Shown here piece by piece: positions 1 to 64,000 of a stretch of DNA of 64,000 nt. The translations under genes and the position numbers were made by a program. The stretch covers positions 124,001-188,000 of the forward strand of contig JAIWND010000040.1 in assembly GCA_025330725.1 (NCBI GenBank), read 5' to 3'. Origin of the DNA: Chlamydoabsidia padenii. Taxonomy: Eukaryota; Mucoromycota; Mucoromycetes; Mucorales; Cunninghamellaceae. The stretch's first letter is position 1; each line of letters opens with the position of its first letter. The notes under the pieces were generated by a model that was given only the letters and a program-made list of their open reading frames with translations, had not been told where the DNA came from and did not search any database.

Positions 1-264
1 GTTGTTATTCCATAAAGTTGCAATATGACTGTATATCTTGAGAGACTTTCTTTCCCCTTCGTTTTTATTCAAGAACTGTAAAAATTTATCCTTCGTTGGT
101 ATCATCTTCCCATATCTTTTAGATAACTGTTCTATTTCCTTCACCAAGCGATCCGCTAACACCTTATGTACAAAGTAGACAAACTGCTTATCATCATCGT
201 ATATAGTATGGGCCTCCGCTGGTTCAACGGGATCGATGTTCATATATTGGGCTGCTTCCATCAT
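1..264 (-). CDS. Fanzor-associated locus W, 5' end only (runs off window)
   Basis: The first 88 codons of a gene read leftwards out of the window, starting from a double ATG at 264. The product begins MMEAAQYMNIDPVEP and contains the stretch VKEIEQLSKRYGKM. It closely matches the start of locus B at 23906 (MNIDPVEP, VKEIEQMSKKYGKM), and the similarity continues upstream of the ATG. Locus B carries a Fanzor nuclease core on the same strand about 2.4 kb further on, so this is inferred to be the N-terminal exon of a second copy. This copy has no stop codon over the 88 codons visible, whereas B has stops, so it may be the more intact one. I do not recognise the N-terminal domain itself; the Fanzor assignment rests on locus B. 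Confidence 0.55.
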   Translation of the reverse strand, partial: MMEAAQYMNIDPVEPAEAHTIYDDDKQFVYFVHKVLADRLVKEIEQLSKRYGKMIPTKDKFLQFLNKNEGERKSLKIYSHIATLWNNN

Positions 265-386
265 ATGTTTATACTTTTTGATATTCACTCACAAAGAAAA
301 AAGAAAAAAAGAAAATGGTGAAACTGAAAAAGACACGTTAATATCAAGTACGAAACAGGACAGAGTGTTTATCGTTTGAGATTGAG
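265..386 (-). promoter_or_regulatory. Shared left-end / promoter block of locus W
   Basis: The roughly 120 bases before the start of locus W match those before locus B (23777-23905). They share the core GATAAACRCTCTGTCCTGTTT in the same order and at a similar distance, followed by a T-rich tract and AAAGTATAAACA just before the ATG. Similarity stops abruptly upstream of about 386, as expected for the left boundary of a mobile element that carries its own promoter. Confidence 0.55.
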
Positions 387-793
387 GCGGCGCTTAAAGA
401 TACTGCATTAACTATACTACTGTAGTTTCTTTTTCTCTCCTCGTCTTGCATACAAGAGATGATGGCATATAATTTATTGTATTTTAGTCACATATCTCTC
501 TTCCTTTGACCTAATGACAAGATCAAACAAAAGTCTATGTTTCGATTCTACTCTCGACGATGTGTGATCACACTTGTAAGCCATAATGTTTGAGGATGTA
601 AAAAAGGTTTTTATTGTCAATAATCAACATACTTCATATCACACCATATACAGTCCATACTAAATTAATATATACTAATCTATACTACCTTCACCACCTC
701 ACCATTACACATATCCACCAGATCTACACCACAGAAAGACTTCCCTGTCTATAAGCTAGGCACCAGTTTTCCCTTTTCCCAAGGTACTCCCGG
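387..793. other. Intergenic, AT-rich
   Basis: No convincing reading frame, repeat or RNA gene is visible. It separates the diverged left end of locus W from the unrecognised gene on the same strand. Confidence 0.5.
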
Positions 794-1560
794 TCAAAGT
801 ATACTATAGCGCGGATGTATCCCAAGTGTCGTTAGGCTGATTGTTGAAGTCTTTGAACTTTTGGTAAGTAACTTCAACGGCCACAATGGTTTCGGCAGGG
901 GGATCCAGCATGGTTCGTTATTACTAAGCACATAGACACACCTTTCCTCGTGGTGGAGGACTGAACAACCAAAGTGTGCATGGAACAATAGTTTCTTGGA
1001 CCAGTAATACATATTTTGTGTGTTGAAATCGAGACATACAATCCTGCTATCTTTATGAAGACACTAATCACAAAGAAGAAGAAGAAAAAAAGTTGGTGCA
1101 ATAAACAAGACATATTTACTTACGTCTAATTGCCAGTTTGACATGAAAGCAAACATAAACATCCTGTTGTTCACGGCGTCGCTGTTTTTTTTGTAAAGCA
1201 GTGACCACCCGAAGATATGATCTTGTCCCTCCACAAAATCAAACTTTGTTACACAAGTGAATGCAGTTAAGAAGTCCATTTTTGTTTTTCTTTTCTTGTC
1301 AGTACAACTATAATTGTTTGGAGGCTTGCTGTTGGTTTCGTTGATGGAGCGTCCAGGACAATTGGCATATGCAGTTCCATCAAGATAATCAAAGTGTTGT
1401 AAACAAAATCTTGTTCTTGATCACCCAGGGCCCAGAGGTTATTTTGTAAAAATAACATCCAATCCTGGCGAGGCACGGTGCGAGTAGCTGGACAAACATC
1501 TATCGCACCATCTATCCGTTGGTTGAGTAATTTAACAGCTGGTCGAATTCATAGTAAAAG
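794..1560 (-). CDS. Unrecognised multi-exon gene or gene fragment
   Basis: Three coherent reading-frame blocks lie in order on the minus strand. The first includes VPRQDWMLFLQNNLWALG, the second FDFVEGQDHIFGWSLLYKK, the third CVYVLSNNEPCWIPLPKP. The last two join in frame across a good GT-AG intron (GTAAGT after an Asp codon near 1121, acceptor TTAG near 1064), giving a product ending GIHPRYSIL. The link between the first two blocks is unclear, and no start codon could be chosen. Several Cys and His residues in the last exon could bind metal, but no family is recognised. It may be a transposon-derived or lineage-specific gene. Confidence 0.4.
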
Positions 1561-1680
1561 AGAATGTTGTATAAAGTGATTCAAGGTGTAAAGAGAGAAA
1601 GACCGAGGAGCAATTTTTTTTTTTTTAAAAAAAAAAAGGTTCCCACCAATTAACTTCCTTTTCTTTCGCTTTACCAAAAG

Positions 1681-1856
1681 ATGGATATTATTGAACCAAT
1701 TGATAAAAAAGACGAAGTGCGCATTTCAAAAACCATCTCGTACATTCTTCGTCATGGCGCTGTCAAGGAAAAGCTGACCATACGACGAGATGGATTCATC
1801 AAGGTATCCGACCTGGTAAGGCCCTCCCCCCCCCCCGGTATCCTGACTTGTCTTGA

Positions 1857-1896
<40 letters not shown>

Positions 1897-2450
1897 CATA
1901 ACAATGTAGCTTACTCGGCCTAAATTAAAAGGTGTCACCATGGGTCAACTTGCTTATATAGTATCCAATAGCGAAAAACAACGGTACTGTTTACAACAAC
2001 TTGACGATAATGAATGGTACATTCGGGCCAATCAGGGACACTCTTTACGCCAGATTGATAATGTGGCATTGACACCCATAACCGATGCTTTGGATACAGT
2101 GATACATGGCACTACATTGGCGAATTGGCGATTGATTCATAAAAGTCAAGGCTTATCTCGAATGAATCGGAACCATATTCATTGTGCTTTGGGTTTACCT
2201 GAGGATCAGGCGGTGATCAGTGGGATGCGTTCCACCAGTCAAGTCTTGATCTATATCGATATGGAAAAAGCATTGCAAGGTAAAAAGGGTGATATGACTT
2301 CCATTGATACTAAACCACTTTTTATTCGTAGATGATATTCGGTTTTATCGATCTAGTAATAATGTGATTTTAACCGAGGGGGTGGATGGGATCCTACCTC
2401 ACCGTTACTTTAAACAAGTCGTGGATCGTGATGGACATAGTTTAGTATAG
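1681..2450 (+). CDS. TPT1: tRNA 2'-phosphotransferase (Tpt1/KptA family)
   Basis: Exons 1681-1815, 1910-2279 and 2332-2450 join in frame to 207 residues, starting at MDIIEPIDKKDEVRISKT. The family enzyme removes the 2'-phosphate left at the splice junction after tRNA ligation, transferring it to NAD+. Visible family signatures are the N-terminal SKTISYILRHGA block with the RH pair, DGFIKVSDL, the HGTT and WRLIHKSQGLSRMNRNHIHC region with conserved Arg/His, and the late block FYRSSNNVILTEG followed by LPHRYF. The length is close to that of fungal Tpt1. The first intron contains a C run and a 36-base T run. The last intron is only 52 bases. The assignment is confident because all catalytic blocks are present in order. 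Confidence 0.93.
1861..1896 (+). repeat. Poly-T run in TPT1 intron 1
   Basis: An uninterrupted run of about 36 T on the sense strand, just before the 3' splice site. It is one of many similar intronic homopolymers in this window. Confidence 0.95.
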
Positions 2451-2684
2451 ATTTAGTTTTCATGTTTATATTAATAAATCAAAAAAAAAAAAAAAAAGAA
2501 AAAGAAAAAAAAAAAAAAAGGTAGACACGGTGCGCTAGTCAGTAAAAAAGGGGGGAGGGGTTGAATGATACAATACAAAGCCATAATAGAGAAGACAACA
2601 AACCAAATTGTGTAAAAAAAGGAATAATAATAATAATAATAATAATGAATAGGGATAAAGTGTTGTGTGTATGTATAAAAATGT
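2451..2684. other. Intergenic between convergent TPT1 and cyclin genes
   Basis: Convergent 3' ends. The stretch holds A-rich tracts around 2480-2520, likely serving as polyadenylation context for TPT1, and an AAT trinucleotide repeat at 2625-2648. No gene is seen. Confidence 0.5.
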
Positions 2685-3941
2685 CTATTTGCGAGAAGAT
2701 GTCCGGTAAGATTCAGCCGCTGTCAATGGATCTTCAGGTACAGGTCCCGACGGTTTAGCCGAAGAAACTTGTTGTTGTGTATAGGGTGATACCGGTGGTC
2801 GATATTCCTGTGATGACGAATATGGATTCTAAAAAAACGAAACAATCCCTTCCCCATGAGTAACCGAATCATTCCCCCCCCCCTTTTGCAGTCTTTTACC
2901 TGATAAGATGGATTTGATGTTGTTCTTCCTAGTCGATTATACATATCATTTGCAGCAGGCCCATAATTATAATCCACAAGACTATTTGGAGTTGCCATGG
3001 CTTGTTGTTGAGATGGGTCAACATAATAAGTAGGCCGCGTCGATAGTCTCGAGTTTCCATGCGTCGGAGTGTAATTGGTGCCACTGGGATAACCATGAGG
3101 CGAATGATGTGTGGTTGGTGTTGCTGATGGTGTAGTGTAGTAAAAAGGTGAAGCAGACGGTTGTTGTTGTTGTTGTTGTTGTTGTGTTGGTTGATGTAAA
3201 GGTGGAGCAGTGGCAGTGAGACCATTACTCATTGGATTAACATGTTGTTGTTGTGGCATGGTCGGTGCTTCTATTCCCGCTGATGGTAATGAGGTGGTTC
3301 GTTGTCCTGTGTTTTGTTGAGAATACATATTATCATTATGACCATAGAATTTGTTGTGAGAAGGCACACTAGGAGTAATTATATGAGCTGAAGCAGGTGG
3401 ACCCGATTGCCCTGGATATACATGTGAAGTATCATTTGGTCGAGTATAATCATATGGTTGTTGTTGTTGTTGTTGTGCTGGTGGTGCTGGTGGATTTGTA
3501 ATGATTCTCGGTGGTGGTGGTTGCTGTTGTTGTTGTAAAGAGTACGCTGAGAATGAATTATCAGCTGTTGAAGGGACAATAGGCGTTCTTCGTCCAGTAG
3601 CAGGAGGCACTACAGTATTTAATGTTGCTGAAGGTGCTGTTGATGCTGCTACTGGTGGTGGTGGTGGTGGTGGTGGAGCAATCCGCGGAATAGGAGCCGG
3701 TTGAATGACAGTCGCAGATGTGCCATTCATGGATACACCGACAGATGGATCAAAGACAGTGGCTGTTGTAGATGTTGCTGAAGACGAGGCTTGTTGAACA
3801 CCAGTTTGATAGACGGGCCGGACAGGTATTCGTAGTTGTACACGTGGCAATGGTCGATTGAGTTGCGGAGGCGGAATATGAGGCTGTTGTGCTTTTGCTA
3901 GCAAATAGAAATGTTGATTGTATTGCTGCTGTTGAAGCTGC

Positions 3942-3973
<32 letters not shown>

Positions 3974-4956
3974 CTGTTGCTGTTGCTGTATCTGTTGTTG
4001 CCTTGCTGCTTCCTGTTGCTGATACTGTTGGTGTTGTTGCCATTGAGTGTCTTGTTGTTGCTGTGAAGGATGATGATGCACCAGTAATCCCATATTTGCC
4101 AATGTAGTTTCGACCAATTGCTGATGTTGAGGTCCACGGCGATTAGCATCAGTCAAGGCAGGATCATATAGTTTGTTTCGAAAGTTAAAGAGTGTCGATT
4201 TCCAATGATCGAAATCCGCCTTTTGAATAAACAAAGCAAACCGTAATACATCCAAGAATTCGAACTCCATAACGTTGAGTTCATGCATTTTCATACCAGA
4301 GATATCAGACCATGTCTTGTTTGTAAAAGTGTTATCATCAAGAAACTTGTTTGCTAGTGTAGAGAGAGAGAGATAGTGAGTGACAAGATGATCACCCTGT
4401 TTTTTTTTTTAATAGACTTACCCAACATTAGAGCTACCGTGTACAACCTATATTCTGACCCATCGGCACCCCGTAATTGTGGATTGTTCCGTAATAACAA
4501 GGCAATATACTTTAAAGAGAGCAAAACCACCGATTCCGATAATTGAGTTGCTTGAAGAATCTAGATAAATAATAATAAAAAGTTAGTGGCAATAAAAAGA
4601 GAGAGGGATAGGTGGATACAACTTACTGATCGACAGTATTTCCTAAAAGCATTACTAGCCCCAGTGGTACCACCAGAACTAGGGCTAGAGTGAAGGACAG
4701 TGGGATGAAGTGGAGGAGCTGGAGGGCTTCGACCATGCCACATGAGATGTACCATGGTAGATGAAAATTCAGCCATTTGTGAGATGGAAAGAGCCGTCGT
4801 GTGGACATCGGTTGCACTTGGTAAAGGTTCAGGTTGAGACGAAGGATACGGACGGTGATGAGATTGTTGTTGTTGATGTTGTTGTGGCGGAGGTACTGGT
4901 TGATGATATAAAGTACCATTGTCCATAGTTTGATAAGCTTGTCTTTGTGGATACAT
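2685..4956 (-). CDS. Glutamine-rich cyclin (Pcl/Clg1-like)
   Basis: Exons 4627-4956, 4422-4560, 2900-4353 and 2685-2828 join in frame to 688 residues. The cyclin fold spans roughly residues 70-215. It contains LLLRNNPQLRG, the motif ANKFLDDNTFTNKTW typical of PHO80/Pcl-type cyclins, and then WSDISGMKMHELNVMEFEF. Cyclins of this class activate a Pho85-type cyclin-dependent kinase. The remaining two thirds is low complexity: long Gln tracts, poly-Pro and Ser/Thr/Pro-rich sequence, as in yeast Clg1. The start is the first ATG after an in-frame break. The class is confident; the exact orthologue is not, because the long disordered tail cannot be compared by eye. Confidence 0.8.
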
Positions 4957-5952
4957 GGTTGATATATTATAGAATACAAACGAAGGTCAAGTTGATTGGC
5001 AAGTTTAAAATAGGCGACTGTTGCATCCAATAATTGTCGTTTTTGGGGAGTGAGTGAGTCAATGATAGGTTACAAACAATGTATAACTGGAGTAAGCGAT
5101 AAATTGTACACAAACAACAATGGATCAAAGGGTGGGAGAGATGATAAAGGATGAGAAAGAAGAGAGACGGACCAAAAAAAGAAGAACTGGAATTGAATTC
5201 ACTTTTTTTAAAAGCTTTTTTTGTTCAAGTGGGTTTTTGTGAGCAAGTCGGGGTTTAAAAGATTCATCTCAAAAGAACATTGGCAAAGGCCCAACTTTAT
5301 AAAAAGAACCCACCAATAAATATTTATATACCAATTGGGTTGCTCAAGAGGCATAAAAATAAAAATGCCAAGGCTTCACTTTTTGCTTGGGTGAGAACCC
5401 TCTTTTATTTTGGCTTGGCTTGACCCCTTTGAGCCTGCCAGTCTTCCTTTTTCTTTCATTCATATATAAATAAGTGAGTATAGGCCATACGGTAAAGAAA
5501 AAAAAAGGGGGGGGGGAGTCTGTGAATAATATTATGTACCACACCACAGAAGCGAAAATTTCAAACCTCGACTTGCCGTGTGTTTATATGTGTGCGTGCT
5601 TTTGACGCTTTGGATACAGAGTCAATAGCCATTAGCTAAATATATAACAAGAGCTATTCTCATAACATAACATAACGAGTGGATAATGATCCAGCCAAAG
5701 GAGGAGGGTCTTTATCTTTTTTTTTTTTTTTTTAATGCAGGTATGCCCATACTGAGTGTGACGTTTTCATTCGAGTTCAAATCCCGGCCCTGGCGGATGA
5801 GCCACTGGGGTCTTTGGACAGTTTTCAATCAACACTTCTTTTATTTTCTTTTCCCCTCCTTGTTTCCCATTACCCCTCTCTTATTGGTAAGATTCACCCA
5901 GGATGATGACGTGAATAGTAAACTAATGAATGTATGATTCTTGTTGACAGCC
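4957..5952. other. Intergenic / divergent promoter region
   Basis: About 1 kb between the divergently transcribed cyclin and ATP4 genes. It is AT-rich with a T run at 5718-5733. A TTGTTGACAG at 5941-5950, directly before the ATP4 start, could be the 3' end of an intron in the 5' untranslated region. No coding sequence is supported. Confidence 0.5.
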
Positions 5953-6167
5953 ATGGCTTTTAGATTGTTAACCAAGGGCACTGCCGGTAAGGAACACCAC
6001 ATGCTTCGAAAACAGCAACAATAACACGATGAACGACATTTGAACGAAACCATCTCTCACACCACCCTTCTTTTTTTTTGATGAATTAGCCAATGCCATT
6101 GCTCGTCCTGCTTTAACCGTATCCCGCCAATCCCTCGGTGTTTCTGCGTAAGCACCCCACATCCTTA

Positions 6168-6205
<38 letters not shown>

Positions 6206-7091
6206 TTGACCAAAAATACCAACTGTTGATTGCTTTGTCTTTATAGTGTCCGCAACTACAGCGCCCAACAACCCACACAACAAGGTAAGGCGAAAAAAAA
6301 ACCCTTTGACAAACCAACAAGAAACCCGTAACCCCCTCCTCTTTTTTCCCTTCTAGATCCCAAGCAAAAAGCGAACAGCATTATCGATTCTCTTCCCGGT
6401 AACTCTTTGGTTTCCAAGACAGGCTATATCACCCTCGGTACTGGTCTCGCCACCTTTTTGATCTCCAAGGAAGTCTATGTGTTTAACGAAGAAACTTTGG
6501 TTTTGGTCGGTGCTGGTGGTCTCTTGTTTGGTTTACTGAAATACCTTCGTGAACCTTTCACTGCCATGGGCAATGAACATATCAACGTAAGTGTTATTAT
6601 CATATACATACATAAAAAAAAGGTAAACTTTTGACCAACACATTATATATATATAGCGTATCAAATCTGTGTTGAACCAAGCTCGTGAAGATCATAAATC
6701 TGCTGTCCAAGAACGTATTGATCAAGTCGGTCAGATGAAGGATTTGGTGGATGTGACCAAGGCTCTGTTTGATATCTCTCGTGAAACCGCTCAATTGGAA
6801 GCCGAAGCCTTCAAACTCAAGCAACAAGTCGCTGTAGCTCATGAAGTCAAGTCTACTTTGGATTCTTGGGTTCGTCATGAAACCAGTGTGCGCGAACGTG
6901 AACAAAAGCAATTGGCTGCTTACTTGATTGAAAAGATTCAAAAGGATCTCAAGGATCCCAAGATTCAACAACAAATCTTGGATCAAGCTGTGGTGGATGT
7001 GCAAAGTAAGTGCGGGTGATTGAAGGGGTATAATATATGAAACTAATTCATCCTCTTTTTTTAAAAAATAGAACTTGCCAAATCTTCTTAA
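5953..7091 (+). CDS. ATP4: Mitochondrial F1Fo ATP synthase subunit 4 (subunit b)
   Basis: Six exons (5953-5986, 6090-6147, 6247-6284, 6357-6586, 6657-7005, 7072-7091) join to 242 residues. Subunit b is the peripheral-stalk component that holds the F1 head to the membrane part of ATP synthase. The N-terminus MAFRLLTKGTAANAIARPA is Arg-rich without acidic residues, as in a mitochondrial presequence. Next come the hydrophobic segment TGYITLGTGLATFLISKEVYV and LVLVGAGGLLFGLL, then a long charged helix (about residues 120-240) as in yeast Atp4. Length and domain order fit the family. Intron 2 holds a T run of about 35. The last coding exon is only 20 bases. Confidence 0.95.
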
Positions 7092-7263
7092 ATAGCTTAT
7101 TATATATATATATATATATTATTTTATTTTGTTTGATCCAATAAAAATTGACTTTATAAATATACTGTTGGCATGGATGGGTCTTGAATAGATTACACGT
7201 GGTTTGAGAGGGGGGGGGCACCCGGGGTGACATCAAGTGGATATGTCGAGTTTTAGCTTATCA
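7092..7263. other. Intergenic
   Basis: Lies between the ATP4 3' end and Fanzor relic A. It holds a short TA repeat near 7101-7119 and a G run at 7211-7218. The right-end box seen in loci B, C and D is not found here, so relic A appears to have lost its terminus. Confidence 0.5.
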
Positions 7264-7805
7264 TCAATAGCGGGCTACTCTACCGTCTTTCCTTCTCTGG
7301 GAAGGTGGCGAATCATAATCTCCTTTCACAGATCTGACATTATCAAAAAGACACTCGAACAGATTCGTTGCTGTTGTTACTGAACAAGGCTTTTTCAATG
7401 CATCTTTGTAAAGGTGGCTATCACATAAACAACATCGTTTCAAAAACAAGCATTCGTTAGTGGAGAATAAATTGGCCTTCATGTTTACATGCTGCTGTGC
7501 GTCGTCTTCCATAACCTTTGATCCGGCTTTGGTAGCCTCTTCCAGAATCCCTGCAAAATACAGTGGTGCCAGAAAAAAGTGCCAGACACAAATGGGAGTC
7601 TTGATGATTGCTTTTGATGCCGAAGAATAGGCATTCATTGTGAATCTGGATCTTCCATCCTTTTGTTTCTTCAGACATGGGGGTGGGGGATCATGGTAGC
7701 CAGCGATTCGAATCGGTTTGATGAAAGAAGGAACCATCCAGCTTGATACGAGCTCATTTTCGCAACGGTAGCCATCGTCTTCACTCTGGAATCGATACCA
7801 GTCTA
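7264..7805 (-). pseudogene. Fanzor relic A (nuclease core, internally deleted)
   Basis: Read on the minus strand, the order matches locus B: a decayed RuvC-I (GIDSRVKTMATVA near 7790; B has GVDPGVKNMASAV), then KKQKDGRSRF (B: KKQGGRQSRF), then SRIKGYGRRR (B: SRIKGYDKRS), then CCLCDSHL (B: CCLCDSRL), then LFECLF and a tail PREGKT close to that of locus C. The blocks fall in different frames, a TAG precedes RuvC-I, and about 300 bases are missing compared with B. The RuvC-III Asp motif and second zinc-finger half were not found. It cannot encode a nuclease. Its 3' end keeps the paired hairpins described separately, in the same order as in C. Confidence 0.7.
7266..7305 (-). ncRNA. Two-hairpin Fanzor guide-scaffold candidate, locus A
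   Basis: On the minus strand, stem CCTTC/GAAGG (7291-7305) is followed by stem AGTAG/CTATT with a 4-base loop (7266-7280, one G-T wobble). The same two stems occur at the same place in locus C (CCTTCC/GGAAGG and AGTAG/CTACT), with CTATT replacing CTACT so that pairing is kept. Position at the Fanzor 3' end matches where the guide RNA scaffold is encoded in this protein family. Confidence 0.45.
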
Positions 7806-9354
7806 CTTGACACCCTTTTTAAAATAAGGAGCAGTGGAAGTTGTTGTTTTTGATGCTGGTTATGTTCAAGGAGCCACATTATTGTTGTAGAAGAGGGAAT
7901 GTTTCGTTCAATAGGTGGAGAATGAAAAGTCAGTTAGTATTATGTGGAGATATCATATGTATTTTTTTTTTTCTTTTCAAGTCACCAAGTCATCTCATAT
8001 CCATTTCTCATAAAGGTGGAGGAGTCAGTCATCTTCTCCTTCCAAATAGTAATCTGCCAAGATATGTAGTATGGAAGCTAAACGGGGGAAGAACCCCCAA
8101 AGAATAGTGGAAAAGAAATATCAAAGCTCTTTTATGCAAAATGGAAAGTTAAATGACCCCGTGTGAACTATGCAAGTTGACTAAAAAAGATCAAACCAAT
8201 CGACCCCGCGTGGACTCATTCACTGACCACTTTTCTGATTCAGATGGTTACAATTTGTAGATGATACCCTTATCCATGTTTAGTACTTCCAATCATGTTT
8301 CTAAACGATCATGCCCATTTCATGTCACTGATGGTTTACATTTTCCTTGAGCCAAAATCCGTTGTGAACGAAAAATTGAACTTACTATGATGGAAGGCTA
8401 TCGGGATAAAGTGTTAACAAAGATTGTAGCACGCCAATTCCCTTTTTCGGAAATGGCAGTAGATTTAGTGTGCTGTGGATCAACGTTTATTGAAGTTGAG
8501 CAATATAAACACAAAAAGAGATTCAAGTGTGCAAAGGAAAAGATATTCAGGATGACAGGCGGGGTGGAACGTATGCGGGTCATATTTCAAAGACCGAGTA
8601 AAGTCGGGAGTTTAATGTTGAACCTCAATTGTGCATGAATTTTATAATCCGGCGAACCAATTCTGAACATCGGCAGTATTCGACTCTCTTCATTATGCAA
8701 ACAGCCTCGATCATGCAAAATTTATATCCCGACATATGCCTTCTCCCCCGCTACACAGACGGCCCACCTAGTCAATTCCCCTGCTCACACAGAACTGTAC
8801 CCAACTTACCGACCACGTTTTCCTGTCTATCAAATCCTTACCTGAAGAATAATGTGCTATTATGCAAGTCTATGGGCACTTATTTTGACTGATCCTTGTC
8901 CTCATTCAGCTTCTTTGCCTGGTTTTGATATTTACCAGTTAAAATTATGCTAATATCAACACTAACAATTATGTGGAACCTTAGAACAGATAGGATCGAT
9001 GTTGAACCATTCTGTATTCATAGCTGATGAAGCCCCCTGCCATGGATTGTAATGTATTCTATACATTCCGTGGATTATATGCTTCATGGCTACAATTGCA
9101 ATGATATGTACCTTGTCAACTTCATCGAAGGAATCGCACTACAGTCCTTGTCCATCAACCTCTTCTCATCCACCGCGCTTCAACAACAATTACAAACCGA
9201 CATTACTGATCAACAGATGCTCTTTAACAAGGCCGCAACACGGTAAGGGCGGTTCAAGTAGCTTGACTCATTCAGACCAGAATATTCTTGTTGTTATTGT
9301 TTAGCTCAAGTTGAAAATAAAAAAAAAATTAATCAAGACATCAAAGTTTTTTTC
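7806..9354. other. Long region without a recognised gene
   Basis: About 1.5 kb between Fanzor relic A and the CK1 gene. An 83-codon plus-strand frame at 8387-8638 (begins MMEGYRDKVLTKIVARQ) has no recognisable motif, and an unrelated shorter one follows at 8629-8892. Base composition is mixed, and the region may hold the degraded 5' part of relic A or other old insertions. I found no inverted repeats marking an element. Confidence 0.4.
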
Positions 9355-9770
9355 TTGTTCCAATCTTCAAGTATTTCTAAGAAACAGAGGAGCATCCATA
9401 CCAAGTCATTATACACCGAGAAAAGACCAGCTAAATCAGTATCACTTTTTAATAATGTAATACATAAATTTATAGGAGATGCCCAAAAGTTGAAGCATGC
9501 TGAATACATAGAAGAATGGCTTTTGTTTGTTTCTATTCAAATATCAAAGTATTTGAGATTCAAGGAAAAAGATGTGCTAATTGTGAATATACTTGAAATC
9601 CATCAGGCTTTGTATTCATATTTACTTGTTGTATCAAAGTGGATTTTACCAGTAGCAAAAAAACATTTTTGCTTTGACGGACGGACTTTCAAAACGTTCT
9701 TGAATGAAAAAGCACAACTGTTTTTTCTCTCTCCTTTCCCCAACAAGTCCTTCCCCTTCTTTTTTTATTT
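9355..9770 (+). other. Unrecognised AT-rich reading frame upstream of CK1
   Basis: An open frame without a convincing ATG near its beginning encodes a Lys-rich sequence including EYIEEWLLFVSIQISKYLRF and HQALYSYLLVVSKWILP, which looks protein-like. It runs into a pyrimidine-rich stretch (9720-9860) that is more likely the CK1 promoter. It could be a fragment of a transposable-element or pseudogene exon. No family is recognised. Confidence 0.3.
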
Positions 9771-9900
9771 TATAGTCCTCTTTTTCTTTATTCATCTCAT
9801 CTATCTTCTCCTCTTTCTTTATCATCATTTAATACCCATCTTTGGTTTTATATTATTGTAAATCTTTCTTACCTTAACTCTACAACATACACAATACAAG

Positions 9901-11848
9901 ATGTCTTTGGAAGGACAAGGTATTCGAATAGGAAATAAGTATAAACTTGGTAAAAAGATTGGTGCTGGCTCGTTTGGTGAAATTTACCTAGGTAAAGGAA
10001 AGAAATAAAAAAAAAAAAGAAAATTGATGATAATGAACGTGATGACACACATGATGATATTGATAAGCACACTTTATTTTGATAGGTAACAATATTATGA
10101 GCGGCGAAGACGTGGCCGTGAAAATGGAAAGCATACGTGCAGCACATCCTCAACTTGAATATGAAGCACGAGTCTACAAGACACTCGCTGGTGGTGTTGG
10201 TATTCCCTTTGTACGGTGGTATGGTCAAGAATGTGAACATAACGTATTGGTGATGGACTTGTTGGGTCCTTCTATGGAAGACTTATTCAACTTTTGTAAA
10301 CGACGATTCTCATTGAAAACTGTCTTGCTATTAGCTGATCAATTGGTAAGTCATTCATCGATCTTTTTATTCTGTATCTCTAATCCTCTCTTTTTATATC
10401 TTTATATAGCTCTCTCGTGTAGAATATGTCCATTCAAAAGGGTTTATTCATAGGTAAATGTATATATGTATGTACAAGTAAAGTAATTGAACTAACTAAC
10501 ATTTTGTGAAAAATAGGGATATTAAACCAGACAATTTCCTAATGGGTATTGCAAAACGGGGAAACCAAGTGAACATGATCGATTTTGGCCTGGCGAAACG
10601 ATTTAGGGATCCCAAGACTAACCGCCATATCCCCTATAGGGAGAACAAGAATCTCACTGGAACACCACGCTATGCTAGTGTCAACACTCACTTGGGAATC
10701 GAACAATCCAGACGGGACGATTTGGAATCTCTCGGCTATATCTTGGTCTACTTCTGTCGTGGTCAACTCCCTTGGCAAGGTATTCGCGCTCGAACAAAGA
10801 AGGAAAAGTACGACAAAATTATGGAAAAGAAAATGATCACTTCTGCCGATGCTCTTTGTCGTGGTCTACATCAAGAATTCGTCATTTACCTCAACTATGT
10901 GCGCTCTTTACGATTTGACGATAAACCCGATTATTCTTATCTGCGTAAACTCTTCCGTGATCTCTTTGTACGTGAAGGGTTTCAATATGATTATGTGTTT
11001 GATTGGACTATTCGGAAAATGGTAAGGAATACACACACACAACCATTTGTTATATTGCAAACCATTCAACATAGACCCATCTTTTTATATAGCATGAAAA
11101 GAAACTCGCGGAAACAAGTCCGACAGCACCTTTGGATCCTCCTCTTTTTGCATCATCACCTATGGCTCCTAATGATGGTGTAGCTTTACCAAGTCAACAA
11201 CGTCGAGCCATGATGGGTGCTTTACCAACAAGTGGAACCCCCGCTCATCATCGAACTCAACAGCAACAGCAGCAACAACAACAATCACAACAGCAACAGC
11301 AACAACAGCAACAACAGCATCAACAATACCGTACAGATACCAATAAATCTCCTGAAACTTCGAAACGATTGGACGACGTCATGTTACAATACCAACAGCA
11401 ACAACGTATGTTGCAACATCAGAATTATAATGCTTCAGGACTTCAACCATCTTCTCAACCACCACCACAACAACAGCAAACACAACAGCAACAATCACAA
11501 CAGCAACAAACACAGCAACAACAAACACCTGGAGATTCCGGTTTTTTGGGGTTTTCGTATGCGACAGGCCCTAGTGGACGAATTCTCATGAGAGAAACTC
11601 AACCTGGTGGTAAGTCTCTATAAAAAAAGAAAATAAAAAAAGGAAAGGGAAATGATACTGTGAAAACTACTAACATGTTCTTTCTTTTTACTTTCCAACG
11701 GATGCACCCCCAACTGTGAATAGTTTCTACCGCCACTAAACTACCTTCTTATTTCAATGACAAGACCTTTATGGACCAACAACCAACACCAAAAAGACTT
11801 CCGTCTTATACGGACTTCTTTAACTCCCACCTCAAAAACATATCATAG
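9901..11848 (+). CDS. HRR25: Casein kinase I (Hrr25/CK1-delta type)
   Basis: Six exons (9901-9991, 10086-10345, 10410-10453, 10517-11021, 11093-11609, 11724-11848) join to 513 residues. This is a Ser/Thr kinase of the CK1 family, which in fungi acts in DNA-damage signalling, ribosome biogenesis and vesicle traffic. The catalytic domain fills residues 1-300. It shows [12 protein letters not shown] (glycine loop), VAVKME, the catalytic loop [11 protein letters not shown] and the magnesium loop [10 protein letters not shown]. It also has [13 protein letters not shown] in place of the usual APE region, which is diagnostic for CK1. The C-terminal 210 residues are disordered with several Gln tracts. 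The orthologue assignment to Hrr25 rather than another CK1 is an inference from overall similarity. Confidence 0.93.
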
Positions 11849-11869
11849 TATCCTCCCTCTTTGCATCTT

Positions 11870-11916
<47 letters not shown>

Positions 11917-12327
11917 TCAACTAATAAAATGATGATGATGTTATCTATTGCTAGTTTTATTAATTAATTAATTAAAATCAATAATAAAATATACGATGTT
12001 TAAAAGTGGTTGAAAGAAATGATCAAAAGCAATCGTACATGAAAAAAAAAAAAAATCAAACAGTCAGTTAGTACTGTGATCCGCCCCTTTTGTCTATGGA
12101 AATGATAAAACTTACCACTTGAATGATAAAAATCATCACCGAAGTGCAGTGTGTGTGGGTTGCGATAACTTCCCGGAAAAAATTGAACATAATGAAGGAG
12201 TGGACTGATTGGGATTATAGATTTACTTGTACGCACCAAGGTGCTTCATTGTCCTCAAGATCAATCAAATAAAGGAAGGAGGAGGGTAAGGATTGATCAA
12301 CCACAGTTGGTGGTGGACATAGGAGAG
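11849..12327. other. Intergenic, CK1 3' region with a 44-base T run
   Basis: Holds an uninterrupted T run at 11872-11915, probably in the CK1 3' untranslated region, and then AT-rich DNA up to the stop codon of Fanzor E. The right-end box shared by loci B, C and D was not recognised downstream of locus E. Confidence 0.5.
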
Positions 12328-14830
12328 TTAGACAGAAAATCGCGATCTTGAGAGGGAAAGAGGGCGCCCAAATCCAGCGACAGAAGATTGCATAATTCGA
12401 TACATGTTTGAGGCAGCATTCTTGTCGCGATTGATCACCCTATCACAGGGAATACAACTTTTGAGGGCGACGATGGCACATTCATCCAGTCTTGCATTTG
12501 GCATTCTGGTGTCACACGAGGAGCAGATCTACAAAAGAAGGTGTGACGCCGAAAAGATGAAAAGTACTTACCTGGGAAGTCAGATATTCGTTAGTATGTC
12601 CCACAAGACAAAAAGTACGTCGTTGGCGTTCAATCATATGTCGTCGGATGAGGTTGGTAGGGCCTATAGGATAGCCATGTATGTGATTGGTATTGGTGTT
12701 TATCATTCCAGCACCAAAGGCAACCAAAGTGAGGGTAGTTCTATCCAGATCGTTCGATCCATGCCGGTGTTTCTGTAGTCTTTCATGGTGCTAAAAGGAA
12801 AGATAAAGATTAGCTCTTTCCTTTCTCTGATAAATTTGCTTCTTACCTGTCGCCGAATTCCATGAAGTAAGTCAGCTGTAATTCTTCTTTTATTCACTTT
12901 AGTGACTGACATATTCCTTCTGCGGTGGCATGCTGGATGGCCAAGCTTTCCAAAAGTCCTGCCGTTCGATCAACATGTTTTGCATTTTGTGTAAAGTCTA
13001 TTTGACCAAGGTTGTGACGGCTGGTGTCAAACATAGCCAGTTGACGCTGCATGATGAATGACTGGCCCTGTGTAGCGATATAGTCGTTACATATGGTGTC
13101 TTGTCGTTGAATCCGTTGGGCGTGTCGCTTGGCTTTCTTGTTTTTCCGCCGGCGTCGATTCCTTGGTTGAGACTTGTTGATTATGATAAACACCAGCACC
13201 CATCCCTCCAGCTATCGTGATTATATCCCGCCGTCCAGGATCCAGGCCAATTTTACTGAAATGCCCGTTGACTACATCGTGTGTATTGGTCAAGTCAGGA
13301 GCGTATAAGTCCAGTCGGGTTGGTTATGGGAGCCGTGCAAATACAAAGTTGATTGAGACACCATCGATCAAGATGTATCCGTAAAACATGAGGCGGCCAC
13401 TGAGATGTCGTGACATAAGGTCTTCATAGCTAGTGAAAGAAAAGCTACTGTGGTTAGCTATCTGCTTTTATATTTTTGACACTCTTCTCTTACCTTGTGA
13501 TACTAAACTTCCGGAATTGGAATGCATCGTAGTACACCTGGTAGGATTCAAGGAAAGACGGACCTTCCGTATCCACTAGCGCACCTTGGTTCCGTTCCTG
13601 GCTTTGGCATTCTCCGGGACGAGAGCAATAAATTTTCGGTGAGTAGATAGTTCCGGAAGTATCGAGAAGCTGTAAGTCTGGACAGATCGTTCATGTTCTT
13701 GTGCATTGTAATTGTCGTAGGCTTGAAGTATGGCGATGTAAATAGGTACAAGAGATCCAGGGTCAGCGCTCATTTGTTGAGTTGTCAAGATACCCATTGT
13801 CACCGGTTTCAGCGCTATTATGCCCGTCCAAACTTGCGAGATTGCAGGGTGTAAATGATCAGGGATGGTCTGTGGAAGTTCCAGAAGTGGGCGACTTGCT
13901 TGAGTAGAGGATGCAAACATCTCATAGAGGAGTTCCGTCACAGTACGCATCATGGATGCATTGGGCAGCTAAGAGGAGGAAAGAAAGAAAGAAATTTAAG
14001 TCGTGATCAGTTCCAAGCTGCTGAATGCGTAAACCTACCTCTTCTAACAGCAGAGCAAGTTTCAATTTACAGAACTGCTTGATTCTTTTGGAGAAGTTGA
14101 CATATAGATGCATGCTTATACATGAAGATTGGCGTTCACAGTAGTCTGACAAAATTATGGTGTTCATTGTATATGCGGTGGTCAAGTTTGGGTGGGTTTC
14201 TGTCATGGTGTTCCAATGCTGCACAATAACATCCTTGGGGAATGCGCTGTTAGTTGAAGTCAGTGTTCGGCCAAGTACAAGTTGAGTTATGGAGTATAGA
14301 CCATTCTGGAAGATGAGAGCAGGTGGTATATTGTTGGGATGATGAAGAGTGAAGTCGAGTAAAAAGAGCTGCACGCGATATGCAACTTCAGTCACTTGCC
14401 GCACCGCCGTGTTGACGTTCTGAAAGAGAGTGTTGTTGTATTGTTTCTTCACATATGCGTTAAAGGATCGCTTCATCGTATACTGTTGTTGACGTGGTAG
14501 GACATTATTGAAGTACTGCTGCTTGTTCATCCGACGAGTTATTTCTACTGCTTGAGCATTCTGTGCTGTCCGTCTACGGTCTGCGTTCCCTCTTACTCGT
14601 TCAATTGCGGCGCTGTTGTTGTTGTTGACGATGACTTGATTCATAACTACAAAGTGAAGTAGGGCAATGAGTATTCAAAAAAGAGGAAGAAACATTTACC
14701 TACACAGTCTTTGTTTACTAACTTCAAGTTCCAGCAGGAATGCTTGTTCGTGTGTTATATCATACGTCGTTGCAAACAACCCCAGATCTTGTGCCGATTC
14801 TTCTACTGTTGAGGAGGCATGTGTACCAAC
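12328..14830 (-). pseudogene. Fanzor E, divergent multi-exon RNA-guided nuclease gene, frame-disrupted
   Basis: Minus-strand blocks in order: an N-terminal region (13922-14644 and 13576-13953, joined by a clean intron to read LLLEELPNASMM), RuvC-I (IGLDPGRRDIITIAGG followed by QVSTKE, about 13180-13255), and a RuvC-II region LTLVAFGAGMINTN. Then comes the alternative-glutamate segment TNEYLTSQ, joined across an intron (12530-12571) to a zinc finger CSSCDT...CIPC, and RuvC-III INRDKNAASN (about 12390-12420). This order is the Fanzor/TnpB nuclease core. Frame changes without splice sites are needed near 13590, 13110 and 12900, so the copy is probably dead unless those are sequencing errors. The 5' end is uncertain; a likely first exon lies at about 14703-14830. 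It belongs to a different subfamily from loci A-D. Confidence 0.72.
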
Positions 14831-15191
14831 GTGGAGTATAAATCATCTAAACGGATTTTGGAACCTCCAACGTTTGCATGGTCCATTGTGATGAGTAGTG
14901 AATTGGGAATGAATGGAAGTGGGAAAAAGAAGAAGTGCGCAGTGAACATTTTAGAAAACTGATTATGTGCATCAGCGGTGGTGAATTGAAACGCCGACAA
15001 AATATTTTTTTGCATTATGTACATCATGATCTCACATACAGTCATTTCAAAAAGTAAAGTCGCTGGTTTTGAATTTGAAGTCGTGCAAAAAAATGGTGCA
15101 TTCAATAATGATGTCGGCTGATCCAAAAATAAGGTCGTATTCAGATTGGATGAACCTTATTTATTTTTATATATTTTTACAAACATTTCAA

Positions 15192-16482
15192 ATGAATATG
15201 CAATTTTTTTATGAGGATGGGCAAGGACGTGTTATTGATGAACATGGAATTAAGCCGATGGATCTTACAGTTGACGAGGAGCTTTTTGCCATCGAAACAA
15301 TAAGTTCTCGAACTCAATTTCTTCAAAATAAACCTCCAGAGAGACCTCCTAAGCCTGCATTGCATCCAGTTGGAGATGAAAGAAATCATGCTGATATTTA
15401 TATGGAGCTCTGCAATAAGCGACGTTATACATTTTACTCTGATAACGAAAAAACTAGATTCTTTCATTTATTTTTTAGTAAAAGCCTTAGTGCTTCGGCC
15501 GCTGCGACACAATTAGGCATTCATATTCGTGCAGCTCAGAGATGGGTCAAACGTTATTACGAAGATCCTGAAAGCATTTTTGAGAAAAAGAAAAAATCAG
15601 GACGACGTCGTATTCTTGGAGATGAGCATAAGCAATTTCTTTTAAATTACATTGATGAGAATCCTTCTGCTGTTTTAACTGAAGTGGTAGAAAGTTTAAC
15701 ACAAAACTTCGTAGATCTTAATGTTTCTCGTAGTACTGTCTATAACTTCATGACAACGCAGTGTAATTTATCCATTAAACAAGCGCAATTCCAGCCTGTA
15801 GAAAGAAATAGCGAGGAAAAAATTCAGCAAAGGTATGATTGGGTCCAAAAGTGGCAACAAACTGATTTGGATTTTACAACAAATTGTGTCTTTCTTGATG
15901 AATCAGCCTTTCACGTTAATTTGAAACGGGGTATGGCTTGGTCAAAGAAGGGGACTCCTGCTATAGTTACTGTGCCTGTGACTAAAGCAAGAGCAACATC
16001 CATTTTAGGTGCAATATCTGCCTCTGGCTTAATCAATGTTAGTTTGTGAGTTCCAAAACGCATTAAAAAGAGAAAGTTTGGGTGTGAGACTGATGCTTAT
16101 AGCATAGGAACAGTGACAGGACATTATCTAAGCTTTTTAAAAGCCACTCCTGATGAAATGGATAGGTATCCAGAAATGAAAGGGCACTATCTTGTCATGG
16201 ACAATGCTCCAATTCATAGCTCAACTGACATAGGAAAATACATTCGCTCTCGAGGATACCGATATGTTTATCTTCCTCCATATTCTCCTGAGCTAAATCC
16301 AATTGAGCAATTCTGGTCGGTTGTCAAGAGTAAAGTTAGGCGAAATAAGTTTTTGGAAAAAAGAATCACTCATGACTAGAATTAGTGAGGCATGTGATAG
16401 TTTATATTTAAGTGATTTCAAAGGTTTTATATCTCATTCTGCCAAATGTTTTGGTAAGTGTCTCAACAAGGAGAGGTTGTAG
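15192..16482 (+). pseudogene. Tc1/mariner (IS630-like, DD34E) transposase, broken
   Basis: From ATG 15192 the frame encodes a helix-turn-helix region (SASAAATQLGIHIRAAQRW, then a second HTH) and a DDE catalytic domain: FLDESAFH (first Asp), MDNAPIH (second Asp) and LNPIEQFW (Glu), with 34 residues between the last two, hence DD34E. The frame is interrupted by TGA at 16047-16049, where reading continues in frame with VPKRIKKRK (a CGA to TGA change would explain it). An extra A in the run near 16352 shifts the end. The shifted frame continues as RISEACDSLYLSDFKG to a TAG at 16482. Terminal inverted repeats were sought within 200-400 bases on each side and not found. Confidence 0.88.
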
Positions 16483-16973
16483 AATTGGTCAGCCATTTCG
16501 TAAAAATGAATCAATGGAATGAACGAAATGAATACAACTATGACGCGACGGAATGATTGCCTTGGCGAGTGTTGGTGAAAGCGGTGTAAACGGTGTAGTA
16601 AATGGTGTAGTAAACGGTGTTGACGGTGTAAACGGTGTTGGCGGTGTTGGCGGTGTTGGCGGTGTTGACGGTGTTGGCGGTGTTGGCGGTGTAAACAGTG
16701 TTGACGGTGTTGGCGGTGCCTACCTCTGATTGGCTGGCCCAAAACTGACCTGATGCTCTTTTTTTTTTTTGTGATTTCTTTAGTTTTTTCAACAAAGTGT
16801 TGCCATGACAGCCACCGAAGAAAATAACCAGGATGAAAATGAGAGTAAATGGATATTCTGAATTTATATCTCTCTCTGATATTTTTTTATTAATCGCCTG
16901 ACTTATTTCGTAGTGATTAATGACCTTCAAAAAAAAAAATAGCCATAATTATTGTTTTTTATTTGCTTATTGA
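16483..16973. other. Intergenic after transposase, includes minisatellite
   Basis: Contains the 9-bp repeat tract described separately and AT-rich DNA to about 16973. Nothing else is recognised. Confidence 0.5.
16582..16719 (+). repeat. 9-bp minisatellite GGTGTTGGC / GGTGTAAAC
   Basis: About fifteen head-to-tail copies of a 9-base unit, mixing GGTGTTGGC, GGTGTTGAC and GGTGTAAAC variants, directly downstream of the dead transposase. Because the unit is a multiple of three it stays open in some frames, but it has no start, splice or homologous context that would support a protein. Confidence 0.9.
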
Positions 16974-18420
16974 CTAATTATGATGTTGTTTCAGAACGCA
17001 AGGTCGTTTACGATTTTGAGATGTGGAAAAAAGTTGGTCGAAGATGGAGCTGCTTATTGTTGGGCGATGTCGCTTGGGATGCGGACAATCAACAGATGGA
17101 ATGCAAATTCGATCAAAAACGTCAACTACAAGCAAAACGTCTGAAATATCGGTGACCAGCTTTGGTAAATCATTCAGGCAATCTGGAATCTTAATTTTGG
17201 CAAGTTCATGCATAATATATAGACCACTTGAAGGTAATACCAAGATATAAAAGGTGATTGTTCTACCAACGATCTGTAAACCCATAACTCCCATCATTTT
17301 CTGCGTATCCAGGGCGTCTTTACAAAAAACTGAGACGCGTAAATAATCTTGACAGACCGAGTAATGGTTAGAGCCTTGATGTGCTGGTTTCGCCTCCCCA
17401 AAACCAATGTTCGCTTTCCATTTGACGCCTTGTAATCTGGTGATGCAAATGTTGGGTCGCCAACTCAGCAAGCTTTGTTGCTTTTTCGCTTCCAATATGG
17501 TTTCGTTCGTCCATCGCAAAAAAACGCCTCCATCGGGTTCATCAAATATACCGCACAAGAATGGATCGACATACCGAGAGCAAAGTTCCATTTCATTTGA
17601 CTCTTCTGCAAGGGATACACGAGGTAGTTTCTTAACCAGCTCTGCTATTGCTTTGGCAAACTTATATTCGTTTGTGGTAAGATCCAATCCGAATAATTTT
17701 ATAGCAGCCTCTTCTCTTGTTGTCGCGGTAGATAAAAGGTCTTCGATGATCTTGATGATTTCCATGACTACGTTGGTAGGCATTCGTGGTTTCTTGATAT
17801 CATAGATAGCATCAACACGGTCAATGGTAGCCTTTAGGTTGTGTTCATCGAAAAATGGCAGAAAATCTTCAGAATATTGATTTCTAGACAAGAATAGAAT
17901 TGAGGTGGACGCCAGGGCATATTGGACATGGTCCTCCAGAGAGAGTTTCCATTTATGAGCCAGTAAGGACTGTTGAAAGTTATAAAATGCATCGGTCGCG
18001 TCAAAGTCACCAATCATGAACCGGTCATCATCGCAAGGAGGTATAATTGATAGACATGAATGGTCCATTAATTCTGAGTCAATGTCATCAACGTCTACAA
18101 TCTCATCCACACTTCGTTTTTTGATGAATGTGGTGGAACGTCATTGCTTTCTTGGTGTTGCGGTGCTGGCGGCATAGATTCGGGATGGTCATTGATAAAA
18201 TGATCTTTTAAATCGTTTAAAAGTTTAAAATGAGCAGGACAAGACAGACAGCCAAAGTGCTTTTGAATATCTGGATGTTTGCCATCAGCTTTTACAAATG
18301 AATAATCGGGTGTGTCATGACGTCTAACGCCAACAGGTCGTTCGGGAACATTGATTCTGTGCTTTTTGAAATGATGGCGTAATTTCTGTGGCGCTTGTGG
18401 TGTTGGTGTGATATATATGT
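16974..18420 (-). pseudogene. Unrecognised zinc-finger-like gene, frameshifted
   Basis: A 378-codon open frame ends at 16974 and has no ATG at its upstream end. The 5' continuation lies in another frame (about 18111-18420): it encodes PERPVGVRRHDTPDYSF and a C2H2-like unit CLSCPAHFKLLNDLKDHFINDH. The two are separated by one base at an A6 run near 18115. The long part includes ITRLQGVKWKANIGFGEAK and a hydrophobic stretch TITFYILVLPSSG. I do not recognise the family. The arrangement suggests one protein with an N-terminal zinc finger that has lost frame, or a homopolymer sequencing error. Its position beside a transposon and Fanzor E suggests a mobile or lineage-expanded gene. Confidence 0.5.
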
Positions 18421-19146
18421 AGTATATGGAATACGAGTTTGAAAGTAACCTTTTATTATAAAAATAAGAGTAAAGAAAAAAGAAATATCAGATTACCAAC
18501 ACACTTGTTAAAAAAGAAAAAAGATTAATGATGACACAGCTTCATTTCTTTCGATATACGAATCCTGGTCGGCTGGTGTTCACAAAATAAATTACTCCTC
18601 TTTTTTTTTTTTTAGACGTAGAAGTTTAAACGCCTCTGCATTTCACACTGGGAAAAAATCCAAATTTCCAAGGTGATGCTGGTAAGTTGAATCATATTAA
18701 CATGAATGAATGAGAGTGTTTCCAATGTTTAATATATGCTTCGCGTATATTTAGAAGAACGCATCCACGCTACGATACCAGTAGTCAACATGCCGATATT
18801 ATGATAATTAGTGATGAAGGAAACGCTAAGGGTTCGTACGTCCGACATTTTATTTCACATCCTGCGTTTTTTTTTCTTTTGGAGTAACTGACCTGATTTT
18901 TGCAAACCTCGAATTCTATTTCCACAATATACTGTACTTCGTCTCAAGGATTTTGTAACGCCGTCTAAAACCTTAATGCCGCAATTTGCTGAATTAGTTT
19001 TCTTGGTGTGACGATAAAAGTGAAGATTAGGCCAGCCTTGGCGTGGTTTCTTCTCTTTATTGTTTCTCTTTTTTTGTATCCTTGCACTCTTTTTATAACG
19101 TCATCATCAACATCAACAATAACACCATTATAAAACACTTTGAACG
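18421..19146. other. Intergenic, SLA1 promoter side
   Basis: AT-rich, with a T run at 18600-18614. A short plus-strand coding-like fragment near 18765-18835 (reads STLRYDTSSQHADIMIISDEG) has no start or splice context and may be a relic. The last 150 bases are pyrimidine-rich, as before other starts here. Confidence 0.45.
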
Positions 19147-20888
19147 ATGAAATACTTGCAAGTGTGCCTTGCCTTGTATGACTATGAAGCAAGGACCCCT
19201 GATGAAATCACCATTCATGAAAACGACATTTTGTATGTTATCGATAAAGAAGACGAAGACTGGTGGAAGGCTGAACTGAAACAAGTATCTACCGAAGAAA
19301 CAGGTGCTATTGGTTTGGTGCCTGCTGCTTATATGGAAGAAGTAAGTGGACCATACTGATGAGAAAATAAACTAATTATCCTTTTACTGCTTTTTTTAGG
19401 TGTCACCCATTGGAAAAGTACGAGCTGAATACGACTATGATGCTCAACAAGAAGAAGAACTTACTTTTACTGAAGGACAAGAAATGTGGTTACTCGAACG
19501 TGATGATCCCGATTGGTACCTTGTTAAACTGGATAATGGCTCCATTGGACTTGCCCCTGCGAATTATGTCCAAGATGTTGAAAACACTTCAGAGCCCGTC
19601 GACACCTCTCCGCCTGCTCCTCCCACTGCTCCTGTTATCAACTCGACTCCAGCTGCACCATCCAACATGCAGGTAATAATAATAAATAATAGAGGGATGA
19701 TAAAAAAATAAAAAATAAAACCAACCCATTCCTGTTTTAGGTCAAGTCTGGCGTGACAAAGAAAATCGACGATGAAGCTCAATCTTGGACTGTCCACGAT
19801 TATGATGTGATCAAGAAGAAAAAAAAGAGATCCAAGGGTAATCTACTAGTGGGTAATGCTATGCTTTGCTATGGAAGTGAAACCGACAAGACGATTCCTG
19901 TGCAGCAATATTCTATCCTGGACGTGGTCAAGTATCTCTTTGATGGCAAGAATCTACATATTGAAATCGAAGGCACTCTACCAACTGTGTTGGACTTCCA
20001 AGCCTCATCAAAATCAGAAGCCAAAGCTATTCTCGTCAAGATTACTGATTCTCGTAAAGCAGCTCAGGTAGCAGGCACTCAAGTATCTCATAAAATACCG
20101 ACATCAACAAATCAGGACTTGGCATCAACACCTCTTGCTAATGCGCCCTCACCACTCCCAGCAACAACAGCAATAACAGCAACAAATGAGCCACGTTGGG
20201 CTATCTCCCTTTATGCATTCACGGCGGAAGGTGGTGAAGAACTCTCGGTGGAAGAAAATCAACAAATCCTGGTGGTGGATTATGACCGTAATGATGGTTG
20301 GTGGCGGGTGGAAACTACGGATGGCAAATCTGGAATCTTGCCTACTTCTTATATTGAATTTTATGATGATAATCATGGCAAACATACGAATAATGCCTCT
20401 TTAGAAGAGGATGATGGTGTGGATTCGGCTGCTCATGATGAAGTCGAGGCTTATATGCGGACCAAAGAACAACGTGAACGTGAAGAACAAGCAGAATTAC
20501 AACGACAAATTGAACGATCGGAACAATTGGAACAACATCACCGTCGACAACAAGCAGAGGAAGAACGGATCCGAAAAGCGGAGCAACATCGACGGGATGA
20601 AGAAGAACGGGAACGGCGTAGAAAGGTGCAAGAAGCTCATCAACGTCAAGAAATGGCTCGACAGCGACAAATGGAAGAAGAACGGAAAAAACGAGAATCG
20701 ACAGCACCATCTGTAAGTTACACATGACTATATTAGTCTTTGTCTATTATACTCGCCTAATGTTTTTATTTTTATATGTAGGCATCGCTCAGTGGTGGTA
20801 ATCTTTCACGCTCAATGTCTACTCGCCAAGATTTGCCAAGTAAGTTAATAACCAGTAGATTGATAAAATGGGATTTGATACTCATATG

Positions 20889-20925
<37 letters not shown>

Positions 20926-21650
20926 CAGAACCTGACCCTGACCGGCTTCGTACTTGGACAGATAGAAGTGGCTCTTTCAAGGTGGAAGCTCAATTCTTGG
21001 GTTACTCTGACGGTAAACTACGATTGCACAAGGCGAATGGTGTGAAGATTGATGTACCTTTGGAACGCATGTCAGCCGAAGATATTCGATGGGTGGAACG
21101 ACGAACAGATCAGCCAGTAGGAAGCACCAATAAGAAACCTGACAACACTATGGAAGCAACGACCTCTGACATACCTACTCGACCAGAAACATCGGTGCAA
21201 TCAACAACAACAACAACAACAACAGCGCCTACAACAGCAGCAGGATCAACAACAGCAACAAAAGACAAGAAGAAGGTGAACTCAAGTTGGGATTGGTTTG
21301 ATTGGTTGATGATGATTGGTATTCCTATGCAAGAAGCTCTGGTATATTCTTCAGCATTCAAGGCAGACAATCTGGACGATAGCGATCTCGAAAAACTTAC
21401 TCACAAGCAAATGAAGATGTTGGGTATGAAGGAAAACCATGTGCAACGAATGGAGCGATATATTGATACTGGAAAGGTGGAACCTGCCTCGGATGATGAA
21501 CAAGAAGACTCTACTGAACAAGAACAAGCCCGCAAGAAGCAAATCGAAGCAGACGAAGAAATGGCCAGGCGACTCCAAAACTCATGGGATCATGGTTCTG
21601 AGAAAAGAGGCAAGTTAGGTGTTAAACAAAAAGGATGATACGATGACTGA

Positions 21651-21705
<55 letters not shown>

Positions 21706-21898
21706 ATAGTCACTTCAAGACCCAAACCAACTGTGTTGGCACCAAAAGACATTCATCCTGATCTTCTAGATCTCCTTGGGCCCAGCACTGATCAGTCGAC
21801 TAACAAGACAACTATTTCTGAACCCACGACCAGCAGCAAGGAACTCATTGGATTTAGTGACGATGCTTGGGCACCTCGACCAACCAATGAAATTATCC

Positions 21899-21936
<38 letters not shown>

Positions 21937-22990
21937 GAACAACCATTGTCACCTCAACAAGCTCCTCCAGCACAAAATGTCGTAACACCTGCGGCACCTC
22001 CTCCTGCACAAGAAGCGGCTCAGTCTGTCTCGGTACAACAAACGCCTTCTTCTGTCTCAACTTCTCCTCCTCCTCCTCCTCCACTTCAGCAACAGCAAAA
22101 GACAATTGACCCGACACTTTTACAATGGCAGAACACTTCATCCTCAAACAACTCTCCTCAACCTAGTAATAAATCACTACCCTCTTTAAATCAGTTGAGT
22201 CTACAGGAACAGCTTCTAAAATACCAGCAACAACAACGACAGCAAGCTCTTTTGGAACAACAACAACAAATCATTATGCAACAACAGCATCATATTCAAC
22301 AACAGCAGCTTCAACAACAGCAGCAACAACTTCAACAATTACAACAACAAGTCCCATTGACAACAGGATTGCAACAAGTTCCTATGACGACAGGCTATCA
22401 AATCAACAATAATAGTCTTGCTCTTTATAACAATGGCTTACCTCAACAACAACAACAACAACTGACAGGGTATGCACAACCTCAAATACAACAACATCAA
22501 GCAACTGGCGTTGGTATAATGAATCCAACAGGTCAACCTATATACCAACAACAACAACCATTGCAACCACAACCCACAGGAAGAAACTGGAGTACATCAA
22601 CACCTGATAATCCATTCGGATCTCCCGCCACGAGTCACCAAACCGCCGCCCTGAATCAACAAATGACTGGTGCCATCCAATTCTCCACACCTAATTCTAA
22701 TGCGTTTACTTCCAGTCCAATGCGATCCTCTTCTTCTCCTGCTTATTTGCAACAACTTCAACCTCAAATGACTGGTATTCAACAAACTGAATTATCAGGG
22801 GCTCGTGATAAATATGCTGCTTTTCGTACACCAAATACTGATGTATTCTCGCCCAGTGGTTCTATGCAACGTAAATCTTATCTATTATCTTGTAAGTTAA
22901 TACTAATCTCCCGCCCCTTTTTTAAACATAGATGGCCAATTTGGATTCCCTCAACAACAAGGTTATCAACAATACAGTCGTGGTTGGTGA
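19147..22990 (+). CDS. SLA1: Actin-patch endocytic scaffold Sla1
   Basis: Seven exons (19147-19341, 19400-19672, 19741-20712, 20782-20839, 20929-21609, 21710-22870, 22932-22990) join to 1132 residues. Sla1 links clathrin-mediated endocytosis cargo to the actin machinery. In order: SH3-1 (about 5-64), SH3-2 (70-125), SH3-3 (308-364), a charged coiled-coil-like stretch, SHD1 (about 501-560, DPDRLRTWTDRSGSFKVEA), then an SHD2/SAM-like helical domain (about 618-680, SWDWFDWLMMIGIP). The tail is Gln-rich with several MTG/ATG-type repeats (QMTGAIQ, QMTGIQQ) and an NPF motif (DNPFGSPA), as in yeast Sla1, where the repeats bind End3/Pan1 partners. Intron 5 starts GCAAGT (GC-AG). T runs of about 35 and 50 lie in introns 4 and 5. 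Confidence 0.94.
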
Positions 22991-23152
22991 ATCCCTTTTC
23001 CCCCTCTTTATCTATTTATTGTATCCAACTATGGATTACTGTTTTTTTAATAATAAAAGCCAGGTTGCTCTATTTGATTATTTTATTAAGTGAAATACAA
23101 ATGTGTTTTTTGAAATAACGTCTATTTTATACTATATATATATATATATATA
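22991..23152. other. Convergent intergenic spacer
   Basis: Short AT-rich spacer between convergent SLA1 and mL54 genes, with a TA repeat just downstream of mL54. Nothing else is seen. Confidence 0.5.
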
Positions 23153-23403
23153 CTAGGTCTTCTTGTCCTTCATAAAGTTGGAGAGTTTGATGGCATCCCG
23201 GTTTTGTTTGCGGTGGAATTGACGATGGTTAGGTTTGGTGGTTTTTTGCTTCTGTTTCTTTTCATCCAATAGATCCCAGAGCCACATTGGGTATTCAGTA
23301 TCTTCCAGCGCAACCGGGTCTTTTCCATCCTTTAAAAAGCTGATGCCTTTCAAGGTCACGCCTGCAGGTGTGGACGATGGTTTTCGTGGTTGGACTACAC
23401 ATT

Positions 23404-23485
<82 letters not shown>

Positions 23486-23643
23486 AGTGAGTGTGGGACC
23501 ATCGGATTCTGGTTTATTTTTATTATTATTTTACCTTCTTGTTGTGGTTGTTGTTGTGATTGATTATAAACGAGTGATGAGGAATGGATATAGGATCGTT
23601 GTACGTGGCGGGAAAGGAGTGGACGTACCAAGGATGTTGACAT
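23153..23643 (-). CDS. MRPL37: Mitochondrial large-subunit ribosomal protein mL54
   Basis: Exons 23535-23643 and 23153-23394 join to 116 residues. mL54 is a mitochondria-specific component of the large ribosomal subunit. The N-terminus MSTSLVRPLLSRHVQRSY is a typical import presequence. The family core is GVTLKGISFLKDGKDPVAL followed by DTEYPMWLWDLLDE, then a basic tail. The length matches the family. The single intron contains the longest homopolymer in the window (78 bases). Confidence 0.9.
23405..23482 (-). repeat. 78-base homopolymer in mL54 intron
   Basis: An uninterrupted run of 78 A on the plus strand, which is T on the sense strand of the mL54 intron and sits just upstream of the 3' splice site. 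It fills about half of the 140-base intron. Confidence 0.97.
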
Positions 23644-23776
23644 GTTTTATCTATGGTTTACAATTGGAAAAGAAGAAGGTTTCCAGCTTGAGTGTTTTTG
23701 CTCCCCATTCCCCTCAGTCACTTGACATAACTTTAAACCCCGTTAAAGACAGATGGAGTGAATTTTTTATTTTTCA

Positions 23777-23905
23777 TCTCAAATGATAAACGCTCTGTCC
23801 TGTTTAATACTTGATATAAACGTTTCTTTTCCAGTTTCACTCTTTTTACTTTTTTTTTTTTTTTTTTTTTTTTCTTTTGATCCGTATCAAAAGTATAAAC
23901 ACATA
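23777..23905 (+). promoter_or_regulatory. Left-end / promoter block of element B
   Basis: Matches the 5' flank of locus W, with the core GATAAACRCTCTGTCCTGTTT, a TTCC/TTTCAGTTTCAC segment, a T run of 23 bases, and AAAGTATAAACA before the ATG. Sequence conservation outside coding DNA suggests a promoter carried by the element. Confidence 0.55.
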
Positions 23906-26310
23906 ATGGGAGCAACTCAAGATATGAACATCGATCCCGTTGAACCAGTGGAGGCCCATACTTTATACGTCAATGATAAGCAGTTTGTGAATGTGTGCGA
24001 CTACTTTGTACATAAGCTGTTTGCTGGTCGTTTGGTGAAGGAAATAGAACAAATGTCTAAAAAGTATGGGAAAATGAAACCATAAAAGGATGAATTTTTA
24101 CACTTCTTGAAAAAAAAAACGAAAAGGAAAGAAAAGTACTCCAAATATACAGTCAAGTTGCAACTTTATGGATTAACAGCTTGGGCGTTCGTGACCATCA
24201 GCAAGGTTAACATAAAAAATAAACATAATTAAAAACATACCCTTACTTATGTATCATTTATTCATAACTTTGTAGATATACCCTCTATAACCAATCACCC
24301 ATATGTGTCGAAAATACTGACCAAAGAAAACTATCCAACTGTAGTAAAGTGACGAGCTTATGTTGCTGAACGTTGTGATGCAGTATATGATGAAGTAATT
24401 GGTGGAGGGTCCAGAGGAAAGAAATGTCAAAGTGTAAAGCAAGAAATCCCTTCAAAAACAAGCGGTTGAAATCAAATGAACCAGTGAAAATGGTGACTAC
24501 AAAAACAAGCATGCTGAAGCCTCTCATAAAAAACAATTATATGGATTGGATGAAGACAGTTTCTCATTATTATTTTTTTTGATATGACGACAATTATTCA
24601 ACTTTTAACTCGCAAGTTTTTGGAAAGGTATGTCAATCAAAACATTGTCCATTTTATAAGCGAGATTTGATTATTGATTACTATTATTATTATATTTTTG
24701 GGCAGCCAACTGACCTCAAGCAGCATTGATGAAATTGTCCCTGAAAATTACCGCCGACAGTCTTGTGACAGACTATTGTATCGTCTTCCCACAGGCATCA
24801 AGGAATTACTCTAAAATTAGAAGCTGAGTAAAGCTATTGGTGGTAGAAGACTGTTCGACGCATTTTCTGGCCCCCATTTGAATTCACTATATACATTATA
24901 TTACGGTGAACGACAACGAAAAAGCCACATCGAAACATCAGCAGTATCAACTACACCAGTATCATCATCACCTGTACTATCATCACTAGTACCATCATCG
25001 GCAGCACTATCAATATCAACAGTTGGATCAATAGGACTCTCATCGTTGGGCCTCGATAATAACGCACCGTTTATCAGCCCTGGTGAAGTACGTGACACAT
25101 TGAATTTGACGAATCTTGAAGCTGGTTATAGAGACATGATTACCCCACAACTGACTATATTGGCAACAAATATCCTGAATATGCATGCTGATAACCGGCT
25201 CAAGTACGTTTTAACAAAGGCCATCACCATTCTTTTGCGGATTTATTGTGCTCCAAAACGAGAAAAAGCATATTTTCGAAGAATAATAAGGTAACTCAAA
25301 AGGGAAAAAACAAAACAAAAAAGAAGACATTTATGCCTTGAGCTTTTTGCTCTTTCATATTTTAGCTCTCCTACTATACCCGACACCTCGCCAGATGTAT
25401 TCCTCAGAAAGAAAAAATCGTTGTTGAAGTGGCCCATCAAAAAGCACAAAAAAAGACATTGAAAACTTAAACGTTGAACACATACTGAACATATACGCCA
25501 AAAGCTTGACTATGAAAACAAAACGATCATGGAACTTCAATATGCGCTGTATGCGGACAATGAAATACCAGACACTTCCCCCGGTCAAACCACTGAAAAT
25601 GTTACAGCTGGCCATAACGTACTGGAAGACCAACTGCTACTGGAAAACGAACTGCTGCTGGAGGGCGCACTGATGGAGGAGGACGAAACGATGGCTGAGG
25701 AACTGATAGCCGGGGAACTACTACCCGATGACAATGAACCAAGTTCGACCAATTTATATACTACTCCCAACCATCCGACTACTTCTATGGACTCAAGTGC
25801 TGTCAAAATCAATAGAATGTGTACCTGGATTATGAATCTGTTGCAAAAACGGCCAAAAGACTTTGAGCTTACAGAAACGGACATTAAGGCAGAATTTGAC
25901 AATGTTTGTATCATCGAAGTTCAAGCAATGATCCGGATACATGCGTTTTTTCACCCCTTTGTTTCTCAAAACGTTGGCGACTAGGACATAGACAAGCATG
26001 TTTTGGTCAATATTTTTATTCTCGACGCCTGTAATGCAATCTTGGAAAGCACAGGTTACTCCAGATATAGCCGAAGACTTATGCCCAACACTTCTCCAGC
26101 GACCCAACAAGCATTGCATTTGAACATCCCGGCTCTTTATCATGCAAAAAAGATCATCATCGAAAGAACATACCCCGGTCGCGCACTCATCAACCTGAAG
26201 GCTCGATCAAAAGTGTGACAGAAATATATGGGTTCAAAATAAACTTGGCGGCACAAAAGTTTTTCCTTGAAGAATGTTTTCACCTGCAGGATATTGAAAA
26301 TCTATGAAAG
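23906..26310 (+). pseudogene. 5' part of Fanzor gene B, decayed
   Basis: Starts MGATQDMNIDPVEP, as in locus W. An open 60-codon frame is followed, past a stop, by DEFLHFLKK matching DKFLQFLNK of W, so a single TAA interrupts an older, longer exon. A good intron (GTTAAC to TTTGTAG) ends near 24274. Further coding-like segments follow, each ended by stops or frame breaks: NYPTVVK, YRRQSCDRLLYRLPTGIKELL, a 138-codon frame at 24878-25294 (ends KREKAYFRRIIR), a 151-codon acidic frame at 25529-25984 and 26003-26218. These are inferred to be remains of the long N-terminal half of the Fanzor protein. I do not recognise individual domains. Confidence 0.5.
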
Positions 26311-26319
26311 GAGGGAAAA

Positions 26320-27615
26320 ATGACTTTTGACAACAACATCATCATAACATCTACTGGATTTGTACGTATCCAAGGCGTATATGAAAAACCACCAATCAAA
26401 AGGAATGCTGCACGAACTTCATCAACCAGTGGATCTGCGAAGAAAAATGAAAGTCAATGGGACGTTTTGAAGGAGCCAAAGAAAAAGACTGTACAGCTTC
26501 ACTCCTTGATCGCCAAAGCAAAGCGTCGTATACCTGGTTTTAAAACACTTGTCAAGACAAAGAAAAAAGAAGTCAAGAACATCATGGATGAAATGAATGA
26601 TATTACCTCTACCGCTGATCCTAACAAGCTCGTTGCTCAAAAGATAAAGTGCCTTGAAAAACGCAAGATAGCTACCGAAAATCTGGAAGATATAAATAGG
26701 AATATTCTGGATCTGTACCATCAAATCGATGAACTGAACAAGAAAAAAGCAAGCATATATGATACGATTCATGGTAGAAAGCAAAATCGTTCTCCTCCAA
26801 CTGGTAATTTGTTGATCGAAAAAGGCAGCTATGTTGGCGTTGATCCTGGAGTGAAAAATATGGCAAGTGCTGTTTCCATGGACTGTGACCAAGCTTATTC
26901 GACCTTGTTGCTCGTAAACAAGTATTTACCTTTGCTTCAAGAATTGGAAAATGATCATGAAAAAGTCAAATGGCTCATGAAATTCCATACTATGAAAATA
27001 AATGCAAGCAATATCAACTGCAAGTCAAGAAGTACTTTTTATCGTCACCAACTCCAACATAAAAAGGATGAAAACAAGAAGGAAAGACAAGGCAGCAACG
27101 GTGTTGATACCAGCATATATGCATTGGAAAGTTCTATATCTGAAGTGGCCAAATTAAGTATTGAAAACAAGCATAACGTTAGAAAACATTGCAAGGATGA
27201 TTTGGTTAAATTCTATCATGAATCCAATTGGGCGAAAAAGCAAGGAGGAAGGCAATCCAGATTCACAAGCAAAGCTTACGATACTGTTTCACTCCAAAGG
27301 GCATGGCAAAAAAGGATACAATCATTTTTTATGGGGATGCCGGAACAGGGTTTGGCTCAAGAATCAAAGGGTACGACAAACGTAGCACTAAAACATTACA
27401 AAAAAAAACTGAAGAATGTATGTACACTTACTGAAACCAGCGAATATCTATCGTCAAAATTGTGCTGCTTATGTGATTCACGTTTACAACATTCAAGAAA
27501 GGCCAACAACAAAACCAACCTTGGCATCGTATACTGTATCAACAAAGACTGCTTCGGCCGTAAAAGTGGTTACTCTGCGTGCGGTCGGGACACCAATGCA
27601 GCAAGCAACAACTAA
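26320..27615 (+). CDS. Fanzor nuclease core of element B (431 aa, RuvC-II region out of frame)
   Basis: A single open frame encodes a Lys-rich coiled-coil-like region (residues 50-150), RuvC-I at about 172 (YVGVDPGVKNMA, catalytic Asp), the alternative-Glu segment SEYLSSK, a zinc finger CCLCDS...CINKDC, and RuvC-III GRDTNAASN (second Asp) at the end. Between about 27310 and 27405 the conserved RuvC-II-equivalent block (FYGDAGTGFGSRIKG) is legible only in another frame, although the main frame happens to stay open. One base lost in an A run near 27310 and one gained in the A run near 27400 would explain this. The protein also stops sooner after RuvC-III than locus C. It probably makes no active nuclease, but the ORF is strikingly well preserved. 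ATG 26320 is simply the first in this exon. Confidence 0.75.
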   Translation: MTFDNNIIITSTGFVRIQGVYEKPPIKRNAARTSSTSGSAKKNESQWDVLKEPKKKTVQLHSLIAKAKRRIPGFKTLVKTKKKEVKNIMDEMNDITSTADPNKLVAQKIKCLEKRKIATENLEDINRNILDLYHQIDELNKKKASIYDTIHGRKQNRSPPTGNLLIEKGSYVGVDPGVKNMASAVSMDCDQAYSTLLLVNKYLPLLQELENDHEKVKWLMKFHTMKINASNINCKSRSTFYRHQLQHKKDENKKERQGSNGVDTSIYALESSISEVAKLSIENKHNVRKHCKDDLVKFYHESNWAKKQGGRQSRFTSKAYDTVSLQRAWQKRIQSFFMGMPEQGLAQESKGTTNVALKHYKKKLKNVCTLTETSEYLSSKLCCLCDSRLQHSRKANNKTNLGIVYCINKDCFGRKSGYSACGRDTNAASNN

Positions 27616-27644
27616 CTTGGCTGAAATAATAGTGTCTCCGCCCA

Positions 27645-27711
27645 TCTCTCGGTTAAGAGAATGCGGGACATCCGTCCCTTGAGGCGGACGGGCTCGGGGT
27701 CCTTTGGGGCC
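27645..27711 (+). ncRNA. Guide-scaffold candidate (double hairpin) of element B
   Basis: GC-rich island in AT-rich DNA. Stems are TCTCT/AGAGA (27645-27660), CCGTCC/GGACGG (27672-27691, or alternatively GGGAC/GTCCC at 27665-27678) and GGTCC/GGGCC with a TTTG loop (27698-27711). The last two sit where loci A and C have CCTTCC/GGAAGG and AGTAG/CTACT. A GGTAA motif follows, then about 60 bases of AT-rich DNA to the right-end box. This is the place where Fanzor guide RNAs are encoded. Confidence 0.5.
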
Positions 27712-27775
27712 AACGGTAAATAAAAAAAGCCAGATACATGATAATATCCACTATTATACTAACTGACATTTTATT

Positions 27776-27804
27776 CTCCGATTATTCGACGAAAAATTCA
27801 AGTT
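27776..27804 (+). repeat. Right-end box of element B
   Basis: CTCCGATTATTCGACG followed by AAAAATTCAAGTT. Closely similar boxes occur at 49526-49555 (locus D) and, on the minus strand, at 63567-63596 (locus C). In all three, similarity ends immediately after AAGT, so this is read as the element terminus. Confidence 0.65.
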
Positions 27805-28089
27805 ACTCGTGCTGCTGCTGTTGCATGAATCAAAGTTCTATACCTCTTTTTAAAAAACATAATATCATACATATCATTCATTTCAATGCGTTATCTTTTA
27901 TTGGTGTAATAAGGCAAATAACAAAGAGGGGGGGGAGATGCAGATAATCTGATAACTAGTGGGGAGGGAGAATTTACTAATCAATAGTTAAAAAATAATA
28001 ACATAAAAAAAAGACAAGAGTATGTATGTATAAATGTATGAAAGATCGGGGAGGAGGGGAATGACATGGAGGAAGAGATGAGGTGATAT
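27805..28089. other. Intergenic flank of element B and RNR1 3' region
   Basis: Holds the element's right flank, including a GCTGCTGCTGTTGC tract at 27811-27825, G runs at 27928-27935 and 27961-27970, and then the RNR1 downstream region. No gene is seen. Confidence 0.5.
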
Positions 28090-30999
28090 TTATCCACTAC
28101 ACATAAGACAGGCATCTTGATTATCGATTGAGCATTGCATGGCTGCCAATTTATCTTCTTCAGACTGGTCTTCAGTTGACAGACTAGTAGTTTTCAAAGC
28201 CAATTGATCGACAGTAAACTTTATGGCATCAACAGCAGGTCTTGATCGTAAATAATACATCCCCGTCTTCAATCCCTTCTTCCAAGCATAGAAATGCATC
28301 GAAGTCAGCTTGCCATAGGTGGGTTCACCAGTGAACAAGTTCATGGATTGAGATTGATCGATAAACGCCGCGCGGTCTGCCGCCATGTCGATAATCACTC
28401 GTTGAGAGATTTCCCACACTGTCTTGTATAAGGCCTTGAGATCGTCAGGAATGGAGGGCACGTTTTGTACACTGCCACTGTGGGCAATAATCATGTTCTT
28501 GGTTTGTTCGTTCCAGAGGCCACGTTCAATCAAATCATTAAGTAAATGATGGTTCTATAAACAGTATAAAAAATTAAGTTAATATTAGATTAGATGTATA
28601 TCCAACCTACAATATTTTTATCATTAGTATTATTATTGACTTACCACAACTTGGAATTCACCACTAAGGACACGGCGAGTATAAATGTTGCTTGTGTAAG
28701 GTTCAAAACATTCATTGTTACCGAGGATTTGACTTGTACTGGCAGTAGGCATAGGCGCCACCAAGAGAGAGTTACGTACACCATATTTAGCAATTTTAGC
28801 ACGTAAACCATCCCAATCCCATCGATCGGATCCTTGGACATCCCACATATCATGTTGTAAGATACCTTGACTGATAGGAGATCCTTGGTATGTTTCATAG
28901 GGACCATATTTTTCGGCTAAACCACAGGAAGCCTCCAAAGCAGCAAAATAGATGGTTTCAAAGATATCCTTGTTCAATTGACGAGCTTCGGGTGAATCAA
29001 AAGGCAAACGTAAAAGTAAAAAGGCATCCGCCAGACCTTGGACACCGAGACCAACAGGACGATGGCGCATGTTGCTTTTACGAGCGGCTTCCACAGGGTA
29101 ATAGTTGACGTCGATCACCTTGTTCAAATTGGTCGCCACCACCTTGACTACTTGTCGGAGTTTTTCAAAGTCGAATGTGTTGGTTGTCGTATTTACATAC
29201 TTGGGTAAAGCAACTGAGGCCAAGTTACAAACAGCCACTTCGTCTGGAGCGGAATATTCGATGATTTCTAATAAACAAAAACAAAGGAGTGAAATAGGTC
29301 AAGTTGGTTAGTTAGTTGTGATGAATCAAGTAAATGAGGTCTCTGTCTTACCTGTACACAAGTTGGAGCAAGTGATAGTTCCCAAGTTCTTTTGATTGGA
29401 CTTTTGATTACATGCATCTAAAAGAATGGGTGAATAAAAAGAAAAGTGAGATAAAAAAGTAAAAAAAAAAAAAAAAAGGTCCCAATAGATTAAAATTTAC
29501 CTTTATATAGCATATAAGGCATACCAGTTTCAATTTGAGCATCCATGATAGCAAACCAGAGTTTCTGAGCTTCAATAGTGCGTCTGGCCCGACCTTCTCG
29601 TTCATACTTGACATAGAGTGTTTCGAATTCTTCACCATAAACTTGATCCAACCCATAAGCTTCATTAGGACAAAAGAGTGACCACTGTTCATTGGCTTCC
29701 ACGCGCTTCATAAAGAGATCACACACCCAAAGACCAAGGAAGAGATCACGCGCCCGAAGTTCTTCTTTACCTGAGTTTTTACGCAGATCCAAAAAGTCCA
29801 ACACATCCGTATGCCACGGTTCCAAGTACATTGCAAAACTACCGTTACGTTTACCACCACCTTGAGTCACAAAACGAGCAGTGTCGTTGTATACCCTGAG
29901 CATGGGAACGATACCATTGGAAGTTCCGTTAGTACCGGCAATATAAGACCCAGAGCCACGAATCTTTTGGAAACCAACACCAACACCACCAGCCGATTTG
30001 GAAATTTGTGCACATGTCATCAAAGTATCGTAAATACCTTCGATACTAAAAAAAATTTAGAGTATAAAAATTATCAGTAAACTATGTCACAACTTTCTTT
30101 TTTCTTGTTTTTACCTATCATCTTGCATGTTGACTAAATAACAACTGGATAATTGAGGATGAGGAGTACCAGCGTTGAATAGAGTAGGAGTGGCATGAGT
30201 AAAGTATTTGAGAGACATGAGATCGTAAGTTTGAATAGCCGAGTCAAGATCATCACCATGGATACCTAAAGCCACACGCATGATCATATGTTGAGGTCGT
30301 TCCACAATTCGATTGTCCACCTTCGACAAGTAGCTGCGTTCCAACGTTTTGAAACCAAAAAAGTTAAAGTCATAATCCCTGGTATAATCGATAGCCTTGT
30401 TAATTCTTTCCTTGTTTGCCATCACAGTATCGTAAAGTTCCTTGGACACCAAAGGATTGTGGACTTTGAGCTTGGGGTGTTGATGATGATAAAGTAATTC
30501 CACCACATTGCTAAAGTCGGTTTCGGTTTCCTTGTGAAGATTGGATACAGCAATACGAGCGGCCAAGATTGCATAGTCAGGATGAGTGGTGGTCATATAC
30601 GCAGCAGTTTCGGCAGCCAAGTTATCTAATTCCACTGTGGTGATACCTTGGTACATACCTGTCACAACCTAAATAAATATAAATCATAAAAAGAAGGGTT
30701 AATGACTAAGCAAGGGCATTTTTTGTCAGCAAGGAGGGGGAGGAGAGATTATTACCTTTTGAGCAATTTGAGGAGGCACCACATACTTTTCGTTCAATCC
30801 ATCACACAACTTTTCAATACGGGATGTGATCTTGTCAAACAACACCTGTTCCTTGCGCCCATCTATGGATCACATAAAAGGTAGTTAGTCATCTTGACAG
30901 GTCAAAAGTACATGGGATAATGATCCTTCACAGGCACCAACCCCCATTCTTCCTTTTTTTTTTTTTTTCTTTTCACTTACCTCTTTTATAAACAAACAT
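28090..30999 (-). CDS. RNR1: Ribonucleoside-diphosphate reductase large subunit
   Basis: Seven exons (30981-30999, 30756-30862, 30115-30668, 29501-30045, 29352-29417, 28645-29267, 28090-28554) join to 792 residues. The class I large subunit reduces ribonucleoside diphosphates to deoxy forms and carries the allosteric sites. Residues 1-90 fit the ATP-cone. SSCYLVNM at about 218 holds one redox Cys, NLCTEI at about 428 the radical Cys and catalytic Glu, and the tail ends CLMCSG with the CxxC pair that is re-reduced by thioredoxin. [19 protein letters not shown] is a strong family block. The first coding exon is only 19 bases, ending MFVYKR. The length equals that of the animal enzyme. Confidence 0.97.
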
Positions 31000-31304
31000 G
31001 ATTGAAGTGAGGAATATAGACAATAAGAGTTTGTGTTTGTTTGTTTTTGTTTTTGTTTTTCAAAAAAAGGAAAACAAGTTTTCTTTTCAAATGGGAGCGT
31101 GATAAAAGTAAAAGAAAGAGAGACAGAGAAATGAGTTTTAAGAATTTTTTTTAAAAGGTCGCGTTCGCCGCGACTTTTTAGCATTTCAAGTACCGCTCCT
31201 CCGAGTTAAAAGAGACACCAATCAATTCACCATGTAAAGAAGTCTTTTATTAAACTAAACAATATGTCTATATGTATTCAAAATTATACTACAGTTATAT
31301 ATAA
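31000..31304. other. Intergenic, RNR1 promoter side
   Basis: AT-rich upstream region of RNR1 containing GTTTTT repeats (31035-31060). A CGCGACTTTTT-type segment at 31155-31180 could hold a cell-cycle box, but no exact ACGCGT was seen. It ends at the rhomboid 3' end. Confidence 0.4.
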
Positions 31305-32666
31305 TCAAGTGGATGATTGGTTGTATCGGATATCATGGATAGTCTTGACCAATGGTTGCCACACATGTTGTTGTCCATAAGCCATATAACCTAATCCTAT
31401 ACTTGCACCAGCCAAATGTGCCTAGTAATAATACAAAAAAAAAAGGGGGGGGGAAAGGGTAAGTAAGAGGATGTTTCTGTCAGGTCTTTTTTTTGTTACT
31501 TACGTAATGATCAAACATTTTCCATTTCAATAGAATACCAGCCACATCAAACCCCATCATCGCAGGTAAGGCATATCTAGTGATAAATAAAAAATAAAAA
31601 ATAAAAATCTTATTAGCATGACAACGACCTTTCTCCATCACCCCACATACCCTAGTTTTATCGTCACAAAAGGCAAGAAGATCAAAGAGACACCAGCTTG
31701 AGGTTCCAAGTAAGCAAATCCGGAGAGTAAACCATAAATAGCCCCACTGGCACCAAGACTAGGCAAGAGAGGTCGAGACCGACGAAACATCAAACTAAGG
31801 ACATGACTAGCCATGTTCGCACCCACGCCAGTGGACAAATACAACGCTAAGAATTGTTCCCGACCAAAGTAATCATGCAACATGGTACCAAATGAATACA
31901 GACCAAACATATTACAAGCCAGATGCAGACCTTCCTTGTGTGAGAAGCAAGAGGTGATTAATGTGATGGGACGATGTGAGCCTGGATGATGCATAAACCA
32001 ACGTGCCATAAAAGGAGTCCATCTCGGTACTTGCCAGGCCCCAAACACCAACACATTGAGACCAATCAGGGCCAACATAGTCCTTTCACTTTCCGTCATT
32101 GTTGCCAGTTTACCCACCACCATGACACCCAGTCGTCGTATTCCTTCGGGTAATCCATACACCTGTTGCCAACCCTTGAGGGTGGCCATGACCTTGTCCA
32201 TGGACGCCTGTTTTTTTTCATTCATCATGTCGAGTTTTTCTCGCCAGAGTTCACGCCATACCAATTGTCGTTCCTTGTCGCTACGAGTCTCCCACCATTT
32301 GCGTATGGTGTCATTGTCAGATCGGCGGAATTTAGCTACCCATCGTTGTAACAATGTCTGTTGTTGTTGTTCGTAGACATAGCCCGCACCTACAAAGGCA
32401 CAAGTACAAAAGAGACTACCGAATACAAGGGGACGCACATAGGATACCTGTTGAATGGGTTCGTTCGAACGAGAGCGTAGGGTTTGAATTAATGAAGCTG
32501 CTTCTTTTGGTGATAACGTTGGTTCTGTCGGACGCCGTAGTAGTGGATCAGGTGATGGTCGGTATCGTGGTGCTTGTTGTGCTGATCTGTTGAATAATGA
32601 TCGTTGGGTACGGTATAAAAGAAAGAGACTTTTATGTGAAGTGTATAATCTTGAAGTGGAGAGCAT
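31305..32666 (-). CDS. PCP1: Mitochondrial rhomboid protease (Pcp1/PARL type)
   Basis: Exons 31651-32666, 31504-31576 and 31305-31421 join to 401 residues. An intramembrane serine protease of the inner membrane; yeast Pcp1 processes Mgm1 and Ccp1. The N-terminus is Arg/Ser-rich, as for import. Membrane segments follow from about residue 225. Catalytic Ser is in GASGAIYG (about 307) and catalytic His in AHLAGASIG (about 365). The HP(G)SHRPITLITSCFSHKEGLHLACNMFGL block, seen here as two halves, is typical of mitochondrial rhomboids. The start is the first ATG of the open frame. Confidence 0.92.
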
Positions 32667-34496
32667 GGATTATTTTTAGATCGGGACAGGAGAAAGAGAA
32701 GAGAAGAGAAGAGAAAGATGGAAAAAAAGGATAAAATATGGCCCAGGGGGGGCAATTTAAACACCGCCTTCTTTAAAAAAATGTTGTCAGTGACAATGTG
32801 GGCCGATCACCAGTACAGATCATCACCAAAAAAAAAATCATCCCCAGCCAAAAATTCTCATTGTTCAATTGTACCTTGATAGAATTTTTCAAAGATTACG
32901 GGGTTTGAAAAAAGGGAATCTGAAAAGTGTGGACAGATCATGCAAGAATGAGAGTTAATCAAAGTTTTATTTATATGACGAGTTGTTAAGTAAATATAAA
33001 TGTTAAGAGGTAATACTGTTTAATTAACTTTGTCTTGCATTCCAATTTCTGCACAAACTGATTTGCTTTTTTGGTTTAAAAATGATTTGATGGCAGTTGC
33101 ATGAACCAGAGATTGGTAGTTGGTATTGATGAGAGGCAAAACAAACATGGACCATGCCTTATGTGGACTGTAACTAGTAAACTAATGTCTACTGGCCAAA
33201 AAGAGAGAAGAAGATGACATAGAAGTAGGATCAATCAGAATCCACCTACCTTTTACTACCTTCAAATTACATTCCCTCCCCTACTATTCCTTCTCCCCGC
33301 CCCATACTTTTCCTTCACCTTCCACGCGCCAGATCTTCCCTTCTCCCTTCACTCCCACCTCTCTCTTTACCTTTTCCGTTCAATTCACATGCTTCCTTCA
33401 CCCCACCTCCTCTTTCGCCTTTCCCTTCACTTCCTTCTTCCTCGATGCGGTCTTCTTTTAGTGAACTGAATTCCGTCCCAGTTAAAGCAAAAAGAGAGCT
33501 GGGCCGTCCAAACATGCCCAAGCTTTAAAGGTATCATTAAACACAGTTGAAAATCAATTGTATACTAACTCACTCTCAATAGAAAACCGAGGGGGGGGGA
33601 CCGAAATATCAAAGATTTTTTTTAAAATGGCTCCCCTGGTCCTTAGGTTGTCTCGCCTGTTGCTTTGGAGTGTGGGACGGCAACTTTGGGTGGGGACGGC
33701 TCTCCTATTATTATAAATTTTCGCTGGTGGCGGCACGGTGTTCTGATAATTTTTTTTACTGATGGATCTTTGAAGGTTTTCCCCTACACTACGCCAGTCT
33801 TACTTATACCACTCAATTGTGGTATCAATAAAATAAAATAAAAAGACCTTCTTTTACTTGATCGACTACTAAATTACAACTTTGCACTTGTCTTTTTCTT
33901 TTTTTTTTTTTCAACCCATATTTATCGAACCAATATTATTAACATATTAATGGTGGTGGGTTATCAAAACCTATGGGTGTCTCTGAAGATGAAAATACTG
34001 TGGCCAAAGACCTGTTGGGAAACCCTGGCGAAGCTGTTTGCGCCTTTGGCCCCAATGGTGATCAGGAGAACTCCTCGGCTTGGGGGTGTCACTTCTGACA
34101 CACTGCAAGTGATAACCGAATCTTAATAACCTTCTGCTTTCACCAACGTTTCTATTTTTCTTCAGTGTTCACTATTCTGATAAGACATCAGGATGATAAG
34201 AGCGACATAACATTATTATTCTTCCTAATGCGGTCCAATGTGTTACCAATATAGTCTTTTTTTCCGGGTACTAAATATAGAACGTGATCTGAGGACAAAA
34301 CAGGTAAGTCCTTATCACGAAATAAAGTCAGAATTGTTAAAAAAGATGCTTGATTTTTATTGTAAATGATAAATAAAAAAGAAAACAAAAAAAAAAAAAA
34401 AAAAAGAATAGATAGTATAATATATGGGAGGGGTAAATAGTTCTATAACAAATAAACATACACCAAAACAGGAGGCAGAGAGAGAAGTGAGAGAGT
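32667..34496. other. 1.8-kb region without a supported gene
   Basis: Contains a strongly pyrimidine-rich tract (33250-33440), a G run at 33591-33599, poly-T near 33898-33911 and short random frames. A plus-strand coding-like fragment at about 33960-34100 (GEAVCAFGPNGDQ) is noted as a finding. It includes the shared downstream region of UGD1 and upstream region of PCP1. No RNA gene is recognised. Confidence 0.45.
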
Positions 34497-36100
34497 TTAA
34501 GCAGTACCGGCCAATTCATTCTTGCCAATGACACTAACCTTGAAACCGATTTGACGTAACTTGGCAGCATTGACCAGAAGGCGACCATCAAACAAAAAGG
34601 CAGGCTTGTTCATACCGGTGTAAATCTTGGTATAGTCCAATTGATCATCACGGAATTCATCCCATTCGGTAACAATGACCACCGCATCGGCACCTTGAGC
34701 AGCCTCATAGGCAGATTGACAGATTTGCACCTTCTTTTCCACATGATCCACCGTGACACCAGGTTCACTCAAGTCCATATAAATCTGTTGAGCATCCACC
34801 TTGGGATCATAAATCGCCACCCGGGCATTTTCCTGCATAAAGTCCTTAATCAAAGTGATAGCCGCCGATTCACGTGTGTCTCCCGTATCCTTCTTGAATG
34901 CAAATCCAAGCACAGCAATCTTTTTATTGGTGATGGTGTTGAATAGAGTGGAAATGATGTTGCGTACGAATCGCTTCTTTTGGTATTCATTCATGGTCAC
35001 CACTTGTTGCCAGTAAGCCGCCACTTCCGGTAAATTGAGTTGTTGAGAGAGGTAGACCAAGTTGAGAATATCTTTTTGGAAGCATGAGCCACCGAATCCC
35101 ACTGATGCTTTCAGGAATTTGGAACCCAGTCGAGTGTCTTTACCGCACGCATACGCCACTTCGTCCACATCAGCACCAGTGGCTTCACAAATGGCAGATA
35201 AGGCATTGATGGAGGAGATACGTTGAGCTAGCATAGCATTGGCAGCCTATATATACACACACAAAAGTTAGTTTACCTTCCCCCTTCCCAATTTATTCAT
35301 TTTCCAAATAAACACTTACCAGTTTGGATAATTCGGAAGACCAGAGATTGGTAGTGATCACACGATCCTTTGGAACCCAATGGGTATAAACATTCACCAA
35401 GGCATTTTGAGCTTCGATCCCACTTTCAGTTTGTAAAGCACCAATCAAGACACGGTCAGGGTTCAACAGATCCTTGATAGCGGTACCTTCAGCCAAGAAT
35501 TCAGGGTTGGAGAGGATATCAAAATGAACTTGAGCAGTAGAATTGGCTTCCAAGATGGTACGCATGCTTTGGGCAGTGCGACAGGGCACAGTTGACTTTT
35601 CCACCACGATCTTGGAGCTTTGAGCCACTTCAGCAATACGACGAGTAGCGCTTTCAACATAACTAAAAAAAAAAAGAAAGGGTTGAATATCAATCCATTT
35701 TTTCTTCGTTTTATAGCTTACGCAAGATCAGCAGCCATACCAGCACCCATACCAGTCTTTTTAGTAGGAGTGTTAACAGAGACAAAAATGAGATCAGCTT
35801 CTTGAATAGCAGCATCTACATTTGTAGAGAAAAACAAGTTTTTGCCACGACATGCCTTGACCACTTCATCAAGTCCAGGTTCGTAGATGGGAAGATTGTC
35901 CGAGTTCCAGGCAGCAATGCGAGGTTCACTAAGATCAACGATGGTCACCTTGATATCAGGGCACTTGTAAGCCAAGACGGCACAAGTAGGTCCCCCTATT
36001 TAAATAAAAGATGATGGTTAGAATGACAAAAGTGAGCAAGAGTAACCAACTTACCAACATAACCAGCACCAATACAGCAAATGTTCTTTACGACGGTCAT
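34497..36100 (-). CDS. UDP-glucose 6-dehydrogenase
   Basis: Exons 36055-36100, 35722-35995, 35320-35662 and 34497-35246 join to 470 residues. The enzyme oxidises UDP-glucose to UDP-glucuronate with two NAD+, feeding wall glucuronan synthesis, which is prominent in Mucoromycota walls. The NAD-binding motif [12 protein letters not shown] is split by intron 1. [12 protein letters not shown] and [11 protein letters not shown] are family blocks, and the catalytic Cys lies in [10 protein letters not shown] (about 275). [11 protein letters not shown] marks the C-terminal UDP-binding domain. It starts at MTVVKNICC. Confidence 0.95.
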
Positions 36101-36380
36101 TGTATATTCAGATAAAAAGAAAGTATGGGAGTGGTGATAAAAATAAAGAAAAAAAGAAGAAGAAGAAAGGCTAGGTCAAATCATATAAATATGATTTCAA
36201 GTATTTTAGATCGGCGCGTTAAAATAAAATGATCGCCAAGTCAAATCATAGTGAGGATAAATATAGATTTGACAACAATCAAAGATACGGCACACACGTG
36301 GAATCAATCCTCTAAATCGTCAAGTCCAATAAAAACAAGACATTTACTGCTCGTGTATGCTTTCACAGTCCAAGCCATGT

Positions 36381-36417
<37 letters not shown>

Positions 36418-36495
36418 CATGATAACCTTAAATTTTATTCCATATACAAATAAATAAACTATCTACAACCATTGAAACTATGCTATCTTTCTGTT
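36101..36495. other. Intergenic with A run
   Basis: UGD1 promoter side; holds an A run at 36380-36412 and the MBF1 3' region. No gene is seen. Confidence 0.5.
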
Positions 36496-37331
36496 TTATT
36501 TCTTCTTGCCAAATGTCAAAGGTTCACCAATGTTTTTGCCACGAAGTTTGATACCCAAAGCACGTTCCATTTTGGTCAAAACTTGTTGATTAGGAATCGC
36601 CTTGCCAGATTCATATTCATTGACCTACGTACATATACGTTAGAGATAGAGATAGATATTAGTATCTTTGATGGTTTTATCTTCTTTTTTTTTTTTTTTT
36701 TCCCTTAACTTACCACTTGAGGTTTTTCATTGATCACTTGAGCCAAATCCTTTTGTGTCATGCCCTTATCTTGACGTCCTTTTTGGAGTGCTTTGCCCAC
36801 GGAAACATCCACTTTAGGAGGAGGTGCCACTTCATTATCACGATCCAATTTAGCAATTCGACGATGATCCGTATTGGCTTGACTAGAGTTTGTCAATGCT
36901 ACCATGGTAATCAATATCCATGCACACAAAAATCATTTTTGGGTCACTTTACTTACTTGATTTCTTTTCAGTACTAATAGCAGCACCAGCCTACGGAAGA
37001 AGAAAAAAAAAAAAAAAAGTGTCATCCCCCATGTTAAGTTTAGCATCAACCAACCATCTCTTTTTTTTTCTTCTTCTTTATTTTTGGTACTTACACGTCT
37101 AGCAGCATTCAGTTCGCTTTGAGTACGAGCCACACGAGCTTTATCTTCAGGACGTTTGCGAAGAATGGTAGTTTGATCCCAGTCTATATATACATATAAA
37201 AGGAAGTGATGACGAATCAATGTGATTATTAGTATCGGTCCACATGAACACTCTGTTTTATATATATATATATATATATATATTCAAAATAAATAAAAGT
37301 ACGTTGTATAAGGTTGAGTATTACCAGACAT
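36496..37331 (-). CDS. MBF1: Multiprotein bridging factor 1
   Basis: Five exons (37325-37331, 37095-37183, 36957-36990, 36714-36898, 36496-36624) join to 147 residues. MBF1 is a coactivator that bridges bZIP factors and TBP and also acts at collided ribosomes. It starts [14 protein letters not shown] (the first exon is 7 bases, then a 141-base intron), has the MBF1 N-terminal domain, and then a helix-turn-helix of the Cro/XRE type ([22 protein letters not shown], seen in two exons). The end is [10 protein letters not shown]. Length and both domains are standard. Confidence 0.95.
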
Positions 37332-37483
37332 GATGATATATATATGATTAAAAAATATAGAAAGAAAAAAATGGTTGTATACGTTCAATTGAATACGGGT
37401 TTAAATAAACCCTACTTTCGAAACTGCGGCCGTGACGGGGTCGGAATGCCAATCCGGGATTTCGGCATATATATCTCACACCA

Positions 37484-38223
37484 CTAAAGCGCAGCCTGCC
37501 GACGACCAATTTCACGTCCACAGGTAGGGCAAAAATGATGGACATCTTGAGAGAAAAAAGAAAAGAAAAAAACAATAAATAAATAGAAGATGTTGCTATT
37601 TGTTTCCAATCACCTTTACACATTTTCGAGTAAAAAGGCACCCAAAAGAAAACTATAGTACAAAGCAATCTGAGAAAAAAGGTTGTCAATGCTGTTCTCA
37701 GGGGTATGTATGTCATCATCACCACTTACAAAACAAAGGCAGCTAACCAAACCATAGCACCGTTACGATACCTTAACCTTGATTCGATCCATTTCTCACA
37801 AACTGAACAATAGACTAATGTTTGAAAGTCCGGTAAGGATCTTCCCAAAAATAGAATACTGGAAGACGTTTGATGGCGAGAGGATGATTTTCTTGTCGTT
37901 GAAAAACTAGAAGAACTATGATGAGCAGATGAGGAAGAAGAGCGTACCCCTGAATTCGAGAAAAGAGGGGGTGATGGGGTTTCAAAACTGTACCGATGAA
38001 CTCGGTCAGACCGAATTAAGGAATTTGCATGAATCTCATCCAAAGAAGAAGGGAAACTGCTACAGGATAAAGATGAATGATGGAATCTATCTTTTGATTT
38101 ATCCGAGTGAACACTTGATGAGGTAGGTAGTGTGATACTGATGATGGACTGCTCGTCATGATGACTTTCCGTTATTGATCTTTTATCAATTGAATCTTTA
38201 GGCTTGATCTTGGCAAAGCTCAT
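37484..38223 (-). CDS. LITAF-domain membrane protein
   Basis: Exons 37730-38223, 37614-37669 and 37484-37545 join to 203 residues. A long Ser-rich, probably disordered N-terminus (1-135) is followed by a LITAF zinc ribbon: VYCSVCEKW (first CxxC), a hydrophobic membrane-inserting segment (GAMVWLAAFVLLLCTIVFFW), then DVHHFCPTCGREIG (HxCPxCG). LITAF proteins sit on the cytosolic face of endosomal and lysosomal membranes. The start ATG at 38223 is followed by SFAKIKPKDS; an upstream in-frame extension is possible but looks like poly-Ser/Phe noise. Confidence 0.85.
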
Positions 38224-38625
38224 CGCTTGAAAAAAGTATGTAAGATGGACTATAGAAGAAGAAGAAGAAGAAGAAGAAGAAGAAGAAGAGAGAGATAATG
38301 AGAATGTATATATTAATGGGAAAGTTGTTTTAAAGAAAAAGAAAGAAAGAAAAAAAAAAAAAAAAAGGAGGGAAAAGGAGTAAAATCTGTGATGGTAGAT
38401 GCCTTTACAACAACCTTGAGGTTCCAAATCAACTTTATCAAATTAAAACACATGTGATAACAATGACCACACTGTAAGTATTAGATGACAAGATAATCAA
38501 CAACCAATATACCATATTAAAGACGTACCCAACTACATGGTTTGAATGGACACCAGTTTTTATTATAAATCTATACTAAATCAACAACCAATCTATAAAA
38601 AGCACAGACAAATCTATGCATGTCT
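38224..38625. other. Intergenic
   Basis: Upstream of the LITAF gene. It holds a GAA/AGA trinucleotide tract (38256-38290) and an A run (38341-38366), which are promoter-side low complexity. No gene is seen. Confidence 0.5.
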
Positions 38626-39072
38626 TTATTGTTCATCATAACGTACACCTAGACTATTCTTTGTTTTTAATCCCATTTTCCGCATTCGATCCAATTCCAC
38701 CCGTTCACGATTCACTTTGGTTAATTCCTCCAGTTGATCACGAGACATTTGTAGTTTGGGTACCTTGGAAGCTGCCGCCATTGCTGCTGCACGTTTATGT
38801 TCCATCCTAAGAAGAAGAGAGTGAATGATGAGTATTATAAGAAGGGAGATAGATCAGTTTACTTTAATTTTTCTTCATCATTCTTGATATTAAAAGTAGA
38901 ATCAGAGGATGGAAGAGGTTCACCCATACGCAAGGCTCGATCCCTTTCCTCCCATTTGGCCAAATTATAGTACCTATCATCATCATCATCATCATGAGTA
39001 AGTATATGTTTCTTGATTATTATCTACCTTGCTTACTTTTCATGTGGCATAGTTGCTGTATTGTAATCTAAA

Positions 39073-39125
<53 letters not shown>

Positions 39126-39976
39126 TGTTAGATGGGTACATCTGCTACGTTCCTTATATCCTTTTGTTACTTACCTTCCATAAAGTCAATAAACATTTGC
39201 TTCCGTTTCACATTACCGAGGGTTTCTACGTTAGCTTTCTTGATGTCGATCAACCATGCTTGGAATTCCTACATAACAAATAAGTAACTCCGACCCATAT
39301 TATACCTTGTCATCCAACTTACTGCTTCCTTAGTAAAGATACTATACATAAAAGAATAGGTTGTGAATAGATAATTAGGATGATTCGTTGGAAACTTACT
39401 CTGCTTCATGGATGATGCCATATTTACCCCATTCATCACCTACAGCACCTAGTTTTGATTTCTTGTGTTTCTTGGATGATTTTTTCTATACATATATACA
39501 TATATAATGTTGTTAGTTCACACACACATACACATACAATCATTCTTTATTCGACTTTACCTTGGATGACGATGACTTTTTATGCTTCTTGTCCTTTTTG
39601 TGTTTCTTGTGGTGGCGTCGTTCGCGTGAATTAACGTCAGAAGAGCTCGAGGATGAGTAGTCAGTAGAAGGTGACCGATGGCGTTTTCTAAAATAAAAAA
39701 TAGTATTAGTTTATAGGTAATCGTAAAGTTTTTATTAATGATTTACTTGTGAGAGGAGGAGGAAGACGAAGAATAGTGGTGATGTTTACTGGAAGATCGA
39801 TGACGGTCTGGAGAAGAAGAATGGTGATGGAGGTGTCTACTATTGGAAGATCGATGACAGTCAGGAGAAGAGTGGCGTTGGTGATGACGATGACTTGATG
39901 TGCGTTCAGGTGAGTTGCGTCGTCTTGAGGAGGAGGGTCGATGACTACCGTTGTTTGTTTCTCCAGGTGCCACCAT
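38626..39976 (-). CDS. Ser/His/Lys-rich nuclear-type protein, family not named
   Basis: Eight exons (39747-39976, 39561-39687, 39400-39485, 39323-39341, 39175-39268, 39037-39067, 38863-38973, 38626-38806) join to 292 residues. The N-terminal third is Ser/Arg/His-rich with a lysine-histidine block (HKKHKKDKKHKK), like splicing-associated proteins. The middle is a conserved-looking fold: DEWGKYGIIHEAD, EFQAWLIDIKKANVE and EDYNTATMPHEKYYNLAKWE. The C-terminus is a charged helix. I recognise the style of a conserved eukaryotic nuclear protein but cannot name it safely. Exon 4 has only 19 bases. The many small exons contrast with neighbouring genes. Confidence 0.8.
39077..39122. repeat. (AG)n dinucleotide repeat in an intron
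   Basis: About 23 perfect AG units within intron 5 of the preceding gene. On the sense strand it is (CT)n and may extend the polypyrimidine tract. Confidence 0.95.
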
Positions 39977-40386
39977 TATTTTTAAAAGAGAAAGAAAAAA
40001 TAAAGAGAAAGAGAAATTCGAAAAGAGTCACACTTCTCAGAAAGTAGGCTTAACCTTAACTCTTTTTTTTTTGGGGGGGGGGGAACTGGGAGGAAGAATT
40101 CCCAAGTAATCAATGGGCTCACATCCACTGCGGGCTGCAGACAAGCCATGGTACAAGTAATGGGTTTGGCAGTTTTGTTTTGCTTAGCATACATTTGTAA
40201 AACGTCAACGAAGAGAGTGGCACGTTTAAACTCCGTCAATTATGCTTGGTCGCGCAGTTTAAGTTTTCTCTTTCTCTCTCTCTTTCTTTTTTTTTTTTTT
40301 TTTGACTATAAATATGTGGCCAAATGTATTATTCCACCTCTTATTTTCTTTACTTACTTTAAAAAAACATTTATTTTAAATAAATA
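39977..40386. other. Divergent promoter region
   Basis: Separates two divergent genes. It holds a G run (40073-40082) and a T run (40287-40303) close to the BCS1-like start. No gene is seen. Confidence 0.5.
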
Positions 40387-42554
40387 ATGTTTCCAGAAGG
40401 TTCTTTAAAGGATTTCTTTGTTGGTCTTCAACCTCTATTGCCATCTTTATTGAATGAAGTCTTCTGGGAACAACTCTTTGGTACGAAAAGTGTGGCGATC
40501 TTGAAACTACTGTTGTCAAACGAAACATTACTGTTGTCTGGATCCGTCTTTTTCGGACGTAAGTATCAAACTATGCATACAATCACTTTTTGTAATGCTG
40601 ACACGTTAACTACTCTTAAAATGTATAGCTTCCTTTGCCACCTACATTACTTCTGTTTATCATTCCATCAGGAACTATATCACCAACCAACTTTATGTCG
40701 CTGTTGAAGTGGATGATATGGAACGAATCCATCGACCTATTGCTGCCTTTGTCTCTGAACAGATGGAAACTCTGGATCTTAGAAGTGCTCAAGGACAATA
40801 TGACCGTAGAAAATATGACTCAAGCCACTGGTCTACTTTATCAAATACCAACCCCTCTATAGCTTTACAACCAGGTAAATGAAATATATATATATAAACG
40901 TATATGTAGAGAAGGTTACTTATATTGGTTTATTTTGTATAGTCCTTGATTCTCAACAACAATTTACTTACAAGGGGCGTACTTTTTGGGTTGTCCGACT
41001 CTCTGAAAAGAATAGTAATAATGTCAGCAGCGATGGAAGTGCTTTCAGCCGACTTTTTAATGGTGGTGCTTTACAAAAATCAAGTACAAGGATCACGTAA
41101 GTACAAACAACTTGATGAAAGGAAGAATTAAAACACATTCATCTTTTTTGACTATCAAATAGTATGCGGGGTCGCGATATTAAAGAATTACGAAGTTATA
41201 TGCAAGAATGGATTGATCTGTATTATGCAAAAAAGGACAACAAGGTGAAGAATAAAAAAAAAAAAAAAAAGTGGCATTATTCCAGTAGCTAAATTTTGTT
41301 CCCAATATAATAGTTGGTGGTTTATAAATGCTCTCATAGTGGTCGACCTGGTGATTGCTCTTGGGAAGAAAAAGTGACCAAGGATATACGATCTTTTGAT
41401 ACAGTTATATTGAAAGAAGGCCAAAAGGAAGATCTACTACAAGGTATAGTATGTAAATGTGCATAGGAGAGGGAGGGGGGGAAAATACAAGATGCTGTTA
41501 TACTTACATCAATATTATAATACTTAGATGTAAAGGACTTTTTAAACAAACAAGAATGGTATGCTGATCGTGGTATTCCTTACCGTCATGGATGTTTACT
41601 TAGTGGTCCACCAGGTAAAATCACCATTACTGTATTATTCTGATGTTATACTAACTCTCTTCTTTACTTTATGTATTAGGTTGTGGGAAAACCTCCATTG
41701 TCCGATCAATTACGTCAGAATTAGGCATGCAATTGGCTTCGATTAATTTGACTGGTATGAACTCGGATGAAGAGTTTGAAAATATGGTGGCTGATGCTCC
41801 CGGGAACTCTATCTTGTTGTTGGAAGACGTGGATCATTGTTTAAAGGTGATTAGTGATTCCAAGGAATCCAATAAATCATCGCCTACTGGAAATGGTCAT
41901 ATCACTCTACCTGGTTTACTCAATGTCATGGATGGTTTAGATATGCGTGATGGAACAAGTAAGTTGGCATATACGGGAGAATGGACCAGTTTCAGTGAAC
42001 TAGTACTTACCTACCTCTTCTTCTTGTTCTTTTTAATAGTCTTCTTTATGACATGTAATGATATTAATGTATTACCTCCAGTGATGCGACGTCGTGGTCG
42101 AATCGACAAGGAAATCGTGTTGGATTATGCTAATGAATACCAAGTCCGTATGATGTTTGAACGATTCTTCCGCAAACCTTACTTTGACGATAAAACTGAC
42201 GATGACTGGCAAAAGACGTGTGACAAGGTGGCCAAGGCTCTTCCTCCCGGTGAATTCTCTACGGCGGAACTACAAGGGTTCTTTTTGGATTATACTTTTT
42301 ATATGGAGCGACAATCTCGGGTGGATGGTCTCTTTGATGACCTGTTTGATCGGATAGATGCCTTCAAGTTGGAAACTCGGAAAAACCGTCAAGATCGTGA
42401 AGATCAGAAAAATGCTGTATTGGAGGAACTTAAGAAAAAACAAAAGAAGAAACAGGAAAAGGGGCGTGGTAATAAGAAGACTGCCTCATCTGCACCTTCC
42501 CCAGTCTCTCTCTCCTCATCCTCATCCTCATCCTCTGATGATGATGATTCATGA
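40387..42554 (+). CDS. BCS1-like mitochondrial AAA ATPase
   Basis: Eight exons (40387-40558, 40629-40874, 40943-41096, 41163-41244, 41314-41443, 41528-41614, 41680-41958, 42040-42554) join to 554 residues. Bcs1 inserts the Rieske protein into respiratory complex III. The BCS1-type N-terminal region (to about 250) precedes the AAA domain: Walker A GPPGCGKTS (about 288), Walker [10 protein letters not shown] (about 335), and [20 protein letters not shown], the second-region-of-homology block. A Lys-rich then Ser/Asp-rich tail is longer than in Bcs1 itself, and fungi carry several BCS1-like paralogues, so orthology is not claimed. Confidence 0.87.
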
Positions 42555-43034
42555 TGATCATCAAGGTGCACTTCTTCATTGGGCTGCATTTAGTTTAGCT
42601 TATTTTTATTTCCCCCTTTTTATATAATAGTAATAAAACAATTGTGCTTTTTTTTTTAAAAAAAATATAATAATCCTCCTTGTATGTCTGTCTCCAATTA
42701 ACGAAAAATTAATACTTGTCTTGTCAATCTGTATTGTACTCCAATCATCATCAGCGATCAACCATCTATTCCGTCTTTATTTCAAAAGAAGTACGCCACT
42801 CCTGGCACTCGTAGCGTGACACACGACCATTCCAGGTTTTTGAAATTCATGCATTCGGAGTTTTAACTAGTGAAAGACTTTCGGGAAAAAGCAGTGAAAA
42901 AAAGAAAGGTTAGTGAAGCAAAAGATCATTAGGATTCGATTATCACTCACAGTGTAAACTAGGATTGTTTGATATATCCATAAATTGGGATTGTTGGCTA
43001 TTGTTGTTGTGGGGTCCATTGATGAGAAGCGTTT
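42555..43034. other. Intergenic / possible 3' remains of Fanzor F
   Basis: Short BCS1-like 3' region, then about 400 bases with minus-strand fragments such as NGRVSRYECQEWRTSFE near 42800 that may belong to the end of relic F. No clear element end or right-end box was found. Confidence 0.35.
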
Positions 43035-43836
43035 AACATCCCTTTACCAGATTGCTCGTCTTCTTTTAGGGGTACAATGTTGACAAAGCATAACTGGGTA
43101 AAGGGGACCATGCTCCAGTTGGGCATTCACTATATCGTTGCAACCTTGATAGATCAAACAAATCTTACGCAATTGGAAAAAAAAAATAAGTGTCTGATTG
43201 TAGAGAGACCAAGAAGAATACAGTACTTACTTTTGATGTTTTATATTCATCATTTTCAACCACAAAAGGCCGTTGAGCTTTTTTCAAAACATCCAAGCAT
43301 CTTCTTGCCAGACCAGGATTAGCACCCCAAAAGTTGGGTTTTCAGCTCATCAGGAGTGACATTGTCCCAGACAAGTGGAGGACGAACTTGTTCTTGAGAT
43401 CGTCTGGCAAAGCACATCCATCAGTTCTTATATCTTGAGGAGGACATTGAAAGATTGCCCTATAAAGTCCAGGATCAATAATGCTACATTTCGGTATTCT
43501 TGTATATATAATTACCTGAGTCTGGCGAGATCCTGACTAGAATTTAGTTAATCACCCGAGTCTGAAATGACTCTGAGGTCGAGTTAGTGAACGTAGTAGC
43601 ACATGTAATGACCATACCAACGAGGATGTTGGAGTATACTTTCGAACCATGTGGATGGGAACTAGTTGAAAACGTTGACAATATTCATCATAGGCTGCTT
43701 CCATAGGAGCTACCGAAAGGAATGTATTCGTGTTTGTGATCCGTTTTCTCAACACCAGCTGTATACATGCATATGTAAAAGTAGGATTGATCAAAGTAGG
43801 CCGCAGAAAGTATACTCGTTCGTGGCATGTTATCAA
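43035..43836 (-). pseudogene. Fanzor relic F
   Basis: On the minus strand, a block MEAAYDEYCQRFQLVPIH is followed by a RuvC-I-like IIDPGLYRAIFQC (Asp codon at 43474-43476), KNKFVLHLSG, then a RuvC-II-region FWGANPGLARR and the alternative-Glu segment VENDEYKTSK, which ends at a GTAAGT donor (43225-43230). After the intron come CLIYQGC and LCQHC (zinc-finger halves) and W-stop-RDVKR, a RuvC-III Asp motif preceded by TAA. Only about 45 residues separate RuvC-I and RuvC-II, so there is an internal deletion. With in-frame stops it cannot be functional. It is assigned to Fanzor by motif order; it resembles loci A-D and E only at the motifs. Confidence 0.55.
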
Positions 43837-44025
43837 TAGGTGGGATTTTCAATCGACCAGAGTAAAAAATAGTTGGCAAAAAAGCTGTGTAAAGGATATG
43901 GTTTTTATTTTATTTCAAGAGGTAGGGTTTATTTAGTTTTTGTGTTAGGGAAGTTTACTATTGTTGGTATGTCGATAACAATGCCAAAAAGGGGGGAAAG
44001 CGGGGTTTAAATAATTATCAGGTAT

Positions 44026-44669
44026 TCATTGTGTCACGAATACAACACTGTGATTCGATAGTAACTCGTTCAATGAAATCAACAACTTGTGTGATTTTTG
44101 TCTGTGAAAGCTCCCTTGTTCATTGTTCAGAGCTCCATCCAAAGCGTTGTTCAAGCCAATTTTTCTTTTTAAGTGAGAAAAAGAACCATCAGGTGGAAGA
44201 AACACATATTCATCCATCTTCTCATTATAGTAGGGACAGGTTGGATCTCTGGTTGCTCGATGAGGATTGGTAGGATTGTAAACGTTATTATTAAAACAAT
44301 TTTGACATGGAGTGAAAGTAGCACCTCCTGTGGCAACGTCGGCTCTCCATCCAGCAATTCCCGCTGATCGCCATACTGTATCATCAGAATGAGTAGATTC
44401 AGCGTCAACAATCATATCATCGGAGTAATCAGTAGTGAATGCCTGTGAAGAGTAAGGACCAGACGATGACGGCCCAACAGAAGGATGCTAATGAGATTCG
44501 AATGATGACCAAAAAGATAGGTCCGTAAGACTTGTCTTGAGCAATGACGGAAAAGGCGATTGCTCAGGAAATTCCAATTGACGCCTTTTTCTTTTTCTAT
44601 CCGAGGGAAAAGATTTTCTATTTTCCTTTCTATTTGGTGGAGAAGTATCTTTTCTTTCAACTGCAGCAC
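44026..44669 (-). other. Unrecognised reading frames upstream of relic F
   Basis: A 129-codon frame (44026-44415) includes VATGGATFTPCQNCFNNNVY and PTCPYYNEKMDEYVFLPPDG, with paired Cys that could form a zinc-binding site. A further frame lies upstream (44412-44669). They may be N-terminal remains of relic F or of another mobile element. No family is recognised and no start or splice model is convincing. Confidence 0.35.
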
Positions 44670-44798
44670 CAGAAGGTTCCCCTAGAACTATATTGTCAGT
44701 ACTGGACCACTTGAAACATTATGATACTAGGTCTACTTACCTTTGTAGTTTTCATTATGTGGGCATAAACGACTTGTTCCATCCTTGTGGCCAAATTG

Positions 44799-44800
<2 letters not shown>

Positions 44801-44847
<47 letters not shown>
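44801..44847 (+). repeat. 47-base T run
   Basis: An uninterrupted T run in a stretch without a supported gene. Its resemblance to the intronic T runs suggests it may mark an intron of a decayed plus-strand gene. Confidence 0.9.
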
Positions 44848-44850
<3 letters not shown>

Positions 44851-45553
44851 ACTTACGTCGGTTTCATGTTACTTTGTACTTGGAAGGCCCCCTGGGTGTG
44901 ATCTTTTTTGATGTCTGCGGAAAGCATAGCCATCTCTGAAAGATTCGCCATCACAATTATTAATCAAAATCGTTTTTTGTTTCTTGCACGTTCGGCTGTA
45001 GGGACCTGTCAAGTAGGTTCAGTTTGATAACCTCGAAGTTGAGAGCGCTCAAACTCTGTGATTTAAGAAATGAGTCATGTTGCATGAGATTGAGCAAGTC
45101 CTCACTTTTTCAGTTATAGGGGCAACTCGTATAATCAGGTGTTGAAATTGGATACCCGCGCCAAAACCCCACTTTTTATTTTTCACTTCTCTCTCTCTCT
45201 CTCTCTATTCTTCCGTACAACTCTTTAAAACACAAAAAATGATTGATAATGGACTCTGCAATATATTGATAAGAATTAGCTTGGCATGTAACCACTTTAT
45301 ACTCATCGCTATAACTAAACTTGTCAATGGTTTCCCGTCGCAATCAAGTGATATATTCCCTACTTTTCTTTGTTCCCCTTTATGCAAACTTTTTCAAATG
45401 CCGCGCTTTCATTCACCGCCTGTTCTTTTTTGAAGATGCATATATAAAAGATATAATAAAACGTCCAATTTATTATTATTAGTATTATTATTTAAAAAAA
45501 AGCATATAGAGAGGCATAAAAGTAACAAATCAAATAAAGATAGGTAAGGGAGA
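44848..45553. other. Intergenic
   Basis: No supported gene. Holds a CT repeat (45188-45206) and an 8-base palindrome GAGCGCTC (45044-45051). It reaches the 3' end of the RhoGEF gene. Confidence 0.45.
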
Positions 45554-48500
45554 CTATTTTCTAGAAGGCATCCATTTCCGAGACCAAGTGGATTTGATAG
45601 GATCAGAGTAAGACGAGGTGGAAGAGGTGGTAGATGAAAAGGAGGATTCATTGTTTTTCGTAGTGGTAATACAAGAGTCATCATGTTTGGTCCAAGAGAA
45701 TAATCGGCTTGATCTTTTCGTTAGTGGTGTATTGATCTATTTGGTAGTAAAAGGAATGAGACAAAGAGAGAGAGAGAGAGCGCGCGCGCCTCTTTTTTCA
45801 AATTACCTGTGGAGGATCCCTGGATGACAATCGACGAAATCCATCAACAAATACATGTTTCATAGGTTGAATATGGAGAGAATAAGTGGAGAGGCTGGAG
45901 CGTAAGGTTTTCTTTTTGTGCTGTTGCTGTTGTTGATGATTGTCAAGCCGTGATAATTTATCGCCACTATAATAATAATGTTGAGACTCGGAAGATGGTG
46001 TGACAGTAGTTTGTCTTGCTTCCTGAGAAAGTCCAAACTTTGGTAAACATGAGGTATCGGTAGGATGATAAGATAAGGGTGGTGGTGTTGAAAATCGCTT
46101 GGATTGTTTTTGTTGACAAGGCAATTGCTGTTGTTTTCTTGGTTTGTTCGGGTCGGGATGGTTGCGAAAAGTACTGCTACCGTCACTGACCCGACGTGAT
46201 GGACTCATCAGCATGGAGAAACTAGAGGTGGATGATCGAAGATTAGACAGTGATGATTTACGTCGTCCCGTCATACTGGCATTGTCGTTATTATTATTAC
46301 TGGTACTGCTGCTACTATTGGTACTACTGATGCTATGTGTTTGACCAATGGACGATTCACGTAACAAGGTGGACCATGATCTTGATGCCAAGTAATCTTG
46401 TGTACACACATCCCGCAATTTATGATCCGAACCCACCCGTAAAGCATGTTGATGATTGTTTTTGATTTTGCCAATCATGTTGAGTGATAATTGGCTGGAA
46501 GATGTCGGCATTATATCCACCGATCCAGGACGACGACGTTGAGGGTCGATTAGATTGGGCGGTCGAATATACATTTCAGAATGGATCCGGATTTTCATAT
46601 GTTCGCGCCTCTTTGCTCGCGGTGAAAAGTCAACCGAATGTCGTTTACCAAGTGCCGCTGGCTGATTTAATGTTGGTGTTGGAAGACAAGGTGGATGGTC
46701 ATCGTCAGAAGATAGTTGATAGTAAGATACAAGTTGTAGACTGAGTGATTTTGATCGTTTGATAGTGTCTGACTGTGAAAGCCAGGTTGCAGTAGAACTT
46801 GAATAAGGTGAAGAGCAAGTCGAAGAAGAGGTGGTGGCATTTGATGAGGTCGAGGAAGAAGTCGAGTCCCGAGATCCAAATTCAAGCAGGTTCGTCACAG
46901 AGCTTGAGGTTCGTATTTTGGTAGGTTTAGTAACACCATGTAATGAGGACACTATAAAGTTATCTGCCGACCGGGGTTCTGATTTGGCCGTGGCGATGGC
47001 TTGGGATAGTTTTGTTATCCATAATCGTTTTTCCCGTTGACAAGTAGCTGTAAAAGCAAAACAATGTTTTTTACATCGCACCACAAACGCATGTTCCCGT
47101 TGATCTAAGTGTGCAAAGGGGATCATGAGATGAAATCATTACCGCTTTGTTTACTTGGTTTGTTTATTTATTTGTTTGTTTGTTTTTATTTACCTTGAAT
47201 ATCCTGTAAATCTTCCAATTCGACCAACCGTAAGGGAAACCAATGCTTGGGAGTATAACTTGTGACCTTTTTAGCCCGTACCATGATTAGATAAGTTGGA
47301 AAGATAAAACAGCCAAGATATTTGGATCGAGAAGAAGACACCGTAGTTTGACCAAGAGAGGAATAGGTCACATCAATAGCACCCGCCATTACCAAACTAC
47401 CAAGTAAATAGAGTGACTCTTTATCTAGTCGCCTATCAGAAGTATCCAAACGATCAATAAAAAGTCGAGTCCGTTCGGTTGTGTCACGATGATATTTTCG
47501 TCGATCAATACCAGCCACCACAGCATGCATCATCTCCAGGGCACAATCCAATCTTCTATATTCAGCTGTGGCACGAGGTATATGGCAGAGTATTTCCTTG
47601 AGTAAAAGTTGATAGCGACAGACACGCTGGACAGGCTATATATATGATAATGAAAATAATTCATTCAGTCACTGTTTTTTTTTCTTTTTTCTTTTTGATT
47701 GTTTGATTATCTTTACCTTGATCAAGTAGTCTTCAAAATGTAATGGTTTTGTCACCTGTTCCAACGAGTTTTCGGTATATAATGTTGGAGTGGCACATTC
47801 TCGGGTAAAGACCAACCATTCAGGCTTTGATCGGTATTCGTTACACAGTGTAATGGCCGCATCATGTTGATCGCAGTAAGTATCGTAGAGTGTAAAATTT
47901 GACCCCTACATTTTAATAAAGAGCAAAGATGACTTGGTTATTGTTGTTGAATGCTGGTAATGATAGTAAAAACAAAAGAAAAGACAAAAAAAGTGCCACA
48001 TTTTCAATCAAACCAGGAGTATGTATATATTTTTTTTCCATCTTCAAATGCATCTTTTTTATCATTTTATCTTTTATAGTTATCATACATACCATATTCA
48101 AAAAGACGGTAGCAATATCACCACACCGATCGATTATATCCTTCTTGGAATTAGCTTCTTCCAGGGCAACCAAGAGTGATTTGTGGAATTGTAAAAGGAC
48201 GGCAGAATTCCGGGTGATCGTATCCTTGTGTTTATCCATGATCCATTTTTGTCTCTGTAAGATTTGATCAAAACAGACCTGCAGAAACAAGTTGTAAAAA
48301 AGTAAGTATATCTAGTAAAAAGAGAGAGTGTTACACGTATATAATTTACCTCTACCAAATGAGTCAAGTGATTGGTATAGTCTCGTTCGGTTTGTAGCAG
48401 TTCGTCAATAGCGTGTAGACATCGTAAAGCTTGTTTTTTTCGTTTGGCGTCGTCTGTTATATTCTTGCTGGTGAGAGACTGTTGTTGTTGTACAGCATAT

Positions 48501-48562
48501 ATATCGGAGGGCCAATCATAAAAAGAGCAATCTAAAGGTTCAAATTGGAGTGATATATTCAT
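45554..48562 (-). CDS. RhoGEF (DH-PH) signalling protein
   Basis: Six exons (48350-48562, 48093-48278, 47717-47905, 47194-47635, 45807-47104, 45554-45736) join to 836 residues. DH domain, about residues 45-255: AIDELLQTERDYTNHLTHLVE opens it and IKPVQRVCRYQLLLKEI is the diagnostic helix. A PH domain (about 262-385) follows, ending REKRLWITKLSQAI. Such proteins exchange GDP for GTP on Rho-family GTPases and control polarity and wall growth. The remaining 450 residues are Ser-rich and probably disordered, with many possible phosphosites. Exon 5 begins directly at DQREHAF after a TTAG acceptor. The specific GTPase partner cannot be told. Confidence 0.9.
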
Positions 48563-48790
48563 CACCGGTATTAAATTATAGTGTCGTTTTCTTCTTATAT
48601 TTCTGTTTTAAATAGGGTGATAAAAGAGAAAGAAAAAGGGAGGAGTGGGAAAGAAGGGAGACAAAAAGTGAAAGAGAGAGGAGAAAAAGGACTGAAATTC
48701 AAGGAGGTTGAATTTAAATCACAAAAATCCTAGAATTCATTTCCCGCCAATGAGCATCTTTCCCTTCGACGTTTGAAATTGAATTTTCTT
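48563..48790. other. RhoGEF promoter side
   Basis: Purine-rich (GAGAAAG) stretch just upstream of the RhoGEF start, then the left margin of the repeat island. No gene is seen. Confidence 0.45.
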
Positions 48791-49252
48791 TCCGTCTAGA
48801 AAAATAATCTTCGTCGCAAAGGACAGGTAAAAGTCATCGTAGGCTTGTACTGGTCAGTACAAGAAACTTGGTACTTGACTTTTGCGGTAAAGTCTGTTGG
48901 AAATATGCCATAGTGTTCACATCACCACTTTAATCATTAGCATCTATTGACAATTGAGCGAGTAGAGCCGATTCCAAATCTTAGTAGAGGCGGGCGGGAT
49001 TAGAAAATGAAGTTTGGTCCGTCTACAAAAAAAGAAGATCTTTTCATCCCATTTTTTCTTACAAAAGACAGGTGAAAGTCATTGTAAACTTGGACTGACA
49101 GACACATGGGACTTGGTGCTTGGCTTTTTCTGCAAAGTATGTTGGAAATATACCATAGTGTCTACATTGCCACTTCAATTATTAGCATCTGTTGACATTT
49201 GAGTGAGTAGTGCTCTTACCAAATCTTAGTAAGGAATCAAGGGTGGGCGGGG
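48791..49252 (+). repeat. Direct tandem duplication, two diverged copies
   Basis: Copy 1 (about 48791-48999) and copy 2 (about 49018-49252) share CCGTCTA, ACAGGTRAAAGTCAT, TGTTGGAAATA, CCATAGTGT, ATTAGCATCT, TTGACA, CCAAATCTTAGTA and GGGCGGG, in the same order. They are roughly 75-80 percent alike by eye. The second copy ends where Fanzor relic D begins. No coding sequence is seen in it. Confidence 0.75.
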
Positions 49253-49525
49253 GTTTTCAAGCCGACTGTACCACCTATTGCCATATACGAGGTTTTGCTA
49301 TACAGTACAAGGCAGTAATTCAGAATAATTATCCTGCCTTTTCGGCTATCACATCAAGCACAACAACAACAGCTGATCAATTAGTTCAAATTCTTTTTCG
49401 GTCATAACACTTCATGGATTGCGAACATGAATGACTCCCGCCCTCTGAGGCATACGGGCCTCTTTGAAGGTAAGTTTCAAAAAATCACATTCGTTTTTCT
49501 ATACAACAATAATTAACGTTTCTTT
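49253..49525 (+). pseudogene. Fanzor relic D (C-terminus and 3' region only)
   Basis: Encodes QNNYPAFSAITSSTTTT, matching KDDYPAFIPSITATTT of locus C, and then NDSRPLRHTG, matching RDIRPLRRTG of locus B, in different frames. No RuvC or zinc-finger part remains. A hairpin GCCC/GGGC (49440-49459) and a weaker GCCT/AGGT stem follow, then GGTAAG and the right-end box, with the same spacing as in B and C. The 5' part was lost, apparently at the tandem duplication. Confidence 0.55.
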
Positions 49526-49555
49526 CTCTGCTTAATCGACGGAAAAATTAAAGTG
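49526..49555 (+). repeat. Right-end box of locus D
   Basis: CTCTGCTTAATCGACGG followed by AAAAATTAAAGTG. Differs from the box of element B at a few positions and one inserted G. It lies 58 bases after GGTAAG, close to the 60 and 56 bases in B and C. Confidence 0.6.
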
Positions 49556-49591
49556 CCTCGAGCCCAGGAGAAGGATCTACTTTTTTCATGA

Positions 49592-49957
49592 CAAATCGGA
49601 ATTTGAAAGTTATACCAAGTTTATAAGTTTAAAGTGCCATATCTATCTAAAACATAGTAAACAACACATAAGTATTTGTCCTATATATTTATAGTACATG
49701 TATGGAAGGTTTCAGGCACCTGTGTTGTTTTTGTGAAGTTTTGTGAAGGTTATTGTTGACTATGACCATTGGCCATTTGTAACCCCGAAAACACTAATTA
49801 TGTGTTTTCGACCTTTTACACACATGAAAAAGTAACAAAAACTTCTATACATGTATTTTAAATGTATATAATGAAGCTACCTGCGTTTTTACTATGTTTT
49901 AGATAGATCTGGCACTTTAAACTTGTAAACTTGCCATAGTTTTCAAATTCCGATTTG
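49592..49957. mobile_element. MITE-like element 1 with about 70-bp terminal inverted repeats
   Basis: The left end, CAAATCGGAATTTGAAA...CAAGTTTA, AAGTTTAAAGTGCCA, ATCTATCTAAAACATAGTA, reappears inverted at the right end (49887-49957) with few mismatches. Weaker similarity continues inward to ACATGTATRGAAG. The total is about 366 bases, with no coding capacity. No clear target-site duplication was found by eye, so the superfamily is not assigned. Confidence 0.85.
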
Positions 49958-49972
49958 CTAAGAAGTAAGTGA

Positions 49973-50117
49973 ATTCTAGGAGAATCGCCCAAACAGTACA
50001 ACAATAAAAAAAGGTGAATGTAGTCTATTACTTTATTAAATTACATGTATGTGAATCAAATATGATGGGTAATTAGGGGGGGGGGAAAGGTACTAATTAC
50101 AACAAGTAACTATCACG
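49973..50117. other. Spacer between the two MITE-like elements
   Basis: AT-rich with a G run at 50077-50085. No gene is seen. Confidence 0.5.
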
Positions 50118-51005
50118 ATGGGGAATTTTTCGGCGTATGTACGGATTCTGTCAAACAAAAATTCCGTAATTTTTTCACCGTAATTCGTTAGGGCTACGGT
50201 GAAAAGTCACCGTAATTCATCTTCGTATGAACGGTTATTTGACGTATATACGTTGAATGATGTGTATACGTGCAATCGTCCAATATCCATTTGTTTACCC
50301 CCATTCCACCATTTAGTCAGTAATAATAGTTAATGTACGTTTTATTAATATATAATTATTTTATACTATCACTATTTATTGCTATCACTACAACGGACAT
50401 ATCTGTCATATTACCAATTTAGCGCCTGCATCTAGGAGTAAGGGTGCTACTTTCTGGTCGGGCACACTTACCCTATTAAAATAAAGTAGATAGTACGTTC
50501 TCAAACTAAACAGTAATATATTCAAGTGTCTTTGTTTTAGTATTACCAGTATTGCCCAGCCAGAAGGAGATAGATTCAATCAAAAGGAAAGCAATATCAG
50601 TTTAATAGCACGCTATAAAAGTGTTAGTTGTAAGCTTACCGTAACTTTGCCACTTTCGTCCCCAGTCCTTCAGTACACCTCATCAAAGTTGTAAAATAAA
50701 TAAAAACAACGCAATGATTACAATCTGTATATTCAGTAATATTACACTTACTAACGGTCCAAGTTGTTGCTAAGTTTGAGTTATTGTAATGGTTCAGCAA
50801 TCTGTTGAAATTGCTCGAGTGTTAGCTAAGTCGATCAGTTGCTGTTGTTGGTGAGAGTTTGTCAATTGTTGATTTAAAGTAGAGTAGAAAAGTTAGAAGA
50901 GGAAAGATACGGGACATTCACCGTAAAAACAAGGAATTTGCTCTTACGGAATATTCGCCGTACATACGGTGAATTCTCCGCACCTTCGCCGAAAAATTTC
51001 CCATT
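50118..51005. mobile_element. MITE-like element 2 (about 890 bp) with subterminal TACGG repeats
   Basis: The ends are inverted: ATGGGGAATTTTTCGGCG (from 50118) and, on the other strand at 51005, ATGGGAAATTTTTCGGCG. Both ends carry several CACCGTA/TACGGTG motifs within about 120 bases, a pattern of subterminal transposase-binding repeats. The interior is AT-rich with no coding frame. It is non-autonomous; no matching transposase is in the window. Confidence 0.75.
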
Positions 51006-52014
51006 GTGTATAACTAAGAGTCTAATATCCACACAAATCCTGATTCGTTTCATCTAAAGAGAGAGAGAAGGTCACCACCATCTGTGTTTTTAAGGTCTGT
51101 TGTTGGACTTGCAAGTCAACAGTAATCCATGTTATTTAATATCGCCACCTGCTGATCCATAATTCCTTTTCTTTGAACCCACGACACTGTCGTTGCCAGT
51201 TCAAAAAGTCGCCACTAGTCCCGACTGTATGCCTTCTATTGTAGATTAGAGAAAGTAGATAAGATCGAGTTGGAGGAATAGAGATGTCCATGTCCCTTTG
51301 GTAAATATACCTTATTATCAAAGACGCCCAACATCAGTTGCGACCCATTACAAAGTATTCCCATCAACTTGTCAAGTGGCGCGAAGGATCTAATCAAAAA
51401 GTTACATAAAAAGATGACGAGTAAAGTGTAATCAATGTCTGCAATCATTACCTTTATTACTAAAGCAAAAGTATTAAGATCAAGGTGCTGATGAATTGAT
51501 TTCAAAGAGAGAGGCAAAGAAGAAGAAGAGAGAAAATCAGGTGAATGTAAAATGCGAGCTCGCTAAATTTGCATTCCGACTCTAAAGAGCTACTGTATGT
51601 AATGATGTGGTTTTCAAAGGTTTCAACGTTCAAAGTTGCCAGTCGCTCCTTATACAAAACATATACTCAAAGATGTTTCTCCTTGATCGAGTTGGTCTTT
51701 GCCCCCTCTCCACCCCTAACGAGCCAAAGCGGGTTTATTGCCACTCGATCAAACACATCAGTAGATTTTTGAGGTGTAGAACTTTTTAGAGATGAAATGG
51801 ATTGATTCTCTGTTTTTCATTATTTTCCACTGTACTCTTACACAATCGTGCGAGATGATTCGAGCGAAGACTGCCTGCTGATCCATCCTACATAAATCGG
51901 GGTTAATATATTCAATTGGCGATCGAGATAGTTCGTGATCGACTGACTAGGCACGCCTTTTTTCAAGTCGAATATGACATACATTGTACCATCAAGCAAA
52001 GTTAACTTTTTATT
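51006..52014. other. Region without a supported gene
   Basis: A minus-strand frame at 51236-51517 (includes LMGILCNGSQLMLGVFDN) looks weakly protein-like but is not recognised. The rest is AT-rich. It ends at the phosphatase 3' end, near a GAT repeat (52032-52049) that lies inside its last exon. Confidence 0.4.
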
Positions 52015-53677
52015 TTATTTTACATATTCTGATGATGATGATGATGATTTGGAAATGACAAAATGATCAACAAGATTACCAAGTGAACCATTTGGATTCA
52101 CAGCTAGATGAGACATTTCTAATTTATGTGGAGAAATAGTAAACTCGCTAAACCCATAACCAGAATATCGACGAGCAGACCAATCGGAATGAGTATCCCC
52201 TAGAGGAAATACTGACGGACCTTCAGGTTGCCCTGCATTCCCAATCAGAACATGGGTAGGTGCCGTAGCATTATCGTAAATGGTACTCGTAAGTGTTCCC
52301 TGGGCTATAGGGTATGTTCGTTCATAGCAATGAACATGACCCGCTTTCCAAGAAGAAAGAAACAGTCAGCTGTATGTCCAACACACTTTTATCGTATGTA
52401 TACTTACCCATATACAAATCCACCTTGTGTTTTAGCAAGATTGGCTCCAATTGTTGACGCATAATAACAGAAGGACTCTGACAATCTAAATTAGTAGCTG
52501 AACAATAGAGAGGATGATGAGTCATGAAAATAATCCATGGCCGTGATCGACGTTCTTGATTAGCCAATGTCAAATCCGCCTCTAGCCAATTCAGGGCATA
52601 CTTTGACTGATCTGTTTCGGTAATATTTTGATTCAATGATGAAAAAAACTCGGTCGAAAAGGAAATCAGGTGAAGAGATTTGTAATTGAAGGAATAAAAG
52701 AGGGGACTGATAGACTTGGACTCTTGAAAAGGAACGATATTGAACCTATTTATAGCAAAAGTGTGACACTTTTTAAATATCTGATTACTGGGTTTGCATC
52801 TATCACTTGGTTACCTATTTATATAATGTGAGTAGTTGTAAGCTGCTTCATGATTACCAACCGCACCAAGATAAGGAACAGTTCCAATCAAAGGCTGAAC
52901 AAAGTTCATATATTCATCACCTTTTTGTCCATCGAAATCAGAAAAATCATATGCTTGGTCGCCAGCAAGAGTCAGGAAATCATAACGATGGGTGCTTGCC
53001 CTCTTGGTTAGTTCACTCATCGTCACTGCATTTTCCACACCCTATATATGTTTGAATCAAGTTATTAGACACTGGTCATAGACCATCAGGGTAAACTTAC
53101 AAGATCCCCAATTGCCAAAAAGCTAAAAGAGGTTCGAGGAGAGGGGGTGTGAAACTCAAACTTGGATGACCACAAAGTATCGATAACATGAGATGATGAT
53201 CCTACTTGATATTGATAGACTTTGTTCTGTTCCAATATCTTTGTTTGTATATTGTGTAAATAGATAGTTCGTTGCGCAGTACCTCCGTCTACGAATGCCC
53301 AGTCCTTATAAAAGAACAAACAAACAAAAATAGAATCAAAATTTTGTCCAGTTTGCCCCCCCCTTTTTTTTAAAAAAAACAACACCCGAGCTTATTACCT
53401 GACTTGTCGTTATTTGAATAGGATTATCTGGATTATCTTTGGACCAATACTTGAGATGAGTAGTTTCAATCGGTTGTAGAGTGGCAAACTGGATTTTAAC
53501 AGATTGTCCTTCATTCACCAGACTGAGATGAATTTGCTGAGGCTCGTTTGGTTGATATGTGCGATTCGTACCGACACCAGTGTATTGATCGACTGGCGAC
53601 ATCCCGACGAAACTTTGAGCAATCACCACTGTCATATAGATAAGAAAACAACAGCTCAAAAAAGTAGGCCTTTTCAT
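52015..53677 (-). CDS. Secreted purple acid phosphatase
   Basis: Five exons (53399-53677, 53101-53304, 52815-53041, 52408-52745, 52015-52343) join to 458 residues. A dinuclear metallophosphoesterase releasing phosphate from organic esters, expected outside the cell or in the vacuole. The N-terminus MKRPTFLSCCFLIYMTVVIAQ is a signal peptide. A fibronectin-like domain follows (to about 150). All five metal motifs are visible: AIGDLG (split by an intron), GDQAYD, GNHE, THHPLYC and AGHVHCYER. The C-terminus is Ser-rich. ATG 53677 was chosen because it directly precedes the signal peptide. Confidence 0.93.
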
Positions 53678-54079
53678 CGCTAGTACATGAATAAAAACAA
53701 TACGCATAGGTAGAAGAAGAAAGAGAAGAAAAAGAAGAAGAAAAAAGGGAGAAGACTTACAGGAGTAAAAAGCCCTTTTTATCATGCGAAGCGGGGTGGG
53801 AACTTTATAAAATTTTAAACCCAGGATTAGCTTGCCCACTTATCATATCTGAGGGAAAGGGAATCTTTGAAAAACTCCCTGATTCACTGATCACATCAAT
53901 GCCGGTCTTTGCCTCATTTTCAAGCGCCGCCGTTCTCACTCCGATCACGTGCTTGAGCGGCCAGCCATGCAAGTGAAATAAAAATGCAGCCCTCTCTCTC
54001 TCTCTCTCAATCACTTTTCTTTTATCTACCCATCATCTCTTTTTGATACATTCTCTCTCATATTAACATTTTATATTAT
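53678..54079. other. Divergent promoter region
   Basis: Between the divergently transcribed phosphatase and sterol glucosyltransferase genes. Holds a CT repeat (53992-54008). No gene is seen. Confidence 0.5.
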
Positions 54080-54373
54080 ATGGATTCTGCCAACCACAGT
54101 GTATTACAATTTGTATCGGCCGCAGCCTTAGCAGTAAGTCATCATACTACATTCTTGACCAAATGACTCACTCTTTGTTTATTACTATTCAATGGGCATC
54201 ACCTCTAGTTAGAAACACAAGATGAAGATAATAATAGACTAGGTAAGACGAGATGGAACTGGTAACAACAACAACAAAAACAAGTCTGACCTTTTTTTTT
54301 TTTTTTTTTTTAACTGATAGGGTCTTCCACTGGTAACTCGACGTGAACAAATATGAAAATAGATATGCTAACT

Positions 54374-54404
<31 letters not shown>

Positions 54405-57400
54405 CTTTTTTTTTGTGGTGGTGACATACGTAGATCTAGGTCGATCCATAGAAGCTATCTATAGTACACAAGCCTGGTCAGATGTTGACTCTACCTCTAA
54501 TCCCAACGAAGACGAACTTACACATAAACCACATTTACATATTCAGGAATTACTCGCTGAAGCAACTGGGAATACAACACCACTCCCAACAAAAGACGAC
54601 GACTACCCTTCCGAAGACGACGAAGACGATGACCAAAGCGACAGAGAAGGCAATGTTATGAAGCAAAGTATCAACCAAACTGTCCAACTCATCTTTAATC
54701 TCCCTCGGTTGGAAAAACTGGAATGTGGTATGTATATACAAAAAATCAAACAAAAAATAAGATACTCACTTTCTTTTTAAAAAACAGAATGGCCTTGTTA
54801 CCTTGTCCGATCCGCCATTGTCCCGGGTTTCCTTTATCTGACTGAACAACATATATGCTTCTATGCTCCTTTACCGAATAATCAGGTAAACACTAGGTAA
54901 AAACTGGGGCGGGGATCATTCAACTCATTCTATCTGTTATCTCGTTATATATATGGATATCACATGAACATAGCAAGGATATCACAAGACAGGCTATATG
55001 ATGGTCAAAACCTCCAGTAAAATGGGACAAGGACATTATCGACGATGCTACTTTGATCTCAAGGATGACGTGCTTGCGTGGTATGAAAGTGCCACAGATA
55101 CTTATTCGCCTCTGGGTAAGATTGATCTTAAATATACCTTGACTGTCCGACCTTCCAAGAAACGGCAACATGGTTTTCGCATTGTTACTATGAACAAGAC
55201 ATGGCATTTACAAACCGACACCGATGCTGCTTTGACGGAATGGTAAGCGATAGAAAGAGAGAGAAAACGGGTTAGAAACAGGGTAATGTGATGGGGGGGG
55301 AGGTTGACCTGACTGACGTTTTTGTGGGTGTGGGTCACATTCATGGTAATAATAGGTTGGCTGTCTTCCAAAAGGCAATATTCAAAGCGAAAAATGCAGG
55401 CTCAAGTCTCAAAATGGCGTTTCCTTTTGGTAATATTTTGGATATCGAATACACTGATGCATTTGAATTCCAGCAATTTCTCAAAATCCGGGTGGTTGGT
55501 ATAGAAGACAGCTTTGTCATGGATGAAGTAAGTGGGATTTGCATGATGACAACATTGGAACTCCGCTGACTCATTTTCTTCTATAGTACTATTTTGCCTA
55601 CTTTCCGGATATCAAATCAACCTTTGATCGATTATTTGGTGCATGGAATTCTTCACAGCAGCAATATAATAATAATACTTCACCATCATCATTGAATCTC
55701 CACGACTGTAATAAATCTGTTCCCACCAGTGACGACGGCTCCCCCTCATTATCAATCTCGGACCTATACGATGCCAACTCTCAACCAATCATCATTCAAT
55801 CCTTGACTACCGACTCTCAACAACAAAAACAACAAAAGTTACTCAGAACATCCAGTGTCGGCTCAGTGGTTGCTAATGCGCTTGCTGTACCTGGGGCGAT
55901 AAAAGAACTGATTTATCCCTCACCATCAGAAAGTACTATCGGAACGGAAGAACCACATTGCCAAGTCGACCGCCATGGTACAACAAGCGATGCCCAATCT
56001 ACTGAAGAAAACGACTCTGCAAGCTCAGGGGAAGAAGAAAAGGCAATGGTGGATTGGTTGGCTGAAACAAGGAAATCAGGTATGAGACTTGTGTATGGTC
56101 TTTTAGGTGGCGGTGGTGGAAGTACAGCAATAGTCCATCGTGGTCCAGACGATATAGAAGAGGATGATAAACTACTAGTTGATGATAATGCTTCCTTCTC
56201 CACTATTCATGGTGAACCTATTGATGATCGGACACTGGCTAACTTTCGGAAATACTTTGTTTTACCTGAATCCGAAAAACTATTGGCAGGTAAAGGATTT
56301 TTTTTTTTTTCACTTTATAAATTTGATTCTTGTTAATATTCCTTTCTTGTAGTCTTTCGATGCTGTTTACTTAAAACCCTTCCTTATTATGGCAAATTAT
56401 ATATCTCCTCCAATCATGTCTCCTTTAATTCTAAAGGATTTGCAAGCAAAGCAAAGGTAATTCATAAAACGAAAAACATAAGGCTTATTTATATACTAAT
56501 ACACTCTCCCTTTAGATGATCATTCCATTTGATGATATCCTTCGTATTCAAAAGATGCAAAGCAAAGGTTACATCTTCCACTCCCTCAGTATTCTCACAC
56601 TGAAAAAGACAGAGGTAATAATATCCACACCTACCAACTTGAATTAAAACTCATTTTATTTTTTTTAGATCTTTTTAGAATTCTCTTCTTTATCAAGAAG
56701 GAATAGCTGCTTTGCTCAACTCTTTTTACAACATAAACGTAGTTTTGAAAGCCAGTTGCCATCGACAAAAGAATCCGAACAGTATGGCATTCTCTCTCTA
56801 AATAGACAGACACTAATTCTTTTTATTTTATTTATATAGAACTTTGAAGGAATGGGAAGATCGACTTTTAAGAACGGATCGTCAACAAGAAGGATCGTCC
56901 CACGTGATACCACCCATCAAACAAGGTAAATTGATATAGCAACCTATCCCTGACTAACACATCTCAAAAACTAGGACGACTCATCTTATCTAAAGTAGCC
57001 AACAAGGAACCACAATACAGCAAACCCGACAAACCTTTACACTTTACATGTATCACCATTGGTACTCGTGGCGATGTCCAACCTTATATTGCACTCTGTA
57101 AAGCTTTATTGAAGGATGGTCATAAATGCAGGATTGCGACTCATGAAGAATTCAAAGATTGGATCGAAGAACACGGAATCGAATTTCGATGTATTGGTGG
57201 CGACCCTAGTGAATTGATGGTAACAACAAGAAGAAAACTCTTTAGCATCTATCTATACTTACTTGTCCATCTTTTTGTTAGCGGATCTGTGTGGAAAACA
57301 ACTTTTTTAGCGTCAACTTTGTTGTGGAAGGACTACGACTAGTAAGAATAAACTGAAAGATGGGGGAGGGGTGACACTCAGCTTTATTGTTTTTTTTTTT

Positions 57401-58822
57401 TATAGTTCAAGGTCTGGATTGATGAATTACTAGAACTGTCTTGGATAGCCTGTCAAGGTACGGATGTGTTGATCGAAAGCCCCAGTGCAATGATTGGGAT
57501 CCATATGGCGGAAAAACTAGGCAAGTACTCGGTTGTCATTACATATACAGGACTAAACAATAACCATGCATATAGGTGTGCCTTACTTTAGGTCATTCCC
57601 AATGCCAATGACACGCACCAGGTCATTCCCGCATCCTTTTGCAACACCCAACAATCCCAAAGGACGACTTTACAATGACATGACTTATGTGCTGTTTGAT
57701 CATGCAGTGTGGCGGGCCATTGCGACACGAACAAATGCATTCCGAGAAAAAGTACTTGGATTACCCCCGACAACGTATGAAAAACTCCTAGTCTGGAAAA
57801 TCCCCTATTTGTATTCATTCAGTACAAGTATTGTGCCTAGTCCTTTGGATTGGATGGATTGGGTGCATTGTACAGGCTATTGGTTTTTGGATAACCCTCA
57901 GGTAAGCTCAAGGAAACTGTTAAAAAAAAAACCCCCTGATCACCTTTTTTTGTGTAGACTGGCTGGAAACCTGATGACAAACTTTTATCCTTCCTCAATT
58001 CTACTGACAAACGACCTATTGTTTATATTGGATTCGGCTCCATCATTGTCTCAGATCCTCAAGAAATCATTCGAATCATTGTGGAGGCAGTGCTCTTGTC
58101 CAATGTCCGGGCGATTGTTTCCGAAGGCTGGTCTACTCGTTTGACACAAGATACCTCTCCTCACACCACGCCTTTATTGGAGAAATACCCCAATGTGATT
58201 ATGAATACCCAAGCTGTCCCGCATGATTGGTTATTCCCTAAAGTTCATGCTGTTGTCCATCATGGTGGTGCAGGTAATACCAAAATTGGAATAGAGATGT
58301 CATTTTTTGACTTTTTTTTTTTTATTTTTTTTTTTTTTTAATGACCATGTAGGTACTACAGCAGCAGGTCTTCGTGCAGGTCGACCGACTGTAGTCAAAC
58401 CCTTCTTTGCTGATCAATTCTTCTGGGGTGAACGTGTAGAAGAAATGGGTGTAGGACTTTGTGTGAAACAACTCTCGGTTGAATCTCTTTCTGCTGCTTT
58501 GCGGGTTGTATCCACTGACCCATCCATGCTCAAGACTGCTACTCTAGTTGGAGAAAAGATCAGGAAGGTAAGTAGTCAAATGTTTTGGTTGAACAAGACT
58601 AACAATTTTGCATTATAGGAAACAGGCGTGGAGACGGCCATACAATGTATCTACAGGGATATGCCACTTGCTCAGGAACGAACCTTATCATCAGCACGAA
58701 ATACTCGCGGTCAAGCTACAATGGAACAAGATATACAAGATACTGCTACTACGGCTTTGGATGATCAGGATCAAGATTGGACATTGATTGACTCGGCTAG
58801 AACAAACCCCTATAGTCCTTAA
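54080..58822 (+). CDS. ATG26: Sterol 3-beta-glucosyltransferase (Ugt51/Atg26)
   Basis: Nineteen exons can be chained in frame from ATG 54080 to TAA 58822, giving 1172 residues. The enzyme transfers glucose from UDP-glucose to membrane sterols. Order: first GRAM half ([19 protein letters not shown]), PH domain ([20 protein letters not shown] onward), long acidic/Ser-rich linker, second GRAM ([17 protein letters not shown]), then the catalytic GT1 domain with [18 protein letters not shown] and the sugar-nucleotide block [17 protein letters not shown]. This is the complete Atg26 domain set. The intron after [11 protein letters not shown] precedes a possible 12-base micro-exon (54321-54332). The intron after 57520 starts GCAAGT (GC-AG). 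Two introns carry T runs and one a CT repeat. Confidence 0.93.
54375..54405 (+). repeat. (TC)n repeat in ATG26 intron 3
   Basis: About 15 TC units just before a T run and the acceptor TACGTAG, forming an extended polypyrimidine tract. Confidence 0.9.
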
Positions 58823-59053
58823 TATATACATTTTTATTTTTACAAACTTTTTTAAATAAAGTCATTATAGATATCTTTTTTAAAAAGAAATCGTTTAATT
58901 ACGGCTTTTACAAATATGAACATTTATGCATGAAGCAATAGTTAGATCCCCGCCCTCGAAATCGACTAACTACACAAACACAAGGGGGGTTCCATCAGGA
59001 AACATAAAGTAGCCAACTATTTTTATGTAAAACAATACAGTTTAAAATAAGAA
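58823..59053. other. Convergent intergenic spacer
   Basis: ATG26 3' region and AT-rich DNA. No gene is seen. Confidence 0.5.
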
Positions 59054-59640
59054 GTTTATTATAATCCAAGTGTCGTCGTCGTCTTTTTCGGGTCGAGATG
59101 TCGTCGTTCGTTGCTTTTCCTTCGCCTTTCCTTTTCGATAGATTTCCTGTACATCTGGCGCCACAAGAGGTATTGTTTGTTGATATGTTGTTGGTTCAGG
59201 AAGATCAAACACACTCCTTGATGAGGACGAGATTAATCCGTGCGATGGTGGTGGTGATCGATCAGTTCTAGTCCCAGTTTTAGGTGATGATGTTGGTGAT
59301 GATGAAAGAAGTGGAAATGAAGAAGTGAAGTTAACCTTGCTGGTGATGAAAAGGAGGCCCCGAACGCGTCAGCTACTGTCTTGGATGTGAGTGTTGTTAT
59401 TGTTGCCTATATTTTAAAAGTTATCAATTGAATTAGTTCACCAAACGGGATAGCTTTTAGGACCATTCCAATCGTAATATGTTTGAAGTAAACCATTTAG
59501 TTTCGCACCGAACCATGTAGTAACTTTGGTGCCCAAATGGCTCCATCCTTTTGTTTCTGGGGGTACTTGGTCTTCATTTTATTCAAAGTGGTGTTGTTAT
59601 GATACGAAGGGCATCCAAGAATTCGACCTTGCTGCTTCGA
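59054..59640 (-). CDS. Possible small gene or relic, unrecognised
   Basis: The minus strand encodes a protein-like C-terminus, VFDLPEPTTYQQTIPLVAP then VQEIYRKGKAKEKQ, ending PEKDDDDTWIIINFLF. It joins upstream through a possible GTTAAC...CTAG intron to TSKTVADAFGASFSSPAR. Further upstream (59455-59590) are KGWSHLGTKVTTWFGAKLNG and GLLQTYYDWNGPKSYPVW, but the intron between them does not keep frame. No family is recognised. It could be a real short gene whose splice sites I misread, or a decaying one. Confidence 0.35.
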
Positions 59641-60864
59641 CTACGGTACATTTTTCCTAGGTCGTCTTTTCCTGCATGTGTTGGGTGGTGAATATCAAGT
59701 AAAGGGTACGGCTGTTATTCTGGTTGATGTTCCTGCAATTATCGTTATTCCAGTTGTTGTTGAGTATCCAGTAGTACTAGTTGCTGTTCGAGTAATCGTT
59801 CAAGCTGTTCTTCAATTTGTCCAGTTGCATTAGTTAAAGCATTGGCAGTATTATTTAGCTATCCATTTCCACGATGCCACGATTGATCATGTCTCACCAT
59901 GTATTTACCTGATTCAATCATGCATTTTTTTACCGTGCTAATCAAATTTACTCTCTTGAAAAAAGGTCGCTGCTTAAAGTTAAATTGTCGGGCATTAAAA
60001 TCAGTGTATGGATATAAAAGAAAAAGGAAACGAAGAGAATGTTATAAGAATGTGTATGATGATCATACCACAAATCGTGCTTAAAATACGTACATGTATA
60101 ATATCTGTCTGTACTGATCAAATAGAAACAGTGGATTGCTTTTTTTTTTTTTTCATTTTTCCAAAAAGCAAACAGGCCATGTGTGCATGACCACACTCTC
60201 GAAAATGATCGACAAGGTAAGAGTTTTCTCGGGACCAATGGTAAGAACCCAATTATGTACAATTACACTAAACCCACCAATCATCAATCAGATAATTCAT
60301 TGTATAAAAAGTCACATGACAGTATGAAGCGCCCCACTTTCAAAGAAGAGTAACCAAGTGTTTCATTTGTAAAGAGACTGGGCTTCTGAGAAGGACCATT
60401 CTTGAATACTTGCTGGTAAGGAAACTAAGCTCAGATCATATTATGGTACCGTACCTGTTCAGTTGAATCCTCCCCAACTTTTTTTCTTTTTCCTCTGGGG
60501 GGGGGAAAAGTAGGTAAGAAAATCAAGGTTCAAGATCATTGAGCCCAAAAAATCGGGATCCAGTTGTACTAGGGAACACTATTTTTTGCAAAGACCTTTG
60601 AAGATAGAAAAAACATCAATTTTTCCTTTTGTACGTATAGAATACAAACTATACTTAAGTACGGCGTAAAGCACTTTTTCAAATGTTGACGAAATGTCTG
60701 ATCCTTCTTTGCATGCCAAAGGTATATTCAAATTCCGCTCATAAATTGAGCTACACTCTTTTTTTATTTTTATTTTTTTTATTTTTTCTTTTTCCTTTTA
60801 TTTTTCTTTTGTCTGTACACTCTTTCTTACTTTTTGTGCTTCAAACTCACTGTCTTCATTGGTT
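59641..60864. other. Region without a supported gene
   Basis: Coding-like scraps on the minus strand near 59600-59700 (GKDDLGKMYRSRSSKVEFLDAL), otherwise AT-rich. There are T runs at 60139-60153 and a G run at 60498-60506. The last 150 bases are pyrimidine-rich and probably form the velvet gene promoter. Confidence 0.4.
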
Positions 60865-61901
60865 ATGACGACCTTGTCAATAGCAGATACAACAACTAAT
60901 ACCACTACTAATACTACTACTCATTCACAAACTGCTGTGATTCCAAAGTAAGTGGACGAAGCGCCACTATTGATATATCACTAAACGAAAACTTTTTACA
61001 TAGGTATCGCCTTTTGGTACGTCAACAACCTGAAAAATCAAGACTCTGTAGTTTTAAAGAAAAAGGTGAACAACTACACTTTTCAAAAGTAAACCCTATG
61101 CGCGACTTTTTATAATAAACGACTGTTAACAAACTAACCTTTTTGTCTTGTTATAGTGGATCGCCGGCCTTTGGACCCGCCACCTATTGTGCAACTTATT
61201 ACGGATAAAAGGTAAAAATAATTTATTATGGGTAAAAACATCTGACTTTAAGATTTTATTTGAACAAAAAAGTAATAGGACCAACCAATACCCTTACTTC
61301 TTTTTGTACGCAACCCTTGTTGCAGAATCAGGGGATGAAAAGGATTTAACTTTTTTAGAAAGCACTAGAATGACGGCAGGCACTACAGTACAATCTTTAC
61401 ATCGATTAAGAGACTGTGATAATGACGGTAAGTTTTTATGCAGATCATTATTTAATCACAGACTCACTCACTCTTCTTTAGAGGGTACCTTTTTTATCTT
61501 TGCCGATATAAGTATCCGAATGGAAGGATTCTTCAGATTAAGGTTTACCTTGTTTGAAATTACAGGGCAAGTACAATTAATCTTGACAACAAAAACATGG
61601 TATTTTGTACTGATCATCGTCTTTTTTTATTTTTTATTTTTTATTTTTTATTTTTTATTTTTTATTTTTTTTAATTACATGCATATTCTTAATCTAATTT
61701 AGGCTGTATGCACAAAGTCGATGCTCTATATTATCAGATGTTTTTCAAGTATACTCTCCAAAAAGTAAACAACATAAATGGATAATGTATTGGACCCTGT
61801 ATTAACTTTATATTCAATCTACTTGTTTTTAGGCTTCCCCGGGATGTCAGGTATAAAGTGTGTGTGTCGGTAGGGATAGCAATATACAACTAAATATAAC
61901 T

Positions 61902-61941
<40 letters not shown>

Positions 61942-62442
61942 CTACTTTTTTGACCAGGTCTTTTTCAGAACAAGGTGTCAGGATCCGCATTCGAAAAGAA
62001 ACCAGGGCAAATACATCTTCCTCAAAGTAAGACATGCACTATATCTCACATGTCTTTATGATATAGTAACTCTCTTTTATTTGCTTATCTATCTATTGTC
62101 AGTAAACGTCGACGATCGGATGGAAATCAACAATCTATTGAACCCAAAATGACAACACAACAACGACATCAATCACTACCAGCCATCAAATCAACACACT
62201 CAATCATGTCCATGAAGAACATTCTAATCTCACCAATTCAAGAATCAACAGACCACCAGAAATCATGCTTGTCACCTACCAATGAATCATCTCCTTGGAA
62301 TCACTCAAACCGGTCATTCATTCACGAACTGCCTCTGGCTGCTCCTACAGGACCTTTACCTTCAACACCTTTATTAGAATCATCTCGAACCCCTTCACCT
62401 TCTAATCATCTTTATCACCCTCATCATACTCATCATCGTTAA
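60865..62442 (+). CDS. Velvet-domain transcriptional regulator
   Basis: Nine exons (60865-60947, 61004-61065, 61157-61211, 61279-61427, 61482-61566, 61703-61764, 61833-61850, 61939-62026, 62103-62442) join to 313 residues. Velvet proteins (VeA, VelB, VosA, VelC) are fungal NF-kappaB-like DNA-binding regulators of development and secondary metabolism. Family blocks: YRLLVRQQPEKSRLCSFKEK, VDRRPLDPPPIVQL, TVQSLHRLRDCDN, EGTFFIFADISIRMEGFFRL, VYSPKSFPGMSEST and SEQGVRIRIRKE, in the right order (residues about 28-195). The tail is Ser/Pro/His-rich. Intron 5 starts GCAAGT. Exon 7 is only 18 bases. Which velvet class it is cannot be said by eye. Confidence 0.92.
61904..61937. repeat. (TA)n repeat in a velvet-gene intron
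   Basis: About 17 TA units, ending in the 3' splice site TATAG. Confidence 0.92.
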
Positions 62443-63017
62443 TAGTGATATGTGATGTTACTAGTTATTATAATATATATTATTAACCATTCCCTTGGTA
62501 TAAATATATATCTTTTTACACAAGAATAAAACTTTTTATCTCCAAACATGCTCTTTACCATTTACATCGATTGACGTTTTTGATACATACATACTAACAC
62601 GATTTACAGGAAAAAAGTAATGCACAGATATAGCAAAAGGTCATTGAATTCAGTTACAGTATCAGTATAAACTAGGCTATGTTTCATATATCTGAGTAAG
62701 TGATTGAATAAAACATGATGGGTTTATGTACTTTTTGTCTTTGTATTTTTTTTTTTATATGATTCTATAAATGGCATTGGAATATATAATGTAATGGAGA
62801 GAGAAGATTATGCAAAGCGGGGATTAAAAATGAGAGCGAGTTTTGAAAGGTGGATATGGTCATCCTTACAATCTACAAAGCAATATAATATTGCTCTTAT
62901 TGCACACCACGCACTACCCCTATTATCGTCTGTGAAAAAATTACTGTTTGATCAACTTATCAATAAAAATGCCTATTCGACTTTGCACCTTACATTTATC
63001 CATAGGATCGAAATTTA
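62443..63017. other. Intergenic
   Basis: Velvet gene 3' region with an AATAAA-like AGAATAAAAC (62523-62532). A 75-codon plus-strand frame (62794-63021) has no recognisable feature. Confidence 0.45.
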
Positions 63018-63400
63018 CTAGGACCACAGCCAACAACTAAGTTCTATAACACCAAGACCAATAAACAACAACCAAATTAGCAGTTGAGACTCATCATGAA
63101 GATAATGGTAACCCTTTTGAACGGTGCTAATGATATGAATTGGTAATAGATATGTGGTGATACCCTGATCCGAATGAAAAACAAAAACAAAAACAAAAAA
63201 CACATGTGATATTTTGAGAATGTACTATCTGATGTGGGATGTATCTGAACAGTAAACTCTTCGCTACTTGTAGGTAATCATGAGGAATTCCTATCAAAAT
63301 GGAACTGGTATGATTCAACAAATGTATAAAACTGGGTAAAGTAGTGATATCAATTGGCAGAATCATACTCACCTTACTCATTCACATTTAAATTGCCATC
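63018..63400 (-). other. Possible small membrane-protein gene, unrecognised
   Basis: Two minus-strand frames look protein-like. One (near 63200-63380) reads LPSFIHLLNHTSSILIGIPHD then YLQVAKSLLFRYIPHQIV. The other (63018-63120) reads LLIWLLFIGLGVIELSCWLW, a good membrane segment. They are separated by an AT-rich gap that might be an intron. No start codon or splice pair was convincing and no family is recognised. Confidence 0.3.
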
Positions 63401-63566
63401 GAATTGCCTTTTACTCTTTTTTTTTGGGGGGGGGTCTGCTTACTACCATCAAGTACCTTTGTCAACAGTCTTTTGCTCCTGTAACTGATACTCAATGGAT
63501 TCAATTACTATTGATAAAAGGAATAAACAAACAAAACGAGTGAAAGCATATACAATGACTCTGCCC
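63401..63566. other. Right flank of Fanzor locus C
   Basis: Sequence beyond the right end of locus C (its minus-strand flank begins GGGCAGAGTCATTG), which would be the guide-specifying flank if the locus were active. It includes a T and G run at 63419-63434. Confidence 0.4.
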
Positions 63567-63596
63567 AACTTTAAATTTTGCAACGATTAATCGGAG
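63567..63596 (-). repeat. Right-end box of locus C
   Basis: On the minus strand, CTCCGATTAATCGTTGC followed by AAAATTTAAAGTT. Matches the boxes of loci B and D. It lies about 56 bases downstream of the GGTAAG motif that follows the double hairpin. Confidence 0.65.
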
Positions 63597-63660
63597 AAAA
63601 TAAAAATGTTGTTGAAAAAAATTGCGGATATGTACGTGAAGTTCCTTTTAGCTTACCATA

Positions 63661-63700
63661 AGTAGTAAACTACTGCGTCGAACATCCTTCCCGAGGAAGG
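63661..63700 (-). ncRNA. Two-hairpin Fanzor guide-scaffold candidate, locus C
   Basis: On the minus strand, CCTTCC/GGAAGG with a 3-base loop (63686-63700), then AGTAG/CTACT with a 4-base loop (63661-63674). The first overlaps the codons for LPREG near the protein C-terminus and the second overlaps the stop. Relic A keeps both stems with a compensated change. Element B has different bases that still pair. Confidence 0.5.
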
Positions 63701-64000
63701 TAGTGCGTCATAATTTCGTTCCAAGGATTGGCGTCACCGAATAAGCACTCGAACAAAGTTGGAGCTGGTGCTGCTGGTGCTGCTGCTGCTGCTGTTGTTG
63801 TTGCTGTTATTGATGGTATGAAAGCAGGGTAATCGTCCTTGCTCGCCATTTTGTAAACCCCTTTTTTCAAAATGTTAATCGCAGCATTTTGATTCCGCCC
63901 CCGCGAGGCAAGCCTTTTTCTTCTTCCGACGCAGTCAGAGTTGATACACACAACGATACCGAGATTTAGCTTAATGCTGTGCTGCCGCTGTGGGTGAACC
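63670..64000 (-). CDS. Fanzor locus C, C-terminal part (enters from beyond window)
   Basis: The minus strand reads through from the window edge in one frame: LNLGIVVCINSDCVGRRKR (second half of the zinc finger; B has TNLGIVYCINKDC), then SRGRNQNAAINILKKG, the RuvC-III block, where the usual catalytic Asp (GRDTNAA in B) is Asn. An Ala/Pro/Thr-rich linker follows, then TLFECLFG and the end PREGCSTQ. The frame is uninterrupted, so the copy is young, but the Asp-to-Asn change would disable RuvC cleavage if this is the catalytic residue. The rest of the gene is outside the window. Confidence 0.7.
   Translation of the reverse strand, partial: VHPQRQHSIKLNLGIVVCINSDCVGRRKRLASRGRNQNAAINILKKGVYKMASKDDYPAFIPSITATTTAAAAAPAAPAPTLFECLFGDANPWNEIMTHYLPREGCSTQ

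Follow-up and report, generated by a model that had tools for sequence, protein, structure and literature searches.

Fanzor proteins are eukaryotic cousins of TnpB, the CRISPR ancestor. Within the eukaryotic OMEGA systems, Fanzor ghost loci belong to the components about which least is understood. In the passages of PMC10432273 drawn on here, the Spu-1 family of Spizellomyces punctatus has a full or partial gene at 42 loci and comprises a further 134 ghosts, a Spu-1-like ghost being a right end without an Fz gene between two inverted repeats, and the residues D383, E541 and D606 are given for its protein SpuFz1. For MCi-2 of Mucor circinelloides, four 5' variants are described in the cited part of PMC3627910. 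Here we analyse a window of Chlamydoabsidia padenii DNA (the whole stretch of 64,000 nucleotides), a species that is not mentioned in the open-access Fanzor literature among the matches listed. With a probability of about 85%, the window holds decayed Fanzor1-type elements of at least three subfamilies, lying among ordinary host genes. The observations comprise protein homology, lost open frames, common right ends with differing flanks and many right ends without a gene; the mechanism outlined below is proposed by analogy.

Fanzor-like places in the window

Counted afresh, the window contains about seven Fanzor-like places: four clear coding loci (7.3, 12.3–14.7, 24.7–27.6 and 63.7–64 kb), a marginal one (43.2 kb) and remnants of elements without coding sequence at three places (1–1.6, 7.9 and 49.3–49.6 kb). 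An earlier note had claimed at least seven Fanzor loci, with letters A–F and W that came without coordinates; the number of places agrees, but only four are clearly coding. The features are as follows.

1..1617, minus strand: 5' part of a Fanzor-type element; coding part upstream of the window (C35:120832-122137)
7267..7853, minus strand: degenerate 26-kb-type fragment (i-E 2.3e-11; tblastn with the C23 copy 5.2e-8)
7898..7987, minus strand: 26-kb-type right-end tail (nhmmer E 2.5e-8)
12209..15027, minus strand: intron-rich gene, well supported as Fanzor1; coding pieces 12331-14674
15028..18837, no strand: insertion splitting off the element's 5' end; the C66 copy leaves only ~180 unmatched bases here
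15035-16483, inside the insertion: Tc1/mariner-IS630-like transposase unit (HTH_32 and HTH_23 pass the cut-off, DDE_3 does not)
18838..18923, minus strand: 5' piece of the 12-15-kb Fanzor element on the far side of the insertion (C66 copy 91.9% identical)
23776..27808, plus strand: 26-kb-type (E) Fanzor element, bounded on the right by the shared right end
24713..27603, plus strand: coding region of the 26-kb element, in several frames (tblastn pieces from other copies)
27650..27808, plus strand: conserved right-end region, candidate omegaRNA scaffold; a guide would start at 27809
43168..43341, minus strand: possible very old canonical-type Fanzor fragment (ENDEYKTSKV), marginal
49302..49561, plus strand: solo right end, ghost-like (nhmmer 6.4e-11 at 49457-49559)
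63563..63999, minus strand: 3' part of another 26-kb-type Fanzor; coding 63673-63999; runs on to C35:188719

The full series of motifs, which runs from RuvC-I through EY(L)(T/S)S and the zinc finger to R-D-x-N-A-A, previously assigned whole or in part to loci A, B, C, E and F, is present at 12–13 kb and 26 kb only; it is partial at 7.3 and 63.7 kb, and doubtfully so at 43 kb. Stops, frame breaks, a deletion, truncation or loss of a catalytic residue have broken all four clear copies. Over the best piece, DNA identity to the nearest copy does not exceed 94.5% for the 26-kb element and 96.5% for the 12–15-kb element, and recent transposition here, one of the options in the earlier note, is not supported.

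Among the smaller remnants, positions 3–382 match 24178–23776 at 80% DNA identity, and 288–1617 and 288–1448 match the 5' regions of two other copies, both at 83.7%. The 7.3-kb fragment retains a RuvC-I-like piece (TGIDSRVKTMA) and TNEC..CCLCDS, its RuvC-III piece was not found, and it has DNA relatives at C57 and C38. The right-end tail at 7898–7987 (best of six nhmmer decoys, 0.19) lies upstream of this coding fragment and is therefore probably a separate remnant. At 43168–43341 the i-E is 0.0054 versus 0.033 for the best decoy (0.02 versus 0.25 with a second profile), and the sole DNA relative of this site (C24, 70%) gave no Fanzor match under 0.28. No coding match was found alongside the solo right end at 49302–49561, whose nhmmer match was judged against the same six decoys; its DNA is 89% identical to stretches that directly follow Fanzor loci of C59 and C32. 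The coding part at 63673–63999 (minus strand) was recovered at i-E 7.8e-17 by a profile whose training set includes this locus, and at 5.5e-14 by tblastn with the C23 copy; its RuvC-III Asp is replaced (GRNQNAA).

The 26-kb-type element and the dispersed right ends

The 26-kb copy, of which 26308–27612 (plus strand) was used as a query that found relatives in the genome, retains RuvC-I GVDPGVKN, SEYLSS, CCLCD..CINKDC and GRDTNAA. When D383, E541 and D606 of SpuFz1 were placed by hand on the alignment of SpuFz1 with L063, a canonical copy from this genome, the 26-kb copy was seen to keep all three. Its decay consists of in-frame stops, a RuvC-II stretch in another frame and a C-terminal deletion. 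On the left, 23776 marks only the point from which the DNA resembles the next copy, and the 272 bases past 27808 matched nowhere else in the genome. A shared left end at 1843–1896 and 23434–23487 was rejected, as it looks like mere poly-A/T.

The right end of this type is conserved over ~165 nt, inner blocks included. It follows the stop codon in coding copies of several subfamilies, and the conserved region overlaps the end of the reading frame. The genome contains 131 instances of its 26-nt core at up to three mismatches, versus 0 for the reversed control, and the flanks are all different in the 17 of 17 sequences compared. The earlier claim that loci are tied by shared ends is supported for the right ends. 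For 82 of the 100 right ends listed, three Fanzor searches, one of which scored 97 of 139 candidates, gave no protein match closer than 5 kb. These ghost-like right ends are homogeneous, and resemble the published 'ghost' omegaRNA loci of Spizellomyces.

By analogy with SpuFz1, an intact element would encode an RNA-guided DNA endonuclease with REC/WED, RuvC and zinc-finger TNB domains. Transcription of the last ~165 nt of the element would yield the omegaRNA scaffold, with the sequence immediately beyond the right end serving as the guide, such that the enzyme would cut the matching empty site and thereby help the element to persist. Stand-alone right ends, which may encode guide RNAs without a nuclease gene, would then supply extra guides in trans for any intact Fanzor left, an RNA function that we infer.

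A serious alternative, to which we give somewhat less than even odds, is that the stand-alone right ends are non-autonomous MITE-like transposons, in which the right end is kept for transposase binding and yields no guide RNA. The homogeneity of the ghosts, as expected of a recently amplified family, and the unremarkable thermodynamic folding of the right ends (z –0.97 to +2.03 in 10 folds) fit this explanation, as does RNAalifold over 28 rows, which found one terminal hairpin only, with two doubly changed pairs, both from one sequence. Against it, the ~165 nt with conserved inner blocks exceed the usual terminal repeat, the same region also lies 3' of the stop codon in coding copies, and the layout matches the Fanzor system as published in the sections cited. 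For the terminal hairpin, TAACTGA/TCAAGTTA, pairing was seen in 98.2% of 336 cells, versus at most 66% when slid, but 47 of 500 shuffles reach this value; two other alignments of the last ~50 nt were left out, some rows being out of register. Consensus folding of 19 diverse right ends predicted no pair. One subset of eight gave 23 pairs, three doubly changed, with a covariation term of –0.39, and a second subset of eight gave 35 pairs, two doubly changed, with a term of +1.08, which counts against; the two consensus structures differ. A long-range stem of AGGCGG with CCGCTT, found by eye, was discarded (71% of cells paired; 268 of 500 shuffles reach its covariation score). At the two left ends searched, terminal inverted repeats were no better than shuffles (47 of 300 and 296 of 300 as good).

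After the stop codon, the right end reads GTRAGT and then (C/T)TAAC, and the first AG of the consensus falls exactly at CAAG/TTAC. We take GTRAGT to be the 5' splice-site consensus and (C/T)TAAC to be branch-point-like. It is conceivable, if very improbable, that the right end also acts as an intron for the spliceosome, one that overlaps the omegaRNA, with the dispersed right ends forming a genome-wide bank of trans-acting guides; splicing would then either destroy the scaffold or join it to flanking sequence, and host splicing would compete with guide production. IStrons carry group I introns, of which the right-end intron would be the spliceosomal counterpart. The main text of PMC10711439 contains neither the string 'intron' nor 'splic', that of PMC10432273 contains 'splic' once and 'intron' 0 times, and nothing linking Fanzor to IStron terms was found in the open-access literature searched.

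The 12–15-kb gene and a probable nested insertion

The 12-kb gene contains the motifs GLDPGRRD, NEYLTSQ, CSSC..CIPC and NRDKNAA, together with a stop at 13324–13326 and a frame break near 13580. Six exon pieces within 12331–14674 (minus strand) were recovered at i-E 8.7e-24 to 8.7e-130 by a profile seeded by the same gene, and its RuvC-I was found at 2.7e-14 by an independent profile of canonical copies. The subfamily is common to proteins of Absidia, Hesseltinella and Rhizomucor, and pieces of the element are 82.7–96.5% identical in DNA to the C66 copy. The element seems to have lost its own right end: AAGTTATCG near 12.2 kb was dropped as a candidate, as copies diverge before it, and an inverted-repeat test based on the AAGTTATCG region is left out of the results.

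The transposase unit falls within the bounds of the Fanzor element, and Fanzor1 inside Mariner elements is described in the cited part of PMC3627910, which would allow gene and transposase to be read as a single Fanzor–mariner composite. This reading is unlikely, since the C66 copy has no transposase at that place and the unit has 11 other near-full copies, 82–88% identical, that match over its own span only, as a nested insertion would.

Family identity and subfamilies

In the source passages used, the published Fanzor1 motif is D-X(125,275)-[TS][TS]-X-X-C4 zinc finger-X(5,50)-RD. The 26-kb copy carries it as GVDPG, ~205 residues, YLSSKL-CCLC..CINKDC and GRD, with frame changes in between, and in the 12-kb gene it is interrupted by introns and one stop; the 63.7-kb copy departs from it with GRN instead of GRD. 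The assignment of the 12-kb gene to Fanzor1 is well supported by sequence comparison, as its relatives (A8, six sequences) match GtFz1 (9CER) at E 9.7e-8, the next match being at 0.26. The joined window gene by itself found a TnpB-like protein of viral origin at best, at 0.038, and a search with the Hesseltinella relative on its own gave no Fanzor match. The canonical copy L063 matches SpuFz1 (8GKH) at E 2.5e-7 and has PF07282 above cut-off.

For the 26-kb type, neither a single sequence nor a profile matched a solved Fanzor or TnpB structure by sequence. Its hhalign profile (10 sequences) aligns with that of the canonical copies (five sequences) at 92% and E 6.8e-7, across GD, EYLTS, zinc finger and RD-N-A; against L063 alone the alignment fails (0.6%), and against A8 it is weak (6.6%, E 0.0055). 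PF07282 is below cut-off for this type (P0003 0.028, L035 0.2; window copy not listed). Because it has no solved-Fanzor match and an indirect profile link to the canonical copies only, we file it as Fanzor1-like. The AlphaFold models are too poor to judge a RuvC/TNB fold (pLDDT 38.5 for P0003 and 39.7 for P0011, each with five further rows).

In a tree with 2 of 15 inner branches starred, a 12-kb row joined by hand and a long-branch warning from the tool, the subfamilies separate: the 26-kb and 63.7-kb copies fall into different subclades of one well-supported clade (99/97), and the 12-kb gene falls outside. There are at least three subfamilies in the window, in line with the "at least two" of the earlier note, although its split was a different one. 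Its attribution to Fanzors of Mucoromycota is supported as Fanzor1 type, with four loci well below the decoy i-E in the profile searches (10 decoy windows per profile; best decoy 0.074 for the 26-kb type and 0.044 for the 12-kb gene). That the seven sites reflect chance resemblance or an unrelated zinc-finger family has a negligible probability, since, although PF07282 (the Pfam TnpB zinc-ribbon profile) alone gives nothing in the window at E ≤ 0.001 and the 43-kb site is near decoy level, decoys never approach the E-values of the four clear loci, for which this explanation is refuted, DNA-level copies exist elsewhere in the genome, and relatives match solved Fanzor1 proteins. Pfam on ten window ORFs assigned no nuclease domain to the Fanzor candidates.

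Genome-wide abundance and significance

The C. padenii (Mucorales) genome contains at least 104 merged Fanzor protein loci. Three protein-search loci fall in the window, equivalent to 4.7 per 100 kb versus a genome mean of 0.30, confirming the high density noticed before. Contigs below 250 kb are rich in loci (2.11 per 100 kb, n = 11, versus 0.19 on larger contigs, n = 13), densities that cover 24 of 95 contigs, most of them chosen for holding a locus or right end. DNA identity among the copies compared is ~67–95%; the 3' part is retained from copy to copy, whereas internal deletion or truncation makes the 5' part variable. The Fanzor content is ordinary in kind and unusual in scale. It provides a second fungal lineage, with more than 100 right ends scattered through the genome and Fanzor genes by the dozen, a good number of them broken, in which one can ask whether guides outlive the nuclease and act in trans, and the 26-kb type adds a divergent Fanzor1-like family under the Pfam cut-off.

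Comparison with known systems

Like SpuFz1 and Spu-1, as described in the cited sections of PMC10432273, the C. padenii system combines Fanzor1 proteins, many copies, a conserved non-coding right end 3' of the stop codon and variable sequence beyond. The differences are that Spu-1 has 30-nt inverted repeats, whereas none was detected here at two uncertain left ends, and that its scaffold is 75 nt, compared with a conserved right end of ~90–165 nt. Furthermore, the 26-kb type is far diverged, with a C-x4-C second zinc knuckle, and the window copies are broken. The resemblance to MCi-2 and other M. circinelloides Fanzor1 families lies in the mucoralean host and in the kept 3' part with a varying 5' part; in the portion of PMC3627910 used, MCi-2 is likewise without recognizable terminal inverted repeats. 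MCi-2 copies share 99% identity across 6 kb and have 11–12 bp target duplications (PMC3627910), as compared with ~67–95% among the copies compared here. PpFz1 of Parasitella parasitica (PMC11423790, part cited) is also a Fanzor1 from a mucoralean fungus, and its solved structure was absent from the named matches of structure-sequence searches with the canonical and 12-kb-type proteins. The best solved match of the 12–15-kb gene's relatives is GtFz1 (9CER) of Guillardia theta, an alga and not a mucoralean. The omegaRNA of GtFz1, in the description available, overlaps the last 17 codons, and the conserved region here likewise overlaps the end of the frame.

Fanzor loci in the window

The earlier note had claimed at least seven Fanzor-type loci in these 64 kb, and the follow-up largely upholds it: the relics are real, their number is about as claimed, and the genome holds a very large number of them. 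One Fanzor1-like subfamily is called here the 26-kb type, after the element at 23776-27808 (+). The features concerned are as follows.

7267-7818 (-), degenerate 26-kb-type locus (i-E 2.3e-11, profiles built from 26-kb-type loci)
12331-14674 (-), intron-split Fanzor gene of another subfamily, the 12-kb gene (GLDPGRRD, NEYLTSQ, CSSC..CIPC, NRDKNAA)
15035-16483, transposase unit of Tc1/mariner-IS630-like type, carrying a stop at 16047-16049
16977-18140 (-), 388-codon open frame inside an insertion at 15028-18837
26308-27612 (+), 26-kb-type open frame (GVDPGVKN, SEYLSSKL-CCLCD, CINKDC, GRDTNAA)
43168-43341 (-), weak Fanzor-like piece (0.0054, profile of canonical Fanzor copies from elsewhere in the genome)
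49302-49561, a degenerate right-end relative

The frame at 26308-27612 has 102 matches in the genome, many with internal stop codons, and two of them lie in the window, namely itself and 63874 to the window end. The 7.3-kb locus is backed by tblastn with an independent copy (7853-7536, E 5.2e-8), and the RuvC-I piece of the 12-kb gene is picked up by the canonical-copy profile at 2.7e-14. On ten decoy windows the best values of this profile were 0.033 to 2.4. The piece at 43168-43341 is doubtful, since its only DNA relative, a stretch of contig C24 (70%), carries no Fanzor match under 0.28. Judged by Pfam domains, the gaps between the elements are filled by ordinary host genes: protein kinase, ribonucleotide reductase, UDP-glucose dehydrogenase and rhomboid protease domains were found (7 of 9 pieces matched), as well as BCS1-like AAA, RhoGEF and purple acid phosphatase-like domains.

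Family membership

PF07282 gives 32 matches in the genome, 30 of them above the cut-off and canonical copies among them; all three canonical copies tested individually exceed it, and one matches SpuFz1 at E 2.5e-7. In the alignment of a canonical copy with SpuFz1, whose active-site residues are given as E541, D383, N385 and D606 in PMC10432273, E541 corresponds to the E of EYxTS and D606 to RD, by numbering counted by hand. Six proteins are related to the 12-kb gene (four named, from Hesseltinella, Absidia and Rhizomucor). Their joint profile, A8, reaches Guillardia theta Fanzor1 at 9.7e-8 (runner-up 0.26); the Hesseltinella relative searched singly gave no Fanzor match, and PF07282 was found in one of four relatives, below cut-off.

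By these comparisons, the 26-kb type is more distant. It has no Fanzor match in the PDB and stays below the PF07282 cut-off; its hhalign match to five canonical copies (92%, 6.8e-7) runs over the right motifs, and those to a single canonical sequence and to A8 are both weak. Database searches of word-based sensitivity with its sequence (3 matches) and profile (5) returned C. padenii proteins only. In a tree of 18 C-terminal pieces, the 26-kb and 63.7-kb copies fall in the same clade (99/97), each beside its own closest relatives, and the 12-kb gene is placed outside it; only 2 of 15 inner branches are starred, with a warning of long branches meeting.

Decay of the copies

The 26-kb copy is spread over several frames (24713-25291, 25808-26209, 26143-26706, 26830-27075 and 27184-27603), with stops within stretches alignable to other copies and the RuvC-II region in another frame (27222-27431); the sequence that follows NAASN in other copies is missing. 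The 63.7-kb copy has GRD changed to GRN, and its continuation beyond the window contains stops, some of which could be intronic. The 12-kb gene has a frame break and a stop at 13324-13326, where its DNA relative on C66 reads open, and its 5' end is cut off by the 15028-18837 insertion, absent from the C66 copy.

Within this insertion, the transposase unit has 11 other near-full copies (82-88%), and they occur as equal-scoring inverted pairs, 2.5-3.7 kb start to start, on C20, on C37 and, as partial units, on C51. The 388-codon frame has no Pfam match, and a 200-bp repeat (18396-18595) has 19 other copies among the matches listed, at 90-96% identity. Two copies of a repeat, 70% similar, at 11886-12206 of the window and at 1772-2035 of locus L069, each adjoin a different Fanzor element at its truncated 3' end, and they are oppositely oriented. 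L069 (732-905) also shares the direct repeat pair 48817-48986 and 49062-49231 (80% identical).

Genome-wide numbers

In the assembly (34.2 Mb, 95 contigs; the window is C35:124001-188000), merging PF07282, 26-kb-type and 12-kb-type matches within 4 kb yields at least 104 Fanzor protein loci. The 26-kb type accounts for 65 of these, the PF07282 type for 31 and the 12-kb type for 8. These counts are lower bounds, with 97 of 139 candidates scored in the 26-kb-type search; ten of the 39 rows of the 12-kb-type search were left out as already-counted places, and including all 39 still gives 104. Among 24 contigs of known length, the 11 under 250 kb carry 2.11 loci per 100 kb and the 13 longer contigs 0.19; for the right ends listed, the figures are 0.92 and 0.36. 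This contrast is biased because most of these contigs were chosen for holding a locus. Two canonical-type copies on C43, L005 and L006, are 99.5% identical over 1.9 kb, and some subfamilies may therefore have moved or duplicated recently.

An intron-like signal and folding at the right end

The conserved 3' end of the 26-kb type bears signals resembling an intron. Of the 23 right ends measured, coding or solo, 18 have GGT(A/G)AG(T/C), leaving out the 7.9-kb tail (GGTGACT, no right end) and copy L028 (GGTGAGT, right end missing); the exceptions include the 26-kb copy itself. GTAAGT is found in 16 of 17 ghosts, that is, right ends without a Fanzor match nearby. In copies with a traceable frame the motif starts 6-38 nt past the stop, once 86; a CTAAC/TTAAC motif then follows, and the next AG in the consensus is at the right end. 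Among the other families, the L001 group has GTAAGT at the frame end in five of six copies, 12-kb-type copies mostly have no donor-like motif near the stop, and the group of L059 and canonical L063 is mixed. In the gene model of the deposited protein P0003, the right-end GTGAGT apparently serves as donor, the acceptor lying in the flank, by our reading; this model is a prediction and no evidence of splicing. The resemblance is likely a coincidence, because the second and third intron-like signals also make hairpin arms.

Whole-region consensus folding of 19 diverse right-end copies found nothing, two subsets of 8 gave two differing structures, and 28 rows gave one terminal hairpin (98.2% of cells paired, at most 66% when slid) with thin covariation behind it. 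Folded one by one, ten sequences were no more stable than their shuffled versions (z -0.97 to +2.03). We thus infer an omegaRNA from position, conservation and flank variability rather than from a demonstrated structure.

Right ends without genes

The 26-kb-type copies are alike up to about ...CTTATTCGACGAAAAATTCAAGTTACTC and divergent beyond; the 272 bases 3' of the 26-kb element match nowhere else in the genome. Its last 159 nt have at least 40 other matching stretches (40 of 135 candidates scored), and a 26-nt core occurs 131 times at up to 3 mismatches, 61 exactly (reversed pattern, 0). Among the 100 core places listed, 18 have a 26-kb-type protein match no more than 2.5 kb away and the other 82 have none at that distance; the same 82 are still without a match when three Fanzor searches and a 5-kb distance are applied. 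The 17 ghosts, picked from the 159-nt matches and all more than 5 kb from any Fanzor match, share ~165 nt alignable to the 26-kb right end, and their flanks are 17 different in 17. After GTTACC, the flanks of ghosts L082-L098 start with C in 15 of 17 and CA in 12 of 17, so the true end may lie one or two bases beyond that drawn; CA is a possible target site, and in Spu-1 CA adjoins the left end (PMC10432273). Directly after the solo right end ending at 49561 lies a fold-back (palindromic) repeat of ~400 bp (49571-49977), which has 7 other copies, matching at 80-86% along almost its entire length.

The kind of system is already known; what invites further interest is its scale here, together with a divergent subfamily and a bank of right ends without genes. 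According to PMC10432273, S. punctatus has full or partial Fz genes at 42 loci, besides 134 ghost loci; the scaffold there lies between the stop codon and the right end, and the guide lies in the flank. The right ends with and without genes found here resemble that arrangement.
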